Shown here in pieces: positions 1 through 64,000 of a stretch of DNA of 64,000 nucleotides. The DNA is from a virus. The stretch lies in IMG/VR virus record IMGVR_UViG_3300023179_000086, positions 1-64,000 of that record; one strand, given 5' to 3'. The position numbers and the translations under genes are program-made. The notes below the pieces were generated by a model that was not told the origin of the DNA, did no database searches, and saw only the letters and a list, made by a program, of their open reading frames with translations. The first letter of the stretch is position 1. Each line of letters starts with the position of its first letter.

Positions 1-84
1 TGGAACGTTGTCGTCGCCCCAGGCGATGGCGACGATAGCGCAAACCGTAATGATGTTATTATAACCTTATTGCTTGAACATTAA
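1..84 (+). CDS. C-terminal end of an unidentified protein (truncated by window edge)
   Basis: An open frame runs from the first base to a TAA at 82-84 and gives 27 residues ending in TLLLEH. There is no start inside the window, so this is the tail of a gene lying to the left. It is too short to identify. The next gene starts immediately after its stop. Confidence 0.45.
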   Translation, partial: WNVVVAPGDGDDSANRNDVIITLLLEH

Positions 85-85
85 T

Positions 86-502
86 ATGCAACATTGGATG
101 ACATACGTTAAACATAGCTACGAGGTTATTTTAGCAGCCGAAGTAGCAGCGTGTGTCAACCTTGACCCTGAAATAGAAGCTTTCACAGTACATATGTTTG
201 CTAGACATATGGAAAACCCCCTGCTCAACAAAGAACCAATTGCAATAAAGTTGATGGAGGCTATGAGTATTGAAGGTGAGGCTAAAAAGATTACCTTGAC
301 AAAGATTGCAGAAGAATGTATACTCATAGATGGGTTGAAACTTAACAAAGCTAAATGGCCTTCATCCTCGTATTTTGTAGATATGGGGCAATTAGCACTA
401 GGGTATCGTACATATAGTGAACGTCCACCTGAAATGTTTTATGATCGTGTTGCAAGACAATTTAATACAATTTCACGAGTTATTGAGAACTGTCGATTAT
501 GA
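86..502 (+). CDS. Hypothetical protein, 138 aa
   Basis: I do not recognise this protein. A TTG at 74 would add four residues, but the ATG at 86 sits just after the previous stop and is the more natural start. The sequence is a mixed helical, soluble-looking protein with no signal peptide or membrane segment. Its last codons overlap the start of the HAD phosphatase gene by four bases (ATGA), so the two are probably translationally coupled. Confidence 0.7.
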   Translation: MQHWMTYVKHSYEVILAAEVAACVNLDPEIEAFTVHMFARHMENPLLNKEPIAIKLMEAMSIEGEAKKITLTKIAEECILIDGLKLNKAKWPSSSYFVDMGQLALGYRTYSERPPEMFYDRVARQFNTISRVIENCRL

Positions 503-1044
503 AATTATTTGAAATAGCAAATCCTAAACCATTTGTTTTTGTTGATATGGATGGTGTATTAGCAGATTTTGATCAAGCTATTGAAAAGTATGATGGTTTT
601 GACAAAGAAAGTAGAGTTAATAGTCTGCGTAAATTAGGACCACGTGGAGTTAAAGATTTTTTTGCTAGTATGTCACCATTACCTGATGGTATGAAGTTAA
701 TTGAATGGTTAAATGGTCATGATATTGAATGGCGAATTTTAAGTGCACCATTACGTAGTGATGGAGTTGACCCAAAAGATAGTCGCAAAGCAAGTGAAAT
801 AGGAAAAAAAGATTGGTTAGCTACTCATTTAGGATGGGAAGTTGCTAAAAAAGCTATATTTGAGCCTAACAAGTGGAAGTGGGCAAATTATGGTCATCAA
901 GCTGCTATCCTAATTGATGATACGCCTAAAAAAATAGATGCGTTTAATAGTGCAGGTGGTATTGGTATGTTATATACTAATTTAAATTCAGTACTACCTA
1001 AGTTAAAACAAATCTTTCACAGTAATATATCCAAAAAAGATTGA
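499..1044 (+). CDS. HAD-superfamily phosphatase / 5'(3')-deoxyribonucleotidase-like
   Basis: The protein has HAD motif I as FVDMDGVLADFD near residues 14-25 (nucleophile and acid/base Asp pair) and a late motif LIDDTPKKIDAF near residues 137-148 that fits motif IV. Length (181 aa) suits the small 5'(3')-deoxyribonucleotidase group that dephosphorylates nucleoside monophosphates, which would fit nucleotide recycling next to the polymerase. The first residues, MKLFEIANPK, resemble the short leaders on other proteins in this window (15330-16715, 30163, 30876) and could be a capsid-targeting peptide. That reading is inference. Substrate is not determined. Confidence 0.75.
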   Translation: MKLFEIANPKPFVFVDMDGVLADFDQAIEKYDGFDKESRVNSLRKLGPRGVKDFFASMSPLPDGMKLIEWLNGHDIEWRILSAPLRSDGVDPKDSRKASEIGKKDWLATHLGWEVAKKAIFEPNKWKWANYGHQAAILIDDTPKKIDAFNSAGGIGMLYTNLNSVLPKLKQIFHSNISKKD

Positions 1045-1093
1045 TTTTTTGCATTGTAGAGGTAAACTAAGTACTTTCTTAAAGGAGTATAGT

Positions 1094-1354
1094 ATGTCCA
1101 CTATTGTGTTTTCAGCAGAGCAGAAAGCAAAACTTACGCATTTGATAAATGAAGGATGCCAAGTAATGCATGAAATTGAAACAATGCAAGATGGGTTAAG
1201 TGACACCATTAAAGCAGTTGCTGAAGAAATGAATATTAAAGCAGCAGTATTAAAGAAAGCGATTCGTATTGCACATAAAGCAGAACTAGGTAAAGCAAGA
1301 CAAGACCATGAATTATTAGAAAATATTTTGGAAACAGTTGGGAAAACAATGTAA
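1094..1354 (+). CDS. dsbA: DsbA-like dsDNA-binding protein, 86 aa
   Basis: I chose the ATG at 1094 because a strong ribosome binding site, AAAGGAG at 1081-1087, sits just upstream. An upstream in-frame ATG at 1049 lacks one. The C-terminal half (AVAEEMNIKAAVLKKAIRIA, then a charged helix) matches my memory of the small T4 DsbA family, a double-stranded DNA binding protein linked to late transcription. The position just before the DNA polymerase gene agrees with related phages. Family assignment rests on pattern memory only. Confidence 0.6.
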   Translation: MSTIVFSAEQKAKLTHLINEGCQVMHEIETMQDGLSDTIKAVAEEMNIKAAVLKKAIRIAHKAELGKARQDHELLENILETVGKTM

Positions 1355-1357
1355 TTT

Positions 1358-4084
1358 ATGTCTTATGTTGACGCATTATTAGATCGTGAATCTGATATTA
1401 TACATATTGTAGAACGTGATAAAAAAGGTAAACGAATATATCAAGAATATAAAGCAAAATATCTTTTTTATTACACTGACCCTAAAGGGAAATATCGTAG
1501 TGTTTATGGCGATTCGTTGTCTAAAATTACCGCATCAAATAAATCAGAATTTTTAAAAGAATTACGTTTACATAAAGGTAAGTCACAAATTTTTGAAAGT
1601 GACATAAATCCTGTTTTTAGATGTTTATCAGATAATTACTTAGATATACCTCCACCAAGTTTACACGTATGCTTTTTTGATATTGAGGTAAACTTTGATC
1701 CTGATAAGGGTTTTGCTCCTACAGACGATCCTTTTAATGCAGTAAATTCGATATCATTGTATCTAGATTGGATGGATGCATTAATTACACTATGTATTCC
1801 GCCACCAAGTTATGTTGATGATCAAATAGAAGACATTGTAAATAAATTTGAAAATACTATAGTTTGTAAGAATGAAATTGAAATGTTCAATCTATTTTTT
1901 GAATTGATTGAAGATGCTGACGTGCTTACAGGTTGGAATAGTGGTGGTTATGATATACCATACATGGTTAATCGTGTTACACAAATTATGTCAAAAGATG
2001 ATACAAGACGATTTTGCTTGTTTAACCAATATCCAAAACAACGTGAATTTGTACAATTTGATCAAAAACAAGTAACTTATGATTTAATTGGTCGTGTTCA
2101 TATAGATTATCTTGAACTATATAAGAAGTATAATTATGAACAACGACATAGTTATAAGTTAGATTATATTGGTGAGATGGAAGTTGGTGAAAAGAAAACA
2201 GAATATGAAGGAACACTTGATCAATTATATAATAATGATTGGAAAACATTTCTTGAATACAATAGACAAGATACAATGCTATTGTATAAAATTCACGCAA
2301 AATTAAAATTTTTAGATTTAGCCAATAGTATTGCACATCAAAATACAGTACTTTTACCTACTGTAATGGGCAGTGTAGCAATGATAGAACAAGCTGTAAT
2401 TAATGAAGCACATCAACGTGGATTAATTATACCTGACAAACCACCACGAATAGAAGAAGATGAAAGTAAGGCTGCAGGTGCATACGTAGCATATCCTAAA
2501 AAGGGTATACATGAATGGATTGCTGCGGTAGATTTAAATTCACTTTATCCATCAACTATTCGAGCATTGAATATGGCACCTGAAACAATTGTAGGACAAT
2601 TACGTCAAACAATGACCGAAAAATATTTGTACGATAAAGGTCAAAAATTAGCAAGAGAAAAGAAAAAGAATCGTAAAATAGCTGAAGATGAAGAAGTTGA
2701 AGGAGAAGATGGTCCGATCTTGTGGGAAGGTTTATTTGGTACACTAGAATATACTGCAGTGATGAATCAAGAACGTGAAACAATGATTACTATTGATTGG
2801 GAGCGTGGTAAAAAATCTCAGGAATTTAGTGCAGCAGAAATACATAAATTAATTTTTGATAGCGGTAAGCCATGGATATTAAGTGCAAATGGTACTATTT
2901 TTTCTTATGAAAACGAAGGGATAATACCTGGGTTGTTAACGAGGTGGTATAATGAACGTAAACAAATCCAAAAACAATTAAAAGAAGCAAAAACACCTGA
3001 AGAAGCTGAATTTTTTGATAAAAGACAACTTGTAAGAAAAATTTTACTTAATTCAGCATATGGTGCATTATTAAATCAACATTGTCGCTTTTACGATAAG
3101 CGTATAGGTCAAAGCACAACACTAACAGGTAGACAAATTGTTAAACATATGAGTGCTACTTTAAATGAATTGATTGCAGGTGAATATAATCATACAGGTG
3201 AAGCAATTGTTTATGGAGATACTGATTCTTGTTATTTTAGTGGATGGCCTATTTGGAGTAAGGATAAAGATTTAAAAAAGAATTGGACAAAAGAATATGC
3301 TACTGAAATATATGATGAATTAGGTAACAACGTAAATCAGACATTTCCCTATTTTATGCATAATGCGTTTCATTGTCCACAAAAAAATGGATCAATTATT
3401 AAAGCAGGACGTGAATTAGTTGCAGATCGTGGTTTATTCATTACTAAAAAAAGATATGCAGTCAATATATATGATAAAGAAGGTAAACGATTAGACGTAA
3501 ATGGTAAGCTTGGAAAAATTAAAGCAATGGGTTTGGATTTAAAACGTGCAGATACACCAAAGTTTGTACAAGAATTTCTTTTTGGAATACTAGAAAATGT
3601 ATTATCAGGAGCAAACAAACAAGATATCATTGATGAAATTATTCAGTTTAAAAAAATTCTACGAGATATGCCAAGTTGGAAAAAGGGTAGTCCAAAAGCT
3701 GTGAACAAACTTACTATATACGAACAAAAAATGAAAAAAACCCCTGATACTAAAATCAACATGCCAGGCCACGTTCGTGCAAGTTTAAATTGGAATTTTT
3801 TAAAACACTTGAATAATGATAATTATAGTACTAAAATTACTAATGGTGCTAAAGTTATAGTGTGTAAACTAAAAAATAATCCATTGGGGTTTACTAGTAT
3901 TGCGTACCCTACAGATGAATTACGATTACCAAAATGGTTTACTGAATTGCCATTTGATGATAAAGAAATGGAATATATTTTAGTTGATAAAAAAATTGAT
4001 AATTTGTTAGGTGGTTTGGATTGGGACTTGGAACATAATACAAGTATTAGTACAGAATTTAATTCATTGTTTACATTTGAGTAG
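1358..4084 (+). CDS. 43: DNA polymerase, family B (T4 gp43-like)
   Basis: This is the replicative polymerase, 908 aa and close to the T4 gp43 length. The N-terminal 3'-5' exonuclease shows FFDIEVNF near residue 105. Polymerase motif A is DLNSLYPSTIR near residue 392, motif B is the KILLNSAYGALLN region near residue 565, and motif C is YGDTDS near residue 620 with the two catalytic aspartates. The frame is intact with no intein or homing insertion. It lies three bases after the DsbA-like gene and directly upstream of the sliding clamp, so polymerase and clamp are neighbours. Confidence 0.97.
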   Translation: MSYVDALLDRESDIIHIVERDKKGKRIYQEYKAKYLFYYTDPKGKYRSVYGDSLSKITASNKSEFLKELRLHKGKSQIFESDINPVFRCLSDNYLDIPPPSLHVCFFDIEVNFDPDKGFAPTDDPFNAVNSISLYLDWMDALITLCIPPPSYVDDQIEDIVNKFENTIVCKNEIEMFNLFFELIEDADVLTGWNSGGYDIPYMVNRVTQIMSKDDTRRFCLFNQYPKQREFVQFDQKQVTYDLIGRVHIDYLELYKKYNYEQRHSYKLDYIGEMEVGEKKTEYEGTLDQLYNNDWKTFLEYNRQDTMLLYKIHAKLKFLDLANSIAHQNTVLLPTVMGSVAMIEQAVINEAHQRGLIIPDKPPRIEEDESKAAGAYVAYPKKGIHEWIAAVDLNSLYPSTIRALNMAPETIVGQLRQTMTEKYLYDKGQKLAREKKKNRKIAEDEEVEGEDGPILWEGLFGTLEYTAVMNQERETMITIDWERGKKSQEFSAAEIHKLIFDSGKPWILSANGTIFSYENEGIIPGLLTRWYNERKQIQKQLKEAKTPEEAEFFDKRQLVRKILLNSAYGALLNQHCRFYDKRIGQSTTLTGRQIVKHMSATLNELIAGEYNHTGEAIVYGDTDSCYFSGWPIWSKDKDLKKNWTKEYATEIYDELGNNVNQTFPYFMHNAFHCPQKNGSIIKAGRELVADRGLFITKKRYAVNIYDKEGKRLDVNGKLGKIKAMGLDLKRADTPKFVQEFLFGILENVLSGANKQDIIDEIIQFKKILRDMPSWKKGSPKAVNKLTIYEQKMKKTPDTKINMPGHVRASLNWNFLKHLNNDNYSTKITNGAKVIVCKLKNNPLGFTSIAYPTDELRLPKWFTELPFDDKEMEYILVDKKIDNLLGGLDWDLEHNTSISTEFNSLFTFE

Positions 4085-4097
4085 ACATCTTATTTTA

Positions 4098-4125
4098 TTG
4101 TATATGTATAAAAACACTATATAAT
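4098..4125 (+). promoter_or_regulatory. Possible sigma-70 promoter upstream of the clamp gene
   Basis: A perfect TATAAT lies at 4120-4125. A weak TTGTAT at 4098-4103 precedes it with 16 bases between. The -35 half is poor, so this is a modest call. The clamp start at 4143 has AAAGGA at 4131-4136. Confidence 0.4.
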
Positions 4126-4142
4126 ACTTCAAAGGATATTTT

Positions 4143-4862
4143 ATGAGAGATTATTTACTAGATTTAATACAACATACCTGTTCATTGGGTTTTATTGATT
4201 TGATTAAAGTTACAGGAACTGATACTTCTACTACAATTAATGCTATAGCAGAAGATAATACAGTGATTGTTCAAGGCGTATTTCATGAACCCGATCCCGA
4301 ATTCAAAGGTATTTTTGGTATGCCAAATTTACCAAAACTTAAAACAATACTTAAATTTGAAGATTATAATAAAGATGCATTTATTCAAATGATTAGGGAT
4401 AAAGACGGTACACCTAATTCTATTCATTTTCAAACACATAATAATGATTTTGTTAATGATTATAGATTAATGTCGGAAATTATTGTCAAAGAAAGAGTAA
4501 AGGCTGTTAAATTTGCAGGTGCAATATGGAATATTCAATTTGCACCTAAACTTGCAAATATTCAACGATTTAAGCGTCAAATGCAAGCTAACAGTGAAGA
4601 AACAAATTTTACATTAAAACAAGATGGAAATGATTTAAAAGTTTATATGGGTAGCGTTGTAACACATAGCGGTAATTTTGTATTTGAGTCTAGCTTAAAT
4701 GGTAACATTAAACAATCTTGGCAATGGCCTATTAAACAATTCATTAGTATAATGGATTTACCAGGGCAGAAAGTGGTTCATATTAGTGATTCTCCTGCAA
4801 TGCGTATTACTGTAGATAGTGGTCTTGCAAATTATGAATATATGTTACCTGCCCAATCATGA
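4143..4862 (+). CDS. 45: DNA polymerase sliding clamp (T4 gp45-like)
   Basis: The 239 aa length and the pattern fit the T4 clamp, which forms a trimeric ring tethering gp43 and in T4 also activates late transcription. Supporting stretches are the N-terminal RDYLLDLIQHTCSLGFIDLIKV and the central GIFGMPNLPKLKTILKF loop region seen in cyanomyovirus clamps. The AAAGGA ribosome site and the TATAAT upstream suggest its own promoter. It follows the polymerase by 58 bases. Confidence 0.9.
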   Translation: MRDYLLDLIQHTCSLGFIDLIKVTGTDTSTTINAIAEDNTVIVQGVFHEPDPEFKGIFGMPNLPKLKTILKFEDYNKDAFIQMIRDKDGTPNSIHFQTHNNDFVNDYRLMSEIIVKERVKAVKFAGAIWNIQFAPKLANIQRFKRQMQANSEETNFTLKQDGNDLKVYMGSVVTHSGNFVFESSLNGNIKQSWQWPIKQFISIMDLPGQKVVHISDSPAMRITVDSGLANYEYMLPAQS

Positions 4863-4915
4863 ATGAAAGATAAGCTTGATATTATTAGAATTAGTAAAAG
4901 ACCATAGGAAATAAT

Positions 4916-5302
4916 ATGTATACTGAACAAAGAAAACAAATGTTGGCTGAACGAAACGAGCGTGTTATGCATGAAAGTTTAGTTTATCTAAAAAAGAAAT
5001 ATACATTGACAAATTATCAAATTGAAGTTAAAGTAGAATCACTTGATGGAAATTTTAATGATATTTCCGTTATTGATAATGCAATTAAAAATTTAGATGG
5101 ATTTGGCCTCTACTCCTCTTTCGTCATGCAAGAATGTGATAATAGTTTAATTTTTTGCCAAAAAATTTGTGATGCACTGTTTTTAGCATTGGCAGAGCAT
5201 TTTGCAGATAGTGATATTGAAATCACTACACAAGAACGCAGTGGAGCTGCAATCACTGTACATTATCGTAGTAGAAAACCTAGCTTAACAATAAAAATTT
5301 AA
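4916..5302 (+). CDS. Hypothetical protein, 128 aa
   Basis: I do not recognise this gene. The protein is soluble, with a charged helical N-terminus and a C-terminal part rich in short strands (ITVHYRSRKPSLTIKI). Start ATG at 4916 has a weak purine-rich AGGAAA upstream. It lies between the clamp and a 75-residue unknown, all on the same strand. Confidence 0.7.
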   Translation: MYTEQRKQMLAERNERVMHESLVYLKKKYTLTNYQIEVKVESLDGNFNDISVIDNAIKNLDGFGLYSSFVMQECDNSLIFCQKICDALFLALAEHFADSDIEITTQERSGAAITVHYRSRKPSLTIKI

Positions 5303-5315
5303 GGATTTATTATAT

Positions 5316-5543
5316 ATGAGTAAAGCAATTAAAGGTCGTAGCGTTTTTGGAACTAATGAACCAATCTTTGAACAACTTGAGAACTATCTTTCTTTTTGTA
5401 GAGATTATGGTTATCGTTTTGATGAGCGTGATCTTACTAATATGCGTAGTTATGCTTTCCAACAATACCAAAAATTTCAAAAAAATAAACCATGTAAAAA
5501 TATGTGGGAAGAAGATTTGAAAAAAATGGAATCAGATTATTAA
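5316..5543 (+). CDS. Hypothetical protein, 75 aa
   Basis: This is a short basic and aromatic-rich protein with no recognised domain. AAGGATTT upstream serves as a ribosome site. It ends just before the hairpin at 5551-5585 and is probably the last gene read fully before that structure. Confidence 0.6.
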   Translation: MSKAIKGRSVFGTNEPIFEQLENYLSFCRDYGYRFDERDLTNMRSYAFQQYQKFQKNKPCKNMWEEDLKKMESDY

Positions 5544-5550
5544 AAATAAT

Positions 5551-5585
5551 TAATCCCCTATTCTAAATAATAGTCTAGGGGATTA
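5551..5585 (+). promoter_or_regulatory. RBS-sequestering hairpin (or weak terminator)
   Basis: TAATCCCCTA at 5551-5560 is the exact reverse complement of TAGGGGATTA at 5576-5585, a 10 bp stem around a 15-base loop. The right arm contains AGGGGA, which is the only good Shine-Dalgarno for the ATG at 5588. Folding would hide that site. No U-run follows, so translational control is more likely than termination. Confidence 0.6.
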
Positions 5586-5587
5586 TT

Positions 5588-6067
5588 ATGATATTTAATC
5601 GGATCAAGGAATTAAAAAATAGTGGTTTAAAAATTGGTATTACCTGTAGCCAATTTGATTTATTACATGCAGGTCATATAGCAATGTTATCTGAAGCTAA
5701 ACAACATTGTGATTACTTAATAGCAGCACTACAAACTGATGCTAATTTAGATAGACCTAATAAAAATTCACCTGTACAAACTATTGTTGAAAGACAAATT
5801 CAACTAAGTGCGTGTAGATTTGTGGATGAAATTGTTGTTTATCAAACAGAAAAAGACTTAGAAGATATATTACTTACTTTACCAATTGATATTCGTATTC
5901 TTGGTATTGAATACATTGATAAAGAATTTACAGGTAAAAGTATTTGTGAACAACGTGGTATTGAATTAATTTACAATAGTAGAGACCATAGTTTTAGTTC
6001 AAGTAGTTTACGAAAACGTGTAGTAGAATCTGAAAATCGTAAGTTTACTGTTACTGAAAAGTGGTAG
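5588..6067 (+). CDS. Cytidylyltransferase-like nucleotidyltransferase
   Basis: The 159 aa protein begins with KIGITCSQFDLLHAGHIAML, which holds the HxGH motif of the cytidylyltransferase fold (TagD glycerol-3-phosphate cytidylyltransferase, RfaE/HldE adenylyltransferase). The C-terminal SSSSLRKRV replaces the usual R-x-x-S/T-T-S motif. Such enzymes activate small phosphorylated substrates with CTP or ATP. Which substrate is used here cannot be told. Its ribosome site lies inside the preceding hairpin, so expression may depend on unfolding. Confidence 0.75.
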   Translation: MIFNRIKELKNSGLKIGITCSQFDLLHAGHIAMLSEAKQHCDYLIAALQTDANLDRPNKNSPVQTIVERQIQLSACRFVDEIVVYQTEKDLEDILLTLPIDIRILGIEYIDKEFTGKSICEQRGIELIYNSRDHSFSSSSLRKRVVESENRKFTVTEKW

Positions 6068-6131
6068 AAATACAACAATTGACTGATTTTAATGATTCTG
6101 ATATACTAATTTTTCAATCTAAGGAGTATAC

Positions 6132-6338
6132 ATGAAATATATTATTGACAGACCCGATTTTAAGATGTTTATGACTATTAGTGATAGTATTGCACCTAGT
6201 GACATGAAGTCTGTGGAATTTACACGTGAATTATGGGATGTAGAAAAAAATACGTGTATAATGACAAGTACTTTTGAATTATTTGTTCCACGTAAGAAAT
6301 TAAACGAAATTGCCGCACAACTTATTGAGAATGCCTAA
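6132..6338 (+). CDS. Hypothetical protein, 68 aa
   Basis: A small acidic-to-neutral soluble protein with no recognised family. The start is supported by AAGGAG at 6121-6126. It sits two bases upstream of the UV endonuclease gene, so the two probably share a transcript. Confidence 0.6.
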   Translation: MKYIIDRPDFKMFMTISDSIAPSDMKSVEFTRELWDVEKNTCIMTSTFELFVPRKKLNEIAAQLIENA

Positions 6339-6340
6339 TT

Positions 6341-7384
6341 ATGCGTAGACTAGGATTTGCTTGTAAATGGATTGATCGTGCAGATCAAGTTGATGGTATC
6401 AAACCAACCGATGACTGTAAGAAATACAATACAGGCACTACGACACGAACTTGGTTAAATAAACAAGTACGTAGTGTTGCTGAAGATAAGCTTTGGGATT
6501 TAATGAAGGGTAATATCGAAGCAACACGTATGCTAGTTAAACGTGTAGGAGAATTAGATGAAAATCTTAGGATGGTGCGTCTTAGTAGTGATATCCTTCC
6601 TGTATACACTGAACCATCATGGAGTTATTTCTATCAACAACCCGATGTTGTTCGATATCTTGAACGGCATTTTGCAGTTATTGGTGATTATGCTAGAGAA
6701 AACTGTGTACGTGTTAGTATGCACCCTGGTCAGTTTTGTGTTCTTGCTAGCGATAATCCCGAAATCGTGGAGAATTCATTAAAGGAGTTTGAATATCATG
6801 CGGATATGGCCCGTTACATGGGGTTTGGAAAAAGCTTTCAGGACTTTAAAATCAACATCCACCTTGCGGGTAAACAAGGTGCCGAAGGTTTCAGACGTGC
6901 GTATGCAAGACTCTCCCCCGAATCCCGCAGTTGTATTACACTTGAAAACGAAGAAATAACCTATGGACTTGATGATTGCCTTCAACTTAGTGATGTTGTT
7001 CCTATTGTTCTCGACATACATCACCATTGGTGTAAAACGGGAGAGTATATCGAAATCAATGATAACCGCATCGACCGTGTTATTGATAGTTGGCGTGGTG
7101 TGCGCCCTGTCATCCATTACTCTGTCAGTCGTGAAGATGTATTAACTAATCATGACATAAATACTTTTCCTAACTTTAATTTGCTTATGGAAAGTGGTCA
7201 CAAGAAACAAGAACTACGAGCACATAGTGATTTTTATTGGAATAATGCTGTTAATCGTTGGGCAATGTCGCATTGGGTTTGGGCAGATATTATGTGTGAA
7301 TCCAAAGCAAAAAACCTTGCTAGTTTTAAACTATATGAACAATATAAGCAAAATAGTATGATTATTGAGACAAATTATGTTTGA
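6341..7384 (+). CDS. uvdE: UV damage endonuclease (UvdE/UvsE family)
   Basis: This 347 aa protein has the conserved family segments: MRRLGFACKW at the N-terminus, RVSMHPGQFCVL near residue 130, INIHLAGKQG near residue 172, CITLENEE near residue 200 and VLDIHHHWCKTGEY near residue 225. The family is a TIM-barrel, metal-dependent endonuclease that nicks 5' of UV photoproducts. It would give the phage light-independent repair of its own DNA. The stretch from about 6700 to 7130 is visibly richer in G and C and in different codons than its surroundings, which may mark recent acquisition. Confidence 0.93.
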   Translation: MRRLGFACKWIDRADQVDGIKPTDDCKKYNTGTTTRTWLNKQVRSVAEDKLWDLMKGNIEATRMLVKRVGELDENLRMVRLSSDILPVYTEPSWSYFYQQPDVVRYLERHFAVIGDYARENCVRVSMHPGQFCVLASDNPEIVENSLKEFEYHADMARYMGFGKSFQDFKINIHLAGKQGAEGFRRAYARLSPESRSCITLENEEITYGLDDCLQLSDVVPIVLDIHHHWCKTGEYIEINDNRIDRVIDSWRGVRPVIHYSVSREDVLTNHDINTFPNFNLLMESGHKKQELRAHSDFYWNNAVNRWAMSHWVWADIMCESKAKNLASFKLYEQYKQNSMIIETNYV

Positions 7385-7808
7385 TAAATTCATTAAAATA
7401 TTTAAACAACCTAAGGAAATACCTAAGGTTGAAAAAACATCTAAACCTAAAGTAAAGCGTGATCGGAAGAAAAAAGAAGAAATTTTGTCCCCAAAAGAAT
7501 TAGCAACTAAAAACAATGAACCTTATGTTGCTATTACAAAAGTAGATATTGATCCTGAAAATATAAATGCGGGTAGTTTTGAGCTTGACTATAACGATAA
7601 GTTTGTGGTAAATTTGATCAAATCAGGATATAAAATAAAACCTGAAGATACTGATAATCAAATTGTTGATCGTTGGTTTCAAACAGTATGTCGTAATATT
7701 GCTTTAGAACTGTATGAGCAACAAAATGCAGACCCTTTTAATCGTGAAAATGATTTACGTATAGTAAGAACAAAGGATATTGGAAATGGAAGATCAGAAA
7801 TCAGTTAA
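7377..7808 (+). CDS. Conserved phage protein of unknown function, 143 aa
   Basis: ATG at 7377 overlaps the end of the UV endonuclease gene. A TTG at 7365 would add four residues. The N-terminus is very lysine-rich (residues 10-40), followed by a folded part with DPENINAGSFELDYNDKFVV and WFQTVCRNIALELYEQ. I recall similar proteins in T4-like cyanophages without a function. It precedes and slightly overlaps the Rnh-like gene. Confidence 0.7.
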   Translation: MFDKFIKIFKQPKEIPKVEKTSKPKVKRDRKKKEEILSPKELATKNNEPYVAITKVDIDPENINAGSFELDYNDKFVVNLIKSGYKIKPEDTDNQIVDRWFQTVCRNIALELYEQQNADPFNRENDLRIVRTKDIGNGRSEIS

Positions 7809-8829
7809 GTATATTATTATTGATACCGCTAATCTTTTTTTTAAATCTAAGTATATTGCAAGTCGTAGTCAATCTGACAGTGAACGTGTAGGTATGGCAT
7901 TACACCTTACCTTACAAAGTGCACATACTATGGTGAGGAAATTTTCTCAAAAATCACCTGTTCATATTGTATTTGCGTTAGAAGGTCGTAGTTGGCGCAA
8001 ACAATTTTATGAACCATATAAACGTAATCGGGTTGTTAAAGAAGCAGCTAAGACTGAGAATGAACTACAACTTGATATATTATTCAATGAGACCTATAAT
8101 TCTTTTATTACATTTTTACGAGAAAAGACAAATGTATCGGTAATTCGTTGCGATATTGCTGAAGCTGATGATGTTATCGCACGTTTTGTTCAATTACATC
8201 CTACTAACGATCATGTTATTATTAGTAGTGATACAGACTTTGATCAATTGATTGCACCCAACGTACAACGATATAATAGTTTAGCTAATCAATTAATTAC
8301 CATTAATGGTTACTTTGATGAAAATGGTAAAAAAATTATTGACAATAAAACTAAAGAACATAAGAAGATTGATGATCCACAATTTATTTTGTTTGAAAAA
8401 TGTATGAGAGGTGATAGTACTGATAATATCTTTAGCGCATACCCAGGAATTCGTAAAAAATCTACTAAAAAAACTATAGGACTAATTGAGGCATTTGCTG
8501 ATCGTAATAATAAGGGGTTTAATTGGAATAATGTAATGATGCAACAGTGGGTTGATCATAATGGTGCTGAGCATAAGGTTAAAGAAGATTATGAGCGTAA
8601 TCGTGTATTGATTGATTTAACTATGCAACCACAATCTATTAAGGATCAAGTTGACGCAGTAATTATGGAAGCTGCCAATCGTGTTCCTGTAGGACAGGTT
8701 GGTACTGAATTTATGAGATTTTGTGGTAAAAACCAATTACTTAAAATTGCAGAACAATCATCTTATTATATAGAATGGTTGAAACAGTCCTATAAAGGTC
8801 CATTACTTAATACATTAAAGGTTGCATAA
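7786..8829 (+). CDS. rnh: Rnh-like 5'-3' exonuclease / flap nuclease
   Basis: The protein (347 aa from ATG 7786, with AAAGGA at 7772-7777) follows the T4 RNase H/FEN-1 plan. IIIDTANLFFK near residue 10 is the first acidic motif, EADDVIARF near residue 129 and SSDTDFDQL near residue 146 supply the metal-binding aspartates, and DSTDNIFSAYPGIRKKSTKK near residue 206 is the helix-hairpin-helix region. In T4 this enzyme removes RNA primers from lagging-strand fragments. A TTG at 7780 is a poorer start. Confidence 0.85.
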   Translation: MEDQKSVKYIIIDTANLFFKSKYIASRSQSDSERVGMALHLTLQSAHTMVRKFSQKSPVHIVFALEGRSWRKQFYEPYKRNRVVKEAAKTENELQLDILFNETYNSFITFLREKTNVSVIRCDIAEADDVIARFVQLHPTNDHVIISSDTDFDQLIAPNVQRYNSLANQLITINGYFDENGKKIIDNKTKEHKKIDDPQFILFEKCMRGDSTDNIFSAYPGIRKKSTKKTIGLIEAFADRNNKGFNWNNVMMQQWVDHNGAEHKVKEDYERNRVLIDLTMQPQSIKDQVDAVIMEAANRVPVGQVGTEFMRFCGKNQLLKIAEQSSYYIEWLKQSYKGPLLNTLKVA

Positions 8830-9458
8830 TGTGGGACTTAGATAAAATTTTTGATTCAATTACCGCACCTGAAGGTACAAATTCTTTGAGTGCTAAAGAA
8901 ATTAATTATGCTTTAGTTCATCGTAATGATATAAATGTAGTTAAAATGATTGATCCTACTGCTGATGGACCATGGATTGCAGGTGGGGCGTGTTTAAAAT
9001 GGTTCGATAATTCTCCAATTGGTGATGCTGATATTGATATATTTTGTGCTAACAAAAATCAAGCATCAATTCTTATTGACAAATTGCATTCAAAACTACA
9101 GCAAGTTTATAAAACTGAAAATGCTACTACTTTCCGTGAATACAAAGGTAGTAAAACTTGGAATATACAGGTCATTACAAAGAATTATTATTCTTCTTTA
9201 GAAGAAGTTGTTAATAGTTTTGACATTACAGTTTGTGAAATTGGAACAGATGGTGACCGTTGGATACTTGGCAACCAATTTGCAAAGGATTTTCATTCTA
9301 AAACATTACGTATGAAGTATCCCTTACAAGATAGTTCAGTTAAACGGTTGCTAAAATATTGGGTATATGGTTATCGACCTGTTGATGGATTGATAGAAGA
9401 TATAATTAATAATCCTCAAAGTCGTTGGAAATTTAATCCTGAGGAGGATTATTCGTAA
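8829..9458 (+). CDS. Nucleotidyltransferase-fold protein
   Basis: The motif WIAGGACLKWF followed by GDADIDIF (about residues 41-64) matches the nucleotidyltransferase superfamily pattern, a Gly-rich turn then Asp-x-Asp. The remainder (209 aa) contains FDITVCEIG, which could supply a third acidic residue. Phages often carry such proteins with unknown substrates. It starts inside the stop of the Rnh-like gene (TAATG), so the two are translationally coupled. Confidence 0.65.
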   Translation: MWDLDKIFDSITAPEGTNSLSAKEINYALVHRNDINVVKMIDPTADGPWIAGGACLKWFDNSPIGDADIDIFCANKNQASILIDKLHSKLQQVYKTENATTFREYKGSKTWNIQVITKNYYSSLEEVVNSFDITVCEIGTDGDRWILGNQFAKDFHSKTLRMKYPLQDSSVKRLLKYWVYGYRPVDGLIEDIINNPQSRWKFNPEEDYS

Positions 9459-9841
9459 TGAGAGAAGAATATACATGGAGTTTAGTAGACCCAAAACCAA
9501 TATTAGTTTACTTAGAACATTATGATGCTTATATTGTTTATTGGAATGGTATTGTCATGACGCACAATCAAGCATTATGCTTAGCGATGGAAATAAGTTG
9601 TGGTAATTATATTACACCTGAAATGAAGAAAAAATTGCAAGAGAATTTTCTTAAATTGTACTATAGTAATGCTTTTGGAAGAAGGGATTGGGATGATATT
9701 ATAGAATGTTATAGTTATTCTTATGATTTTCAAAAGAAAAAATTAATTGAGCATGTCAAAAGCCTAATTAAAGATATGTTACCAAGTGATGTTTTATCAT
9801 GGTTTGATTATAAAAATGCAAGATCAAGTAAGGTTGTTTAA
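9458..9841 (+). CDS. Hypothetical protein, 127 aa
   Basis: The start overlaps the previous stop (TAATG) and GAGGA lies upstream. The protein is rich in Tyr and Trp and has no recognised motif. It is the last gene before a consensus sigma-70 promoter. Confidence 0.65.
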   Translation: MREEYTWSLVDPKPILVYLEHYDAYIVYWNGIVMTHNQALCLAMEISCGNYITPEMKKKLQENFLKLYYSNAFGRRDWDDIIECYSYSYDFQKKKLIEHVKSLIKDMLPSDVLSWFDYKNARSSKVV

Positions 9842-9861
9842 TTACAACATCAAAATAATGC

Positions 9862-9890
9862 TTGACACATAGTTTGATTTTACCTATAAT
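9862..9890 (+). promoter_or_regulatory. Consensus sigma-70 promoter
   Basis: TTGACA at 9862-9867 and TATAAT at 9885-9890 are separated by exactly 17 bases, both perfect. Transcription should begin near 9897 and drive the block of small genes from 9921 onward. A perfect host-type promoter suggests early expression. Confidence 0.85.
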
Positions 9891-9920
9891 ACATATATGG
9901 TGATTAACAAGGAGATTGAG

Positions 9921-10232
9921 ATGGAACTACGAATTGGTGACACGATTTCTTGGGTTTCTGCTGCAGGTGATCTAGTTGGTAAAATCAGCAATGTTTACAT
10001 TGCATTGTCAGCAGCAGATAAAATGACTCCTTGGATTACAGTAGAGCGTTCAGGTATGAGTGGAGTAACATTCTGCGCATCTGATGCGTATTTGAAAATG
10101 TTGAAAGTTACAAAAGTAACCGAGCCTGAAATGAAAACGGTCACGAGTTATATGACAGGTGAAAAGGTTGAAATTCCTGCGGACACGCCATGGTGTTGCA
10201 ACCCTGCTAGCGAAACATATTGGAGCATGTGA
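9921..10232 (+). CDS. Hypothetical protein, 103 aa
   Basis: An ATG at 9897 is open, but it coincides with the expected transcription start. The ATG at 9921 has AAGGAG at 9909-9914 and is preferred. The protein begins MELRIGDTISWVSAAGDLVG, reminiscent of a small beta-barrel, but I cannot name a family. It is the first gene behind the consensus promoter, so it is likely made early. Confidence 0.65.
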   Translation: MELRIGDTISWVSAAGDLVGKISNVYIALSAADKMTPWITVERSGMSGVTFCASDAYLKMLKVTKVTEPEMKTVTSYMTGEKVEIPADTPWCCNPASETYWSM

Positions 10233-10233
10233 A

Positions 10234-10377
10234 ATGAAAATTATTTTTAATCGCCTTTTGAACGGTTGGTATATTGTACGTGGTCCTCATCAAACACCTA
10301 TCAGTGGTCGATTTGATAGTAAACAAGCTGCTTTAGCACATTTACGTAGTAGAAATCCATTATATACAGAAATTTAA
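10234..10377 (+). CDS. Hypothetical protein, 47 aa
   Basis: ATG at 10234 begins one base after the previous stop, so translation is probably coupled. The short basic protein includes NGWYIVRGPHQTPISG and SKQAALAHLRSRNP, which suggests a small strand-strand-helix fold. Family unknown. Confidence 0.55.
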   Translation: MKIIFNRLLNGWYIVRGPHQTPISGRFDSKQAALAHLRSRNPLYTEI

Positions 10378-10384
10378 GATAATC

Positions 10385-10642
10385 ATGAACGAACGAATTC
10401 GAGAACTAGTTAGAGAATCCAATTTAGATGTGTATGGTTTAGGCAAAGAAAGGTATAAGTGGGAATACACTGTAGAAAAATTCGCCGAGTTGATTGTGAA
10501 AGAATGTGTTCAGACCTTGTTGGATAACACACCAGACCCGTTTACCAACGAAGCAGCCGAGGAAGATTGGGATAGAGGATATGACCAAGCAATGAGAGAT
10601 TGTGTGCACCATATCAAAGAACATTTCGGAGTTGAAGGATGA
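10385..10642 (+). CDS. Small phage protein, repeated family copy 1 (85 aa)
   Basis: The pattern MNERIRELVRES...FAELIVKECVQTLLDN...DWDRGYDQAM...IKEHFG is one I recall from many phages as a conserved unknown. Two relatives follow at 10817 and 11466. All three share a helix ending in a K/R-E-C or Q-D-C type segment and a C-terminal amphipathic helix. Function unknown. Confidence 0.7.
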   Translation: MNERIRELVRESNLDVYGLGKERYKWEYTVEKFAELIVKECVQTLLDNTPDPFTNEAAEEDWDRGYDQAMRDCVHHIKEHFGVEG

Positions 10643-10833
10643 CGGAAGATTATGACGTTGTATTGGCTACTCTTAAAGAAAAGAGAGATCAACTATGGAC
10701 TATGACCGAACGTAATATGCGTAGTGAATATATTGGAATGAACATTATGGATGACATTAGACTGGATCAGATCCAACAGTTGGAGGAGGCTATGCGTATG
10801 TGGCAAGCAAGAGCAAATGACACCAAGGATTAA
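10639..10833 (+). CDS. Hypothetical protein, 64 aa
   Basis: It starts four bases inside the end of the previous gene (ATGA overlap). The sequence is a single highly charged helical protein with many Met, Arg and Gln. No family recognised. It overlaps the next gene start by 17 bases. Confidence 0.55.
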   Translation: MTEDYDVVLATLKEKRDQLWTMTERNMRSEYIGMNIMDDIRLDQIQQLEEAMRMWQARANDTKD

Positions 10834-11056
10834 AGAACTCATACTAAAGTCAGGTGTGGTACACTTTGAATCTGATGGCAAAATACGGGATGCTGAACGA
10901 TTAGTTAGATTGGTCATAGAAGAATGCCTACTAGCCTTGGAACCTGATTGGTACGGTACCGAAATCGAATACGAGTTTGAACAACGGTTCTTTAGTCGGT
11001 GTAATGCAATTATAAAGAAACATTTTGGATTGAATATTAGAAATAATGATGAATAA
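10817..11056 (+). CDS. Small phage protein, repeated family copy 2 (79 aa)
   Basis: From ATG 10817 the protein reads MTPRIKELILKSG, then RLVRLVIEECLLAL and AIIKKHFGLNI, which parallels the 85-residue protein at 10385. I chose this start over the open frame from 10751 because the upstream residues do not match the family. Function unknown. Confidence 0.65.
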   Translation: MTPRIKELILKSGVVHFESDGKIRDAERLVRLVIEECLLALEPDWYGTEIEYEFEQRFFSRCNAIIKKHFGLNIRNNDE

Positions 11057-11462
11057 CATAAACATAATTAATTATATTCAAAATAGATGGATGGTTATTG
11101 CAAGAATTTTGTATTTTGTATTGTCTTTGGCAATTATATTAGTTTTAATTTATGAGCGATCATATTTAATTAAACCACCACCACCTCCAATACTACAACC
11201 ATCAATTGATATTGATAATATTAATAAAATTATTAGTAATTTAGAGAGAGAAACTAATTCCCAATTAAATGCAATTAAAACACTTGAAACTAAAATTGAA
11301 GAACAAAAAGCAACAACAAATAATTTAGATAAGAAACTTCAATTACAACTTGAATTTAATAAAAGAATATGCGAATATATTTGGGTTATCACTATTGATA
11401 AAAAAATAGTTCCTAGAAAATGTACTCCTGATTTTAATTGGACAAAAGAGGTTGAAAGATGA
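11046..11462 (+). CDS. Membrane-anchored coiled-coil protein, 138 aa
   Basis: A single membrane segment spans about residues 18-36 (ARILYFVLSLAIILVLI), then a run of prolines, then a long predicted coiled coil (residues 55-105, LERETNSQLNAIKTLETK and on). An anchored protein with a proline hinge and periplasmic coiled coil resembles an Rz-like inner-membrane spanin, but no outer-membrane lipoprotein partner is seen nearby. Treat the spanin idea as a guess. Confidence 0.6.
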   Translation: MMNNINIINYIQNRWMVIARILYFVLSLAIILVLIYERSYLIKPPPPPILQPSIDIDNINKIISNLERETNSQLNAIKTLETKIEEQKATTNNLDKKLQLQLEFNKRICEYIWVITIDKKIVPRKCTPDFNWTKEVER

Positions 11463-11465
11463 AAG

Positions 11466-11714
11466 ATGAATGATAATATTAAACATATTTGGCATCAAGC
11501 TTCTGCATCTCATGTGCAAGCAATAACAAGTAAACAAACTAAAGAAAATTTTATAATTAAATTTTCTGAGTTGTTAGTTCAAGACTGTTTAGATTCTTTG
11601 ACACACCTTAAAGGATATAGTGGAGTTGGGGAGGATGGTAATCCATACGACACTTCAAGTTGGAATGCTGCCTTAGCTGCTGCGCAAAAATATATTATTA
11701 ATCGATTAAATTAA
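11466..11714 (+). CDS. Small phage protein, repeated family copy 3 (82 aa)
   Basis: The stretch FIIKFSELLVQDCLDSL followed by SWNAALAAAQKYIINRL lines up by eye with FAELIVKECVQTLL and DWDRGYDQAMRDCVHHIKEH of the protein at 10385. It is therefore a divergent third copy. Start ATG at 11466 is four bases after the previous stop. Function unknown. Confidence 0.6.
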   Translation: MNDNIKHIWHQASASHVQAITSKQTKENFIIKFSELLVQDCLDSLTHLKGYSGVGEDGNPYDTSSWNAALAAAQKYIINRLN

Positions 11715-11736
11715 AAAATAATTAAAGGGAAAATAA

Positions 11737-12168
11737 ATGCATCCATTTTATCGTTTAAAAGAACGTTTACAACAAGAAGGATGGTATATAGGATGGGCAT
11801 TACCCTGTTGCCAAACTTGTGCTTGGCAAGAATTACCTTATGAACATGAGGAGGGACCTTTTAAGGGAGAGACACTTGATTGGACTAAATTATTGTTTAG
11901 TCATGAACAAGATTGCATGGTAGATTATGAATATGATGAAACAAATGATGTTCGTATTTTTCCTGATGGTAAAACTGAGGATGATTATGATTGTGTAACT
12001 TTTCCTCATTATAAACCTGAAGAAACTAGCGGTAGTTTATTTTGTTTTAATGGAGATGATGAAGGTATTAAAAATTTAATTAATATTATTCCACTTATAG
12101 AAGAATGTGGTTGTAAAATACAATGGAACAAAAGCGGAGATTCTCGTCCGTATATAAATTGGAATTAA
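11737..12168 (+). CDS. Hypothetical protein, 143 aa
   Basis: An acidic protein starting LKERLQQEGWYIGWALPCCQTCAW. The CC-x2-C group could bind metal, but no partner cysteines are obvious. AAAGGGAAAA upstream supports the start. The C-terminal half (GIKNLINIIPLIEECGCKIQWN) has a helix-strand pattern. I do not recognise the family. Confidence 0.65.
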   Translation: MHPFYRLKERLQQEGWYIGWALPCCQTCAWQELPYEHEEGPFKGETLDWTKLLFSHEQDCMVDYEYDETNDVRIFPDGKTEDDYDCVTFPHYKPEETSGSLFCFNGDDEGIKNLINIIPLIEECGCKIQWNKSGDSRPYINWN

Positions 12169-12206
12169 CCATGAGTTACGATTTAAACAACAAGGAGATT
12201 ATTAAC

Positions 12207-12422
12207 ATGACTGATCGTTTCGATTTAGAGCAGCAAATTCTAGGATGTTGGGGGATTATTGACGAAATTAAATTATTAACTGAACAAGTATTAGAGAATG
12301 ATGATTTTGATAAGGATAAAATTTCTAATTTTTTGATTGGACTAGAAACTATATATCAATTAAAATTTGATCACTTATTTACTACATTTGAAACTTTAGT
12401 ACAGGATAGAAAAATCGTATGA
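12207..12422 (+). CDS. Conserved small phage protein, 71 aa
   Basis: The ATG at 12207 is preferred over earlier in-frame ATGs (12123, 12171) because AAGGAG lies upstream at about 12190-12195 and because MTDRFDLEQQILGCW is how I recall its cyanomyovirus relatives beginning. All-helical and acidic. Function unknown. Confidence 0.65.
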   Translation: MTDRFDLEQQILGCWGIIDEIKLLTEQVLENDDFDKDKISNFLIGLETIYQLKFDHLFTTFETLVQDRKIV

Positions 12423-12655
12423 GTAAATATAAGTTTGGTGATTTTGTTCGGTATGACAACAATGATCTTTATGGCGTAGCATACGTAATTGGACACAAAA
12501 AAATTGAAAATATTGAAATACCAATTATTGCTAATAAAGATTTTATGGGCATGCCAATTAATAGTTTATTTTTGAAATTGGTAGAAACAGGTTGTTTGGA
12601 TATTGCTAAATCGTTACGTGAACAGTACCAATATAATTTTGGAGATTTAATTTAA
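12419..12655 (+). CDS. Hypothetical protein, 78 aa
   Basis: ATGA overlap with the preceding gene indicates translational coupling. The N-terminal MSKYKFGDFVRYDNNDLYGVAYVIG looks like a small beta-barrel (SH3-like) start. No specific family can be claimed. Confidence 0.6.
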   Translation: MSKYKFGDFVRYDNNDLYGVAYVIGHKKIENIEIPIIANKDFMGMPINSLFLKLVETGCLDIAKSLREQYQYNFGDLI

Positions 12656-12703
12656 TTATCTAAATAAATTGACTTTTTGTATAGATAAGGTTACATTTTG
12701 CAA

Positions 12704-13150
12704 ATGATATTAAAAGCTAAACCGATTATTAAAAATCAATTTTGGGTTGTTACTGATGGTAGCACTAAGATAGGTAATGTTGAAGCTAGTGGAAATGGAT
12801 TTGATTTTAAATCTATTGATGGTAAGATTACACATTTTAAAGATACTACATCTATTGAAAAAACTATTGCTATCCAATTTGAAAAACCGCAAAAAAAATA
12901 TTACAATGTAAATATACCATTTGCAAAATGGCCTACTGAAGGTAAAACATACAATAATATGTATGATGTTAAAAGAAAATTACATGTTTATACTAAATCA
13001 AATAAAAGTAAATGTTATCATGCAGCAGGTTATTTTAAAATTAAAATGAATGATATTTGGCAAGTTATATTTTGTCCAAAGTATATTTTTGTACAGCGTT
13101 ATCCTTATTATGGACCATATAATACTTTGGACGAGGTTAATTCCGAATAA
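12704..13150 (+). CDS. Hypothetical protein, 148 aa
   Basis: I use ATG 12704; a TTG two codons earlier is also open. The sequence is lysine-rich with alternating strands in its first half (FWVVTDGSTKIGNVEASGNG). It has no recognised motif. A TTGACT at 12669 with a weak downstream hexamer may be a promoter but is not convincing. Confidence 0.6.
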   Translation: MILKAKPIIKNQFWVVTDGSTKIGNVEASGNGFDFKSIDGKITHFKDTTSIEKTIAIQFEKPQKKYYNVNIPFAKWPTEGKTYNNMYDVKRKLHVYTKSNKSKCYHAAGYFKIKMNDIWQVIFCPKYIFVQRYPYYGPYNTLDEVNSE

Positions 13151-13158
13151 ATATAGCT

Positions 13159-13350
13159 ATGATTCATATAAAAAAGTTTATTGACAGGGTTGGTGCTAGT
13201 GATAATACATCAAATCGTGATTTTGTAATGCCCCTAAGTGATGCAAGATATTTACGTGATGAAATTGCTAAATTACTTGTAGATAAGGTACAAACTAAAC
13301 AATCTACTCAAGATATAGTTGAAGTACAAGTTAAAGGAGGTAGATTTTAA
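13159..13350 (+). CDS. Conserved small phage protein, 63 aa
   Basis: The core DFVMPLSDARYLRDEIAKLLVD resembles a conserved unknown of T4-like cyanophages. It would form two helices. AATAAATA lies just upstream at 13146-13153, but too close to the ATG to be a useful promoter. Its last base overlaps the next ATG (TAATG). Confidence 0.6.
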   Translation: MIHIKKFIDRVGASDNTSNRDFVMPLSDARYLRDEIAKLLVDKVQTKQSTQDIVEVQVKGGRF

Positions 13351-13643
13351 TGTCCCGTACTCAACCAAAAGTTCTTATAGAAATAGTAGACAAAAAGACT
13401 TATAAACTTGATCAAATATTAGAAGCAGCAGGTATATGGGCTATTTTTTACGAAAATCAACCTATAAATTTAAAAAATAGTCATCATTATGATAGCAATA
13501 CTGTTCCAAAATATAAAAAAACAAGTTTCAGTAACCCAGGCCACGCTCGTAATCTATGTAAAAAACTTAATAAACAATTCATGACCGATAAATTTTCCGT
13601 TGTTTTTATGAATCAAGGAACTAAAGTTTTCCCCGATCAATGA
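13350..13643 (+). CDS. Conserved phage protein, 97 aa
   Basis: AAAGGAGG at 13334-13341 gives a very strong ribosome site for ATG 13350. The protein contains KKTSFSNPGHARNLCKKLNKQF, a segment I recall from cyanomyovirus unknowns. It looks like a compact alpha/beta protein. Function unknown. Confidence 0.65.
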   Translation: MSRTQPKVLIEIVDKKTYKLDQILEAAGIWAIFYENQPINLKNSHHYDSNTVPKYKKTSFSNPGHARNLCKKLNKQFMTDKFSVVFMNQGTKVFPDQ

Positions 13644-14044
13644 AACAGTTTGCTGATAGAGATACTGTTGCAACTAAAATATTACAGCTTATAGAGCAAA
13701 ACGATATCGTTTATAAAGAAACTTTTTGGTATAATTTACGTAAAGATGGTGGATGGAGACTATCTGATATCGGTCATGCTATGTGTGAGCAAGCTAAAAT
13801 TACAAGCACTAGTGTTAAATTGTGGGATGATGGTCACAAATATAGAACTGCAGTTGATTCAAAAACATTATTAAAACTGTCTAAATTCATTCAAAGTCCT
13901 TACTATATTCAGTTCGGAAAAATTAAAAAAAATATTATTAAAACTACGGATATATACCTTAAATTATATGACGAACGTATTGCTACCATGATGATATTAT
14001 ATGGTAGTGTACAAGCATATTTAGAATCAATTGAAAATGTTTAA
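13640..14044 (+). CDS. Conserved phage protein, 134 aa
   Basis: It begins inside the previous stop (ATGA). The plan RLSDIGHAMCEQAKIT followed by LLKLSKFIQSPYYI and ERIATMMILYGSVQAYLE is seen in unknowns of T4-like phages and may include a helix-turn-helix-like region. No function can be assigned. Confidence 0.6.
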   Translation: MKQFADRDTVATKILQLIEQNDIVYKETFWYNLRKDGGWRLSDIGHAMCEQAKITSTSVKLWDDGHKYRTAVDSKTLLKLSKFIQSPYYIQFGKIKKNIIKTTDIYLKLYDERIATMMILYGSVQAYLESIENV

Positions 14045-14054
14045 AGGAGAAAAT

Positions 14055-14222
14055 ATGAGTCACGATAAACCAAAAAGTAATATGGCTGATTTATTAGAAA
14101 AAAAGAAAATTTTACAAAGTAATCAACAAAGTAAACTTAATCCTAATGGTGGTAAACAAGGTAAAGTTACTAAAGGTAATAATGGTGCTGCTATGGTTCG
14201 TAGAAGTGGGCGTGGTGGGTAA
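14055..14222 (+). CDS. Small basic low-complexity protein, 55 aa
   Basis: AAAGGAG at 14043-14049 selects ATG 14055. The product is rich in Lys, Asn, Gln and Gly, ends in RRSGRGG and is probably disordered, perhaps nucleic-acid binding. The motif NMADLLEKKKIL resembles KMADLLKRRQS in the protein at 27836, which may be a shared short linear motif. Confidence 0.55.
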   Translation: MSHDKPKSNMADLLEKKKILQSNQQSKLNPNGGKQGKVTKGNNGAAMVRRSGRGG

Positions 14223-14279
14223 TAATTTTGCAAAATATGTCAACCATTATTATCTTTATGCGTTATATGTAATAGTATA

Positions 14280-14342
14280 GTTAATATTAAGTTTGCTCTG
14301 CGAAATATTAACTTAGTCCGTAAGGATTATAGAGCATTTTTT
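14280..14342 (+). ncRNA. Candidate structured leader RNA / complex terminator
   Basis: AGTTAATATT (14280-14289) pairs perfectly with AATATTAACT (14305-14314). GCTCT in the loop (14296-14300) can pair with AGAGC (14332-14336), and between them TAGTCC-GTAA-GGATTA forms a GNRA-capped hairpin. A run of T (14338-14343) follows. The pairings together could form a pseudoknot or mutually exclusive folds upstream of the secreted peptide gene at 14357. No known riboswitch class is recognised. Confidence 0.35.
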
Positions 14343-14356
14343 AAAAAGAGATTATT

Positions 14357-14524
14357 ATGAAACAATTATTCATTGCATTATTTGCTAGCCTTTTTGCAGT
14401 AAGCGCATTCGCTGCTGATGCAAAAAAAGAAGAAAAGAAAGACGCACCTAAAGCTGAAGCTAAGAAAGACGCACCTAAAGCTGAAGCTAAGAAAGACGAC
14501 AAAAAGCCAGCAGAAAAAAAGTAA
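14357..14524 (+). CDS. Secreted Lys/Ala-rich peptide with signal sequence, 55 aa
   Basis: The N-terminus MKQLFIALFASLFAVSAFA is a textbook Sec signal peptide with an AFA cleavage site near residue 19. The mature part is a highly charged, disordered tail with the direct repeat KKDAPKAEA twice. Similar signal-plus-KKEE/APKAEA peptides are common in betaproteobacteria, so this may be a host-derived gene. Role unknown. The structured leader upstream may control it. Confidence 0.7.
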   Translation: MKQLFIALFASLFAVSAFAADAKKEEKKDAPKAEAKKDAPKAEAKKDDKKPAEKK

Positions 14525-14526
14525 TA

Positions 14527-14730
14527 TTGGTTCGTCGAAAAGACTTGCCACTATTACATAAAAATGACTTTACTGATTTAGAAATATTAGCTTTTGATGA
14601 TGTAGTAGGACGTAACCTAACAAGATTACGTATTGTTCAAGAAAATAATTTAAGTCATTTTGTTAAATTTAGGTTATGGTTGGCTAGACAACTTGCTTTA
14701 AAAAAGTTTGATAAAGTCTTTCAACACTAA
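14527..14730 (+). CDS. Hypothetical protein, 67 aa (TTG start)
   Basis: The only in-frame start is a TTG at 14527, three bases after the previous stop. There is no clear ribosome site, so expression would rely on coupling. The product is basic and helical (RNLTRLRIVQENN, FRLWLARQLALKK). A strong terminator follows at once, which supports a real transcription unit ending here. Confidence 0.5.
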   Translation: MVRRKDLPLLHKNDFTDLEILAFDDVVGRNLTRLRIVQENNLSHFVKFRLWLARQLALKKFDKVFQH

Positions 14731-14752
14731 AAGGCACTTCGGTGCCTTTTTT
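14729..14752 (+). terminator. Rho-independent terminator
   Basis: GGCAC (14733-14737), TTCG tetraloop and GTGCC (14742-14746) form a stable stem, extended by flanking A-T pairs, and a run of six T follows. This ends the early-type small-gene block. Confidence 0.9.
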
Positions 14753-14779
14753 ATCCACCTATTTTACCGCACTGCAACA

Positions 14780-14787
14780 TATAAATA
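14780..14787 (+). promoter_or_regulatory. T4-type late promoter
   Basis: An exact TATAAATA lies 33 bases before the ATG at 14820, right after the terminator. T4-like phages use this octamer with gp55/gp33 and the clamp for late transcription. Confidence 0.7.
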
Positions 14788-14819
14788 ATTTATATACACA
14801 TACACATGGAGAAACCAAA

Positions 14820-14990
14820 ATGTTTATAACCCAATTTATGCTCAATATCCTTGAGCGTTTGTCAGAAATGTTCCCAAATGATGGTTACCAAAATCGTTTG
14901 GAGCGTTATCTTAGTACAAAAAGCATTACAGATGCTGCTATTCTTGACAATTATATCAAAGAGTTCGAATATCAATCCCATAAGGAATAA
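14820..14990 (+). CDS. DUF3563-like small protein, 56 aa
   Basis: ATG 14820 is preferred over an upstream in-frame ATG (14742) that lies before the promoter. The sequence MFITQFMLNILERLSEMFPN, then RLERYLSTKSITDAAILDNYIKEF, follows the DUF3563 pattern that I associate with alpha- and betaproteobacterial small proteins. First gene of a late unit of four tiny proteins. Confidence 0.6.
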   Translation: MFITQFMLNILERLSEMFPNDGYQNRLERYLSTKSITDAAILDNYIKEFEYQSHKE

Positions 14991-14994
14991 GAAT

Positions 14995-15105
14995 ATGTTT
15001 AGTTTTTTAGCAAGTATAGGTTATCAAATTTTTAAAGCATTAGAAGCTAGTGGGCAAGCACGTGCTCGCAGATATCTCAGTTTACATAAAGGAACTTGGC
15101 AATGA
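14995..15105 (+). CDS. Small protein, 36 aa
   Basis: ATG 14995 follows AAGGAATAAGA. The product MFSFLASIGYQIFKALEASG, then RARRYLSLHKGTW, is an amphipathic helix with a basic tail. Its end overlaps the next start (ATGA). Very short, but the tight spacing and clean overlaps support it. Confidence 0.5.
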   Translation: MFSFLASIGYQIFKALEASGQARARRYLSLHKGTWQ

Positions 15106-15209
15106 CTTTCTTCAAAATGATCTATGAAATATGGTGCCAAGGATTGTTAGCTAGTCATTTAACACGCAGAGGTAAATGGCAAAGTGCGGTAAAGTTGATG
15201 GGGAAGTAA
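15102..15209 (+). CDS. Small protein, 35 aa
   Basis: ATG 15102 overlaps the previous stop. The product contains ASHLTRRGKWQSAVKLMGK, which resembles RARRYLSLHKGTW of the preceding protein, so the two may be diverged duplicates. Function unknown. Confidence 0.45.
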   Translation: MTFFKMIYEIWCQGLLASHLTRRGKWQSAVKLMGK

Positions 15210-15210
15210 T

Positions 15211-15333
15211 ATGATTTTTGCATACCTTACACTTGGTTCATTAGCACTTGTTGCTTATATTGATGAAAAGTTAAATCATCAATATGTACTTGGTGAAGAG
15301 TGGGATTTTGTGACACCTAGAATAAAAAATTAA
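15211..15333 (+). CDS. Small membrane-anchored protein, 40 aa
   Basis: ATG 15211 is one base after the previous stop. Residues 2-17 (IFAYLTLGSLALVAYI) form one hydrophobic segment, followed by a charged tail. The gene ends in convergent overlap with the reverse-strand gene at 15330-16715. Confidence 0.45.
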   Translation: MIFAYLTLGSLALVAYIDEKLNHQYVLGEEWDFVTPRIKN

Positions 15334-16715
15334 AGTAGTTGAATACCTGCTAATTGCTTGTAGCGATCTAAATCTTCGTTAGTCGTTTCTTCTTGTTTAA
15401 ATTTGCTTTCAAACCAACGTCGATAATCAGTAGGTACATACTTTACTGCTTCTAAGCGAAATTCAGGAGTAAGTACTTTTTTGGGCACGTATTCTAATGC
15501 AGCAACATTTTGTTGTACTGCTGCTAAACATAATTCAGGAGTACGTAATTCTTCGGGTACATATCCTAGTGCTTGACCAAATTGTTGTACCGCTTTCAAA
15601 GCAAGTTTGTCATAATTTTTAGTATTTGGTGTTATATACTTTATATTGTTGCCATTGTATGAAACTAAATCACTGAGTAATTCAAAATCATTTCTCCACT
15701 CATTTCTTGCTTTTAATAAATTAATAGGATTATATTTTAACAAAGTAAGTAGTTTTTTTCGGTAATTAGGTAGTTCGTTGGGAGCATATAATATATATTG
15801 AGAATTATGCTTTAGTACTTGCTCCCATGTTTCAATGCTAGGATTATCTAATAATAATTGTACATCCTTAGACACATAATTACTATATTTTTGCTGTATG
15901 TCCCTTGGTGCTTTTAATATTTCAGATGGCGTAATTTTCAATTGATCTCTGATTAATTTTGGCTTGTTTTTATCTATTAGGTCTAAATTTTTTTCATCTA
16001 AGTCAAATATACTGAAATTCATATCAGGTAAATATCCTTTTCCTGTTATGCCTTTTATTATATTGTTTAATAATAATTGCATAATGTATGGGTGATACTT
16101 AGGGTCAGGTTTTCGATTAAAACGAGCTTTCATTTCACCAAGTGTACCATTAGGTTCTAAAATAAATGTCAATAGTACATGTCCACCTGTATCTCTATAG
16201 CTTAATATTCTTTGATCTTCTTTGTGTTGACCGACTACATTACCGCAGTGACCACCACTACGTGCTTCATCTGAACAATATGCTCGGTTTATATACCACC
16301 ATGCTGTGCCATTACTAAATGGTATTAGCTTATAATCACCTGTTTGTATTGCAGGTGGTGCTTCACTTCGTTGCTTTGATTGGTGTTCTTGCTCTATTTG
16401 TGCGAATTGGTTAAACAAATCTTGTGCATTAATTTCATTTTTAAATACTACTGCATCAATTTTTGGTATATTTTGTCCTAAGTAATGAGTAAGTTTTTCT
16501 TGAAATTGACCTAAATCTTTTTCACCACCTAATGGTTTATTATCATTCGGGTTTTGTAAATATTTTTTAAGTACATTTAAATACCAAACCACCCTATCTT
16601 GTTTTTTTAAGTTCTTTCCCCATCTTATATCTTGTTCATGGTCAGGGTACTTACGAACTAATGCGTCCAACATAGAATCATACGCAGCTTCAATAATAAA
16701 TTCAGTAACTCTCAT
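15330..16715 (-). CDS. Possible internal virion protein with capsid-targeting leader, 461 aa
   Basis: The first residues MRVTEFIIEAAYD closely resemble the short capsid-targeting leader of T4 internal proteins, which the prohead protease removes after Glu. A middle domain contains CSDEARSGGHCGNV and HVLLTFILEPNGTLGEMKAR. The C-terminal third has DUF4116-like repeats (ALGYVPEELRTPEL and ALEYVPKKVLTPEF). I infer a protein packed in the head and injected with DNA, of unknown activity. It is one of the few reverse-strand genes outside the island, and its promoter lies in the AT-rich gap to the right. Confidence 0.7.
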   Translation of the reverse strand: MRVTEFIIEAAYDSMLDALVRKYPDHEQDIRWGKNLKKQDRVVWYLNVLKKYLQNPNDNKPLGGEKDLGQFQEKLTHYLGQNIPKIDAVVFKNEINAQDLFNQFAQIEQEHQSKQRSEAPPAIQTGDYKLIPFSNGTAWWYINRAYCSDEARSGGHCGNVVGQHKEDQRILSYRDTGGHVLLTFILEPNGTLGEMKARFNRKPDPKYHPYIMQLLLNNIIKGITGKGYLPDMNFSIFDLDEKNLDLIDKNKPKLIRDQLKITPSEILKAPRDIQQKYSNYVSKDVQLLLDNPSIETWEQVLKHNSQYILYAPNELPNYRKKLLTLLKYNPINLLKARNEWRNDFELLSDLVSYNGNNIKYITPNTKNYDKLALKAVQQFGQALGYVPEELRTPELCLAAVQQNVAALEYVPKKVLTPEFRLEAVKYVPTDYRRWFESKFKQEETTNEDLDRYKQLAGIQLL

Positions 16716-16765
16716 TTATATATTTATTATTATCCAAAATAATTGTAATCAATCTGTAAATCATG

Positions 16766-16773
16766 TATAAATA
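16766..16773 (+). promoter_or_regulatory. T4-type late promoter
   Basis: An exact TATAAATA lies upstream of the gene at 16834. The expected transcript start (about 16779) coincides with the base of a perfect hairpin. Confidence 0.75.
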
Positions 16774-16777
16774 TATA

Positions 16778-16800
16778 TGAGAGCACATAGGGTGCTCTCA
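16778..16800 (+). promoter_or_regulatory. 5'-end mRNA hairpin
   Basis: TGAGAGCAC (16778-16786) pairs perfectly with GTGCTCTCA (16792-16800) around a five-base loop. It sits at the predicted 5' end of the late transcript for 16834. No T-run follows on either strand, so an mRNA-stabilising cap is more likely than a terminator. Confidence 0.6.
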
Positions 16801-16833
16801 AACTAGACACATACACACATAAAGGAGAGTAGC

Positions 16834-17112
16834 ATGTCTAATTTAGATCTACCAAAAACTGAAGTAAAATTCAACAAAAACGGTTATGAAATCCGTACAG
16901 AAATCCTCAAAATGGCAAAAGACCTTATTAGCGAGGAATATCATTCTAAATTTCACGGTTGGGAAATGAGCGTACAACGTGACGAAAAAGGTGTTGTTAC
17001 AACAACCCTTGGTATGCCACAGTTCCCAGGCATCGAGCAAGTCCTAAAAACCGCAGAAACCATGTACAACTTTGTCAATCACGCTTCACAAAGCATGACC
17101 AAAACAAAATAA
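16834..17112 (+). CDS. Conserved small late protein, 92 aa
   Basis: The sequence FNKNGYEIRTEILKMAKDLI, then WEMSVQRDEKGVVTTTLGMP and FPGIEQVLKTAE, matches an unknown I recall from T4-like cyanophages. It is a stand-alone unit with a perfect late promoter, a 5' hairpin, AAAGGAG at 16821-16827 and a strong terminator right after. Its codon use is less AT-rich than its neighbours. All this suggests very high expression late in infection. Function unknown. Confidence 0.8.
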   Translation: MSNLDLPKTEVKFNKNGYEIRTEILKMAKDLISEEYHSKFHGWEMSVQRDEKGVVTTTLGMPQFPGIEQVLKTAETMYNFVNHASQSMTKTK

Positions 17113-17134
17113 TTTAGGGTAATTTCAATCCATT

Positions 17135-17161
17135 AAAGCACAGCTAGTCTGTGCTTTTTTA
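17135..17161 (+). terminator. Rho-independent terminator
   Basis: AAAGCACAG (17135-17143) and CTGTGCTTT (17149-17157) pair around a five-base loop and run into a T-tract through 17160. It ends the single-gene unit at 16834. Confidence 0.9.
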
Positions 17162-17208
17162 TTTCCTTCCTGCTACAATATAAGAAATTTTAAACGGAGA
17201 ATATTCCT

Positions 17209-17865
17209 ATGACAGATTCAGGTTATATTTATATTGGTGGTTATTACCACTATAGCGGTAAAGATATCAGTTCACTTACTGAGAAAAAAGTAGGCAAAAG
17301 TATTAACGTACCTAGTAGAGAAAATGCCTTAAACAGTACTAAGTTTACTATTGGCTATACCATGATCAAATATTGGCAAGTTGATAGTATGAGCAGGGTT
17401 GAAAAACTTTTGCATGCTGTACTACCTGAACGTATGAATGGTGAATGGTTCGAAGACACTGATGGTATGCTAGTTGAACGTGTATCTAAGTTTATGGATG
17501 TATATGGTGCTATTGAACAAAATGTTAATCCCACCGACTTAGAACCTGCAGCAGCTAAATTTGTAGCTAGTAATCGTTCACGTGATCGTGTTGCTGAGTT
17601 GGCAGGACAAACATTTAGTCAAGCTAAAAATAGTACTGATGGCAATCCCATAAAAGTAAGTTTTACCGTACAAGCTGATGGTTCATTCTTATGTCATGAA
17701 AATGGTAAAACCTATGATACTAGCCCACATAGCGCATTTTGTGAACTATGGGCGAATCGTGTAACAGGTGAAGCAAAAACTAACGTGTGGACAGGCCCAC
17801 GTAATGAACATGGTCGTAGCATGGATCAAGAATTAGCACTACTTACCCCTAAAGCAGGAGCATAA
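17209..17865 (+). CDS. GIY-YIG / T5orf172-like nuclease-domain protein
   Basis: The N-terminus GYIYIGGYYHYSG followed by KKVGKSINVPSREN and, near residue 65, RVEKLLHAVLPERMNGEWFE fits the GIY-YIG fold of the T5orf172 (Mug113) group, which keeps a catalytic-type Arg and Glu. The C-terminal 100 residues are a separate unknown domain. It could be a homing-type or DNA-modifying nuclease. CGGAG precedes the start. Intact length 218 aa. Confidence 0.7.
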   Translation: MTDSGYIYIGGYYHYSGKDISSLTEKKVGKSINVPSRENALNSTKFTIGYTMIKYWQVDSMSRVEKLLHAVLPERMNGEWFEDTDGMLVERVSKFMDVYGAIEQNVNPTDLEPAAAKFVASNRSRDRVAELAGQTFSQAKNSTDGNPIKVSFTVQADGSFLCHENGKTYDTSPHSAFCELWANRVTGEAKTNVWTGPRNEHGRSMDQELALLTPKAGA

Positions 17866-17866
17866 T

Positions 17867-18142
17867 ATGGCACATATTGAAGCATCAACTATTAAAAATA
17901 ATTTTAGCTTATGGCAAGCAGTTGGACTATCAGGTGATTCAGAATTAGCTGAATATTTACTTGAGCATGGATTTTATCGTGTTCCTATGGATAAGTGGAA
18001 AGTAGTTAATGAAATCATGAAAACTGCTGAAGTCAAATGCACCTATAAGTATATGGCAGATAGAGTTGTTACCAAACCACAAGCCACTCATTTTAGTGTG
18101 GTGATAAAACAACCAAGAAAAAAGAAGTTGACAAGTAAATAA
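17867..18142 (+). CDS. Hypothetical protein, 91 aa
   Basis: It starts two bases after the GIY-YIG-like gene. The protein is helical with a basic end (KQPRKKKLTSK) that could touch nucleic acid. No family recognised. The last codons overlap the -35 box of the next promoter. Confidence 0.6.
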   Translation: MAHIEASTIKNNFSLWQAVGLSGDSELAEYLLEHGFYRVPMDKWKVVNEIMKTAEVKCTYKYMADRVVTKPQATHFSVVIKQPRKKKLTSK

Positions 18143-18156
18143 AATTTAGATATACT
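18128..18156 (+). promoter_or_regulatory. Sigma-70 promoter
   Basis: TTGACA at 18128-18133 and TATACT at 18151-18156 are separated by 17 bases. It drives the gene at 18185, which has AAAAGGA at 18171-18177. Confidence 0.8.
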
Positions 18157-18184
18157 GCTTGTATCTTAACAAAAGGACGCAAGC

Positions 18185-18454
18185 ATGGACACCAAAATAC
18201 CTCCAACAATTTCTTTAAGCTGGTTAGAGTTTGACAAGCAAACAAAAATTCTTCGCATGCCCTCTGAATATTTGGGTATGCCTGATCAGTTTTTTGTGGA
18301 GTCGCATCATACAGGTAAAAATGTTCGTTTTACCAAAGTTAACCAATATGATGTACTGTATGACCAAGATGGTTGGGATGGTGAAATGCAGAAGTATCGC
18401 CCTGTTGGAAATGTACCAAACGTTGATCATTTAGTCATCTATCATCAATATTAA
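18185..18454 (+). CDS. Hypothetical protein, 89 aa
   Basis: Strong promoter and ribosome site support this gene. The product has several aromatic residues and ends VPNVDHLVIYHQY. No recognised domain. It is followed directly by the next promoter. Confidence 0.65.
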   Translation: MDTKIPPTISLSWLEFDKQTKILRMPSEYLGMPDQFFVESHHTGKNVRFTKVNQYDVLYDQDGWDGEMQKYRPVGNVPNVDHLVIYHQY

Positions 18455-18457
18455 TTG

Positions 18458-18487
18458 TTGACATACCAACAACAATGTTGGTATAAT
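18458..18487 (+). promoter_or_regulatory. Sigma-70 promoter with overlapping operator-like palindrome
   Basis: TTGACA at 18458-18463 and TATAAT at 18482-18487 lie 18 bases apart. Filling the spacer is a perfect inverted repeat: ATACCAACA (18463-18471), four bases, TGTTGGTAT (18476-18484). A dimeric repressor bound there would cover both the spacer and the -10 box. No repressor gene is identified in the window. Confidence 0.75.
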
Positions 18488-18520
18488 TGTATTTTCGATT
18501 GACAAACAACGGAGCTAGAA

Positions 18521-19594
18521 ATGCCTAAGTTCATTACAGTGTTTGAAGGTCAGTATTTAGATAAGCCCATTCCTCATGGTACAAAGTTTCAAATTCACCA
18601 AGCGGGACAACGAGAAAATGAATGGGTTGTTCTTAACAAAGACCGTTTGTTGGTGAAAGCAAGCGGTAAAATTTCGGAGAAACCTACTATCGTGGTATCT
18701 CAAGGTCAAGTAACAGAAAACGGTGCAGTAACTGTTCCAAAAAAACAAGTAGTAAAATTTACTGCAGATGAGCATATCGATACAAAACCTGAGCCTACTG
18801 ATGAACAAATTAAGCAGTGGTTCAGAGAAGATTTTGAGAATCTTGAAGAACATATTGAAGATATGTTACGTGGTGAAGAAAAAGGTGGTTTATTCATTTG
18901 CGGTGGGGGTGGTAGTGGAAAAACCTATATTGTAGAGCAAGTGCTAGATCGTTACTCTACTTTTACTAATGTTGGTGGTACACGTGAGCGATTCCAAATC
19001 ATACGTGGTTCGTTGGGTGATTCGCCTGTACACCTTTACAAGATTCTGTTTGAAGGTAGTGATTCAAATTATATTACTGTTTTTGATGACTGTGACGCAA
19101 TTTTCTTTAACCCTGAAATGCTTAATTTGCTTAAAGCAGCACTAGCAACTACGGGTGAACGTCGAATCAATATTCGTTCTAATAGTGCTCAGTTGCGTCG
19201 AGAAGATATTCCTGAAAGTTTTGTGTTCAAGGGTAATCTAATCTTTATTACCAACCTTGACCTTAACAAGATGCGTGATTCTAACCTTAAGAATCACTTG
19301 CAAGCGATGGAAACACGTTGGAAGTCTATTGAAGTACAGTGTTCTTCACCAAGACACATTGTGCTACGTGCAAAACAATTGCATGAAGATTTGCGTAATG
19401 AAGGTGGATTCTTTGCTAATTTTGCCTTAGATAATGAACAAGTTGATGAATTGTTTGCCTATATTGAACAAAATGCAACTAAGTTTAAATCGTTTAGTTT
19501 GAGAACTTTTGTATATGTTGCTGATTACATGGTTCGTAAGGGTAATCGTTGGAAACAAGTTGTTGAGCGTACATTGATGTATAAAGATCGCTGA
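18521..19594 (+). CDS. AAA-type ATPase, 357 aa
   Basis: Walker A GGGGSGKT lies near residues 128-135 and Walker B TVFDDCDAIFF near residue 187, with a possible sensor FITNLDLNK near residue 245. About 110 N-terminal residues form a separate basic, strand-rich domain. It is not the clamp loader gp44, which lacks that N-terminal domain. Its own consensus promoter, candidate operator and terminator make it an isolated, probably regulated early gene. Substrate unknown. Confidence 0.8.
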   Translation: MPKFITVFEGQYLDKPIPHGTKFQIHQAGQRENEWVVLNKDRLLVKASGKISEKPTIVVSQGQVTENGAVTVPKKQVVKFTADEHIDTKPEPTDEQIKQWFREDFENLEEHIEDMLRGEEKGGLFICGGGGSGKTYIVEQVLDRYSTFTNVGGTRERFQIIRGSLGDSPVHLYKILFEGSDSNYITVFDDCDAIFFNPEMLNLLKAALATTGERRINIRSNSAQLRREDIPESFVFKGNLIFITNLDLNKMRDSNLKNHLQAMETRWKSIEVQCSSPRHIVLRAKQLHEDLRNEGGFFANFALDNEQVDELFAYIEQNATKFKSFSLRTFVYVADYMVRKGNRWKQVVERTLMYKDR

Positions 19595-19613
19595 TTATCT
19601 CCTGTAGTAATTT

Positions 19614-19645
19614 GGAGTAATTGGGAAACCGATTACTCCTTTTTT
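19614..19645 (+). terminator. Rho-independent terminator
   Basis: GGAGTAATTGG (19614-19624) and CCGATTACTCC (19629-19639) form an 11 bp stem with one G-U pair and a GAAA tetraloop. Six T follow. It isolates the AAA ATPase gene from uvsW. Confidence 0.95.
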
Positions 19646-19646
19646 A

Positions 19647-19685
19647 TTGACAATGCACAAATTAGTATTATAATGATTATAAATA
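19647..19685 (+). promoter_or_regulatory. Tandem sigma-70 and late-type promoter for uvsW
   Basis: TTGACA at 19647-19652 and TATAAT at 19669-19674 are 16 bases apart. An exact late-type TATAAATA follows at 19678-19685. The sigma-70 start would fall near 19681, giving a leader of about 14 bases to ATG 19695, and no Shine-Dalgarno is visible. Confidence 0.7.
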
Positions 19686-19694
19686 TATAAACAC

Positions 19695-21152
19695 ATGCCT
19701 ACTGCAAAAATTATTGTAAAAGATGAAGTCAACGTAAAAATAGAAGGTCTTCATTTAGATGACAGGAAAACCTTAGTAAAACGATTTGAGTACGAAATCC
19801 CAGGTGCTCGCTACATACCCTCGGTAAAATTAGGTCGTTGGAATGGTAAAGTATCATATTTTCAATTAGGTGGAAGCACTTATATAAATTTACTTGAGCA
19901 AATAATACCGTATCTTGAAGAACAGGGATATGATATTGAATTAAATGACATACGTGATTATCATAGCTCATTTGATTTTAATCAGATTAATAAAAATACT
20001 TTTTCACATTATTTGTGGCCTATAAAGCACCCTAAGGCTAATGAACCTATAGTATTACGTGATTATCAGGTTGAAATAACAAATCAATTTCTATCTAATC
20101 CACAATGTGTACAAGAAATTGCAACAGGTGCGGGAAAAACTTTGATTACAGCAGCACTAAGTTATAGTTGCGAAGCGTTTGGTAGAACTTTAGTAATTGT
20201 TCCTAATAAATCATTAGTAACGCAGACTGAAGAAGATTATAGAAATTTAGGTTTAGACGTTGGTGTATATTTTGGTGATCGTAAAGAAATTGGACATCAG
20301 CATACCATATGTACGTGGCAAAGTTTAAACAACATTATTAAGAATACTTCTGATGGGGTTAGTGAATTTACAATAGATGAATTTATTGAAGGTGTTGTTG
20401 CATTGATTATTGATGAGTGCCATATGGCTAAAGCTGATGTATTAAAGTCAATGTTAAGTGGATGTATGGCTAAAATTTCAATACGATGGGGATTAACGGG
20501 TACTATACCAAAAGAAAAGTTTGCGTCGGAAGCGTTGTTAACATGTATCGGTCCTGTTATCAATAAGTTAGCGGCAACTGATTTGCAGGATCGTGGGGTA
20601 TTAGCTAATTGTCATGTACATGTTATGCAGTTACAAGATCATTCTGAATTTAAAAACTATCAAAGTGAATTAAAATATTTGTTAGAACAAGAAAATAGGT
20701 TAGATACTATTGCAAATATTATTGACAAAGTTAAAGAAAGTGGTAATACTTTGATATTAGTTGATCGTATTACTGCGGGTAAAGAGTTGGTAAAACGATT
20801 ACCAAATTCGGTATTTGTCAATGGTAGTACAAGTAATAAAAAGCGTAAAAAAGAATATGAAGAAGTTGCAATACAAGATGAAAAAATTATTGTAGCTACT
20901 TATGGTGTAGCGGCAGTGGGTATTAATATTCCTAGGATTTTTAATTTAGTGTTTATTGAGCCTGGGAAGAGTTTTGTACGTGTTATACAAAGTATAGGGC
21001 GTGGTTTGCGCAAAGCTGAAGACAAAGATTTTGTGCAAATATGGGATATTACTTCGAGTTGTAGATTTTCAAAACGTCATTTGACTCAACGAAAAACATT
21101 TTACAAAGAAGCTAATTACCCATTTACTATTGAAAAGTTTAATTACAAATGA
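19695..21152 (+). CDS. uvsW: UvsW-like DNA/RNA helicase
   Basis: The 485 aa superfamily 2 helicase starts with the UvsW N-terminal domain (ARYIPSVKLGRWNGKVSYF near residue 38). Walker A is ATGAGKT near residue 148, the DEAH-type box is IIDECH near residue 240, motif III is GLTGT near residue 272, and motif VI is QSIGRGLRKAE near residue 433. In T4, UvsW unwinds R-loops and branched DNA and helps switch off origin replication. The frame is intact. It heads a run of overlapping genes. Confidence 0.95.
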   Translation: MPTAKIIVKDEVNVKIEGLHLDDRKTLVKRFEYEIPGARYIPSVKLGRWNGKVSYFQLGGSTYINLLEQIIPYLEEQGYDIELNDIRDYHSSFDFNQINKNTFSHYLWPIKHPKANEPIVLRDYQVEITNQFLSNPQCVQEIATGAGKTLITAALSYSCEAFGRTLVIVPNKSLVTQTEEDYRNLGLDVGVYFGDRKEIGHQHTICTWQSLNNIIKNTSDGVSEFTIDEFIEGVVALIIDECHMAKADVLKSMLSGCMAKISIRWGLTGTIPKEKFASEALLTCIGPVINKLAATDLQDRGVLANCHVHVMQLQDHSEFKNYQSELKYLLEQENRLDTIANIIDKVKESGNTLILVDRITAGKELVKRLPNSVFVNGSTSNKKRKKEYEEVAIQDEKIIVATYGVAAVGINIPRIFNLVFIEPGKSFVRVIQSIGRGLRKAEDKDFVQIWDITSSCRFSKRHLTQRKTFYKEANYPFTIEKFNYK

Positions 21153-21649
21153 ATATATTATTATTAGATGATACAAAATTTAATTTAGAAAATTTACCTG
21201 AAGAGATTGATGATTTAAGATTTGCTATATTGGATAATAGTAATCCTAATGCAGTAGACTATTTTTTTATTCCATTAATTTTTTTAGAGTCATTTAATAG
21301 TCCTGCTTTAGTATTGCGTATTGACGATCAAATTATTAAAATGCCATTAGATTGGCAAATATTAATAGGTGAACCTGAGTTTGGTGATCTTGAAACTGTA
21401 CCATTAACTAGTATTAATGATCGTGGATTTAAAGCATTTCAATTTAATCCTATTAGTGGGTTTAGACCAACTTTTCTTAATATTGAAATCATTGATATTT
21501 ACCATGATGTTACATGGTTTGCTCCACGATTAAAAAATGGACAATTCTTATGCGTACCAATTGATGAAGATAGTAAACCACGGTGTATTTATTTTGTCAA
21601 AGAAATTAGTCGTAATAGTGAAATTGTAGATTATAAACAGGCATTTTAA
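21149..21649 (+). CDS. Conserved protein next to uvsW, 166 aa
   Basis: ATGA overlap with uvsW. The sequence NILLLDDTKFNLENLPEEID, then VDYFFIPLIFLESFN and KMPLDWQILIGEPEFGDLE, is a pattern I recall directly downstream of uvsW in cyanomyoviruses. Function unknown, but the fixed position suggests a link to replication or recombination. Confidence 0.75.
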   Translation: MNILLLDDTKFNLENLPEEIDDLRFAILDNSNPNAVDYFFIPLIFLESFNSPALVLRIDDQIIKMPLDWQILIGEPEFGDLETVPLTSINDRGFKAFQFNPISGFRPTFLNIEIIDIYHDVTWFAPRLKNGQFLCVPIDEDSKPRCIYFVKEISRNSEIVDYKQAF

Positions 21650-21849
21650 TGAGTAAACAATTAGATCCAACAGCAATCAAAATGGAAACTATGATGACCA
21701 TTATTGATACAACACTTTTAAATTTAGAAAGTCCGACTGAACAACTTATGTTAGCATGTGCAATGTTACAACGTACTAAAGAAATATTTGACCATATCTT
21801 AGGTATAGAAGGATCTAAAAAAATGTTTCAGGACATTGTAGATAAATGA
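21649..21849 (+). CDS. Conserved small phage protein, 66 aa
   Basis: Start overlaps the previous stop (TAATG). The product is all-helical and acidic (LESPTEQLMLACAMLQRTKEIFDHIL), and similar small proteins occur in T4-like cyanophages. Function unknown. Confidence 0.65.
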   Translation: MSKQLDPTAIKMETMMTIIDTTLLNLESPTEQLMLACAMLQRTKEIFDHILGIEGSKKMFQDIVDK

Positions 21850-22079
21850 AGCAAATTAGTGCTTTTGATTTTTATGTGTATGTTGAGCGTTATTATACAG
21901 AAATTGAGTCCTATACTTTATACATACTTAAACCTAATTGTGAATTCAATTATTTAGGTAAGTATATTATAGTAACAGCAGAAATTAGTAATTTATGGTA
22001 TATTGAAAGAAAATATTACATGATTGATTCGGACGAAGAGCTTACTTTTTTTAGACTAAAGCAAGACTATTATGAATAA
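21846..22079 (+). CDS. Hypothetical protein, 77 aa
   Basis: ATGA overlap with the gene before and overlap with the gene after. Tyr-rich, strand-forming sequence with no recognised motif. Confidence 0.6.
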   Translation: MKQISAFDFYVYVERYYTEIESYTLYILKPNCEFNYLGKYIIVTAEISNLWYIERKYYMIDSDEELTFFRLKQDYYE

Positions 22080-22656
22080 ATCTGATACTAAATTTCAAAA
22101 TATAGATCTTGATGTATTCAAAGTACTTGAGGCATTAGATCGTAAAGACTATGATTATTTTGATAAATTAACTACAGAGCAGCAAAATGCATTTATTGGA
22201 CAATCTTTTACATTATTGACTTGGATGAGTTGTATTAAAAATAGTGGTGAATTAGGTAAGTATTATGTGTTAGTTACAGAAGAATTAGCTAACAAACATT
22301 TTTTTAATGAGCATATTCGTTCACATCCCAAGTTACAATGGTTATTATTATGTACTATCAGTCCAAACATGGGTAAGCAATATCATGAATATATACCTAG
22401 ATTAGGAAATAAAATTTCTAATTTAACAGAACCTCCTGATAAAGGTATGTGGAAAAGATATCTGACAAAGATTTATAAAAATGTTAACGCAAAAGATATT
22501 GATGAATGTGCAATAGAGTTAAGTGAAAACTATGGAATTAAATACAAATTAGCTAAGTTATTCCCTAATATGAAGATATCAGATATTGATGTATTAAGTA
22601 AAATGGTTACAGAAAAGGAAATATTAAATTATGAACGACAATGCGGTAAGCTGTGA
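22072..22656 (+). CDS. Possible clamp loader small subunit (gp62-like), 194 aa
   Basis: VFKVLEALDRKDYDYFDKLT followed by HPKLQWLLLCTISPNMGKQYHEYI resembles, from memory, proteins named gp62 in cyanomyoviruses. gp62 is the small subunit of the gp44/gp62 clamp loader. The T4 order would put gene 44 next to it, but no gp44-type AAA gene is in this window, so the call is cautious. The end overlaps the next gene by 26 bases. Confidence 0.45.
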   Translation: MNKSDTKFQNIDLDVFKVLEALDRKDYDYFDKLTTEQQNAFIGQSFTLLTWMSCIKNSGELGKYYVLVTEELANKHFFNEHIRSHPKLQWLLLCTISPNMGKQYHEYIPRLGNKISNLTEPPDKGMWKRYLTKIYKNVNAKDIDECAIELSENYGIKYKLAKLFPNMKISDIDVLSKMVTEKEILNYERQCGKL

Positions 22657-23314
22657 GTACTGCAATAAATCATTTATTAAACAAGGATCATTTTTAACTC
22701 ATTTATGTGAACCAAAAAGACGTTGGATGGATCGTGATATGCCTACTAACAGAACTGCATATAGTGCATGGAAATATTATTTTTCAAAGCATCATCCTAA
22801 TATGAAATCAATTGAATATCAAGATTTTATAAAAAATTATTATTATAATAGTTTTATGAAGTTTGCAGAATATTGCATTAATATTAAAGTTGTTAATATT
22901 ATATTATTTCTTGATTATTTGGTATCGCATAAAGCACCAATAAATAAATGGTGTAATGATACACATTATTCTAAGTTTTTATTACAATATTTAAAATTAG
23001 AAGATATTAACGATGCTTTTAGACGTAGTATTCGAACTATAGAACAAATGTGTGAGGAAGAAAATATTCAAGTTAAAGATGCTTTTAAATATTTAAATGG
23101 TAATAGGTTGTGTCAAAAGATATATCAAGGATCGATAAGTCCATGGGTTTTATATAATTCCAATAGTGCAATAGATTTTTTGCATAATTTAAATGAAGAT
23201 CAAGTTAGGATTATATACGATATCATTAATCCTGATATATGGAAATTAAAATTATTTAGAGAACAAGATAAAACAGGACATGTTAAAGGATTATTAAAAG
23301 ATTATAATTTATGA
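22631..23314 (+). CDS. Zinc-finger phage protein, 227 aa
   Basis: Residues 8-26 (CEYCNKSFIKQGSFLTHLC) form a C2H2-like finger with Cys in the last position. The remaining 200 residues are helical, with FLLQYLKLEDINDAFRRSI and LVSHKAPINKWCNDTHYS. I recall this architecture as a conserved unknown of T4-like cyanophages in the replication region. A DNA-binding or loader role is possible but unproven. Confidence 0.7.
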   Translation: MNDNAVSCEYCNKSFIKQGSFLTHLCEPKRRWMDRDMPTNRTAYSAWKYYFSKHHPNMKSIEYQDFIKNYYYNSFMKFAEYCINIKVVNIILFLDYLVSHKAPINKWCNDTHYSKFLLQYLKLEDINDAFRRSIRTIEQMCEEENIQVKDAFKYLNGNRLCQKIYQGSISPWVLYNSNSAIDFLHNLNEDQVRIIYDIINPDIWKLKLFREQDKTGHVKGLLKDYNL

Positions 23315-23934
23315 AATTCAACAGTGATATTGACATTGATTTTGGTGATAGGTCTAAGATATTAAATCATATTAAACATATTTCTGCGCACTTAAAAGTA
23401 GACCAAAAATTAAGAAAACATCCAACGGGAATTTATGTTACTAAAATACCATATGATCCTATAAATGATTGGTCTTCATTAAATTATCATGAAGCAGAAA
23501 ATCGTGGCTATTTAAAATTAGATTTATTAAATGTATGGATATATAAGTTTGTTCGTGATGAAGATCATTTAAGTGAATTGATGAAAGAGCCTAATTGGGC
23601 TAATCTAAAAAACAAAGAATATTTTAGTAAATTAATTCATATTGGTAATCATTACGATGTTATGATAAAAATGCCACAAGAAATTAATTCAATACCAAGA
23701 ATGGCGATGTTTTTGTCGGTTATTAGACCTGGGAAACGGCAGTTAATTGGTCAACCATGGAATGAAGTAGCAAAAACAGTATGGTTGCGTGAAAATGATG
23801 TTTATGCATTTAAAAAATCTCATAGTATTGCATATGCACATTTAGTTGTTGTGCATATGAATTTGATTGATGAGTTAGGGATACATGCGTTTGACAAGAG
23901 TAATACTTCGTCGCTTGATTCTACGTTTACCTAA
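23311..23934 (+). CDS. DnaE-like mini-protein (reduced C-family polymerase core motifs), 207 aa
   Basis: Five segments occur in the same order as in bacterial DNA polymerase III alpha: SDIDIDFGDR (5-14, like PDIDIDF), RKHPTGIYVT (35-44, like KHAGGVVIA), YLKLDLLNV (67-75, like VKFDFLGL), AMFLSVIRPG (132-141, like ALFRPGP) and FKKSHSIAYA (167-176, like FNKSHSAAYA). The three positions corresponding to the catalytic aspartates (D8, D10, D71) are present. The protein is far too short for a whole polymerase. I think relatives exist in cyanophages as unknowns. The homology is inferred by eye. Its 3' end overlaps the convergent gene by 60 bases. Confidence 0.6.
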   Translation: MKFNSDIDIDFGDRSKILNHIKHISAHLKVDQKLRKHPTGIYVTKIPYDPINDWSSLNYHEAENRGYLKLDLLNVWIYKFVRDEDHLSELMKEPNWANLKNKEYFSKLIHIGNHYDVMIKMPQEINSIPRMAMFLSVIRPGKRQLIGQPWNEVAKTVWLRENDVYAFKKSHSIAYAHLVVVHMNLIDELGIHAFDKSNTSSLDSTFT

Positions 23935-24255
23935 TTCACTAATACTTATGGTCGGACCATGAATAATCACTAAGGATTTATTATTAAATGTTCTTAAATA
24001 TTGTTTGAATGGTTGCCATTCTTCTTTTAAAAAAATATTTATTGGTATAAGACGGTTACTTTCCCACCACCAAACATCACCAAGTTCTAAAAAAAGCTTT
24101 TTAAGTTCTTGTTCGATGATTGCTCCGTAATCATAAAAGGTAGTAATGTCATCATCTTTATTTTGGACGACTCCAATATACTCTTGACCTGCATATGAGC
24201 AAACTGTGATAAAAGGATGGTTTGCACTCAATTTTTTTAAAAAATCTGAAGACAT
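23875..24255 (-). CDS. Conserved reverse-strand phage protein, 126 aa
   Basis: The sequence MSSDFLKKLSANHPFITVCSYAGQEYIGVVQNKDDD, read in pieces of beta-barrel type, together with GDVWWWESNRLIPINIF, matches an unknown that I recall lying on the opposite strand in cyanomyoviruses too. It overlaps the 3' end of the DnaE-like gene by 60 bases. I accept both, because each keeps family-like residues in the overlap (here RRIKRRSITLVKR). Confidence 0.65.
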   Translation of the reverse strand: MSSDFLKKLSANHPFITVCSYAGQEYIGVVQNKDDDITTFYDYGAIIEQELKKLFLELGDVWWWESNRLIPINIFLKEEWQPFKQYLRTFNNKSLVIIHGPTISISELGKRRIKRRSITLVKRMYP

Positions 24256-24281
24256 AAATATAATATAAAGGAACCTTTAAC

Positions 24282-25163
24282 GTGGCTGCATATCAAACGC
24301 AAATGTATTTATATAATCAACGACAATATGTAGTTTTATTAAGTTCAGTAGGAAGTATTGCAACAAGGAGATATAGTACAGTGTATGCTAAACAATTAAT
24401 GCTTAACCGTGGTGTAGATAATGTTTTAGAATTTGCGTTTATAAATCAAGACCAAAAACCTGTTAATTTATCAGGAAAATATTTATATTTCCGAGTAATC
24501 AACAATAACGGCACTGAATTAATCTTAACTAAACAACTTACGCCAAATTTACCTGTAACAGGTATATTTAATTTAGAATTATCAATTTCTGAAGTAAATT
24601 TGATTAACCCACAATATTGCTTCTATACTATTGAACTGACCAATACACCATGGGTTAACACAGATACTTCAGGATCGGCTGTATTTACGAATGCTACAGG
24701 TATGGCTAGAGGTGATTTAATTGTGGTTGATAGTATTTTTCCTGTAGTGATTCCTGCATTAGACGTAACTATACCTACACACCCTAAACCAACACAAGGA
24801 AATGCTATGCAAGGTGGTAATAGTACTCAACCTCAACCAAAAACGTATTACAGCAGTGAGATAAAGAATGAGGATACGCAAACATTAACTATTCAATATA
24901 GGATTGAAGAATTTTGTGGTAATATTACAATAGAGGGTAGTAACATTGCTGATTTTACACGTAGTTATGCAATTGGAAACACCATAGTTTATGGTAACGC
25001 CAATGCATTGCCGTATCCTACGGGTGAAACTTTAACAATTGGAACTACAGTGACGGGATATCATCCTTATGTAAGGTTAGCCATACAGAATTATGGAAGC
25101 GGACCTCCTGAGACTAATCAACAGTACCTTAAAGGTGATGTAGTAAAAATTTTGGCTAGATGA
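24282..25163 (+). CDS. Virion structural protein, baseplate/fibre type, 293 aa (GTG start)
   Basis: GTG 24282 follows AAAGGAACC, and CATAAATA at 24253-24260 may be its late promoter. The first half (DNVLEFAFINQDQKPVNLSGKYLYFRVI) has the shape of the BppU-type N-terminal baseplate domain. The second half is Gly/Thr/Asn-rich beta structure with a low-complexity linker (TQGNAMQGGNSTQPQPK). I infer an exposed structural role. Confidence 0.6.
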   Translation: MAAYQTQMYLYNQRQYVVLLSSVGSIATRRYSTVYAKQLMLNRGVDNVLEFAFINQDQKPVNLSGKYLYFRVINNNGTELILTKQLTPNLPVTGIFNLELSISEVNLINPQYCFYTIELTNTPWVNTDTSGSAVFTNATGMARGDLIVVDSIFPVVIPALDVTIPTHPKPTQGNAMQGGNSTQPQPKTYYSSEIKNEDTQTLTIQYRIEEFCGNITIEGSNIADFTRSYAIGNTIVYGNANALPYPTGETLTIGTTVTGYHPYVRLAIQNYGSGPPETNQQYLKGDVVKILAR

Positions 25164-25209
25164 TTTAATTTATTTCATTTATTATTTTTTTGTGTCATAA
25201 TAGTGACGC

Positions 25210-26190
25210 ATGAATAAAATCATTGATAAAACTCTTTTTTACTATTTGCAGCGCAAAACCAAACGTTCGACGGGCGGATGGATAAGCACTAACGCCGTTT
25301 GTTGTCATCATCGTGGGCATAGACCTGATAGAAGAATGCGTGGTGGGTTAATTTACTCTGATGACAAGCTAAGTTATTCTTGTTTCAACTGTCAATTTAA
25401 ATGTGGTTATTCTGTTGGTAAACTTTTTTCGTCTAATTTTAAGTTGTTTTTAAATTGGATTGGTATGGATGAAAAAGAAATACAACAGTTAGCATTTGAT
25501 GCGATGAAATCACGTGATACTAGTTTATTAATAAATAATTCAATATCAAACGAAGTTAATTTTAAAGAATATAATTTACCTCCCGATGCTATTCGACTTA
25601 ATAAACATGATGAATCGCATTATAAATATATAGAATTTTTGTCAAATCGTGGGTTTTCATGTGATGATTATCCATTTTATATTACTCCAAATTCTACATT
25701 AAGAGAAAAAGATAGAATCATTATACCATATTATTACGACAAAAAACTTGTTGGATATACAAGCAGATATTGCGATCATCGTAAACCTAAGTATATTTCT
25801 GAGCAGCAATCAGGATATGTTTTTAATATTGATGAGCAAGATCCAAGTTGGCAAATATGTATTGTTGTAGAAGGACAATTTGATGCATTAGCAATTGGTG
25901 GGTGTGCAATTATGTCAAACAATGTAAGCGAAAAACAGTCTTGGGTATTGAAAAAACTAAAAAGAAAAATAATATATGTTCCTGATCGTGATTTAGCAGG
26001 TATGGAAGGTATTCAATCTGCATTAGAATATGGATATGAAGTAAGCATACCACCTTATTGGGATCGTTCTATTAAAGATGTTAATGATGCGGTAATAAAG
26101 TACGGTCGTTTTCCTACGTTGTTAAGTATAATACAGCATGCTACAACAAGTGCTGCTAAAATTAAAATTTATAAAGATAAAATATTGTGA
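25210..26190 (+). CDS. 61: DNA primase (T4 gp61-like)
   Basis: An N-terminal zinc-binding region (CCHHRGHRPD near residue 27, CFNCQFKCGY near residue 58) is followed by TOPRIM-type motifs VVEGQFDALA near residue 219 and YVPDRDLAGM near residue 257. The 326 aa length is close to T4 gp61, which makes RNA primers for lagging-strand synthesis with helicase gp41. Its stop overlaps the gp41 start, so the primosome pair is co-translated. Confidence 0.92.
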   Translation: MNKIIDKTLFYYLQRKTKRSTGGWISTNAVCCHHRGHRPDRRMRGGLIYSDDKLSYSCFNCQFKCGYSVGKLFSSNFKLFLNWIGMDEKEIQQLAFDAMKSRDTSLLINNSISNEVNFKEYNLPPDAIRLNKHDESHYKYIEFLSNRGFSCDDYPFYITPNSTLREKDRIIIPYYYDKKLVGYTSRYCDHRKPKYISEQQSGYVFNIDEQDPSWQICIVVEGQFDALAIGGCAIMSNNVSEKQSWVLKKLKRKIIYVPDRDLAGMEGIQSALEYGYEVSIPPYWDRSIKDVNDAVIKYGRFPTLLSIIQHATTSAAKIKIYKDKIL

Positions 26191-27575
26191 AATTAGACTA
26201 TACAAAAGATATACAGCAATTTTTCTTATCAATGATGATTACTGAACCTAATCTGTTTATTCGTGTTCAAAACATATTAAATGCAGAAAATTTTGATCGT
26301 TCATTAAAAGATACAGTAAAGTTTATTATTGATTTTGCCAATAAATATCATGTTGTACCTGATCCTGAAAAAATTAAGCTCACAACAGATATAGAATTAA
26401 CAAAAATTGTTGATTTACGAGAACAAGATATTGAATGGTTTTTTGATGAATTTGAAAAATTTACACGAAAACAAGAATTAGAACGTGCAATTTTAAAAAG
26501 CGCAGATTTACTTGAAAAAGGTAATTATGATCCTGTAGAAAAAATTATTAAAGACGCAGTACAAATTAGTCTTACTAAGGATTTAGGCACTGATTATTTT
26601 GCTGATCCAAAAGGACGATTATTAGCAATTAAACAAAATAATGGACAAACGAGTACAGGGTGGCCTTGTCTTGATAATAAGTTATATGGTGGGTTTAATC
26701 GTGGTGAATTACAGTTATTTTTAGGTGGATCAGGGTCGGGTAAATCATTATTTATGCAAAATCTTGCGGTGAATTGGGTTCGTGCAGGATTAAATGGGGT
26801 ATACATCACTTTAGAACTTGCTGAAAATTTATGTGCATGGCGAATTGATAGTATGATGACAGATATTGCAACAAAAGAAATTTTTAAACAAATTGATGAT
26901 GTTGAACTAAAAATTAAAATGGCACAGAAAAAATCAGGTAAATTATTTTTAAAATATTTACCTGCTCAAAGTAATATCAATGATATACGTTCATATTGTC
27001 AAGAATTACAGGTGCAAACTGAAAAGAAGATAGATTTTCTGTGTATTGATTATATGGATTTATTAATGCCTGTATCAGTTAAAATCAATGCTAGTGATTT
27101 ATTTACTAAGGATAAATTTGTAAGTGAAGAACTTAGAAATTTTGCAAAAGAATTAAATGTAATATTTGTAACTGCTAGTCAATTAAATCGTTCTGCGGTA
27201 GAAGAAGTAGAATTTGATCATAGTCATATTAGTGGTGGTATTAGTAAAATCAATACTTCGGATAATGTATTTGGTATTTTTACAAGTAGAAATATGCGTG
27301 AGCGTGGTCAATATCAGTTACAGTTAATGAAAACAAGAAGTAGTAGTGGTGTGGGACAGAAAATTAATTTAAAATTTAATGTCGAAACTTTAAGAATATA
27401 TGATGACGAATCAGATGAAGAGCATACTACAGCATCATCTATTTTAGAACAGATTAAAGTTGGTAGTAATATTGTTCCAACTAACGTGGAGAATGAAATA
27501 AAACCATCTCCTGTTGCAGATTTAAGTAGTAACTTGAAAGCTAAACTGCAACATTTTCGTAACATTTCCTCTTAA
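26187..27575 (+). CDS. 41: Replicative DNA helicase (T4 gp41-like, DnaB family)
   Basis: The GTG start at 26187 overlaps the primase stop. Walker A GGSGSGKS lies near residue 181, and Walker B FLCIDYMDLLMP near residue 280. Later come FVTASQLNRSAVE and the arginine-finger region MKTRSSSGVG near residue 385, typical of the RecA-like hexameric helicase gp41. 462 aa is normal. It unwinds the fork and recruits primase. Confidence 0.95.
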   Translation: MKLDYTKDIQQFFLSMMITEPNLFIRVQNILNAENFDRSLKDTVKFIIDFANKYHVVPDPEKIKLTTDIELTKIVDLREQDIEWFFDEFEKFTRKQELERAILKSADLLEKGNYDPVEKIIKDAVQISLTKDLGTDYFADPKGRLLAIKQNNGQTSTGWPCLDNKLYGGFNRGELQLFLGGSGSGKSLFMQNLAVNWVRAGLNGVYITLELAENLCAWRIDSMMTDIATKEIFKQIDDVELKIKMAQKKSGKLFLKYLPAQSNINDIRSYCQELQVQTEKKIDFLCIDYMDLLMPVSVKINASDLFTKDKFVSEELRNFAKELNVIFVTASQLNRSAVEEVEFDHSHISGGISKINTSDNVFGIFTSRNMRERGQYQLQLMKTRSSSGVGQKINLKFNVETLRIYDDESDEEHTTASSILEQIKVGSNIVPTNVENEIKPSPVADLSSNLKAKLQHFRNISS

Positions 27576-27579
27576 TTTA

Positions 27580-27587
27580 GATAAATA
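27580..27587 (+). promoter_or_regulatory. T4-type late promoter
   Basis: GATAAATA just before the gene at 27595. It matches the late octamer in seven of eight positions, and the same form recurs at 28765, 31581 and 59456. Confidence 0.6.
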
Positions 27588-27594
27588 CTGTATC

Positions 27595-27843
27595 ATGGAA
27601 AAAAAGACTCGCAGTTTACTAGAAGAGTTAGAAATACTTAGTAAAAATCGTGATACAAAACATATCATTGAAAATCGTGCTAATAGTATTATAACTAGTG
27701 CAATACACTTGTTAGAAGTTATTGAACGTAATTTTACTGCAGAACAAGCACAAATATTAGAAAAAAAACTATTAGTTGCAATTAAAAATCGTGATAATAA
27801 TAAATTTTTAAGAAGCTTAAGAAAGAATTCAGATCATGAATAA
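27595..27843 (+). CDS. Conserved small late phage protein, 82 aa
   Basis: KKTRSLLEELEIL, then IIENRANSIITSAIHLLEVIERNF and KLLVAIKNRDNNKFLRSLRK, is a helical protein I recall as conserved in T4-like cyanophages. It follows gp41 and a late promoter. Function unknown. Confidence 0.7.
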   Translation: MEKKTRSLLEELEILSKNRDTKHIIENRANSIITSAIHLLEVIERNFTAEQAQILEKKLLVAIKNRDNNKFLRSLRKNSDHE

Positions 27844-28732
27844 AGTTCATGAAAATTACGCTTACGCCGCACTTAAGAGAGATTTAACACAATTTGACCC
27901 TAATCAGGCTAAAGTAAGAAATGCTCAAATTAAAGCTAAAATTGATGCTGCTTTAAAAGCTTATCCGAATTGGGCTAAAACACAAAGAAGTATAACACCG
28001 CAACAACCCACTCAAGCTCAGCCTACTCAAGCTCAGCCTACTCAAGCTCAACCCATTCAAGCTCAACCCACTCAAGCTCAATTAGTTCAACCAAAAATTC
28101 AACAAACTCCAACTTCCTTGCCAAATTATGCTGAAAAACGTGCTGCCGCTGCTCAAAAAGCACAAGCAGATATACAAAGAGGTCCATTGCCCCCAGGCGA
28201 TTACAATACAAAAATGGCTGATTTGCTTAAAAGAAGGCAATCGCAAGGCATGACCGAAAGTAAATTTTCTAAGCTATATCGTTTATTAGAATCTGCAATT
28301 GCCGAACAAGAAGACGATAGAGGAAGTTTTACTGAATATTTAAAAAATGTTATTAAAATGGATTTTGAATCTAATCCTGAAATATCAGTAGATGCAATTA
28401 AAATTGACAATTTATTTAAATCAAATAAACCTAATGAAGCATATGCGGTAGCTAGAAATTTACTTGATAAACATTACAAACAACAATATACATCTAAATC
28501 AAATGGAATTTCTAGTGGTATTTCTTCAGCTTCAACTGAAAATTCTAGATTAAATAGAATTGTTCAAAATATTCAAAGTGGTATTTTAGATCAAAATGAT
28601 TTAAATGAAATTATAATGCAATCATTAATTAGATTAAAAACCAAATTTCCTGAAAATTATTCTAATATAGTTAGTGATATTAAAGGTGCACTTCGTAATT
28701 TTGAAACATCAATTTCTCAAAACGTAAAATAA
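27836..28732 (+). CDS. Protein with PTQAQ repeats, probable virion component, 298 aa
   Basis: Residues 58-82 are five near-identical PTQAQ units encoded by 15-base repeats, a flexible linker. A second part holds MTESKFSKLYRLLESAIAEQED, whose KLYRLLESAIAE resembles an internal prohead protease type site (hydrophobic-x-Glu). The C-terminal 130 residues are helical. Position between late promoters and structural genes suggests a head-associated protein. Function is not known. Confidence 0.6.
   Translation: MNKVHENYAYAALKRDLTQFDPNQAKVRNAQIKAKIDAALKAYPNWAKTQRSITPQQPTQAQPTQAQPTQAQPIQAQPTQAQLVQPKIQQTPTSLPNYAEKRAAAAQKAQADIQRGPLPPGDYNTKMADLLKRRQSQGMTESKFSKLYRLLESAIAEQEDDRGSFTEYLKNVIKMDFESNPEISVDAIKIDNLFKSNKPNEAYAVARNLLDKHYKQQYTSKSNGISSGISSASTENSRLNRIVQNIQSGILDQNDLNEIIMQSLIRLKTKFPENYSNIVSDIKGALRNFETSISQNVK
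28007..28081 (+). repeat. Five tandem 15-bp repeats coding PTQAQ
   Basis: Units begin at 28007, 28022, 28037, 28052 and 28067 and differ by one or two bases (CCCACTCAAGCTCAG and variants; the fourth has ATT for ACT). They are in frame, so copy number can change without breaking the gene. Confidence 0.95.
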
Positions 28733-28764
28733 AATATCCTAATATATTATTTTTTAAATTTAAT

Positions 28765-28772
28765 GATAAATA
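28765..28772 (+). promoter_or_regulatory. T4-type late promoter
   Basis: GATAAATA lies 43 bases upstream of the ATG at 28815. That gene also has AAGGAG at 28802-28807, so strong late expression is likely. Confidence 0.65.
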
Positions 28773-28814
28773 AAAGTATAGCCTATAAAGCTTAAAACAT
28801 TAAGGAGAAAGAAA

Positions 28815-29216
28815 ATGGCAGGTTTTACAAGAGTTAATGGTGATTTTAAACCCGTAGCAGTATTTGATGATGGTACAGGTAATGCGTATACTAATAGTAA
28901 TGGTAACGTAAATGCAATGACAAGTGGAGTACCCGTACAACCACAGGGTCCTGCTCTTGAGTTTTTCACAATTACAGGTAATGGTTCACAGATTGCTGAT
29001 TATGCAACAGCAGTATTTCAGTCAATTGAGCAATTAGCTACAATTCATTTGTATGAGTACACAAATTCAACAGATGACACATTAGCAATTGCTGTATATC
29101 CTGTACGTGCATGGACAACAAGCACATTAGATACAGCTATTACAAATGGTATTCAGGCAGCGAATAGCAGCTTTACAGCTAATATTGCAGTTGCAAACGG
29201 TGCGACATTTAGTTAA
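28815..29216 (+). CDS. Probable abundant virion structural protein, 133 aa
   Basis: The protein is rich in Thr, Ala, Gly and Asn, lacks Lys clusters and has codons less AT-biased than its neighbours. With its own late promoter, strong ribosome site and perfect terminator, it looks like a highly expressed small structural or head-decoration protein. The N-terminus MAGFTRVNGDFKPVAVFDDGTG is compact beta in character. No named family. Confidence 0.6.
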   Translation: MAGFTRVNGDFKPVAVFDDGTGNAYTNSNGNVNAMTSGVPVQPQGPALEFFTITGNGSQIADYATAVFQSIEQLATIHLYEYTNSTDDTLAIAVYPVRAWTTSTLDTAITNGIQAANSSFTANIAVANGATFS

Positions 29217-29245
29217 TTAATATAATATTATATAATATGCACACT

Positions 29246-29272
29246 AGCCCCGATTTTTATCGGGGCTTTTTA
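29246..29272 (+). terminator. Rho-independent terminator
   Basis: AGCCCCGAT (29246-29254) and ATCGGGGCT (29259-29267) pair perfectly around four T, followed by a T-run. This is among the most GC-rich hairpins in the window. Confidence 0.95.
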
Positions 29273-29290
29273 TTGGTATTAAATATCAAT

Positions 29291-29719
29291 ATGAAGATAA
29301 GATGTGCAACATTATTTGATATTACACAGACAGGTGTAAATCATAGAAGATCAAAATTAGAAAGAAAAGAAGAATTTGATATAGCAGGTAGTCAACAATC
29401 TAATTTTGAAACAATTTTACAATGTATAGGTATACGTGCACAACCTGAAGATATTACTTCTCCTATTAAAAAAACTCAACAAATTAAAAATTTTGGAACA
29501 AAATACAAAGTAAATCATGATATTCCTATATGGATGTTTACATTTACAGTATCAAAAAATGGTGTATTTCAAGTTGGAGAACAAGAATTAGATGGTTTAT
29601 ATCAAGATTGTGAATCAGTACCAATGATTATAGGTTTGGAAGAATACAAATTTATTAACAAAACATTAAATACGACACAAGAATATAAAAATATACATTT
29701 TGAAATTATTGATGAATAA
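29291..29719 (+). CDS. Conserved phage protein, 142 aa
   Basis: ATG 29291 is preferred; the open frame extends back into the terminator. MKIRCATLFDITQTGVNHRR, then SNFETILQCIGIRAQPEDI, matches a conserved unknown I recall from large tailed phages. It includes IWMFTFTVSKNGVFQ, a strand-rich end. Function unknown. Confidence 0.7.
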   Translation: MKIRCATLFDITQTGVNHRRSKLERKEEFDIAGSQQSNFETILQCIGIRAQPEDITSPIKKTQQIKNFGTKYKVNHDIPIWMFTFTVSKNGVFQVGEQELDGLYQDCESVPMIIGLEEYKFINKTLNTTQEYKNIHFEIIDE

Positions 29720-30191
29720 AATACCCTACAAAAAATTAGAAAAAATAGCAGAAATAGTAATTCCAAAAATTATTAATAATATAATTATTGATACTGATAA
29801 TGGGTATGTTGTTTTTAATCAATATTATATTGAAAAAAATAAAACTTTTTATAAATTAATTAGACGTGGTGATGAAAAGACCATTAAATTTTCAAAATTG
29901 AAGAATGCAATAACCTATGCTATTTTGCATAAAAATTATAAAATGTTTGAAGCTAACAGAGTTTATGAATTAGACTATATCTTAGAGGGTATAGATTTAG
30001 AAAAATCTATTAATGAGAAAAAGAACAAAAAGCTTAAAATCAATGATTTTTTATTAAAGGCGATAAAGTTACAATCAATTTTAGATAAACGAAGAAGATT
30101 TGAACATGAGTTGGATAAATACATAATAGTTGCTAAAGACTGTCAACAAAAAGGATTTGAAAATGAGATTAACAGAACTAAACGAAAGTAA
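29712..30191 (+). CDS. Hypothetical protein, 159 aa
   Basis: ATG 29712 overlaps the end of the previous gene. The protein is very rich in Lys, Ile and Asn and mainly helical. Its end overlaps the next gene by 29 bases. No family recognised. Confidence 0.6.
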   Translation: MNKIPYKKLEKIAEIVIPKIINNIIIDTDNGYVVFNQYYIEKNKTFYKLIRRGDEKTIKFSKLKNAITYAILHKNYKMFEANRVYELDYILEGIDLEKSINEKKNKKLKINDFLLKAIKLQSILDKRRRFEHELDKYIIVAKDCQQKGFENEINRTKRK

Positions 30192-30873
30192 AGCTAGTAG
30201 AATTGCCAATCGTGCTTTGAAAGAGCATTATGGTATGCAATATGATTTAGACAAGCTAGATTTTAGAACAACAAAAGCAATGCTTGACAAAGTACGTAAT
30301 TTATTACAGGGAGTTAGATCCACTAGTAAATTACATGAAAGTCATAGAGATAGTTCATATTTAAAATTAGTTATGATGGAGCAAATGCTATCTCATCATT
30401 TTTCTGATTTGAATGTTAAACCTACCATTGTTGTAGAAGATGACACTGTTACTTCTGCGGCAAATGTTATGGCAGCAGAAAATATGATTCAAGAATTGCA
30501 AAAGATGGTTGAACGAGTAAGTGATATGCGTGTTAAAGATCTTGCGGCTATTGAAGAACAAATGCGTCAATCTGAACAAAGTGCACAAGGAGCAGATCAA
30601 TTTAGTCAAAGTGCAAGTGATGCTCTATCACAATTGCAAGATGCTATTGCACAAGCAAAATCATCTATCGTAGGTGCTCAAGATATATTATTAGGTAGGA
30701 CAAATGCAGTAGGAATGGATTCTGCGGCAGCGGTGGCACCTGTTAGTGATGAACCTGAAATGGCGGCACCTTCAGCGGAGTTGGGTGGGGATTTAGATGC
30801 AGCAGAGGAAATGCCCGAACTTCCTGCACCTGATGAAGAAGAAACAGGAAACGTAGGTAGAGAGTTACGCTAA
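30163..30873 (+). CDS. Probable head-associated protein, 236 aa
   Basis: I chose ATG 30163, with AAAAGGA at 30149-30155. It begins MRLTELNESKASRIANRALK, a leader of the capsid-targeting type. It continues with helical coiled-coil regions (MVERVSDMRVKDLAAIEEQM and on) and ends in an acidic Pro/Glu/Ala-rich tail, EMPELPAPDEEE. I recall similar proteins in T4-like cyanophages near head genes. A core or internal head protein is the best guess. Confidence 0.65.
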   Translation: MRLTELNESKASRIANRALKEHYGMQYDLDKLDFRTTKAMLDKVRNLLQGVRSTSKLHESHRDSSYLKLVMMEQMLSHHFSDLNVKPTIVVEDDTVTSAANVMAAENMIQELQKMVERVSDMRVKDLAAIEEQMRQSEQSAQGADQFSQSASDALSQLQDAIAQAKSSIVGAQDILLGRTNAVGMDSAAAVAPVSDEPEMAAPSAELGGDLDAAEEMPELPAPDEEETGNVGRELR

Positions 30874-30875
30874 TC

Positions 30876-31217
30876 GTGCGATTTTATGAAATTATTAAGG
30901 AAGATAATGAAGATGATCCTTTAAAAGTTAAGATCACTTCAATTTTATCTCAATTAAAAGCACGACAGCGAGAAAGTGGTGCAAAAAATAATTATAGTGT
31001 AGATTCTGTACTCAACATATTAGGTAAAGATGGTGTACATATTAGTAAAGATGATTTGTACGATATTATAAAAAATGATCCTGTTAAAAATATTATTTCG
31101 GACTTTGATAAAGGAATTCGTTTTAAGGGTATTGATAAAGATAATAAAAGTTTACCTACCGACGATAGTGAAAAAATTGTTAAGGATAAGGCGATAAAAG
31201 CAACTAAATCAATGTAA
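30876..31217 (+). CDS. Hypothetical protein with capsid-targeting-like leader, 113 aa (GTG start)
   Basis: GTG 30876 lies two bases after the previous stop. The product begins MRFYEIIKEDNEDD, again a short basic-hydrophobic leader with Glu near position 9. The rest is Lys/Asp-rich and helical. It may be another packaged protein, but this is inference from the leader alone. Confidence 0.55.
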   Translation: MRFYEIIKEDNEDDPLKVKITSILSQLKARQRESGAKNNYSVDSVLNILGKDGVHISKDDLYDIIKNDPVKNIISDFDKGIRFKGIDKDNKSLPTDDSEKIVKDKAIKATKSM

Positions 31218-31219
31218 TT

Positions 31220-31540
31220 ATGATTACGTTAACTGAAATAGCAGCAAACAAAATAAAAATGTTAATAGAAAAGCGTGGACGTGGTATAGGTATACAGGTC
31301 GGTGTAAAAACTACAGGATGTAGTGGTTTATCATACACATTAGAATATATTGATATTTTACCAATCGGTTATACTATACACGAATCATACGGAGTACATG
31401 TGTATACAAAACCTGAACACCATGTATATCTTAATGAACTAGAAATAGACTATCAAAAAAAAGGATTAAACGAAGGATTTGAATTTGTCAATCCAATTGA
31501 AAAAAATCGTTGCGGTTGTGGGTCTAGTTTTAGTATTTAA
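31220..31540 (+). CDS. A-type iron-sulfur cluster carrier (IscA/HesB family)
   Basis: The 106 aa protein has the family fold ITLTEIAANKIKMLIEKRG and the three cluster-binding cysteines: C34 in TTGCSGLSY and C98/C100 in RCGCGSSFSI at the C-terminus. A-type carriers bind a [2Fe-2S] or [4Fe-4S] cluster and pass it to target proteins. In this phage, clients could include the Rieske and radical SAM enzymes of the right-hand island, though that link is speculation. It is followed by a homing endonuclease gene whose end mimics this C-terminus. Confidence 0.92.
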   Translation: MITLTEIAANKIKMLIEKRGRGIGIQVGVKTTGCSGLSYTLEYIDILPIGYTIHESYGVHVYTKPEHHVYLNELEIDYQKKGLNEGFEFVNPIEKNRCGCGSSFSI

Positions 31541-31580
31541 AACCCAATGAACATTAAAACATATATTTTTCTTTCGTTTG

Positions 31581-31588
31581 GATAAATA
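31581..31588 (+). promoter_or_regulatory. T4-type late promoter
   Basis: GATAAATA lies 26 bases before the HNH gene at 31607, which also has GGAAGGAG at 31592-31599. Confidence 0.6.
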
Positions 31589-31606
31589 AAAGGAAGGAGA
31601 TGTAAT

Positions 31607-32233
31607 ATGTTTTTATGCGAATCAAAAGAAACAACTAATTATGAAAGAAAGAGCAAATACGGAAAGTGTGTTTCTTATAATAGAACAAAAACTCTAACAC
31701 ATTGGAAATGCGACAATTGCGGCGAAGAATTTTCTAAAATAAGAAACGGAATATACGATCCTAATGCAAAATCGTATTGTAAATCTTGTATATCTAAAAT
31801 TGGACTTAATAAATTAGCAAGTCTAGCAGGTTACGAGTCAAAAGTAAAAAATATATTTGAACCTAAAGTGGGTTCTGTAGTTATAGATAAAGAGGGGTAT
31901 CCTCAAATATATATAGGAAAAAATTATCCCTATAGAAATGGCGGCTATACACATATTAGAGAACATCAGTATGTAATGGAAATACACCTAGGAAGAAGAC
32001 TAGAAAAAGGCGAGATAGTTCATCATATTGATGGTAACAAAAGAAATAATAAACTAGAAAACTTATACCTAACAAGTGTAGAAGAACACAATAAACTTCA
32101 CGCAGAATCAGAAAGTATTATATTTGAACTTTATAAAAGAGGCGTTGTAGGGTTTGATAGGATTACAGGTAGATACTTTCTACACGAGGATAAATTACGA
32201 AAATGCGGTTGCGGTGAAAGTTTCGCTGTTTAA
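31607..32233 (+). CDS. HNH homing endonuclease with an IscA-like C-terminal tail
   Basis: A zinc-ribbon (CDNCGEEF near residue 36, CKSC near residue 62) precedes the HNH core HHIDGNKRNNKLENLYL (about residues 143-159). The final ten residues, KCGCGESFAV, look like the end of an A-type Fe-S carrier (E. coli IscA, as I recall, ends CGCGESFHV), and the real phage carrier just upstream ends RCGCGSSFSI. This is consistent with insertion at the 3' end of the carrier gene, with the displaced allele's end captured in frame. Composition is richer in A than in neighbouring genes. Confidence 0.85.
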   Translation: MFLCESKETTNYERKSKYGKCVSYNRTKTLTHWKCDNCGEEFSKIRNGIYDPNAKSYCKSCISKIGLNKLASLAGYESKVKNIFEPKVGSVVIDKEGYPQIYIGKNYPYRNGGYTHIREHQYVMEIHLGRRLEKGEIVHHIDGNKRNNKLENLYLTSVEEHNKLHAESESIIFELYKRGVVGFDRITGRYFLHEDKLRKCGCGESFAV

Positions 32234-32282
32234 CATATCCTAATTATTTGACAAACACTCTTAATTGATCTAACATTTATAA

Positions 32283-32993
32283 ATGTATACTCCAAAATAT
32301 AACTATATTAACTTTAACCGTGTAAATTATGATGGTAAACGTCACTATGAAACACCTACAGGTGCATTACCTTCAGTTACAACAATATTAGATGCTACTA
32401 AACCTGAAGAAGAAAAACGTGCGTTATTTGAATGGAAGAAACGTGTAGGAAAAGAAAAAGCACAACACATAACTACTGAAGCAGCAAATCGTGGTACAAA
32501 AATGCATTCGTATCTAGAACATTTTGTAAAAAATGGGATACAGCAACCAAAAAGCACTAATTTTATGCATCATCCTAGTTGGGATATGGCAGAGCAAATT
32601 ATTTTAGGTGGGTTGAATCATTGTCAAGAATTTTGGGGAGTTGAAGTACCACTTTATTATCCTGATTTATATGCAGGAACTACTGATTGTGTTGGAATTC
32701 ATAAAAACATACCTAGTATTATAGATTTTAAACAATCTAATAAAGTTAAAAAGAAAGAATGGATTGATGGTTATTTTTTACAGTTAGTTTTTTATGCCAA
32801 TGCCCATAATGAGGTACATGGTACTAACATTAAACAAGGTGTTATAATGATGTGTGTAAAACCCGATGAAAATACTAAACCATTATATCAAGAGTTTATT
32901 TTGGCAGGTGATGATTGGAAAAGATTCAACCGAATGATGTGGGATCGTTTAGAACAATACTATACAGAAAAACAAACGATTCAAGTAGCATAG
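32283..32993 (+). CDS. PD-(D/E)XK exonuclease (RecB/Cas4-like)
   Basis: The core is TPTGALPSVTTILDAT near residue 24, RGTKMHSYLEHF near residue 70, DLYAGTTDCVG near residue 128 and SIIDFKQSNK near residue 145, which gives the Asp and D-x-K catalytic set. C-terminal YFLQLVFYANAHNE is the typical Q-x-x-x-Y helix of this superfamily. 236 aa matches exonucleases annotated in T4-like cyanophages. Likely role is end processing in recombination. Confidence 0.85.
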   Translation: MYTPKYNYINFNRVNYDGKRHYETPTGALPSVTTILDATKPEEEKRALFEWKKRVGKEKAQHITTEAANRGTKMHSYLEHFVKNGIQQPKSTNFMHHPSWDMAEQIILGGLNHCQEFWGVEVPLYYPDLYAGTTDCVGIHKNIPSIIDFKQSNKVKKKEWIDGYFLQLVFYANAHNEVHGTNIKQGVIMMCVKPDENTKPLYQEFILAGDDWKRFNRMMWDRLEQYYTEKQTIQVA

Positions 32994-32997
32994 TTTG

Positions 32998-33005
32998 AAT
33001 AAATA
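32998..33005 (+). promoter_or_regulatory. T4-type late promoter
   Basis: AATAAATA lies 26 bases before the tail-fibre start at 33031. One mismatch to the octamer. Confidence 0.5.
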
Positions 33006-33030
33006 AGTATATCACTTTAAAAGTTATACT

Positions 33031-35703
33031 ATGTCTATTATTCAAATTAGTAAAATCCAAGTAAGAACAGGTAATTTAGTTGATGTACCTCAGCTAAGTG
33101 CAGGTGAATTTGGTTGGGCAGATGATGAGCGCAGACTATTTATTGGCAATGATTCAAACCGAGTAGGCGATCCCGATCCAAATAACACTGAAATTTTAAC
33201 AACCTACAGTCCTATTGAACTCAGTGGTAACGTTACAATTGCCAATGTTGAAAATTTTCATGTTGGTGGTGGTAACAATGGTTATTTTTTGCAAACTGAT
33301 GGTAATGGAACTTTAGTATGGAGCGCACTACCTGGGACCTCTAACATTACCATAGCAGGTTCGAATAATCAAATACAATATAATGTAGGCGGAGCATTTA
33401 ATGCAAGTGCTAATTTAAGGTATTTTGATTCAAATACAACATTGCAGTTAGGCGGTGGTAATGGTAATATTGTAAGTTCATATTTGTCTATAAATGTTTC
33501 ATCAGAATTTGCAAATGCTCTTTTCACAGGTAATCTTAGATTATCTAATACTGATCAAAATACTTTTGCAGTTGGTAGCTTAGCAAATACAGGAAATTAT
33601 GTAACTATTGGTAGTGGACAAATATTTGGCAATCGAATTACAGTAAATCAAGCCAACGTAAATGCTAATATTATTGCTAATACTATAACAGCTAATTTAG
33701 TGCTAAGAGCAGCATCTGATTTGATCGTTAACGATGGTACATGGTCAAATTCATCAGGTGAACTTATTGTTGCTAATTATAATGTTAGAGCAAACGGTCT
33801 TGGTTTATTGACCACAGGTTATATTAACGCTGCAGGTGCCATTTATGGTAATAGTTTTACAGGAAATACTTTAACTGTTAATACCTCAGCAAATATCAAT
33901 AATGTTATTGTAGCCAATGGAGATATTACTGCAGCAAATATCAATTCAATTGGTGGAGTGCTGACGGGTAATGGAAGCGGTTTAAGTGCATTAAATGCAA
34001 GTAATATATCATCGGGCACGATACCAAGTGCACGTTTATCAGGTAGTTATTCTATAAACGCAAATAATGCAAATACTGCAGGAACAGTTACTACTGCTGC
34101 TCAACCAAATATTACGTCAGTTGGTACGTTAACATCTTTAGCGGTTGGTGATGTTACATCAAGTGGTACAGTTACTGCTGATGATTTAATTGTTTTAAAT
34201 GGAGCAATTGTTTCAGGAAATATTACACAAACAGGTAATACGAGTATAAGTGCTGCTCTTTCTGTTGGTGGAAATTTAACGGGTACTGATGCTACATTTA
34301 GTAATACAATAACTGCGGCTACATTTGTTGGTAATGTAACTACACCATCTATTGTAAATGGAAATAGTAATATTACTATATTTTCTAATGGTGATATACG
34401 TGTCAGTAGTTTTAGTCAAGCAGATATTATCTCTATTGTGTCTAATGGTATTACTGCTACGACAACAATCGCCAACAGTTTAACAGTAGTTAGTAATGTC
34501 AACGCAGAAAATTTTGTTGGTGCATTAGCAAATGGTACGAGTAATGTATTAGTAGCAACTAATGCGAATATTAGTATTAATGTTAATAACAATAATGTTG
34601 CTAATTTTACTGCTACACAAGCTAATATTTTTAATAATTTAGTAGTCAGTGGAAATATCACTGCAACTAACTTAATCGGATTGTATGCTAATGGCAATAG
34701 TAACGTATCTATTCCCGCAGTCAATGGTAATGTTAATATTAGTGCAATTGGTACACCTAACGTAGTTGTTGTATCTAATACAGGTATAAACGTTAGTGGT
34801 GTATTAAATTCAAGTAATACAATATCTGCACCTAATATTACAGTAACTAATACATTAACATCAAATTTATTGACAGGGGTGTTAACAACTGCTTCTCAAC
34901 CTAATATTACTGCAGTTGGTAATTTAGTAAATCTTATTGTAAGTAATACGATTTCAGTAGGAAGCAATGTTACAGCCAATATTTTAATAGCAAACAATGG
35001 CATTTATGGTGAATTACAAACATCAAGCCAACCATACATCACAGAGATTGGACAATTATCTAATTTAACGATTGGTAATATAACTGACTATATTGAATTA
35101 TATGCTAATGGTGACGTACAAGCTACGGGTAATGCTGTTATTGGTGGTACGTTAACTGTTACAGGTAATGTTGTTGTTACAAACTTAGATCTTGCTAGTG
35201 GTTTTACTGCAAATGGCAATATTGTTGCAGATTATTTTGAAGGTAATGGTTCTGCATTAACGGGTATAAAAGGACCGTTATTTTTAGCGTACAATTCTGT
35301 AAATCAAACATTAACTGCAGGTAACGTTGATTTAATTTACAACACAACTACTGTAAATGATGATAATTATTATGATGAAACAACAGGCGTATTCACTCCA
35401 TTAGTAGAAGGATTTTATCAAGTAAATGTTGTATTAACTCCTGAATTAGCATCAGGTGTGGCAAATGGTTCTTTCTACATATTATTAAAAAAGAATGGAA
35501 CAATTATTGCTAAAAGTCCTAAGGTAGCACAAACACCAACATGGGGAATTGTTGGATCGACTGCAATTTCTACCATGGTTTACATGAATGGAACAACCGA
35601 TGAACTTATTGCTACTGCTGTTAATTCGGTAACAGGTGGTGTATGGCAGAGTGAGATATCTACTACAAATTATTTTCAGGCATTTTGGATTAAAAGTACT
35701 TAA
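33031..35703 (+). CDS. Long tail fibre-like protein with C1q-like tip, 890 aa
   Basis: The N-terminus ISKIQVRTGNLVDVPQLSAGEFGWADDERRLFIGN is a common attachment module of phage fibre proteins. Residues about 60-740 are low-complexity Asn/Thr/Gly/Ile-rich beta repeats with many short variants of NITVxNTLTS and TAAQPNITSVGTL, as in trimeric fibres. The last 130 residues (LAYNSVNQTLTAGNVDLIYN, YDETTGVFTPLVEGFYQVNV, ending YFQAFWIKS) have the C1q/TNF-like pattern, a likely receptor-binding head. Confidence 0.8.
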   Translation: MSIIQISKIQVRTGNLVDVPQLSAGEFGWADDERRLFIGNDSNRVGDPDPNNTEILTTYSPIELSGNVTIANVENFHVGGGNNGYFLQTDGNGTLVWSALPGTSNITIAGSNNQIQYNVGGAFNASANLRYFDSNTTLQLGGGNGNIVSSYLSINVSSEFANALFTGNLRLSNTDQNTFAVGSLANTGNYVTIGSGQIFGNRITVNQANVNANIIANTITANLVLRAASDLIVNDGTWSNSSGELIVANYNVRANGLGLLTTGYINAAGAIYGNSFTGNTLTVNTSANINNVIVANGDITAANINSIGGVLTGNGSGLSALNASNISSGTIPSARLSGSYSINANNANTAGTVTTAAQPNITSVGTLTSLAVGDVTSSGTVTADDLIVLNGAIVSGNITQTGNTSISAALSVGGNLTGTDATFSNTITAATFVGNVTTPSIVNGNSNITIFSNGDIRVSSFSQADIISIVSNGITATTTIANSLTVVSNVNAENFVGALANGTSNVLVATNANISINVNNNNVANFTATQANIFNNLVVSGNITATNLIGLYANGNSNVSIPAVNGNVNISAIGTPNVVVVSNTGINVSGVLNSSNTISAPNITVTNTLTSNLLTGVLTTASQPNITAVGNLVNLIVSNTISVGSNVTANILIANNGIYGELQTSSQPYITEIGQLSNLTIGNITDYIELYANGDVQATGNAVIGGTLTVTGNVVVTNLDLASGFTANGNIVADYFEGNGSALTGIKGPLFLAYNSVNQTLTAGNVDLIYNTTTVNDDNYYDETTGVFTPLVEGFYQVNVVLTPELASGVANGSFYILLKKNGTIIAKSPKVAQTPTWGIVGSTAISTMVYMNGTTDELIATAVNSVTGGVWQSEISTTNYFQAFWIKST

Positions 35704-35712
35704 CAGTATTAA

Positions 35713-36144
35713 ATGAATATTTTTCAATGCTCATTTCATCAACGATTACGTAGTTGGAGAGACTTACGTTTATCGATAAAAGACTTACCAATACAAGAAA
35801 AATGCGTTAGAATAGATGAATGGTGGCAGATGGCACCATTAATAACTCATTATTTACATCCTTTAGATTATAATAATTGGCCTGATCCATGGACTTTATT
35901 ATCTGAAAATATGTATTGCATATTGACTAGAGCATTAGGAATTGTATATACTCTTAAAATGAATGGAATATATAACATAAAATTACTAATAGCTACTGAT
36001 TCACAAGCTGAAGAAATACCCATAGTCACAGTCGATGACGCAAAATATGTACTTAATTATTGGCCTGGGATGGTTCTAAATAATTGTTTCAAAGATTTCA
36101 CAGTCAAGCGTGAAATATCGCTATCTTTTATAAAATTAAAATAA
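35713..36144 (+). CDS. Conserved phage protein, 143 aa
   Basis: RSWRDLRLSIKDL, then WWQMAPLITHYLHPLDYNNWPDPWTLL and YCILTRALGIVYTLKM, is a pattern I recall from T4-like cyanophages near structural genes. The Trp-rich segment is distinctive. Function unknown. It sits between the fibre gene and nrdA. Confidence 0.7.
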   Translation: MNIFQCSFHQRLRSWRDLRLSIKDLPIQEKCVRIDEWWQMAPLITHYLHPLDYNNWPDPWTLLSENMYCILTRALGIVYTLKMNGIYNIKLLIATDSQAEEIPIVTVDDAKYVLNYWPGMVLNNCFKDFTVKREISLSFIKLK

Positions 36145-36158
36145 TTTAGGATGTAAGA

Positions 36159-38483
36159 ATGACAATCAATGTAATAAAAAGGGATGGGACAAGTGTCCCC
36201 TTAGATATCGCAAAAATACAAAGACAAGTACAAAATGGATGCCGTGGAATAGATAATGTTAGTCCTAGTATGATTGAGATTCGTGCACAAATACAATTTA
36301 CTGATGGTATGTCTACAGAAACAATTGATAAATTACTATTAAAAGCAATGGTAGATTTAATCGATGAATCTGAAAATCCTGATATTAATAACGTAAACTA
36401 CCAATATGTTGCAGGTCGTCAACGTGTTTCTATGTTACGTAAAGAGGTATATGGTAAATATGAACCACCACGTTTATACGATATTGTAAAATCCAACGTA
36501 GAACTAGGAATGTATACGCCTGATTTATTATCATGGTATACAGAACAAGAATGGGATACTATTGAATTATTCATAGACCATGATAAAGATCAAAAATATA
36601 CATATAGTGCAATCGAACAACTATGTCAGAAATATTTAGTACAAAATCGTGCTACAGGTAAAATTTACGAAACCCCTCAAATTAGATATGCCATTGCAGC
36701 AGCAACAGCATTTCATAAAGAACCACAAGATAAAAGATTAAAATATGTAAAGGATTACTATGAATGTGCGTCAGATGGTCATTTCACTCTTGCCACCCCT
36801 GTGCTTGCTGGGCTTGGCACTACTACTAAACAATTCAGTTCTTGCGTTCTTATCAGTAGTGATGATACCCTTGATAGCATATTCGCTGCAGGAGAAATGA
36901 TGGCAAAATATGCGAGTAAACGTGCAGGTATTGGATTAGAAATTGGTCGTATACGTCCTTTAGGTGCACCCATTCGCAACGGAGAAATAAAACATACAGG
37001 GTTAGTACCATTCCTTAAAAAATGGTTTGCTGACTTACGTAGTTGTTCACAAGGTGGTATTCGTAACGCAAGTTGTACCGTTACAATACCTATATGGCAT
37101 GCACAATTTGAAGATTTTATTGTACTTAAAAATAATCAAGGTACTGAAGAAACACGTGTTCGTCAAATGGATTATAGCGTAGTTATTAGTAAATTATTTT
37201 GGCGCAGATATAAGGATGGAGAAAATATCACGCTGTTTGATCCACATGAAGTACCTGATTTATATGAAGCATATTATCGAGATACTAAAGAATTTGAAAA
37301 GTTATATGTCAAGTATGAGCATGCTAAAAATATTAAGAAAAAAATCATTTCAGCAGAAGAAATCTTTAAGAATGGCATATTAAAAGAAAGAACCGATACA
37401 GGAAGAATATATTTTGTAAATATTGATAATGTTATTAATCAAGGATCTTTTGATACTAAAACAGATCCTATCTATCAATCAAATTTGTGTCAAGAAATAT
37501 TATTACCTACAAAACCATTTCAGCGTATCGAAGACCCCAATGGTCGTATAGCGTTGTGCACATTAGGTAGTATTAATTGGGGAGCATTTCGTAATCCACA
37601 AGACATGCGTAAGGCATGTCGTGTATTAGTTCGTTCATTGAGTAATTTATTATCGTATCAAGATTTTCTTAGTGTTCAAAGTCAATTAGCCAATCTTGAT
37701 TTTGAACCATTAGGTGTAGGAATTACTAATTTAGCGTATTGGCATGCACGTAGAAACTTCAAATATGGTGCCCCAGACTCATTAGCTGAAGTGAAGCGTT
37801 GGATCGAACATCAATCATTCTATTTGACTGAAGCTAGTGTAGAACTTGCTGAAGAGCGTGGTTCGTGTAAACGTAGCCAATATACTTATTATGGTCGTGG
37901 AATATTTCCATGGGAACGTAGGGCATCAGGTGTTAACGAATTAACTGATTTTACACCAAGTATTGATTGGGAACCATTAAGAGCTAGAATGAAGAAATAT
38001 GGTATTCGTAATGCTACATTAATGGCAATTGCGCCCGTTGAAAGTAGCTCAGTAGTATTGAACAGTACCAATGGTATCGAAATGCCAATGGAATTAATTA
38101 GTGTAAAAGAAAGTAAAGCAGGAAGTTTTGTACAAGTTGTCCCTGAATACAAACGATTAAAAGGTCGTTATCAACTTATGTGGGAACAAACAGATTGTGT
38201 TGATTATTTAAAAACAGCAGCAGTTTTAGCAGCGTATATTGATCAAAGTATAAGTACAAACACTTTTTATAATCCTGCATATTATAATGATGGCAAAGTT
38301 CCTGCTACATTGATAGCGAAAAATTTAATGTTGGGTATACATTGGGGATTAAAAACTTATTATTATAGTTTAATCAATAAAATGGGTGCAAAAGCTGTAT
38401 TAAAAGATGATAATATCACATCATTTACGCCTCTTATTGAATCAGAATTAATTGAAGAAGATTGTGAAGCATGTAAACTTTAG
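36159..38483 (+). CDS. nrdA: Ribonucleoside-diphosphate reductase class Ia, large subunit
   Basis: The protein has an N-terminal ATP-cone (MTINVIKRDGTSVPLDIAKI). The catalytic barrel shows FSSCVLISSDD near residue 228 (first active-site Cys), the NLCQEILLPT region near residue 446 (radical-site Asn/Cys/Glu) and the tyrosine pair region near the C-terminus. It ends CEACKL, which supplies the redox Cys pair. 774 aa is normal. It makes deoxyribonucleotides for phage DNA together with NrdB at 39344. Two unrelated genes separate the subunits. Confidence 0.97.
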   Translation: MTINVIKRDGTSVPLDIAKIQRQVQNGCRGIDNVSPSMIEIRAQIQFTDGMSTETIDKLLLKAMVDLIDESENPDINNVNYQYVAGRQRVSMLRKEVYGKYEPPRLYDIVKSNVELGMYTPDLLSWYTEQEWDTIELFIDHDKDQKYTYSAIEQLCQKYLVQNRATGKIYETPQIRYAIAAATAFHKEPQDKRLKYVKDYYECASDGHFTLATPVLAGLGTTTKQFSSCVLISSDDTLDSIFAAGEMMAKYASKRAGIGLEIGRIRPLGAPIRNGEIKHTGLVPFLKKWFADLRSCSQGGIRNASCTVTIPIWHAQFEDFIVLKNNQGTEETRVRQMDYSVVISKLFWRRYKDGENITLFDPHEVPDLYEAYYRDTKEFEKLYVKYEHAKNIKKKIISAEEIFKNGILKERTDTGRIYFVNIDNVINQGSFDTKTDPIYQSNLCQEILLPTKPFQRIEDPNGRIALCTLGSINWGAFRNPQDMRKACRVLVRSLSNLLSYQDFLSVQSQLANLDFEPLGVGITNLAYWHARRNFKYGAPDSLAEVKRWIEHQSFYLTEASVELAEERGSCKRSQYTYYGRGIFPWERRASGVNELTDFTPSIDWEPLRARMKKYGIRNATLMAIAPVESSSVVLNSTNGIEMPMELISVKESKAGSFVQVVPEYKRLKGRYQLMWEQTDCVDYLKTAAVLAAYIDQSISTNTFYNPAYYNDGKVPATLIAKNLMLGIHWGLKTYYYSLINKMGAKAVLKDDNITSFTPLIESELIEEDCEACKL

Positions 38484-38488
38484 GAGTT

Positions 38489-38686
38489 ATGATGAAAGAA
38501 AAAGAAGTAGAATTATTAACCGAAAGATTAAATCAGTCAGTGAGTGATATAAACGGAATCATTGATTTATTGTATAAAAAATACAATGTTGAAACTATTT
38601 TGTATTATGAACATAATAATGGTACGGGTAAATCTTCTCAATTGAAAACACTTAGAATAACACAGATAGTGGATTATTTAAAATAA
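38489..38686 (+). CDS. Hypothetical protein, 65 aa
   Basis: AGGAG at 38482-38486 supports a start at 38489 or the adjacent ATG at 38492. The product is a charged helical protein (ELLTERLNQSVSDINGIIDLL). It lies within the nrd block. Function unknown. Confidence 0.55.
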   Translation: MMKEKEVELLTERLNQSVSDINGIIDLLYKKYNVETILYYEHNNGTGKSSQLKTLRITQIVDYLK

Positions 38687-38687
38687 A

Positions 38688-39329
38688 ATGTTAGAAACAT
38701 GTTGTGACATATTAGTTGAAGCGTATAATAGAAATTGGATAACAAGTCGTGATGGAAACATTTCTATACGTTATCATGATCGAAATCATTTTTATATTAC
38801 GCCAAGTGGAGTACGTAAACAAAAAATGCAGTATGATATGTTTAAAAAAATTCGTATTGCTTGTAAAGGAATAACTGAATATCCCGAAGTCATTGAACAA
38901 AATGATATTAGTGGTAATCTACAGCCTAGTGGTGAATTACCCTTACATTTTGGGTTACAACGACAAATGGGACAACATAGTGAAGATATTAGAGTAGTTG
39001 TTCATGTACATCCTACTTACATTATAGCTGCAATGCATGCAGGTATTATATTACAAGATTTAGTAAAAAGCTTCCCTGAACTTAGTAGATATACCAAAGT
39101 TGCACCTAATGTAGGTGATGTTCCACCAATAAGTCAAGAATTAGGTGATGCATGTCATGAAGCATTAGGATTAGATTTAAATGGTTTTATAAAATATGAC
39201 ATTGTTGGTATTAAGGGACATGGTGTAGTAGCAGTAGATAGTACACCATGGAGAGCATTTGAACATATTGAACGGTTAGAACATATATGTAAAATAGTGT
39301 TAGCAAGTGGAGTGCATAATAAATTTTAA
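38688..39329 (+). CDS. Class II aldolase/adducin family protein
   Basis: The family signatures are present: DGNISIRYHDRNHFYITPSG near residue 20, the zinc-type VVVHVHPTYIIA near residue 104 and the later GHGVVAVDSTPWRAFEHIERLEH near residue 180. Members include L-fuculose-phosphate aldolase, ribulose-phosphate epimerase and MtnB dehydratase. 213 aa is typical. Its place between nrdA and nrdB suggests co-expression with nucleotide synthesis, perhaps acting on a sugar phosphate. Substrate not known. Confidence 0.85.
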   Translation: MLETCCDILVEAYNRNWITSRDGNISIRYHDRNHFYITPSGVRKQKMQYDMFKKIRIACKGITEYPEVIEQNDISGNLQPSGELPLHFGLQRQMGQHSEDIRVVVHVHPTYIIAAMHAGIILQDLVKSFPELSRYTKVAPNVGDVPPISQELGDACHEALGLDLNGFIKYDIVGIKGHGVVAVDSTPWRAFEHIERLEHICKIVLASGVHNKF

Positions 39330-39343
39330 TAATGGATTGAAAG

Positions 39344-40450
39344 ATGAGTAAAGAACAATATAATTTAACAACGAAAGTAGATTACCTAAATCGTAGAATG
39401 TTTTTGGATGGTGCAGTAACTGTACAACGTTTTGAAGAAGTTAAGTATCCTAAAATTGCAAAGTTTGAAGAAACTGCACGTGGATTTTTTTGGGTTCCCG
39501 AAGAAGTAACGTTGACTAAAGATAAAATTGATATGAAAGATGCTACTGAAGCAATCAAACACATATTTACTTCTAATTTACTTCGTCAAACTGCGCTTGA
39601 TAGCATACAAGGTCGTGCACCATCACAAGTTTTTATGCCTGTAGTAAGTTTACCTGAATTAGAAGCATTGGTTAATAATTGGTCATTCTTTGAAACTAAT
39701 ATTCATAGTAAAAGCTATAGTCATATAATTCGCAATATTTATGGTGTACCCAAAGATGTATTCAATACCATTCATGATACTCAAGAAATTATAGATATGG
39801 CATCTAGTGTAGGAAAATATTATGATGACTTACATAGATTGAATTCACTTAAAGAAATCGCTGATCCTACTAAAGAAACAGTTTTAGAACCTGTACATAT
39901 TAAAGCAATTTGGTTAGCATTAAACGCAAGTTATGCATTAGAAGCATTTAGATTTATGGTGTCATTTGCGACAAGTTTAGCTATGGTCGAGAATAAAATT
40001 TTTATTGGTAATGGTAATATTATTAGTTTGATATTGCAAGATGAATTGTTACATACTGAATGGACAGCATGGATTATTAATCAAGTTGTTAAAGATGATC
40101 CAAGATTTGCAGTAGCGAAAACAGAATGTGAACTTGAAGTTTATATAATGTATCAAGATGTTATACGTGAAGAAAAAGCATGGGCGGATTATCTTTTTAA
40201 GAAAGGACCTGTTATTGGATTGAATGCTGATATTTTAAAAGAGTTTGTTGACTACACTGCTTTTTTAAAGTTAAAAGATATTGGTATTAAATATCAAGAC
40301 GGTCATCCTAAGAGCAACCCAATTCCTTGGTTTAATAAACACTTAAACGTAAACAAGAAACAGGCTGCTCTACAAGAAACAGAAAGCACAAGTTATGTTA
40401 TTGGTGTAATGAGTGACAATGTTGAAAAGGAATTACTGCCTGACTTATAA
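39344..40450 (+). CDS. nrdB: Ribonucleoside-diphosphate reductase class Ia, small subunit
   Basis: The 368 aa protein follows the NrdB plan. PEEVTLTKDKIDMKD is near the N-terminus, LPELEALVNNWSFFETNIHSKSYSHII near residue 104 holds iron ligands and the radical-tyrosine region, and LILQDELLHTEWT near residue 230 holds the second Glu-x-x-His ligand set. It stores the di-iron tyrosyl radical used by NrdA. The start is preceded by a weak GAAAG. Confidence 0.95.
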   Translation: MSKEQYNLTTKVDYLNRRMFLDGAVTVQRFEEVKYPKIAKFEETARGFFWVPEEVTLTKDKIDMKDATEAIKHIFTSNLLRQTALDSIQGRAPSQVFMPVVSLPELEALVNNWSFFETNIHSKSYSHIIRNIYGVPKDVFNTIHDTQEIIDMASSVGKYYDDLHRLNSLKEIADPTKETVLEPVHIKAIWLALNASYALEAFRFMVSFATSLAMVENKIFIGNGNIISLILQDELLHTEWTAWIINQVVKDDPRFAVAKTECELEVYIMYQDVIREEKAWADYLFKKGPVIGLNADILKEFVDYTAFLKLKDIGIKYQDGHPKSNPIPWFNKHLNVNKKQAALQETESTSYVIGVMSDNVEKELLPDL

Positions 40451-40457
40451 GGCATAT

Positions 40458-40856
40458 ATGGATTTAAAACTTGCTAAAAAAATAATTAATAGTATAAAGT
40501 GGAGTATGAACAGAAACAAAATAAGTCATAGACCTATTAAAAATATAACAATTACTCCACAGGATATAGTTGATATTTATAATAATCAAGATGGAAAATG
40601 TTATTGGACTAAAGTTATTTTAGACGAGCAATTTAATTATATACCATATCATCCACTTGCAATTAGTGCAGATAGAGTAGATAATAAAAAAGCTTATGAA
40701 AAAGAAAATATTGTTTTGACAATGAGAATATTAAATTTAGGTAGACGTGAATTTCCTGAAAAAGAATTTCCCAAAGTTATAGAACAATTAATGGAAAGTT
40801 TTGCTATAGAATATAAAATAAAAAAGGATAAGAATGAAAGCAATCGTATGGAGTAA
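40458..40856 (+). CDS. HNH-like nuclease-domain protein, 132 aa
   Basis: From ATG 40458 the core is GKCYWTKVILDEQ, then HPLAISADRVDNKKAYEKENIVLTMRILNLGR. It matches the degenerate HNH pattern seen in phages (C-x-x-T... then S-x-DRIDN-x-x-GY-x-x-x-N). Histidines are few, so catalysis is uncertain. It may be a homing-type gene lodged between nrdB and glutaredoxin. The 3' end overlaps the glutaredoxin start by 23 bases. Confidence 0.55.
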   Translation: MDLKLAKKIINSIKWSMNRNKISHRPIKNITITPQDIVDIYNNQDGKCYWTKVILDEQFNYIPYHPLAISADRVDNKKAYEKENIVLTMRILNLGRREFPEKEFPKVIEQLMESFAIEYKIKKDKNESNRME

Positions 40857-41055
40857 GTATCATTGTACATTTTGTGAACAAGCCAAAGCGTTATTGTCAC
40901 AAAAAGGTATTGAATTTGAAGAGCGTAAAATTGGTGATGGTTGGACTAAAGAAGATTTATTAAGTGCAGTTCCAACCGCCCGATCAGTGCCTATTGTATT
41001 CTTAGATGATGAATACATTGGTGGATTTGAACAACTTAAACAGAGGTTAATGTGA
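40834..41055 (+). CDS. Glutaredoxin (NrdC-like)
   Basis: The 73 aa protein has the redox motif CTFC at residues 11-14 (SKYHCTFCEQAKALL), the cis-proline segment RSVPIVFLDDEYIGGFEQL near residue 50, and normal length. It would re-reduce NrdA after each turnover, fitting its place after nrdB. AAAAAGGA at 40821-40828 supports the start. Confidence 0.93.
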   Translation: MKAIVWSKYHCTFCEQAKALLSQKGIEFEERKIGDGWTKEDLLSAVPTARSVPIVFLDDEYIGGFEQLKQRLM

Positions 41056-41360
41056 ATATTAAAATAAATGAGATTTATACATTTAAAATGAATAGTGGTG
41101 AAGAACTTGTCGCTAAAGTAGTGGAATTTGGTGAAAAAGACAATTACCTTATTATTAAAGATCCTGTGAGCATTGCTCCTGGGCCGCAGGGGATGGGTCT
41201 TATACCAAGTATGTTTACTGTTGACCATGACAAAAATATTATACTAAATACTAATAATGTAGTGTTACATGGCGTAACTGAAGATGCAATTAGGTCAAAA
41301 TACATTGAAGCAACTACAGGTATTGCCACACCAACACAAAAGAAAGTAATTTTAGGATAA
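41052..41360 (+). CDS. Sm/Hfq-like small beta-barrel phage protein, 102 aa (GTG start)
   Basis: The GTG start overlaps the glutaredoxin stop. INEIYTFKMNSGEELVAKVVEF, then NYLIIKDPVSIAPGPQGMGLIP, has the strand pattern of Sm-like folds that I recall in a conserved T4-like cyanophage unknown. RNA binding would be the analogy, but it is not shown by the sequence. Confidence 0.6.
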   Translation: MNIKINEIYTFKMNSGEELVAKVVEFGEKDNYLIIKDPVSIAPGPQGMGLIPSMFTVDHDKNIILNTNNVVLHGVTEDAIRSKYIEATTGIATPTQKKVILG

Positions 41361-41364
41361 TAAT

Positions 41365-41634
41365 ATGCCAGCATTAAGCAGAAAAGGTGACAAAAATCAA
41401 GAAGGTGGAGCGATTATTCGAGGTTCTGAGACTGTTTTCTGCAATGGTATACCTGTAGGGTTACACGTGAGTGATATTACTCCACATCCTACTGATGAAC
41501 GACATAAAAAAGCATTCACCACTTCTGCTAGTTCAACAGTAATATGTGAAGGATCTGCTGTACTTAAAGTAGGTAGTGGTAATAGTTGCGGTCATAGTAT
41601 TATACAAGGTTCTAGTAACGTTTTTGTACCATGA
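41365..41634 (+). CDS. PAAR-domain spike tip protein
   Basis: MPALSRKGDKNQEGGAIIRGSETVFCNGIPVGLHVSDITPH, read as separate strands, has the repeating Gly-rich turns and His/Cys residues of PAAR proteins, which cap the baseplate or T6SS spike and bind one metal. 89 aa is the standard size. It overlaps the start of the large structural gene that follows. Confidence 0.85.
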   Translation: MPALSRKGDKNQEGGAIIRGSETVFCNGIPVGLHVSDITPHPTDERHKKAFTTSASSTVICEGSAVLKVGSGNSCGHSIIQGSSNVFVP

Positions 41635-44360
41635 GTTATACAGGTAAGTTTACACCATTACAACTTAATGTTTTAAGTGGTTTGTTAAATAATGAGGGTT
41701 TAAATATAAATCCTACAGTGAGTGGTTTTCAAGGTGTATACGATCCTACCACTATTAACGTTTATACCCCAGGCTCTTTAGTCTCATCAACTGTTTTAAA
41801 AGATTTAACAGCAGCTTTGCCATTATTATATAGTGTTGTTCAATATACCACATTTCGTGGGTTACTAAATATTGGAAGTACTACAATTCCTGCTTTAGGT
41901 AATAGTAGACCTGCTGACTTTATAAGAACTTATCCTGGTCCCTCTGATCCATTCCCTCCACAAGAACCATTAGTATATCCACAATATCCTAGTCCAACTT
42001 CGTCACCATGGAGTGCAACTGCTAATATAGATAATTACGCTTGGTTAACGGGTTGGACTAAAGATGATTATACATATGCAACTATTTTTAATCCTAACGC
42101 ATATAGTGAGGCAGATAATTATTTTCAATATGGTTACATTGCTTGTCACGCTAGAGAAGCATATTATGAATTTTGGAATTTAAAAACAGAAGCAAGACCT
42201 AATCATTATTTAAGATTATGCAGAAGTATTGGTCAGCATAAAAGTTGGAGGGATATGACCAACCAAACAATTGCAAGTTTTAAAAATACAAAAGGATTTT
42301 TAGATGGTTCATACTCAAATATAAATGATTTAACAACATCTGATTTAGCAGGAGTTAGCTTAGCTTTTAAAGCATTTGGTAATGATTTAATTGCCTTAGG
42401 TAATACTATAAATTTAGCTGATATTGAATATTTTGGGCAAGCAGATAAGTTACTATTACAACTTCAAGCTACTAATGCAATTACAAACTCATTGAAATTA
42501 GCTCTATTAACACAAGGATTGTCAACGGAAGAAATTAATAATATATTAATTAGTAAAATTCCAGCAACCTTTACACAAATGAAACAAATTTATGATGCTT
42601 TTTTACTAATTCAGAATACAGATTTAGATGAAATTAAAATAATTACTAATTGTCAAACTAAAAATTTGACATCACTAGCTGATTTATTAAATGTTAAAAA
42701 AATGTTTCCAAATTCTTATGGTAGTATAACAGTACCAAGATGGAGTTTAGACACAATTTCAGTTAAAATTTATGATTTTATTTATGTTGATGGTGGTGTT
42801 AATACACGAATTATTGATCATAGTGAATATTTAGGTGGTTCATTACCGCCTGAAATTGCAATTCCCGCTGCATCATTTGCTTATACATTACAACAAATAA
42901 GATATTTAAAGCAAATGAATTTTGAAAGATTTGCTCAATCTGTATCACAACTTGAAATAACAAATCGAAATTTACCTTTAATTAATAATAATGAAGGAGT
43001 ACCTGGATCAAAGATTGCAGCAGACGATGCACTTTATTTGACTGCTTTAGGTAGCGGAAATAGTGGTACTTATACCATGATTGATTTTATTGGTAGTATT
43101 AGTGGTGATCAATATAATGTATTATATGCTAATATTATTCCATTAATTAGAGAATTACAAACATCACTTTTATTTCAGATTTACAAAAACATTTATGATA
43201 TGGCGATAAGTACGTTTAATTATGGATTAATATTCAATCGTACAACAAGAAATGATCTACCATTTCCTAATCCTCCATATCCTCCTCAACCCGCAGGATC
43301 AACATCATTAGAAATGTCATCAGTTTTGGGGTTAGTTAAAAATCAATATGTATATGGTGTTGGTATTATTACCGACACAAGAATTACTAATATTAGTGGC
43401 AACATTATTAGTTTAAGTAATGCTACAACTGCTCCTTTATCATCAAATACAAGTTTACAGTTTAGAAATGAACCAGGTATTATCTACGAAACTAATCGAG
43501 CTAATGTTGAAATTACAAACATTACAACTTATGCGGGTGATCGAATGCAATTGTTAAATTTTTTGTGGAATTCTATAGGAAACTTATTAAGTTTACAGCA
43601 GCGTGCCATTGTTTTTAGTGCACCAAGCCCACAACAAATTACTCAAGGAACAAACCGAAGTGACTTTTATGAATTTGTTAGATCTTTACCAAATTGGGCT
43701 ACAGAAACTGAGTACAAAGAAATCGCTAGATCAATTGAAAACATTGCCAATTTAAATACGTTAGCAGGACAAAGTATAGTTGGTGTTATGCGTGAAGCAC
43801 GAAATGCATCAAGACTTTCTCAAGTTGGGGGTGTTTTATATAACGATGTAGATGATTTTCTAGTAACGCAAACGGCTAGTGCTAAAGCTGTAGTTACAGA
43901 CGGTAAAGTAACAAGTGTTTCTCTAATTAATAACGGAAGCGGATATGATATTACGAACCCACCAAAAATATATATTAATGGAATATTACCACCAAATGGT
44001 ATAGCTCCAATTCTAGAACCTGTATTGACCGAAATTGGTTTGCCATTAAACAATCCATCTATTTCAGGTAGTGGTGGTTTGCAAAATCCTGCTGCAACAA
44101 TAACAGCTATAAACATAGTGAACCCAGGATCAAATCTTCCTAATACAAATCCCGATGGTAGTGGGGGTATTGACATTGTTATTCAAAACCCTCCCGAACC
44201 TACCAAAGAAGGATTTCCCACCACTCCAGGCGTTATTCCCAATTATGATGTGATAAATACTATACCACCTGAATTAGTTAGTCCACCATCTTCAAGTTAT
44301 ACTGTTGAGGAGGCAATAGAAGATGTGACTATATGTAACTGTGAATGTTGGCTTGTTTGA
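41631..44360 (+). CDS. Large virion structural protein, 909 aa
   Basis: The gene starts in the PAAR stop (ATGA). Residues 1-560 are mixed helix and strand with many Tyr, Asn and Pro (SPWSATANIDNYAWLTGWTK). Residues 560-909 are Gly/Ser/Asn/Thr-rich, with proline-rich linkers and VTDGKVTSVSLINNGSGYD, a small repeat often seen in phage structural proteins. It ends CNCECWLV with three cysteines. Adjacent PAAR suggests a baseplate or tail-tip component. Exact homologue not recognised. Confidence 0.7.
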   Translation: MSYTGKFTPLQLNVLSGLLNNEGLNINPTVSGFQGVYDPTTINVYTPGSLVSSTVLKDLTAALPLLYSVVQYTTFRGLLNIGSTTIPALGNSRPADFIRTYPGPSDPFPPQEPLVYPQYPSPTSSPWSATANIDNYAWLTGWTKDDYTYATIFNPNAYSEADNYFQYGYIACHAREAYYEFWNLKTEARPNHYLRLCRSIGQHKSWRDMTNQTIASFKNTKGFLDGSYSNINDLTTSDLAGVSLAFKAFGNDLIALGNTINLADIEYFGQADKLLLQLQATNAITNSLKLALLTQGLSTEEINNILISKIPATFTQMKQIYDAFLLIQNTDLDEIKIITNCQTKNLTSLADLLNVKKMFPNSYGSITVPRWSLDTISVKIYDFIYVDGGVNTRIIDHSEYLGGSLPPEIAIPAASFAYTLQQIRYLKQMNFERFAQSVSQLEITNRNLPLINNNEGVPGSKIAADDALYLTALGSGNSGTYTMIDFIGSISGDQYNVLYANIIPLIRELQTSLLFQIYKNIYDMAISTFNYGLIFNRTTRNDLPFPNPPYPPQPAGSTSLEMSSVLGLVKNQYVYGVGIITDTRITNISGNIISLSNATTAPLSSNTSLQFRNEPGIIYETNRANVEITNITTYAGDRMQLLNFLWNSIGNLLSLQQRAIVFSAPSPQQITQGTNRSDFYEFVRSLPNWATETEYKEIARSIENIANLNTLAGQSIVGVMREARNASRLSQVGGVLYNDVDDFLVTQTASAKAVVTDGKVTSVSLINNGSGYDITNPPKIYINGILPPNGIAPILEPVLTEIGLPLNNPSISGSGGLQNPAATITAINIVNPGSNLPNTNPDGSGGIDIVIQNPPEPTKEGFPTTPGVIPNYDVINTIPPELVSPPSSSYTVEEAIEDVTICNCECWLV

Positions 44361-44379
44361 CATTTATGTTATAATCATA

Positions 44380-44401
44380 GAAAATCTATAGTAAGATTTT
44401 C
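44380..44401 (+). promoter_or_regulatory. Leader hairpin downstream of a TATAAT box
   Basis: GAAAATCT (44380-44387) pairs perfectly with AGATTTTC (44394-44401) around six bases. A TATAAT at 44370-44375, with TTGGCT at 44348-44353 sixteen bases before it, would start transcription about at the hairpin base. AAAGGAG at 44408-44414 then serves the hydrolase gene. Confidence 0.5.
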
Positions 44402-44421
44402 AGTAAGAAAGGAGTTAATAA

Positions 44422-45069
44422 ATGCTTATATTAAGCAATATAAGACTAATTTCCTTATTGATACCGTTGGCACTAGCTTTACAGTTGTATCAACCGAAAT
44501 TATTCAATAGTAAAATTGGAAATGATTCGTTAGAGTATGTTGCAGAAGAAATTTCTACTAGCGTAAAAGAAGTGTCTAACGTCGTTAAAAATAATCCCAT
44601 AATAAAAACTATCACACAAGATCAAATACGTTGTTTAGCTACCAATATATATTATGAGGCAGGCAATGAACCTTATCAGGGTAAGGTGGCTGTTGCACGT
44701 GTTGTTATTAATCGTGTATTACATGGTTATGGTAGCACACCATGTAATGTAGTTTATGCTCAACATAATATACCTGATCCTAAGCAACCTGCAATCTATA
44801 AAAAATTGTGTCAATTTAGTTGGGTATGTCAGGGTAAAGTTACACCTAACATTAATAGCAATTCATATAAAAAAGCAGAAGAAATTGCTCGTAAAGTATT
44901 AATTGAAAACTATGGACATGATTTACTTCCAAATAATGTTCTTTATTTTCATGCAACTTACGTTAATCCACAATGGACTTACCGTAAGTTAAAACGTATT
45001 GGCAATCATATTTTTTATACTAAAGGTAAAGAAAAACCAACTGAAATTAACGATACTAAGGAAATATAA
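44422..45069 (+). CDS. SleB/CwlJ-type cell wall hydrolase with N-terminal anchor
   Basis: A hydrophobic N-terminus (LSNIRLISLLIPLALALQLY) acts as a signal or membrane anchor. The catalytic domain is IRCLATNIYYEAGNEPYQGKVAVARVVINRV near residue 73, then CQFSWVC near residue 133 and VLYFHATYVNPQW near residue 173, matching the Hydrolase_2 (SleB) family that cuts peptidoglycan glycan chains. Likely the phage endolysin or a cell-wall-active virion enzyme. Strong ribosome site. Confidence 0.88.
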   Translation: MLILSNIRLISLLIPLALALQLYQPKLFNSKIGNDSLEYVAEEISTSVKEVSNVVKNNPIIKTITQDQIRCLATNIYYEAGNEPYQGKVAVARVVINRVLHGYGSTPCNVVYAQHNIPDPKQPAIYKKLCQFSWVCQGKVTPNINSNSYKKAEEIARKVLIENYGHDLLPNNVLYFHATYVNPQWTYRKLKRIGNHIFYTKGKEKPTEINDTKEI

Positions 45070-45070
45070 T

Positions 45071-45301
45071 ATGAAAGATTATAATAAAAACTTCCTTATA
45101 GGACTATTAGGTTTAACTTTTTTTGTTTTGATATTAATTGGTTCACCGTTGGCACTAATTTGGGCATGGAACACATTATTTTTTAAATTACATTTTATTG
45201 AATTTTCATTTGAAAATTGGGTAGCAGTATCTATTTTTATGTGGGCTTTTGGTTTGTTAAAACTTGACTTTACAAATTTAAATAATAAAAATGGACATTA
45301 A
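45071..45301 (+). CDS. Two-segment membrane protein, 76 aa
   Basis: ATG 45071 lies one base after the hydrolase stop. Two membrane segments are plain: residues 8-35 (FLIGLLGLTFFVLILIGSPL and on) and 48-63. A small membrane protein right after a cell wall hydrolase could be a holin, but this rests on position and topology alone. Confidence 0.55.
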   Translation: MKDYNKNFLIGLLGLTFFVLILIGSPLALIWAWNTLFFKLHFIEFSFENWVAVSIFMWAFGLLKLDFTNLNNKNGH

Positions 45302-45686
45302 AAATAAACCTAATCTAGAATTTGACATTATACGCACACCTTGGATGGTTGAAAAAATACAAAACAGCAAGGTGTATGCCCAAAATTTGTACGCAGCAAT
45401 ATGTAATAATCGTTTTTTTAAATTAGATGATTCTTTTGCCATCATTAAAGATGAACAAAATTGGTCAGCATCTTGGAGATATGCAGGACAAATTGTTTCA
45501 AACTTAAGGATAGGAGAAGATTACCTTGATTATTATTGCAGTGGTATACATTGGCTAGATAATCATTCTAATATTTCATCTGCCTATACTACAGCAGTTA
45601 GTGGATTTGTTGAAGAAAGTATGGTAACCGATGAAATAAGAGATGATTTATTAAAATTAGGATGGATGGTAAAATCATATGATTAA
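45291..45686 (+). CDS. Conserved phage protein, 131 aa
   Basis: RTPWMVEKIQNSKVYAQNLYAAICNN, read with SASWRYAGQIVSNLR and DYLDYYCSGIHW, is a pattern I recall as a widespread unknown in tailed phages. It overlaps the membrane protein gene before it and ends in convergent overlap (four bases) with the first reverse-strand gene of the metabolic island. Confidence 0.7.
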   Translation: MDIKNKPNLEFDIIRTPWMVEKIQNSKVYAQNLYAAICNNRFFKLDDSFAIIKDEQNWSASWRYAGQIVSNLRIGEDYLDYYCSGIHWLDNHSNISSAYTTAVSGFVEESMVTDEIRDDLLKLGWMVKSYD

Positions 45687-46591
45687 AATAAATCATTATA
45701 GTTTGTTGTACTTCCAATAATATTTCCAATTATATTTCCCCAAGATATTGAATTTTTAGTTTCGGGTAAAATATAAGATATAATTTTGTGTTTTTCATGA
45801 TTAAATATATAACTTGGCAAATTATCCCACCCATAACTTCTTGTTCTTAATTCAAATTTACCTAATCCTAAACTATTATAAATTTTTTGTTTCAGTACAG
45901 GAACTAGTGCATGCCCATTAAAATTATTAAAAAAATTATCTTTATGTGCATTTAAAAGTATAGAAACACTGTCTATACTATTACCTAACATGTTTCCAAT
46001 CCCATTTATACTCTTTTCTTTCATATATAAATCATAACATTGATAATCATATTTAAATGGACTTAATAAAGGTTTAGTAATCCAAGGCCATGGATAATCT
46101 CCTCCCAATATTGGATATGTATGACACTTTTCTATTAACCAAAAATGACTAGCCACATGAAATTGGTTAATTTTATATATTTTTAAATAATTTAGATATT
46201 GAAAATTATTAAAAAACTTTTCAATATCTAAATCAAAAAAATATTGTTTTAAATGGTTTTCCCTACAAAATTTTTCACTATAATACAAATCAACTATATT
46301 AATAGGATATCCATTTTTTATTAAACGAAGTGTAATTACACTAGTTGGTATTTTTTGTGTAATTAAAAACTTTAACACTAGTTCACTATCAAGTCCTCCA
46401 CTATATAATAATTCACAAGTTCCTCTATAGTCGCCTAAGTTTTTGTAAAATGCTTCAGTAATATTTTTAGATGTTATTTCTTGATCACGGATCTCGCAAT
46501 GATAAGTTGCTGAATGAGTTGAGTTATAGTAATTGTGTGTATGTTTACAAAATTCTCCAATACCACTAAACCAAATATTATTAGTATCCAT
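45683..46591 (-). CDS. PP-loop ATPase, asparagine-synthase-like (copy 1)
   Basis: I use the ATG at 46591; the longer open frame would run through the promoter region and over the divergent gene. The 302 aa product has the PP-loop signature SGGLDS at residues 64-69 in CELLYSGGLDSELVLKFL. It lacks the N-terminal Cys of a glutaminase domain. Asparagine-synthase-like enzymes adenylate a carboxylate and join it to an amine. Here it may use ammonia or another amine to form an amide. N-terminal layout resembles the copy at 50669. Confidence 0.75.
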   Translation of the reverse strand: MDTNNIWFSGIGEFCKHTHNYYNSTHSATYHCEIRDQEITSKNITEAFYKNLGDYRGTCELLYSGGLDSELVLKFLITQKIPTSVITLRLIKNGYPINIVDLYYSEKFCRENHLKQYFFDLDIEKFFNNFQYLNYLKIYKINQFHVASHFWLIEKCHTYPILGGDYPWPWITKPLLSPFKYDYQCYDLYMKEKSINGIGNMLGNSIDSVSILLNAHKDNFFNNFNGHALVPVLKQKIYNSLGLGKFELRTRSYGWDNLPSYIFNHEKHKIISYILPETKNSISWGNIIGNIIGSTTNYNDLF

Positions 46592-46610
46592 AAAATTAAT
46601 AAATATCTTA
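46592..46610 (+). promoter_or_regulatory. Divergent intergenic promoter region with late-type box
   Basis: Only 19 bases separate two divergent genes. AATAAATA at 46598-46605 serves the rightward gene (ATG 46611). The reverse strand reads AAGATATTTATTAATTTT, with no clear octamer. No Shine-Dalgarno fits in either leader. Confidence 0.45.
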
Positions 46611-47222
46611 ATGATTATATTTACTCCAATTAATTTGCCTATAGTAAAACCTGATAGTTGGGATATATTTTGGAATATTTGGAATAAACACAGTCGAATA
46701 TTAGTTAAAGAAAAAATTAATACTAAAACTACCCCTGCATTAGTAGGAACTAAAAATGTTTGGATTGGTTTAGATATTTTTAAAAAATTTGACATTCCTT
46801 TAGTATATTCAGCACCTTATTTTGATATAAAAGATTCTTTACCAAACCTATTTGAGTCATTAAATAATTTATGCACTAATTTACATACTATAAGATTAGT
46901 TCAAAGTATTACGGATTTTGTGGCACATACGGATGATGACTTAGATAAATGGAGTTTAAGAGCTTTTTTTCATGGGGAAAATGTTTCAGAACAATGGTAC
47001 TTTACAAAACCATACGATAGAAATGGGCAAAGATATTATATTGAAATGCCAAACGACACTAATTGGTTTATGTATAATGACAAATATTGTTGGCATGGGA
47101 CAGATTTTGATTCTACCCGAAAAAAAATAATACTTCAAGTATTTTGTTTTGGATCACCTAATGTTGATTATTTGACTTCAAGCATAGAAAAATATAAATT
47201 ATATACTATAAAATTTTTATGA
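46611..47222 (+). CDS. 2-oxoglutarate/Fe(II)-type oxygenase (copy 1), 203 aa
   Basis: From ATG 46611 the candidate metal triad is H106-T-D108 (AHTDDD) and H162 (YCWHGTD). R170 is the likely 2-oxoglutarate anchor, followed by strand KIILQVFCFG. That is the double-stranded beta-helix order H-x-D...H...R. These enzymes hydroxylate, desaturate or halogenate unactivated carbons. The gene overlaps the desaturase start by four bases (ATGA), so the two are made together. Confidence 0.65.
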   Translation: MIIFTPINLPIVKPDSWDIFWNIWNKHSRILVKEKINTKTTPALVGTKNVWIGLDIFKKFDIPLVYSAPYFDIKDSLPNLFESLNNLCTNLHTIRLVQSITDFVAHTDDDLDKWSLRAFFHGENVSEQWYFTKPYDRNGQRYYIEMPNDTNWFMYNDKYCWHGTDFDSTRKKIILQVFCFGSPNVDYLTSSIEKYKLYTIKFL

Positions 47223-47977
47223 TTGTTGGATCTACTTCTACAAATATAGCTATTATTACAACATGCTCCGCAGTATTGTCAATATTAGGTTTTTTCCACT
47301 TTAATTTTACTATTAGTAATTGTTTAATTTTTATTTTAAGTTTTTACGTTTTAAATATTTTAGGTAATTGGTTAATGTTACATCGTTACTATTCTCATAA
47401 ATCTTTTGAATTTAAATACGATTTTATAAGAATAATTTTAACATTTTTCACTATTTTAAGTGCAAGAGGAAGTCCTATAGGTTGGGCATATATTCATAGG
47501 AAACACCATAGATTTAGTGATACAGAAAAAGATCCTCATAGTCCCCTACATTTAGGATTAAAATTGTTTGGTTTTCAACATTATAAAAGTATGGAATCAC
47601 AAAACATGGAACTATTTTTAGTTAAAGATTTAATGAATAAAGAACAAATTTTTATACATAAGTATTATGTATTGTTATTATTATTTTGTATTATACCTAT
47701 TAGCCTTTATAGTGTGGAATTATTTTATTTTTTATGGATACTACCAATTACCATTGTTCATTTAAGTCAAAATTTGTTTAATTATTTTGGACATACGTAT
47801 GGTTATAAAAATCATATTACTAACGATAATAGTAAAAACAATTTGTGGTTGTTTCCTTTACTATTAGGTGAAGCTTGGCATAATAATCACCATTATAATC
47901 CAAAATTAAATACAACAAAATTTTTAAAATATGAGTTTGATCCATTAAATATTTTTATACGGTTAGTAAAAAAATGA
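47219..47977 (+). CDS. Membrane fatty-acid desaturase, type A (copy 1)
   Basis: All three histidine boxes are intact: HRYYSH at 55-60, HRKHH at 93-97 and HNNHH at 221-225. Hydrophobic blocks at about 10-50, 75-90 and 145-185 give the usual four-helix topology with boxes facing the cytoplasm. The family uses a di-iron centre and O2 to put double (or triple) bonds into acyl-CoA, acyl-ACP or lipid chains. It is closest by eye to the desaturase at 61663 (shared RGSPxGWxYIHR and PxxVGLK/LGLK region). No ribosome site is visible; translation is coupled to the preceding oxygenase. Confidence 0.92.
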   Translation: MIVGSTSTNIAIITTCSAVLSILGFFHFNFTISNCLIFILSFYVLNILGNWLMLHRYYSHKSFEFKYDFIRIILTFFTILSARGSPIGWAYIHRKHHRFSDTEKDPHSPLHLGLKLFGFQHYKSMESQNMELFLVKDLMNKEQIFIHKYYVLLLLFCIIPISLYSVELFYFLWILPITIVHLSQNLFNYFGHTYGYKNHITNDNSKNNLWLFPLLLGEAWHNNHHYNPKLNTTKFLKYEFDPLNIFIRLVKK

Positions 47978-48489
47978 AAGAGTCTGATTTTTTTATAAAA
48001 TTAAATACAATGTCTAATATTACTGAAAATATTTTAAAAATAGTAAAATCATCTGATAATTCAATGTGGAAAGAATTATTTGGACTAACTATTTTTACTT
48101 TAGATATAGATCATTTTAAAAATGATAAAGAAATCTTTCAAGCTATTCAACATTTAGATTGTAAAACTAGGTTAAGCATTTTTAGAACTAATCCAAATAC
48201 TTGTTATGATTGGCATTTTGATAAAATAAGACATTCAGCTATAAACATGTTAATTGATGGATTTGATAGTTTTTGTGCATTTGGAGAATATTCTCTAGGA
48301 AATACGTATAAAAATATTTATAAATTACAATATGAACCAAATTATTACTATTTAATTAATGTAAAAAAAACACATTGTGTTTTTAATTTTTCCAATAATA
48401 TGAGATATATTTTAAGTATTGGGATCCCAAATACAACTTATGAGGATTCAGTAAATTATTTTGTTGAAAAAAAACTAATTACTTTATGA
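47974..48489 (+). CDS. 2-oxoglutarate/Fe(II)-type or beta-hydroxylase-like oxygenase (copy 2), 171 aa
   Basis: Candidate ligands are H81 and D83 in YDWHFDKIR, H134 in KKTHCVFN and R144 in NMRYILSIG. Spacing and the strand after the Arg fit aspartyl-hydroxylase-like jelly rolls. It starts in the desaturase stop (ATGA) and ends in the start of the acyltransferase-like gene. Substrate unknown. Confidence 0.6.
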   Translation: MKESDFFIKLNTMSNITENILKIVKSSDNSMWKELFGLTIFTLDIDHFKNDKEIFQAIQHLDCKTRLSIFRTNPNTCYDWHFDKIRHSAINMLIDGFDSFCAFGEYSLGNTYKNIYKLQYEPNYYYLINVKKTHCVFNFSNNMRYILSIGIPNTTYEDSVNYFVEKKLITL

Positions 48490-49070
48490 AAACTAGACAA
48501 TTATTAGGACCTGAAGACTTTGACAAGTTTAAATTATTATTAACATGTCATAAGAAAATTGGCGGCACACAAGCATTAAATATAGAAAGTTATGAATTAA
48601 TATATAGTAAATATTTTGACTTTAATGAAAACTATAAAATTTTTGGTTATTTTGAAAATAATATTTTAATTAGTTCAATAAGTTTAGCCTATAGAAATAA
48701 CAACACTAGGGGACGATATTGGATGATCTCAGGCTTATTTACTACTAAAAAATATAATATATTCTCTTTTAACAATCCTGAAATTGGATTATTAATTAAA
48801 AAAGCATTTGATATTGCGGAAGAAAATGCATACTATGAATACTATTATTGTATATCTGCACAAGTATCACGTGTATACGAAAGACAAATTGACAAAAATA
48901 ATTATATACCATTACAAAGATATGATAGAATTTCTCTAGATATTGTCCCAAAAAATACTGTACCATCTATAGACCTCTATTTTAAATTAATGGGCGGTAA
49001 AACAAAACCTCATGATATTATAATTAAAAAAAGAGTTTTACAAGAACAATTTCGTAAAAAAATTATTTAA
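48486..49070 (+). CDS. GNAT-like acyltransferase-fold protein (copy 1), 194 aa
   Basis: The order of strands YKIFGYFENNILISSISLAY, then RYWMISGLFTTKK, and the helix EIGLLIKKAFDIAEENAYYE suggest a GNAT fold. The segment YYYCISAQVSRVYERQIDKNN parallels YYSFYSRRDLKHQRALDKVW in the protein at 53380, so they seem related. It could transfer an acyl chain to an amine, which would suit a lipid-amide pathway, but the acetyl-CoA-binding loop is not clear. Fold call is tentative. Confidence 0.45.
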   Translation: MKTRQLLGPEDFDKFKLLLTCHKKIGGTQALNIESYELIYSKYFDFNENYKIFGYFENNILISSISLAYRNNNTRGRYWMISGLFTTKKYNIFSFNNPEIGLLIKKAFDIAEENAYYEYYYCISAQVSRVYERQIDKNNYIPLQRYDRISLDIVPKNTVPSIDLYFKLMGGKTKPHDIIIKKRVLQEQFRKKII

Positions 49071-49079
49071 TTTAGTAAC

Positions 49080-49087
49080 AATAAATA
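49080..49087 (+). promoter_or_regulatory. Late-type promoter inside the island
   Basis: AATAAATA lies just before ATG 49093 in the only non-overlapping gap of this operon. The leader would be nearly absent. Confidence 0.45.
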
Positions 49088-49092
49088 TTAAT

Positions 49093-49869
49093 ATGAAAAA
49101 CTTTTTTGCAAGCAGCACATTGGGTGCACAGATTTTTTTTGTAATTTCTTTAGTAAGTATTTTTTTTGCTACAATACTTTATGGATTTACAATAAAAGAA
49201 CTAGGATTAATAATCTTGGGTTATTTTTTGTATGGCTGTTTAGGAGTGGTAATTACCTTTCATCGATATCTAACTCATAATAGTTTTAAGACACATTCAT
49301 TTATTGTTAAATTATTTTCTATTTTAGGGTGTTTTTCGGGTACAGGAAGTCCTTTAGCGTGGGTGGCAATACATATAAATCATCATCTTAAAAGTGATAA
49401 ACCTGATGACCCACATAGCCCATATTATAGGGGATTTAAAATTTTCACTTTGGATTATGTTGATAATGTTAACATAGATACAAAATGGCGTATGCGCTCT
49501 CTAGTAAAAGATAAATTTCAACAGTTTTTACATCGTTATTATTTTTTAATAAATTTAATTTATAGTATAGTATTGTTTATGTTGGGTGGGATGTACCTAG
49601 TTATATTTTTTCATTGGGCACCTGCAGCACTCACAGCAATTATGAGTAATGTAGTTAATTATTTCGGACACAAACCCAATTGGCTTGGGAGTTTTAGAAC
49701 ATATAATATTAATGATCAAAGCGTAAATAGTTGGTTGTGGGCTATACCAAGTTGGGGAGAAGCATGGCATAATAATCATCATCGATTTCCTAAACGTAGT
49801 TATTTTGGAGAAAAATGGTATCAAGTAGATATATCAGGATTTTTAATTAAACTTATATCAATAAAATAA
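49093..49869 (+). CDS. Membrane fatty-acid desaturase, type B (copy 1)
   Basis: Histidine boxes are HRYLTH at 57-62, HINHH at 94-98 and HNNHH at 226-230, all intact in 258 aa. The segment IPSWGEAWHNNHHRFPKR and the ending GEKWYQVDISG match the desaturase at 60264 nearly residue for residue, and box positions are the same. It likely acts on the same class of acyl substrate at a different position or step. It is followed after six bases by the Rieske oxygenase gene. Confidence 0.93.
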   Translation: MKNFFASSTLGAQIFFVISLVSIFFATILYGFTIKELGLIILGYFLYGCLGVVITFHRYLTHNSFKTHSFIVKLFSILGCFSGTGSPLAWVAIHINHHLKSDKPDDPHSPYYRGFKIFTLDYVDNVNIDTKWRMRSLVKDKFQQFLHRYYFLINLIYSIVLFMLGGMYLVIFFHWAPAALTAIMSNVVNYFGHKPNWLGSFRTYNINDQSVNSWLWAIPSWGEAWHNNHHRFPKRSYFGEKWYQVDISGFLIKLISIK

Positions 49870-49875
49870 ACTTTT

Positions 49876-50682
49876 ATGTTTTTAGCTCACATTAACTCAG
49901 TAAAACCTAATTCATATTATGTATTAGATCAATTTAACAAAAAAAAAGTTCTTGTAAATTCAGATAAATTTAAATTAATTTCAAATATTTGTCCACATCA
50001 AAATAGTTTAATATCATCTACTGATGGATCAGGTATTAGAGTATGCCCGTATCATAATTGGTCTTTTACAATAGATGGACAATCTATATCTTCAGGTAGA
50101 ACAGAATATTATTGCAAAAATAAAATTAACTTAAAAGAAGAAAACGTTTATTTATGGAATGGATTATTGTTAAGCTCAGATGTTGACTTTTACATTACTG
50201 AAAATTTTGACAATATGGTTTTGATAGAAAATCGAATTGATGTTGTAAAAGCTGATTATCGTATTATTATGGATTTATTTTTAGATGTTGATCACATTCC
50301 ATCTGTGCATAAAGGGGTTTATGATAAAATTGGAATAACAAATTTAAATGTAATGTGGAGTTATTATAACAATGGCAATGTTCAAAAAGTGGATCGAAAT
50401 GCATTGTGGATTGCAATTTATCCATATACAATGATTGAATGGCAATACGGAGCATTATTCATTACCGTCGCTATCCCTAATGGAAATAAATCAAATGTCC
50501 ATATATTTAAATATACAGATAAACAAAATATTGATAAATGGAAATTAAATGAAGATGTTTGGGAAACAGCTTGGTTGCAGGATAAAACACAAGCAGAATT
50601 AATTACTGAATTTCCAAAACATAATCTAGAAACACAAAAAATACATTTTAGGAATTTTTTAAAAGAAAATGGAATTAATTAA
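49876..50682 (+). CDS. Rieske-type non-haem iron oxygenase, 268 aa
   Basis: The [2Fe-2S] site is C39-P-H41 (ICPHQN) with C57-P-Y-H60 (CPYHNW), the standard spacing. The catalytic iron site is FLDVDHIPSVH, with H140 and H145 and Asp bridging residues before them. Such enzymes oxygenate rings, N-methyl groups or alkyl chains and need a reductase, which is not in the window. 268 aa is short for the family. Its end overlaps the next PP-loop gene by 14 bases. Confidence 0.88.
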   Translation: MFLAHINSVKPNSYYVLDQFNKKKVLVNSDKFKLISNICPHQNSLISSTDGSGIRVCPYHNWSFTIDGQSISSGRTEYYCKNKINLKEENVYLWNGLLLSSDVDFYITENFDNMVLIENRIDVVKADYRIIMDLFLDVDHIPSVHKGVYDKIGITNLNVMWSYYNNGNVQKVDRNALWIAIYPYTMIEWQYGALFITVAIPNGNKSNVHIFKYTDKQNIDKWKLNEDVWETAWLQDKTQAELITEFPKHNLETQKIHFRNFLKENGIN

Positions 50683-51580
50683 AAATAATTATTTGTATGG
50701 TACAGGAAATGGTACAACATGGCACGTTAATATTGATCCTCCTACACGCAAGGTAAAAACATATTTTGAAGAAACTTTAGAAGCTGTAAAATATGTTTAT
50801 GAAAATAAAACAGGTAAGTTTCAAGTTTTATTTAGTGGAGGACTTGACAGCCAATATGTATGCGAAGTATTACTATATTTGGGAATGGAATTTGAAATAA
50901 TAATTATTGAATTAAAAAATAATAAAAATGAAATTCTTAATATGCATGATATTAAATATGCATATGAATTTTGTAATTTTAAAAACATTACTCCAACCAT
51001 ATACGATTTGAATTTTGAACAGTTTATCGATACAGATAAAAACATACAAATAGCAGAATCAGTTCAATGTTGTTCGATAGCCATCCCTGCGACAATGTAT
51101 GTAGCTGAAAAAATGGATGGTTTTACATTATTGGGCAATGATCCACCCTATATAAAATATGTACCTGAAAAAAATTATTGGGCATTACAAGAATTAGAAT
51201 ATATTCATAGTTTATTACGATATTATGAAAAATTTAATTTAAATGGTTGTCCTTTTTTATTATCTTATACATCTGAAATGATGCTTTCTTTTTTAATTGA
51301 TCCAACAATTATGAAATTAGGAATGGGTATGATATTAGGTAAAACAGGTAGTAATTCAAGTAAATCGTATGTATTTAATAATGGATCAGGTTTTAATATG
51401 CCTGGTTATGACTTTGTAACCAAATCACGTATAAAATATACAGGATATGAAGAAATTTATCAATCTAATCTAATGAATCATCCAAATTTGCAAATATTTA
51501 AACAATACAGAGAAAAGTGGAATGGAGAATATCTTGAAAATTTTTCAGATGTAATTAATAGATTATCGATAAATCAATAA
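50669..51580 (+). CDS. PP-loop ATPase, asparagine-synthase-like (copy 2), 303 aa
   Basis: The PP-loop SGGLDS lies at 56-61 in FQVLFSGGLDSQYVCEVLL. The first 50 residues align in layout with the copy at 45683-46591 and lack a glutaminase Cys. GFTLLGNDPPYIKY near residue 150 resembles the second conserved region of synthetases (LLGxDP). Likely activates a carboxyl as an adenylate and forms an amide. It is the last rightward gene of this operon. Confidence 0.75.
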   Translation: MELIKNNYLYGTGNGTTWHVNIDPPTRKVKTYFEETLEAVKYVYENKTGKFQVLFSGGLDSQYVCEVLLYLGMEFEIIIIELKNNKNEILNMHDIKYAYEFCNFKNITPTIYDLNFEQFIDTDKNIQIAESVQCCSIAIPATMYVAEKMDGFTLLGNDPPYIKYVPEKNYWALQELEYIHSLLRYYEKFNLNGCPFLLSYTSEMMLSFLIDPTIMKLGMGMILGKTGSNSSKSYVFNNGSGFNMPGYDFVTKSRIKYTGYEEIYQSNLMNHPNLQIFKQYREKWNGEYLENFSDVINRLSINQ

Positions 51581-51598
51581 TTAATTATTGATTTTTTT
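51571..51598 (+). terminator. Palindromic terminator spanning two convergent stops
   Basis: A perfect 24-base palindrome at 51571-51594 (arms AAATCAATAATT and AATTATTGATTT) covers the TAA of both convergent genes. Four more T follow on the + strand. The stem is AT-only, so it may be weak. Confidence 0.5.
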
Positions 51599-52744
51599 AA
51601 AATTTTCTACTTTTCCGATAAAGTAAGGTTTAATTTGTGTCATAAGACCTGTTTTACTTGAATTCAAGTATATTGAATCAATAGTTGAATAAAAATGTTT
51701 AGTATCAGATGTAATCATATCAAATACTCGTGTAGTGTTATGCAGATCATAAAACCATTGATCATGCTCTCCTAAAATTATTTTTGTTGGTTTTTCTGCT
51801 TGAAATATTTTAGTGTAAGTTGATGGATAAAGTATTGGAATAATGCTTCTTTCGTACTTACTATGTTTAATTCTTTTTTCTACATCGTTTAAAAATTTAT
51901 GATTTTCTGTATTAACCGTATATTTACTTACATCAGTTGTTTCATCTACTGCAGCACGTGCAACAGAATGAGCTTGTTTTATGAGCAAAGCTGTACAAGT
52001 TTTTGCCCAATAAAATGGAACATTGTTAACATTAGAATATTCTCGATCAAAAACGGGTCTTGCCACATTCAATGCCAAATCATTAAAAACCATATAAACT
52101 GAATTATTATCAATAGCAATTTTTGGTTTGTCTATCCCATATACAAACCCAATTTTTAATCCTAAATCTGCTAATTTTACTAAATGTTTTTGTCGCTCTA
52201 ATCTATATCTTGCAATTCCTGAAGGATGAACCCAATCTTCGCTTCTATATAGCCAATCGTCAGTTTTAAAATCTAAAATATCTTGAAAATAATCATGTAA
52301 AGTAATTTTTACTTTAGGATACTCTTTTTCGATTTGTTTAATAAAAGGAATTTGAGCATAATAAGTTTCACTCATAGTGTTTTTATGAGAAGTATCAGTA
52401 TTATTATGTTTAAAGTTGCTAAGACCACTTAACGGTGCTGAAGCAATAATTTCATCAATATGTATATTGTTTCTTAAAAAAGATAAAGCAACATTTCTAC
52501 TATCTGCGCCACCACTGCAAAATACTGCTAGATAATCATAGTTATCTCTAAGTTCTTTTGCTCGTTGCTCATATAATACATGTAGGGAAGTATCAGGTTC
52601 GATAGTCCAATTTACTTTAGAATATTCTTTATCATTAAAATACCATTCTATGTTATATTTATATGGATTTGCTGCAAGAACGGCATCTATTTTATGTAAA
52701 AAAAATTGATTATTTACTTTATAAAATGAATCGTTTTCAATCAT
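51581..52744 (-). CDS. PP-loop ATPase (copy 3, divergent), 387 aa
   Basis: The PP-loop reads SGGADS at 77-82 (YLAVFCSGGADSRNVALSFL), with Ala in place of Leu, as in some tRNA- and deazapurine-pathway relatives. It is longer than the other two copies and has a distinct C-terminal region with EHDQWFYDLHNT. Activation of a carboxyl or amide formation is the family-level inference. It is the promoter-distal end of a long reverse-strand run. Confidence 0.7.
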   Translation of the reverse strand: MIENDSFYKVNNQFFLHKIDAVLAANPYKYNIEWYFNDKEYSKVNWTIEPDTSLHVLYEQRAKELRDNYDYLAVFCSGGADSRNVALSFLRNNIHIDEIIASAPLSGLSNFKHNNTDTSHKNTMSETYYAQIPFIKQIEKEYPKVKITLHDYFQDILDFKTDDWLYRSEDWVHPSGIARYRLERQKHLVKLADLGLKIGFVYGIDKPKIAIDNNSVYMVFNDLALNVARPVFDREYSNVNNVPFYWAKTCTALLIKQAHSVARAAVDETTDVSKYTVNTENHKFLNDVEKRIKHSKYERSIIPILYPSTYTKIFQAEKPTKIILGEHDQWFYDLHNTTRVFDMITSDTKHFYSTIDSIYLNSSKTGLMTQIKPYFIGKVENFKKINN

Positions 52745-52751
52745 TGATAAT

Positions 52752-53378
52752 TTAAATATGTGTTCGTGATTTCATGGGATTATGTTCATCTCTTGGCCCA
52801 TCTTCACTATCGGGATGAAAAGCTACTAAACTCATATGGCTATTATTAGTTTTGAATCTATGTCTAGCATATCTATCTAAAATAAATACATCACCTTTTT
52901 CTAAATTGAATTTTTCATCTGTTGTTTCAGCAATACCACGTCCTGATGTAATAAATCCTATCCTTAAACTTGGATGTGTGTGAAAAGTTTGATTAATATT
53001 TTTTGGGAAATATAAATAATTTAGACAAGGATCACCATTTCTAGGCGGACTTATAATATTACTGTTGCTACAACCATCAATATAAGATAAATTACCCACT
53101 AAACTTGCATTTAAAATTGCCATATATTGTTCAGCAAAACAGAAACCTGGCATTTCGATGACCATTCCACCCGTAATATCATTAAGGTTAAATTCTTTTG
53201 TCGTTGTTACAGTAAATAATGAATTTTTAATATCAAAATCTTCGCTAATAAAACTTCCAAATCCTACAATAAATCTTGAATATCCGCAATCATAAAATCT
53301 TAGATTCTCACTCAATGGTATAAGATTTATTACAAAACGATCTCTTATTTGTATTGATGATTTTATTATTTGAAACAT
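52752..53378 (-). CDS. Cupin-domain protein, 208 aa
   Basis: The cupin core is FHTHPSLRIGFITSGRGIAE (H133 and H135), then LEKGDVFILDRYARHRF with H173 as third ligand. A C-terminal SLVAFHPDSEDGP follows, a phrase common in cupins. The N-terminal 120 residues are a second domain of unknown type. It could be a metal-dependent oxygenase or isomerase in the island pathway. Confidence 0.75.
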   Translation of the reverse strand: MFQIIKSSIQIRDRFVINLIPLSENLRFYDCGYSRFIVGFGSFISEDFDIKNSLFTVTTTKEFNLNDITGGMVIEMPGFCFAEQYMAILNASLVGNLSYIDGCSNSNIISPPRNGDPCLNYLYFPKNINQTFHTHPSLRIGFITSGRGIAETTDEKFNLEKGDVFILDRYARHRFKTNNSHMSLVAFHPDSEDGPRDEHNPMKSRTHI

Positions 53379-53379
53379 A

Positions 53380-54003
53380 TTAACCTTCTAAATTTAATAA
53401 TTTAACACGATATTGTTGTTTTAATGCAAATAAACATATTACTGTATCTATTTCAAATGTTTTTCTATACTCAGGAAAATAAAAACTATGTAAACGTGAT
53501 TTGCATGGTTCATTTGCTTTATAAATAGTTTCATAAAAGCAATTATATTTATTTTCAATTATACCATCTGAAACAAATCTCTTCCATACTTTATCAAGTG
53601 CTCGTTGATGTTTTAAATCACGTCTGCTATAAAAACTATAATAATTGTTTTGTTCTCCATGTTCCATAAGCATATACATACATTTTCCCCATACACTCAT
53701 GCTAAGTTTATAATTATTCAAATCTTTTTTATTAAAATTAGAAAATTGGTTAAATGCATACCAATATTGAATGGTTGGTGGAAAATAACCACTTTGTGCA
53801 CAAATCAATTCATCGTTATAAAATGCACCATAAACTAATTTATCTTTGTTATTTAAATCGTTTGAAAATTGATTAATCATAATTGAAGAATATTCTTGTT
53901 TTTTTTTAAGTCTTAATAATTTTTCATTACTATTAAATAATTCTATGTAAATATTTAAGTCATTAATATCTAATTTTCTTATTATAAATTCATTTATTTC
54001 CAT
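53380..54003 (-). CDS. GNAT-like acyltransferase-fold protein (copy 2), 207 aa
   Basis: DKLVYGAFYNDELICAQSGYF and the following helices suggest the GNAT fold. YYSFYSRRDLKHQRALDKVW and the later FYETIYKANEPCKS parallel the protein at 48486. It starts inside the 3' end of the ketoacyl synthase gene (14-base overlap), so the two are co-translated. An N-acyl transfer role would be logical beside a ketosynthase, but is inference. Confidence 0.5.
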   Translation of the reverse strand: MEINEFIIRKLDINDLNIYIELFNSNEKLLRLKKKQEYSSIMINQFSNDLNNKDKLVYGAFYNDELICAQSGYFPPTIQYWYAFNQFSNFNKKDLNNYKLSMSVWGKCMYMLMEHGEQNNYYSFYSRRDLKHQRALDKVWKRFVSDGIIENKYNCFYETIYKANEPCKSRLHSFYFPEYRKTFEIDTVICLFALKQQYRVKLLNLEG

Positions 54004-55204
54004 TATATTTCTCTACAATGATAGATGCGCATTTACCTCCAAAACCAAAACTATTTTTTAAACCTATATTGAATTCGCTAATAATAGATACTTTAGGTAA
54101 ATTAATTTTGTCACCTATACAATGTTGGAGGGTTGGTATGAAACTTATTTGGTTATTATTTATACTTTCAATAAGATAGCTTAATTCAATTAAGCCACAT
54201 GCAGCCATAGTGTGTCCAATATTAGCTTTTAATGCCATAACAGGAGAATTTGGAAAATAGTCAGCAATAATATTATATTCTACTTCATCGCCATTGGGAG
54301 TACTAGTAGCATGTGCCCCTATAATATCTATATCTTCATACTTTAACTTTGCTTTTCTTAAAGCCATATCAATACTATTTCTACCACCTAAACCGTTTGG
54401 GTGTACTGCTGTATCGTGATATGCCTCAGAAGCGTAACCAATACCATTGATAGTTGCTAATATGTTGTCACCATGAGATATGGCTGTTTCTATTTTTTTT
54501 ATAATAAAAACAGCAGCCCCCTCTCCCATAATAAATCCATTACGATTTATATCAAATGGACTACTTTTAGGAGGAACTCTAGTATCTAATGCACCAAGTG
54601 ATTGAAACATGTAAATGTTCATTGGATCTACCATAACATCACATCCTCCTACAATAACTTGTTCATAATCATTATCATTAAGTAATTTTATAGCATAATC
54701 TAAACCCATAATACCACTTGCACATGCACTTGTAATATTAAAAGTTGCACCATAAAATCCAAACTTTTTACTTATTAAACTTGTTAGAGAATCTCTTTGT
54801 GCTGCTAAACACTGTCGTGGAGTAGATCTTTTATTACTTAACAACTGTTTTGTACATTCTAATGTGGTTGATGCACCACCACCTAAAGAACTAAAAATTA
54901 ATGCTGTGTTTTTAGGATTAGGTATATTACATTCGTTTATTGCTTGTTTACAAGCATAAAATCCTATTATACTATAACGATCAAGATTCTTTTTTTCATT
55001 GGTTGAAATATATTCATTTATGTCTAACTCATTAATATTTACTTCTGCAGCATGAGTAATTTTAATTATTGAATATTCCTCTAAAGAAAAATTTGTAATT
55101 GGTTGTACAGCAATGTCACCATTAATGTATTTTTTCCAATTATTAGTTCTATTAAATCCAAGAGGATCAACTAATCCAATAGCAACAATTGCATATTTAT
55201 TCAT
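53990..55204 (-). CDS. Beta-ketoacyl-ACP synthase II-like (FabF/KAS)
   Basis: The 404 aa length is full size. The active-site Cys is C161 in NITSACASGIMG, with H298 in HATSTPNGD and H331 in KANIGHTMAACG, giving the condensing enzyme Cys-His-His triad. GEGAAVFIIKK and NSFGFGGKCASI are further thiolase-fold landmarks. It would condense malonyl-ACP with an acyl chain and extend it by two carbons. No acyl carrier protein, ketoreductase or dehydratase is in the window, so it would draw on host ACP or encode only one step. Confidence 0.95.
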   Translation of the reverse strand: MNKYAIVAIGLVDPLGFNRTNNWKKYINGDIAVQPITNFSLEEYSIIKITHAAEVNINELDINEYISTNEKKNLDRYSIIGFYACKQAINECNIPNPKNTALIFSSLGGGASTTLECTKQLLSNKRSTPRQCLAAQRDSLTSLISKKFGFYGATFNITSACASGIMGLDYAIKLLNDNDYEQVIVGGCDVMVDPMNIYMFQSLGALDTRVPPKSSPFDINRNGFIMGEGAAVFIIKKIETAISHGDNILATINGIGYASEAYHDTAVHPNGLGGRNSIDMALRKAKLKYEDIDIIGAHATSTPNGDEVEYNIIADYFPNSPVMALKANIGHTMAACGLIELSYLIESINNNQISFIPTLQHCIGDKINLPKVSIISEFNIGLKNSFGFGGKCASIIVEKYNGNK

Positions 55205-55316
55205 GTTTCAAATTTGATATATTATCGTGGCTATTGTTCATAAAAAATTTTTCTATTACCCAACCACAAAAATCTTTTTCATTATCTTTAATTGATAGCT
55301 TATAATTGCCAGGATA
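55197..55316 (-). pseudogene. Remnant of a desaturase C-terminus
   Basis: In the gap before the ketoacyl synthase gene, the reverse strand reads PGNYKLSIKDNEKDFCGWVIEKFF followed by about 15 residues and a stop at 55199-55197. This matches the ends of the intact desaturases (for example APGEFDFSGWLVKKIF at 55344-56159). There is no upstream body and a stop lies just before the fragment. I read it as the last 39 codons of a ninth desaturase whose front was deleted. Confidence 0.6.
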
Positions 55317-55343
55317 TTAATTTTTTGGTTATATGTCATCTGA

Positions 55344-56159
55344 TTATATTTTATAAGCTTTTATATCACTAGGATCGATAACGAAGATTTTTTTAACCAA
55401 CCAACCACTAAAATCAAATTCACCAGGAGCCATTGCTTGATTGTATTCATTTGGTTTAGCATGGTGATTATTATGTAATCCTTCACCTAATGTATACCAA
55501 TGTATCCATTTATTATTTTGACTATTATCTGTTGTTTCAAAATTTCTATAAGACAATTTTGTAGGTATATGACTCAATGTTGTCACAAATACCCCACTAC
55601 CAAAGATATACCATCCAATTGGAGCAGCAATAATAAAAACAGGTATTTTCCAATTAAAGAGACCTAGTAATATAGATACAATACCTATAATAGCCCAAAT
55701 CTTAAAATAGTTATGATGAACAAACTGTACCGTTGGATCTCTTATAATATCTTTTGGCAATGTTCTAACTTGTTTTACATTTCTAAACCAATCAAAAGGT
55801 TTTATTTCCCATAGCCCCAATGATTCAAAAATATTATTTTTTGGGCTATGAATATCCCTTTCTTGGTCGCTATATTGATGATGATGTCTATGACTTGTAG
55901 CATATAACACTGGACTTCCAGCACCAATTAACACACTAGCCCAACATAGGAATTTATGTTTATTCCTTGTAGTTACAAAACTACGATGTGCAAAATATCT
56001 ATGCATGGCAATATGATTGGCTGGAATAACCACAATTTTAGCAACTAAAAATGATAGTAAGGTCCATAACCAATTACCAGTATAAAATCCATATACAAAT
56101 GAAAATATCCAGCAAGCTATACCAATAGCCCAAATTGTTCTTAATTTATATAAATTCAT
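55344..56159 (-). CDS. Membrane fatty-acid desaturase, type E, 271 aa
   Basis: Histidine boxes are HRYFAH at 53-58, HRHHH at 90-94 and HNNHH at 229-233. The C-terminus AMAPGEFDFSGWLVKKIF is longer than in the other copies. The mid-protein sequence EIKPFDWFRNVKQVRTLPKD and SHIPTKLSYRNFETTDNSQNN are particular to this member. It resembles bacterial acyl-CoA/phospholipid delta-9 type desaturases in layout. It follows the 2OG-type gene at 56156 with a four-base overlap. Confidence 0.93.
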   Translation of the reverse strand: MNLYKLRTIWAIGIACWIFSFVYGFYTGNWLWTLLSFLVAKIVVIPANHIAMHRYFAHRSFVTTRNKHKFLCWASVLIGAGSPVLYATSHRHHHQYSDQERDIHSPKNNIFESLGLWEIKPFDWFRNVKQVRTLPKDIIRDPTVQFVHHNYFKIWAIIGIVSILLGLFNWKIPVFIIAAPIGWYIFGSGVFVTTLSHIPTKLSYRNFETTDNSQNNKWIHWYTLGEGLHNNHHAKPNEYNQAMAPGEFDFSGWLVKKIFVIDPSDIKAYKI

Positions 56160-56746
56160 ATTGAATATTTTTTAATTATTGTATAATAAATTTTTTCATC
56201 AAAAAAACCAATAGTGAAAGATAATCTATTTGTTTTTATATTATGCACACTGTGAATTATATCAGTACGCATGATATTCCAATTGTTTTCAGGAAATATG
56301 ATACTGTCTTGTCTTTCCAGTAAATTTAGATCCCAAACATGGGACCAAGGAGATCTAATTAAATCATTACCAAATTCTTTCCACCATAAAGTTTCAACAT
56401 TTGATCCACCTGTATTAAGAATAAAACTTATACAAAAAGGTCCACGAACTTTACCATCTGTATGAGGATGTAATTGACTTAATTCATTACTATAATTTTT
56501 AATACTTTGAAATCCTATATTAAAATTTGTTTGATTAAATTCTGGGATTATTTCCTTTACATAGTCTATGTATTGATTTTCTAAAGGCCATCTTTTATAT
56601 ACAGCATCATTAACTTCAGTTTTATCAATTTGTAATATTTTTTTATTGCTAATTGCCTGCATATGATCTCCAACAATAGCATTTTCAATTCCATTCCTCA
56701 AATTTGTTGGCAAGGTTGGTAAATTTAAAAGAGCAAATAATTTCAT
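56156..56746 (-). CDS. 2-oxoglutarate/Fe(II)-type oxygenase (copy 3), 196 aa
   Basis: The metal-binding motif is H95-T-D97 in QLHPHTDGK, with H165 or H168 in DIIHSVHNI and R174 in NRLSFTIGFF as the 2-oxoglutarate anchor. FCISFILNTGGSN and LLERQDSIIFP fit strands of the jelly roll. It is sandwiched between two desaturases with four-base overlaps on both sides, so it should act in the same pathway, likely hydroxylating the acyl chain or head group. Confidence 0.75.
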   Translation of the reverse strand: MKLFALLNLPTLPTNLRNGIENAIVGDHMQAISNKKILQIDKTEVNDAVYKRWPLENQYIDYVKEIIPEFNQTNFNIGFQSIKNYSNELSQLHPHTDGKVRGPFCISFILNTGGSNVETLWWKEFGNDLIRSPWSHVWDLNLLERQDSIIFPENNWNIMRTDIIHSVHNIKTNRLSFTIGFFDEKIYYTIIKKYSI

Positions 56747-57510
56747 ATTTTAATTAAAAAGTATTTTATAAAATATCCTGGAAGATCCCATTCATATTTT
56801 TTCACTGCATAATATGGACTTTTACTATCGGCATGATGATTATTGTGTAGCCCACTACCTAACATTAAAATATTTACTAAAGTATTGTTCTTACTATCAT
56901 CTTTTGTATCAAAATTCCTATAACCCCATTTATGGCAGACTATGTCTATAAGTAAACTACTAGTATGAAAAGTCCAGACTGCACTTGCGCTTATTAGAAA
57001 AACAGCAATTCTAATGTCTATTATAGCTAATGTAAAATATATTATTGTAACAATTAAAAAATAATACTTATGAAAAAATAAGTGCCAAGGTTCAATCGCT
57101 AAATCTTTAACAAGTTTAGGACTAAATTTAACTGGGATCCAATTAACCAACCAAATATTATACCATTTGTAATGCCTAGGACTTTGTGGATCTTTATTTG
57201 TATCACTATATCTGTGATGTATTCTATGTGTTCCTACCCATCCATAACTACTGCCCAAACAATTCAAACTACCTAATACAAGTAGAATTCTTTCTTTCCA
57301 CAGTTGAGTTTGAAAACTTCTATGTGCAAATAATCTATGAAATCCAATTTCACCACCGATTTTTCCAAATAGAATCCATCCAAGCAAGGATACCCACAAC
57401 CAACCCCAATCCAAATCTAAATAAAATAGTGATAACAATGCTAAATGATGAAATACAATTAATATTTTAAATTGTATGTCCATATTTGGTTTTTTAATAT
57501 TATTAAACAT
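56743..57510 (-). CDS. Membrane fatty-acid desaturase, type C (copy 1), 255 aa
   Basis: Histidine boxes are HRLFAH at 58-63, HRIHH at 95-99 and HNNHH at 222-226. Shared stretches with the desaturase at 58267 include GKIGGEIG before box 1, LLxLGSLN between the boxes, and DIVCHKxGYRN and GSGLHNNHHA around box 3. The two are a clear pair of duplicates. The gene begins one base inside the end of the AspH-like gene. Confidence 0.93.
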   Translation of the reverse strand: MFNNIKKPNMDIQFKILIVFHHLALLSLFYLDLDWGWLWVSLLGWILFGKIGGEIGFHRLFAHRSFQTQLWKERILLVLGSLNCLGSSYGWVGTHRIHHRYSDTNKDPQSPRHYKWYNIWLVNWIPVKFSPKLVKDLAIEPWHLFFHKYYFLIVTIIYFTLAIIDIRIAVFLISASAVWTFHTSSLLIDIVCHKWGYRNFDTKDDSKNNTLVNILMLGSGLHNNHHADSKSPYYAVKKYEWDLPGYFIKYFLIKI

Positions 57511-58286
57511 TATAAAAAATTACCATTGTAGGATGAAATTGATTTTTCAATCAGTTTTTCTAATTTTGGATTATCTCTTGTGTCATTGTATATAAGAACA
57601 TCAAATCTATGTTCATTACTATAGTTTTTATACGAATGTTGGTGATAACTATTTAAAAACCAAATTTTTTTTATAGATAAATTCTCAACAAAATATCTAC
57701 TATCATTTTGATAATATTCTAAATCTTTAAAATGATAGCGATCTTCATGTACTTCTTTAGTAACAATATGAACTACTTTGCTATTAGTAATTATTGGAAT
57801 ATGCAGTATACATTGCTCAGGTGTATTATATTTTTTAATTAGTGGATCATTTTGATGACTATGCCATCCTAATGAATGTCCGCCTTCAGATTTAACTATT
57901 TTTGCCATTAACGGTTTATCTGTAATAGAGTTTATTAAGTTTAATAGTATTGGAAATCTTTCAGCAACTTCAGTATAATACCATTTTTGATCTTCAAGAG
58001 GCCATGAATAATATTCTTCTAACACTGTTTTTTCTTCGTTTTTCCATCTAGCAAAATGTTCTCTTACTATCGATGAACTTTTAAATTTATGAATTGTTGT
58101 CAATGCACAGTGTTTATATGAATTATGTAATTCTTTAAGAAAGGGTGTAAGTTCAAAGTATGGTGGATGGTAATCATACCAAACATTGTTTTTTAATACT
58201 TCATACTTTATACTTTCAAAATCAAAATTAATATCTAAAGTCATAAATGGTATGTTCTTAAGATGTTCAATTATTAGCTGTTTCAT
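57510..58286 (-). CDS. Aspartyl/asparaginyl beta-hydroxylase-like oxygenase (copy 4), 258 aa
   Basis: GGHSLGWHSHQND (H142/H144), then LHIPIITNSK and KIWFLNSYHQHSYKN with H217, and R227 in EHRFDVLIYND, follow the Asp/Arg/Pro hydroxylase pattern of a 2-oxoglutarate-dependent jelly roll. It overlaps the desaturase at 58267 by 20 bases and touches the one at 56743. The classic substrate is an amino-acid side chain, so an aminoacyl or peptide moiety in the product is possible. Confidence 0.8.
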   Translation of the reverse strand: MKQLIIEHLKNIPFMTLDINFDFESIKYEVLKNNVWYDYHPPYFELTPFLKELHNSYKHCALTTIHKFKSSSIVREHFARWKNEEKTVLEEYYSWPLEDQKWYYTEVAERFPILLNLINSITDKPLMAKIVKSEGGHSLGWHSHQNDPLIKKYNTPEQCILHIPIITNSKVVHIVTKEVHEDRYHFKDLEYYQNDSRYFVENLSIKKIWFLNSYHQHSYKNYSNEHRFDVLIYNDTRDNPKLEKLIEKSISSYNGNFL

Positions 58287-59043
58287 TTTTAATTAGTAAA
58301 TGTTTGATGATTAGGCCTGGGAGATCAAATTCATCACTTTTATGATTAAAGTAGGGTTCGTTTGGTCGGGCATGATGATTATTATGTAAACCACTACCAC
58401 CTGTTAGTATATTTACAATGAGATTATTTTTGCTCTGATCTTTTGTATTATAATTTCTGTATCCATACTTATGGCATACTATATCAATCAAATACGAACC
58501 AACATGGAATTGAATAACTGATGGTATAATAATTCCAAAAATTAATAATTTAAAATCTATAAATCCAAAAAGTAAAATTACTAAAAACGATAATGTAAAA
58601 TAATATTTGTGTATGAATCTATGCCATGGATCTTTAATTAAATCAGAGATTGATCGGGGATTTACTATAAACGGTTTCCACATAATTAACCATACTTTTA
58701 TAAGTGAATTAAAATAAGGACTATGTGGATCTTTATCGGTGTCGGCGGTGGCATGATGCACACGATGTACGCCACAAAAATGTAAACTACTCCCTACAAA
58801 ATTTAGACTTCCTAATATTAGTAATAACCGTTCTTTCCATTTATCTGTTTTAAAACTTTTGTGAGCAAATAATCTATGGTAACCAATTTCTCCCCCTATT
58901 TTACCTATAACAATGTAAGATAAAAACGTTATCAAAAAATAGTACCATTCTACATTTGATATAAAAAATGCTGTAATAAACAGAACATGTGTTATCAATA
59001 GTAAAAATCTAATTTTAGTTAATGTGCTTAAATGTAACGACAT
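58267..59043 (-). CDS. Membrane fatty-acid desaturase, type C (copy 2), 258 aa
   Basis: Histidine boxes are HRLFAH at 56-61, HRVHH at 93-97 and HNNHH at 220-224. It is the close relative of the copy at 56743, sharing GKIGGEIG, VCHKxGYRN and GLHNNHHA. It has FDLPGLIIKHLLIK at the end. It is separated from the upstream small gene by three bases. Confidence 0.93.
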   Translation of the reverse strand: MSLHLSTLTKIRFLLLITHVLFITAFFISNVEWYYFLITFLSYIVIGKIGGEIGYHRLFAHKSFKTDKWKERLLLILGSLNFVGSSLHFCGVHRVHHATADTDKDPHSPYFNSLIKVWLIMWKPFIVNPRSISDLIKDPWHRFIHKYYFTLSFLVILLFGFIDFKLLIFGIIIPSVIQFHVGSYLIDIVCHKYGYRNYNTKDQSKNNLIVNILTGGSGLHNNHHARPNEPYFNHKSDEFDLPGLIIKHLLIKNETANN

Positions 59044-59046
59044 TAT

Positions 59047-59418
59047 TTATAAGTTATATAAATTTTTAGCCTCTTTATCAGTAATATTATAAATTTGATA
59101 TATGAATTCAAATTTTTCAGGATGATTTTGAATACTTTTATTATCCTCATAAATTACGTCTAACTGAGTTTTACATTCTTGTGCAATCTCTTCCGACACA
59201 AATACTCTTTCAGTAACTAAAAGATGACTAGCTAAATATCTTTTAAATGCTTTTTGCGTACCATTTACTACATACGAATTGCATATTTCCATATACTTTA
59301 AAATATTATTTGGTTTAAAAATGTAAGGAAACAGAGCGTGTAAAGTTTCATCTACGGTACCTCTAAGAAGACTGTGGTCATTTATAACAGTTGTTGTTTT
59401 ATATACGCAATAACCCAT
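59047..59418 (-). CDS. Hypothetical protein with GIY-type start, 123 aa
   Basis: I place the start at 59418 because a longer frame to 59442 would begin inside the palindromic promoter, and AGGAA lies just upstream of 59418. It opens MGYCVYKTTTVINDHSLLRG, mildly like the first strand of GIY-YIG proteins, but the catalytic residues cannot be confirmed. It is first in the leftward operon from the palindromic promoter. Confidence 0.55.
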   Translation of the reverse strand: MGYCVYKTTTVINDHSLLRGTVDETLHALFPYIFKPNNILKYMEICNSYVVNGTQKAFKRYLASHLLVTERVFVSEEIAQECKTQLDVIYEDNKSIQNHPEKFEFIYQIYNITDKEAKNLYNL

Positions 59419-59433
59419 AAAAAAATTCCTATA

Positions 59434-59472
59434 ATATATCAATATTTATTCTACCGATAAATATTGATATAT
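59434..59472. promoter_or_regulatory. Perfectly palindromic bidirectional late promoter
   Basis: Arms of 16 bases at 59434-59449 and 59457-59472 are exact reverse complements (ATATATCAATATTTAT and its partner) around seven bases. Each arm carries ATAAATA pointing outward: GATAAATA at 59456-59463 to the right and AATAAATA to the left. It lies exactly between the divergent genes at 59418 and 59491. Confidence 0.75.
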
Positions 59473-59490
59473 TTATATTATAAAGTAAAG

Positions 59491-60267
59491 ATGTTTTATT
59501 CAAACGTTAAAAGCATAAAAATATTACAGGTTTTAACTACCATTATTACCTGCGGTTTACTTTTTTTAAATTTTAGTTGGTATTGGTGGAGTATATCAAT
59601 TTTTGTGTATTTTTTAACAGGTTGTTTAGGTATTACTATAACATATCATCGATATCTTTCTCATAAAGCATTTAAAATGCCCAAAATATTAGAATATATT
59701 TTTAGTTTTTTTGGTGCTATTGGTGGTACAGGGTCAACTATTGGATGGTTAGCAGTTCATAATGTTCATCACAAATATAGTGATAAAGATAAAGACCCAC
59801 ACAGTCCACATATCCTAGGTTTGAGATTAATGCTTACAAACTATAATTACAAATTTAACCCACTTGATGCTAAAGTATTGCTAAGAGATAAATTTCACAT
59901 TTTCTTACACCAATATTATAATCTAATATTAATAACATGGGCAATCTTATTAATATTAATAGATATAAAAATTTTTCTATTTGTATTCGTTGTACCAATT
60001 TTTTTACAGATTTGGGCAAGTAACATAAGCAATTATGCTAATCATTTGTATGGGTATAAGAATTTCGAAACAACCGAAGGCAGTAAAAATACATGGTGGG
60101 TAAGCGCAATTACTTGGGGAGAAGGATGGCATAATAATCATCATGCAGAACCATGGTCGTATACTTTTCAAAAAAAATGGTGGGAAATTGATATAAGTGG
60201 GTATATAATATATATAATGGTTTTACTGACGGGTAACAAAGCTAGCTTATATAATTCTAAATATTAG
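59491..60267 (+). CDS. Membrane fatty-acid desaturase, type D, 258 aa
   Basis: ATG 59491 is chosen over the frame start at 59464, which lies inside the promoter. Histidine boxes are HRYLSH at 53-58, HNVHH at 90-94 and HNNHH at 214-218. GGTGSTIGWLAVHNVHHKYSD is the box 2 region. The long end after box 3 (ISGYIIYIMVLLTGNKASLY) adds a hydrophobic tail not seen in the others. A single-gene rightward unit, in convergent overlap with the desaturase at 60264. Confidence 0.93.
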   Translation: MFYSNVKSIKILQVLTTIITCGLLFLNFSWYWWSISIFVYFLTGCLGITITYHRYLSHKAFKMPKILEYIFSFFGAIGGTGSTIGWLAVHNVHHKYSDKDKDPHSPHILGLRLMLTNYNYKFNPLDAKVLLRDKFHIFLHQYYNLILITWAILLILIDIKIFLFVFVVPIFLQIWASNISNYANHLYGYKNFETTEGSKNTWWVSAITWGEGWHNNHHAEPWSYTFQKKWWEIDISGYIIYIMVLLTGNKASLYNSKY

Positions 60268-61034
60268 TTATATTTTATAACTTTAATTACTAAACCACTA
60301 ATATCTATTTCATACCATTTTTCACCATAATACCAACGTTTAGGATAACGATGATGATTATTGTGCCATGATTCGCCCCAACTTGGTATAGCCCATACCC
60401 AATTATTAGCACTCCTATCGTTTAAATTATATCGTCTTGATCCACCAAACCAATTGGGCATATGACCTGAAAAGTTAACTATGTTACTCATAAACACCGA
60501 GAGTACAACAGGTGCCCAATGTAGAAATATCATTAAATACCATCCACCGATTAAGTATAATAACCCACTCCAACTAAGTAATATCAAAACATAATAACGA
60601 TGTAAAAAACGATGGTAAGGATCTGATATTAATTCACGCATGCGCCATTTTACAGAATGGTCCATGGGGTAACGATGAAAAAACAATTTCCAACCATAAA
60701 CGTATGGTGTATGTGGATCATCTTCTTTATCACTTCGTAAATGATGTTTTAAATGTATACTTACCCATACTATACTACTGCCTGTACCTGCCAAACATCC
60801 AAATAATGTGAATAATTTTATAATCCATGGATGTGTGTTATATGCTTTATGTGTGTGAAAACGATGAAATGCTACTACAATACCCAAACAAACGTATATA
60901 AAGTAACCTAATATAGTTAATCCTACTGTTTGCCATGTAACGCCATAGGTATAAAATGCCCATATACTAGCTACACAACTTGTTGCAAGTAGTGCTTGTG
61001 TAAAATTGTTATTGCTGACATACCATTTTTGCAT
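60264..61034 (-). CDS. Membrane fatty-acid desaturase, type B (copy 2), 256 aa
   Basis: Start at 61034 is preferred over 61064, because AATAAATACTAAC on the reverse strand immediately precedes it and the longer start overlaps the previous gene. Boxes are HRFHTH at 57-62, HLKHH at 94-98 and HNNHH at 224-228. It pairs with the gene at 49093: GTGSSIVWVSIH, KWRMRELISD, GHMPNWFGGSRRYNLND and SWGESWHNNHHRYPKR all have counterparts there. Its codons are somewhat less AT-rich than those of neighbouring copies. Confidence 0.93.
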   Translation of the reverse strand: MQKWYVSNNNFTQALLATSCVASIWAFYTYGVTWQTVGLTILGYFIYVCLGIVVAFHRFHTHKAYNTHPWIIKLFTLFGCLAGTGSSIVWVSIHLKHHLRSDKEDDPHTPYVYGWKLFFHRYPMDHSVKWRMRELISDPYHRFLHRYYVLILLSWSGLLYLIGGWYLMIFLHWAPVVLSVFMSNIVNFSGHMPNWFGGSRRYNLNDRSANNWVWAIPSWGESWHNNHHRYPKRWYYGEKWYEIDISGLVIKVIKYN

Positions 61035-61042
61035 GTTAGTAT

Positions 61043-61663
61043 TTATTGCTGTTCTTCCACCCATCTAATACTATTCCAATCAGGTTCATAACTCTCATCT
61101 ATTTTATGATAGACAACATATTGCTTAGTGTTATTAATCTTAAGTGGATAATCAACATGAAATTGACCATTGTAAAACAAGCTATTTACATTGCGTTTTT
61201 TCTGTATGCCTAAACCACTCCGTTTAAAATAAGGTATAAGTCGTTTATTATATTCATTAAATGTTAAACACAATGTCTTATAATTTCTTTGTTTTGCCCA
61301 CGCTAGTTGTAGTGGACATAGATGCCGACCAACTAAAAACTGTCCACGATATGATTTATTGACCCAAGTTCTTACACCACCAAGTGCAACATAAGGATCA
61401 AAATCTGATTTGTTTACCCCACTAATGGCAATCATTTCACCAAACTTTAATAAAGCAAATACATCACCATTATCTTGCTTAAATCGATTGCTATGATAAA
61501 TTAAGTACGGTAAGGTTGATGGGTTATTTCCCCAATCATCATCCCACATATTTATATGGCTTGGTTCATCCTTTTCTTGAAATGCATCAAAACAAAATTT
61601 AAGAATAAAATTTTTATGATCAACATGAAAATTATTGTCAAATATACTTAAAGTAGTAAGCAT
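61043..61663 (-). CDS. GNAT-like acyltransferase-fold protein (copy 3), 206 aa
   Basis: GDVFALLKFGEMIAISGVN, then RTWVNKSYRGQFLVGRHLC and the helix PLQLAWAKQRNYKTLCLTFN, followed by LIPYFKRSGLGI, give the GNAT order of strand, pyrophosphate-loop-like turn (R-G-x-x-x-G/R) and helix. This is the best GNAT match of the three. It starts in the stop of the desaturase gene at 61663 and probably transfers an acyl or acetyl group in the same pathway. Confidence 0.6.
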   Translation of the reverse strand: MLTTLSIFDNNFHVDHKNFILKFCFDAFQEKDEPSHINMWDDDWGNNPSTLPYLIYHSNRFKQDNGDVFALLKFGEMIAISGVNKSDFDPYVALGGVRTWVNKSYRGQFLVGRHLCPLQLAWAKQRNYKTLCLTFNEYNKRLIPYFKRSGLGIQKKRNVNSLFYNGQFHVDYPLKINNTKQYVVYHKIDESYEPDWNSIRWVEEQQ

Positions 61664-62418
61664 TATTTTTTAAGAAGTTTAATAATATTACCTGCAATAT
61701 CATATTCCCATGGCTGAACAGTTGTGGTATAGTTAGTACTGTTATGATGGTGATTATTATGCCAACCTTCCCCCCATAAAAACAAATTTAATAACCAACT
61801 ATTTGTACTATTGTCATTAGTTTCAAATGATTTATAACCATTACTATGAGGAACTAAAATAAATGCGGCTGCAGCAAAATGCGTTAAAATAACAGGGATT
61901 GCATAAAAATATATCATTGTTTTAATACTTATTATACTAAGTAAAGTTACCCATATTAAAATTATTAATACGTAATAATCATTTATAAAAACATGTTTTT
62001 TAGTTAACAGATCCTTTATATATTTTTTTTGTATAGTTTCTCCAAAATTTATCATGATAGGCATTAAAACTTTTAATCCAACATTTTTTGGATTATGTGG
62101 ATCATTAATAGTATCTGATTGTTTATGATGTAAACGGTGAATATAACTCCATCCTAATGGACTCCCACGAACTGATAATATAGCCACGATAGTAAAAAAA
62201 TGTTTTAATAAATTTGTTTTAAAAACAAAACTACGATGTGCATAGTAACGATGTAAACCAATTACAAACCCCAAACAACTGAAAATAAAATAACCTATAA
62301 TAATATTAAGTATATCAATTGTTGTTATATCATATGTAACCAATCCATAGATACTTAATAATAAAAAGGAACCATGTAAGATTGATAAATTTAATCCTGT
62401 TGGACGCAAATAATTCAT
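61663..62418 (-). CDS. Membrane fatty-acid desaturase, type A (copy 2), 251 aa
   Basis: Boxes are HRYYAH at 56-61, HRLHH at 94-98 and HNNHH at 220-224. RGSPLGWSYIHRLHHKQSDT and KDLLTKKHVFINDYYVLI have direct counterparts in the copy at 47219 (RGSPIGWAYIHRKHH and KDLMNKEQIFIHKYYVLL). It is the first gene of a leftward operon starting at the palindrome 62422-62442. Confidence 0.93.
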   Translation of the reverse strand: MNYLRPTGLNLSILHGSFLLLSIYGLVTYDITTIDILNIIIGYFIFSCLGFVIGLHRYYAHRSFVFKTNLLKHFFTIVAILSVRGSPLGWSYIHRLHHKQSDTINDPHNPKNVGLKVLMPIMINFGETIQKKYIKDLLTKKHVFINDYYVLIILIWVTLLSIISIKTMIYFYAIPVILTHFAAAAFILVPHSNGYKSFETNDNSTNSWLLNLFLWGEGWHNNHHHNSTNYTTTVQPWEYDIAGNIIKLLKK

Positions 62419-62421
62419 AAT

Positions 62422-62442
62422 AATATTTAGGTCCTAAATATT
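62422..62442. promoter_or_regulatory. Palindromic divergent promoter region
   Basis: AATATTTAGG (62422-62431), one base, CCTAAATATT (62433-62442) is a perfect palindrome in the 29-base gap between two divergent genes. Each arm carries CTAAATATT pointing outward, a variant of the late octamer. Confidence 0.5.
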
Positions 62443-62447
62443 TCAAT

Positions 62448-63914
62448 ATGCAAATAATACTTTTTACAGACGTAGCAGACACTATTGGTTATGGAAAATA
62501 TGCAGGTACATACAAATTAGCTACAGAATTACGATTACACAGCTACACTTGTCAAGTTATTGATGTGTTTTCTTATTATTCATGGGCACAACTTACATCT
62601 TTAGCAACCAAATTTATAACAAAAGATACTGTATTGGTTGGATTTAGTTGTACGCTAAGCGAAAAAAGAATACATGGTAAAGTATATAACTTTGGAATGG
62701 AGGATCAACGATTTGTAGATTTCCTTACTTATATAAAACAAATTAATCAAAATGTTCGTGTGGCCTTAGGTGGTGCAAGAATGAATAATATATGCCATTG
62801 GCAAGGTGTAGATTATGTTGTATTAAATAAAGCAGATCGAGCAATTATCGCTATTGTTGAACATCTTTTATACAAAAAAGAATTAATTACTCATCGTCAA
62901 AGTCCATCGTTTCTTGTAGATGGTAACGACTACCCATATAACCAAGAAGATTTTAGTCGTAGCCAAATTATTTTTGAACCTAATGATATCATTTTTCAAA
63001 ACGAAGCACTTCCTATTGAAGTTAGTCGTGGTTGTATCTTTCAATGCGCATTCTGTAGATACGATCACATCGGTAAAAAAATTGGAGAATGGCAAAAAAC
63101 TGCGGATACTTTACGCAACGAATTTCTTCGCAACTATGAATTATATGGTACAACGAATTACATGTTTAGTGATGAGTTAATTAATGAAAGTTTAGACAAG
63201 ATGAATTTTTTGTGTGAAGTAGTGAGTAGTTTACCATTTAAGTTGCAGTATACGAGTTACGCTAGGATTGATTTAATATGGCGATACCCTCAAATGCGTG
63301 AATTATTGTTAGAAAGTGGTGCTATTAGTTTGCAATTTGGTATAGAAACATTGAATGAATCAGTAGGAAAAAAGATTGGTAAAGGATTAGCTACACAAAA
63401 AATTAAAGATACTTTAAGTTATTGTGGTGAATTATGGAAAGATAAAATTATTATGGCAAGCAATTTTATTGTAGGGTTACCCAACGAAACTGAAGAAAGT
63501 ATTTGGAATACAGTAAATTATTTAGTAAGTGACGAATGTAAATTAGATATATTTGGATTTCTGCCATTGGCAATAAAAGTAGAAGATGATGGTAGAAAAT
63601 CAAGTAAAATAGATCGAGATCCAAAAAATTTTGGATATACTATTGTTGCAACAAATGATTGGGATAATGGGCACATGAAATATGAAGATGCTAAAAAATT
63701 AGTACACAGAATTTGGAGAGATCCAAGAGTTCAAAAAAAAGCTAAATTTGGGGCAGCAACTTGGATTGGGAGAATTATTAATCTAGGATATTCATTAGAG
63801 GAAATTTTTATCTTATTAAATGGAAATCTTACTCAACATGAACTATCAACTTTTTTTAAAGACAAAACACTTTCAAAAAAATTAGAATATTATAACAAAT
63901 TAATGGAATTATAA
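62448..63914 (+). CDS. Radical SAM enzyme with B12-binding-type N-terminal domain
   Basis: The 488 aa protein has an N-terminal Rossmann-like domain of the cobalamin-binding type (to about residue 145, with VLVGFSCTLSEKR and RVALGGARMN). The radical SAM site is C196-x3-C200-x2-C203 in SRGCIFQCAFCRYDH, binding a [4Fe-4S] cluster. SLQFGIETLNESV and NFIVGLPNETEES are typical later strands. The key DxHxxG cobalamin motif is not obvious, so cobalamin use is uncertain. Such enzymes methylate, rearrange or couple unactivated carbons. It runs rightward from the palindrome into the next, truncated gene. Confidence 0.88.
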   Translation: MQIILFTDVADTIGYGKYAGTYKLATELRLHSYTCQVIDVFSYYSWAQLTSLATKFITKDTVLVGFSCTLSEKRIHGKVYNFGMEDQRFVDFLTYIKQINQNVRVALGGARMNNICHWQGVDYVVLNKADRAIIAIVEHLLYKKELITHRQSPSFLVDGNDYPYNQEDFSRSQIIFEPNDIIFQNEALPIEVSRGCIFQCAFCRYDHIGKKIGEWQKTADTLRNEFLRNYELYGTTNYMFSDELINESLDKMNFLCEVVSSLPFKLQYTSYARIDLIWRYPQMRELLLESGAISLQFGIETLNESVGKKIGKGLATQKIKDTLSYCGELWKDKIIMASNFIVGLPNETEESIWNTVNYLVSDECKLDIFGFLPLAIKVEDDGRKSSKIDRDPKNFGYTIVATNDWDNGHMKYEDAKKLVHRIWRDPRVQKKAKFGAATWIGRIINLGYSLEEIFILLNGNLTQHELSTFFKDKTLSKKLEYYNKLMEL

Positions 63915-64000
63915 TGATACAAGAAAATAAACTCATTGGTTTTAGTAATGCGGAAACAACTTATTTTGCATACGAATCATTGCCATTGTGCGGCATTGGT
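63914..64000 (+). CDS. Start of an unidentified gene (truncated by window edge)
   Basis: ATG at 63914 overlaps the radical SAM stop (TAATG). The first 29 residues begin MIQENKLIGFSNAETTYFAY and run off the end. It is coupled to the radical SAM gene, so the island continues to the right. No family can be named from this length. Confidence 0.6.
   Translation, partial: MIQENKLIGFSNAETTYFAYESLPLCGIG

Follow-up and report, generated by a model that had tools for sequence, protein, structure and literature searches.

The prevailing view of phages is that their auxiliary genes come one at a time rather than as pathways. In bacteria, polyyne clusters bring together several membrane desaturases, an ACP and oxygenases, with a fatty acyl-AMP ligase as the defining component. 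The pieces already known from phages are single desaturases, rare bacteriocin clusters and one predicted metabolite cluster of a jumbo cyanophage. Lipid desaturases have been described in cyanophages (Roitman 2018, as cited in PMC11480375), and the Arctic vFADs, which are single viral fatty acid desaturases, were interpreted as membrane adaptation (PMC7300359). Phage-encoded biosynthetic gene clusters are, according to Dragos 2021 as relayed in PMC10452541, rare, mostly specify bacteriocins and belong to temperate phages. A secondary-metabolite cluster has been predicted for the jumbo cyanophage S-SSM6a (Iyer et al. 2021, PMC7824862), and Pelagibacter phage Mosig (MT647606) carries an island between its tail-fibre genes and an epimerase gene, of which no discussion was found in the available text of the Mosig announcement (PMC7892664).

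Here an island of acyl-related enzymes, about 21 kb long, is described in the virus record IMGVR_UViG_3300023179_000086 (73.4 kb), itself a fragment of a larger genome. The island starts at position 45,683 of the window--that is, the 64,000-nucleotide stretch analysed--and runs past its end to about 66,935 of the record. Like the single viral desaturases, it places FA_desaturase proteins with three His boxes on a phage genome; however, those viruses carry one or a few such genes, whereas this island's lineage carries 2-11 (up to 11 per viral contig), which fall into phage-only clades and are linked to GNAT, PP-loop, oxygenase and KAS genes, and sibling islands add genes for ACP and AcpS. With the S-SSM6a cluster it shares a multi-gene organisation, 2OG oxygenases, cupins and a predicted small-molecule product, but that cluster is based on carbamoyltransferases, a halogenase and sugar/amino acid enzymes, while this one is acyl-based. 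The clusters surveyed by Dragos 2021, as relayed in PMC10452541, are likewise biosynthetic clusters on phage genomes, though they are rare and mostly bacteriocin clusters of temperate phages; here the carriers are T4-superfamily jumbo phages with oxidative acyl enzymes. Mosig's island has a similar repertoire (a desaturase, an Asp/Arg hydroxylase-type 2OG protein, an N-acetyltransferase, a dioxygenase and radical SAM-type genes), but only a single desaturase, at 28% identity, along with an aminotransferase and a carbamoyltransferase. The resemblance to polyyne clusters--multiple membrane desaturases, ACP and oxygenases--is drawn from general knowledge rather than from sequence; the ligase is absent from this record (no PF00501), and the cluster-borne ACP is absent from this fragment but present in sibling islands.

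By sequence, the contig derives from part of the genome of a jumbo phage in the T4 superfamily: its replication and nucleotide genes are those of that group, and its DNA polymerase matches that of phage Phosso at 49% and those of Atu_ph07 and 121Q-like phages at 43-46%. Phage genes and tRNAs flank the island on both sides, which upholds the earlier description of it as phage-borne. On the left stands a cell-wall hydrolase-like gene, LYS (44,422-45,069, + strand), which marks the island's left boundary in many relatives and has orthologues at the equivalent place in G013 and other loci; on the right, a phage tRNA array starts directly. G013, a colinear relative of 348.7 kb, carries a small version of the island between the same two landmarks, and for this reason the join at about 45.7 kb is not chimeric. 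The slightly lower GC of the island (27.8% versus 31.7%) is what one might expect if the assembly had wrongly joined phage to bacterial DNA near that point, but such a chimera is so improbable as to be negligible: beyond the flanking genes, independent contigs repeat the order LYS - c7 - island, and no close bacterial relative was found for DES2, nor any bacterial relative for PP3 in the closer sequence set and genome scan. Because related blocks occur in many other metagenomic giant phages, the island is a real phage feature rather than an assembly error.

Following the contig rightward, as the first-pass annotation had proposed, shows that the island gains 2OG_5, a fifth 2OG-like gene with the 2OG motif (63,914-64,000 in the window, +, running on to contig position 64,771), and three further genes up to about 66,935, before giving way to the tRNAs. 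Within the window, genes overlap by 1-22 bases at 12 of 22 junctions, and the others are separated by 0-29 bases, except for 139 before DES3; therefore the statement that nearly all overlap by 1-20 bases was too strong. A 263-base overlap between PP1 (45,683-46,795, -) and 2OG_1 (46,533-47,222, +) arises only from the choice of start codons: for PP1 the probable start is 46,591, where an ATG yields 302 aa, a homologue-like length, and 2OG_1 likely starts at 46,611-46,635.

The eight membrane desaturases first recognised by eye all score above the curated Pfam cut-off for PF00487 (FA_desaturase) and all retain the HRxxxH, HxxHH and HNNHH boxes. They are the core genes DES1 (47,219-47,977, +) and DES2 (49,093-49,869, +), together with DES3 (55,344-56,159, -), DES4 (56,743-57,510, -), DES5 (58,267-59,043, -), DES6 (59,464-60,267, +), DES7 (60,264-61,064, -) and DES8 (61,663-62,418, -). 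A quick, midpoint-rooted tree yields phage-only clades with shared cassettes, and groups DES7, as a DES2 paralogue, in the DES2 clade and DES8 in the DES1 clade. Homologues of DES2 that are 56-72% identical occur in about 34 viral contigs, and one locus (L020) has orthologues of DES4, DES5 and 2OG_4 in the order seen here. (A desaturase match in Acinetobacter phage MD-2021a was set aside, its neighbours being ordinary bacterial genes.) The desaturases, PP2, PP3 and the radical SAM gene are under purifying selection, with a median dN/dS of about 0.1.

Three PP-loop ATPases had been proposed. The assignment stands for PP2 (50,669-51,580, +), whose profile matches solved PP-loop ATPases (MJ0690, 2e-7; NAD synthetase, 1e-5) as well as tRNA thiolases, QueC and TilS, and for PP1, a member of the PP2 family that clusters with it. 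PP3 (51,581-52,744, -; AF2 pLDDT 89) is more divergent: it has the motif (SGGADS; SGGxDS is invariant in the family, which has more than 500 viral relatives), but its fold match to carbapenam synthetase (CarA) is weak. The motif lies at residue 56 in PP2 and residue 77 in PP3, too early for a glutaminase-type domain to fit before it, and both were rejected as asparagine or beta-lactam synthetases, which have one at the N-terminus. Of three GNAT-like proteins, only GNAT3 (61,043-61,663, -) is borne out by its fold (AF2 pLDDT 88; Foldseek matches to GNATs); GNAT1 (48,486-49,070, +), a conserved family, and GNAT2 (53,380-54,003, -), which recurs beside the cupin and PP3, were called by eye and found no database support. 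The R/Q-x-x-G-x-G/A acetyl-CoA loop of GNAT3 is degenerate (G at +3 in 1 of 24), an observation that counts against the explanation favoured below.

Among the putative oxidative enzymes, 2OG_1, 2OG_2 (47,974-48,489, +), 2OG_3 (56,156-56,746, -) and 2OG_4 (57,510-58,286, -) were taken for 2OG/Fe(II)-type oxygenases; all the family members examined retain the HxD...H...R/K motif (as HxD...H...K in 17 relatives of 2OG_1, and in 15/15, 7/7 and 2/2 relatives of the other three, respectively), but none has a Pfam match to a known 2OG family, and 2OG_1 has no convincing PDB match. Profiles corroborate the Rieske-type oxygenase (49,876-50,682, +; PF00355, E 9e-9), the cupin (52,752-53,378, -; PF07883, E 2e-7) and the radical SAM enzyme (62,448-63,914, +; PF04055), the last being nearest to B12-dependent families (TIGR04479, 2e-19; TIGR04072, 1e-14). 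PADLOC gave only a weak match to a radical SAM protein, so that a known defence system is unlikely. A 131-aa open reading frame (59,047-59,442, -) has no assigned function.

The ketosynthase, KAS (53,990-55,204, -), is complete, as first described: it has both ketoacyl-synt domains (PF00109, 4e-26; PF02801, 2e-21), resembles FabF across its whole length (2e-73) and has the Cys-His-His residues C161/H298/H331, which a sibling-island KAS also conserves. It scores 247.7 bits against the NCBIfam fabF equivalog, below the 493.75 cut-off, and is therefore a divergent FabF relative rather than a FabF equivalog. As bait against viral contigs it returned no matches; those among phage records resemble bacterial FabF at less than 30% identity and were discarded. 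Neither ACP, PPTase, acyl-AMP ligase, ferredoxin nor reductase was found in the 73-kb record, in agreement with the first-pass annotation, which counted the ligase among the missing parts; this counts against the explanation favoured below, although the record is a fragment. Because PF00501 is absent from most relatives too, however, the system probably does without the ligase. Fer2 ferredoxin was found in none of 16 records. Expression late in infection, also proposed, finds no support: a scan for T4-type late promoter motifs showed no enrichment (16 against an expected 24), and both it and a sigma-70 promoter scan were uninformative.

A synteny search of viral metagenomes recovered related blocks in about 70 further viral contigs, with one GNAT, usually two desaturases and often a PP-loop ATPase. 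In the 72 viral loci collected with GNAT3 as bait, desaturases lie within 10 kb of it in 65 (exactly two in 45) and PP2 is present in 49. By sequence comparison, the core demonstrably consists of GNAT3 with, in most cases, a pair of desaturases and frequently PP2; no component is kept more constantly than the desaturases, and the core proteins have no match among 50,697 phage records. Several sibling islands encode ACP, a holo-ACP synthase (AcpS-type PPTase) and a FabF-type KAS, three contigs share the module ACPS - ATP-grasp - DES - KAS - DES... - ACP, and siblings also carry FA_hydroxylase, P450 and FabK-like NMO proteins. Such comparisons show that the island has been reshuffled repeatedly in giant phages. 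Most relatives have two desaturases only, without ACP or KAS, and the ACP-linked version may thus be a minority specialisation.

Since genes for ACP and holo-ACP synthase stand beside desaturase genes in sibling islands, the best reading, to which we give a probability of about 0.58, is that of a biosynthetic gene cluster carried by phages, specifying a modular acyl-tailoring pathway and lying at a fixed locus of a jumbo-phage lineage. The acyl chain would be carried on a host or phage ACP or on CoA and, where KAS is present, extended by it; the membrane desaturases would introduce unsaturation at several positions; the 2OG, Rieske and cupin enzymes would hydroxylate or further oxidise the chain; the B12 radical SAM enzyme might methylate it; and GNAT3 and/or the PP-loop ATPases (in siblings, ATP-grasp ligases) would join it to an amine or amino acid. 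Swapping and duplication of tailoring genes are proposed to make the products differ between phages. The first-pass annotation's unsaturated, oxidised lipid or fatty amide survives as regards the acyl chemistry; the amide link is probable, but guessed from fold class. Its end product would most likely be a fatty amide or similar lipid, small, unsaturated and oxidised, which alters the infected cell's envelope or surroundings.

A rival possibility is that the desaturases raise the unsaturation of host membranes, acting on acyl-lipids or acyl-CoA, and that the rest of the genes have nothing to do with them and are cargo of a variable locus. This role has already been proposed for single viral desaturases (PMC7300359; PMC11480375) and would suit the many relatives with just two, but membrane fluidity does not call for 8-11 desaturases, for a dedicated ACP and PPTase beside them in siblings, or for tight linkage to GNAT3 and PP2, and we consider it unlikely. 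Somewhat more doubtful still is a modification of the envelope, in its lipid A, its LPS or some other component, that keeps competing phages from attaching, which is how the variable clusters of jumbo cyanophages have been read (PMC7824862): the island is indeed highly variable among relatives, as in an arms race, yet neither a glycosyltransferase nor a lipid A enzyme turned up in it, and the sibling KAS, ACP and AcpS point to a free acyl chain. Modification of phage DNA or tRNA by the PP-loop, radical SAM, GNAT and 2OG proteins might be suggested by the likeness of the PP-loop profile to tRNA-modifying enzymes and by the adjoining tRNA array; it is very improbable, as it gives no role to membrane desaturases (the component kept most constantly), KAS, ACP or FA_hydroxylase.

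Under the acyl-tailoring reading, the island is a defined gene set for new chemistry, with which to test what phages gain from metabolites, and PP2, PP3, GNAT3 and the phage desaturases are large enzyme families hardly recognised by standard phage libraries. More speculatively, jumbo phages might make a class of acyl small molecules of their own, themselves supplying the ACP, the holo-ACP synthase, the ketosynthase and a diversified set of tailoring enzymes; in many relatives the PP-loop enzyme would be paired with a periplasmic solute-binding protein (TctC or DctP) that captures or senses such a molecule, and the product would serve as a signal or weapon outside the infected cell. If the pathway is real, viruses would count among the makers of specialised lipids, by an acyl route that is recurrent and modular and brings along both its carrier protein and the enzyme that activates it.

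All eight desaturases of the island (DES1-8) score above the Pfam cut-off and keep their three histidine boxes, and both KAS domains are matched within the ketosynthase (KAS), as the first-pass annotation had proposed. FabF structures align with KAS over its length, and the fabF model gives 247.7 bits, which is below the equivalog cut-off; at 30% identity, a sibling KAS keeps the proposed Cys-His-His triad of KAS (Cys161, His298 and His331). A quick tree places the desaturases in phage-only groups: DES1 with DES8; DES2 with DES7, and with DES6 beside DES2; and DES3-5 with a KAS-bearing contig. The cassette DES5 - 2OG_4 - DES4 is common to the source record (G000) and a stretch of another viral contig (L020), and the best bacterial relative of DES2 is 33% identical.

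Profile searches likewise bear out the Rieske, cupin and radical SAM assignments, the last protein resembling B12-dependent families that include PhpK-type methyltransferases and a lipid-biosynthesis family. Each family of presumed 2OG/Fe(II)-type oxygenases retains HxD...H...R/K, but a Pfam search of these proteins matched no family. Among the proposed PP-loop ATPases, PP2 is recognized by profile, and PP3 is a divergent PP-loop protein by motif and a weak fold match. Of three GNAT-like proteins, GNAT3 has the GNAT fold, but with a degenerate acetyl-CoA loop, whereas database comparison gave no support for GNAT1 and GNAT2. The second-best fold match of GNAT3 is the polyamine acetyltransferase PaiA, and an S-adenosylmethionine decarboxylase gene sits among the tRNA genes to the right of the island (L009:9333-9689); together these weakly hint at a polyamine substrate.

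The source IMG/VR record is 73,399 bases long, the window being its first 64 kb, and the island continues to about 66,935 through four more genes: one of 2OG type, one encoding 187 aa, one that is kinase/nucleotidyltransferase-like and a final one, after which come nine tRNA genes. The DNA polymerase has its closest counterparts in phages Phosso and Atu_ph07 and in the 121Q group, all with genomes in the range of about 350-490 kb. A 348,701-base relative (G013) is colinear with G000 across nrdA, nrdB, a large structural gene, a cell-wall hydrolase and the next gene. Beyond that gene lies a small island, made up of GNAT3, 2OG-type, radical SAM, DES1, 2OG_1, DES2, FA_hydroxylase, PP2, PP3, cupin-like genes and P450, and after it a 25-tRNA array. 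Because of this colinearity, and because further contigs repeat the same gene order, a chimeric join of phage and bacterial DNA is very unlikely.

DES2 alone, used as bait, finds about 34 close viral contigs (56-72% identity). Across 24 distinct loci and G000, desaturases occur in all 25, GNAT3 in 24, PP2/PP1 in 23 and PP3 in 18. With GNAT3 alone as bait, desaturases lie within 10 kb in 65 of 72 loci (some being near-duplicate contigs), exactly two in 45 of those 65; desaturase-baited loci also mostly carry two, and when whole records are searched the number of FA_desaturase matches in a contig ranges from zero to eleven. A search of 50,697 phage records finds nothing that matches GNAT3, PP2, PP3 or the radical SAM protein, and for DES2 distant matches only; at pattern sensitivity, no relative of PP3 turns up in the genomes of 84,980 species of bacteria and archaea. 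The median dN/dS for the desaturases, PP2, PP3 and the radical SAM protein, near 0.1, indicates purifying selection, with the reservation that dS is frequently near saturation.

Three contigs (two with about 89% DNA identity across it) share a module of an AcpS-type transferase, a RimK-like ATP-grasp protein, a desaturase, KAS, further desaturases and ACP; in additional contigs ACP and AcpS, both Pfam-confirmed families, adjoin desaturases. ACP was searched for in G000 and G013 and not found. Sibling islands add FA_hydroxylase, P450 (in jumbo-phage islands at G013:189877-191016, within L025, and at L043:14285-15478), a nitronate monooxygenase/FabK-type protein and peroxiredoxin/AhpD proteins. 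Rubrerythrin occurs in one desaturase-rich island (L073:656-1117) and weakly ferritin-like proteins in another (L269:10714-11613 and 14245-15207). A family of about 100 aa (c5), without a Pfam hit, recurs in islands from the DES2, GNAT3, AcpS and PP3 scans, often beside cupins, P450 or AcpS.

In metagenomic phages, genes of the PP3 family very often have solute-binding protein genes nearby, TctC in 48 of 79 loci (L093-L171) and DctP in 31 of them; by eye, signal peptides are present in the TctC copies read and absent from the DctP copies read. Over the stretch covered, a desaturase is missing from many of these loci. In one ACP-bearing island a 455-aa multi-pass membrane protein, transporter-like by eye, immediately precedes PP3 (L108:6615-7982).

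Single phage desaturases are already known (PMC11480375 and PMC7300359), and another report describes phage-encoded gene clusters as rare and mainly for bacteriocins in temperate phages (PMC10452541). A jumbo cyanophage has a predicted halogenated-metabolite cluster (PMC7824862), and a cyanophage survey lists ACP for 2 of 153 genomes. Within the open-licence literature, desaturases go unmentioned in the texts of three publications, one comparing jumbo phages, one a review and one a large survey, an absence that is not proof. An analogous island, oxidative/aminotransferase in type and containing a single desaturase, is present in the isolated SAR11 phage Mosig (Pelagibacter phage; 53-72 kb of its record).

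Membrane remodelling is the main rival explanation, because most relatives carry two desaturases without a carrier protein. Three features are consistent with a modular route in which an acyl compound is linked to an amine or amino acid: the constant presence of GNAT3 plus two desaturases, the PP-loop ATPases, and the versions that include ACP. The earlier suggestion that the product is made late in infection is without support. For the modular route, the amide-making step, the identity of the acyl donor and the role of the product are inferred.
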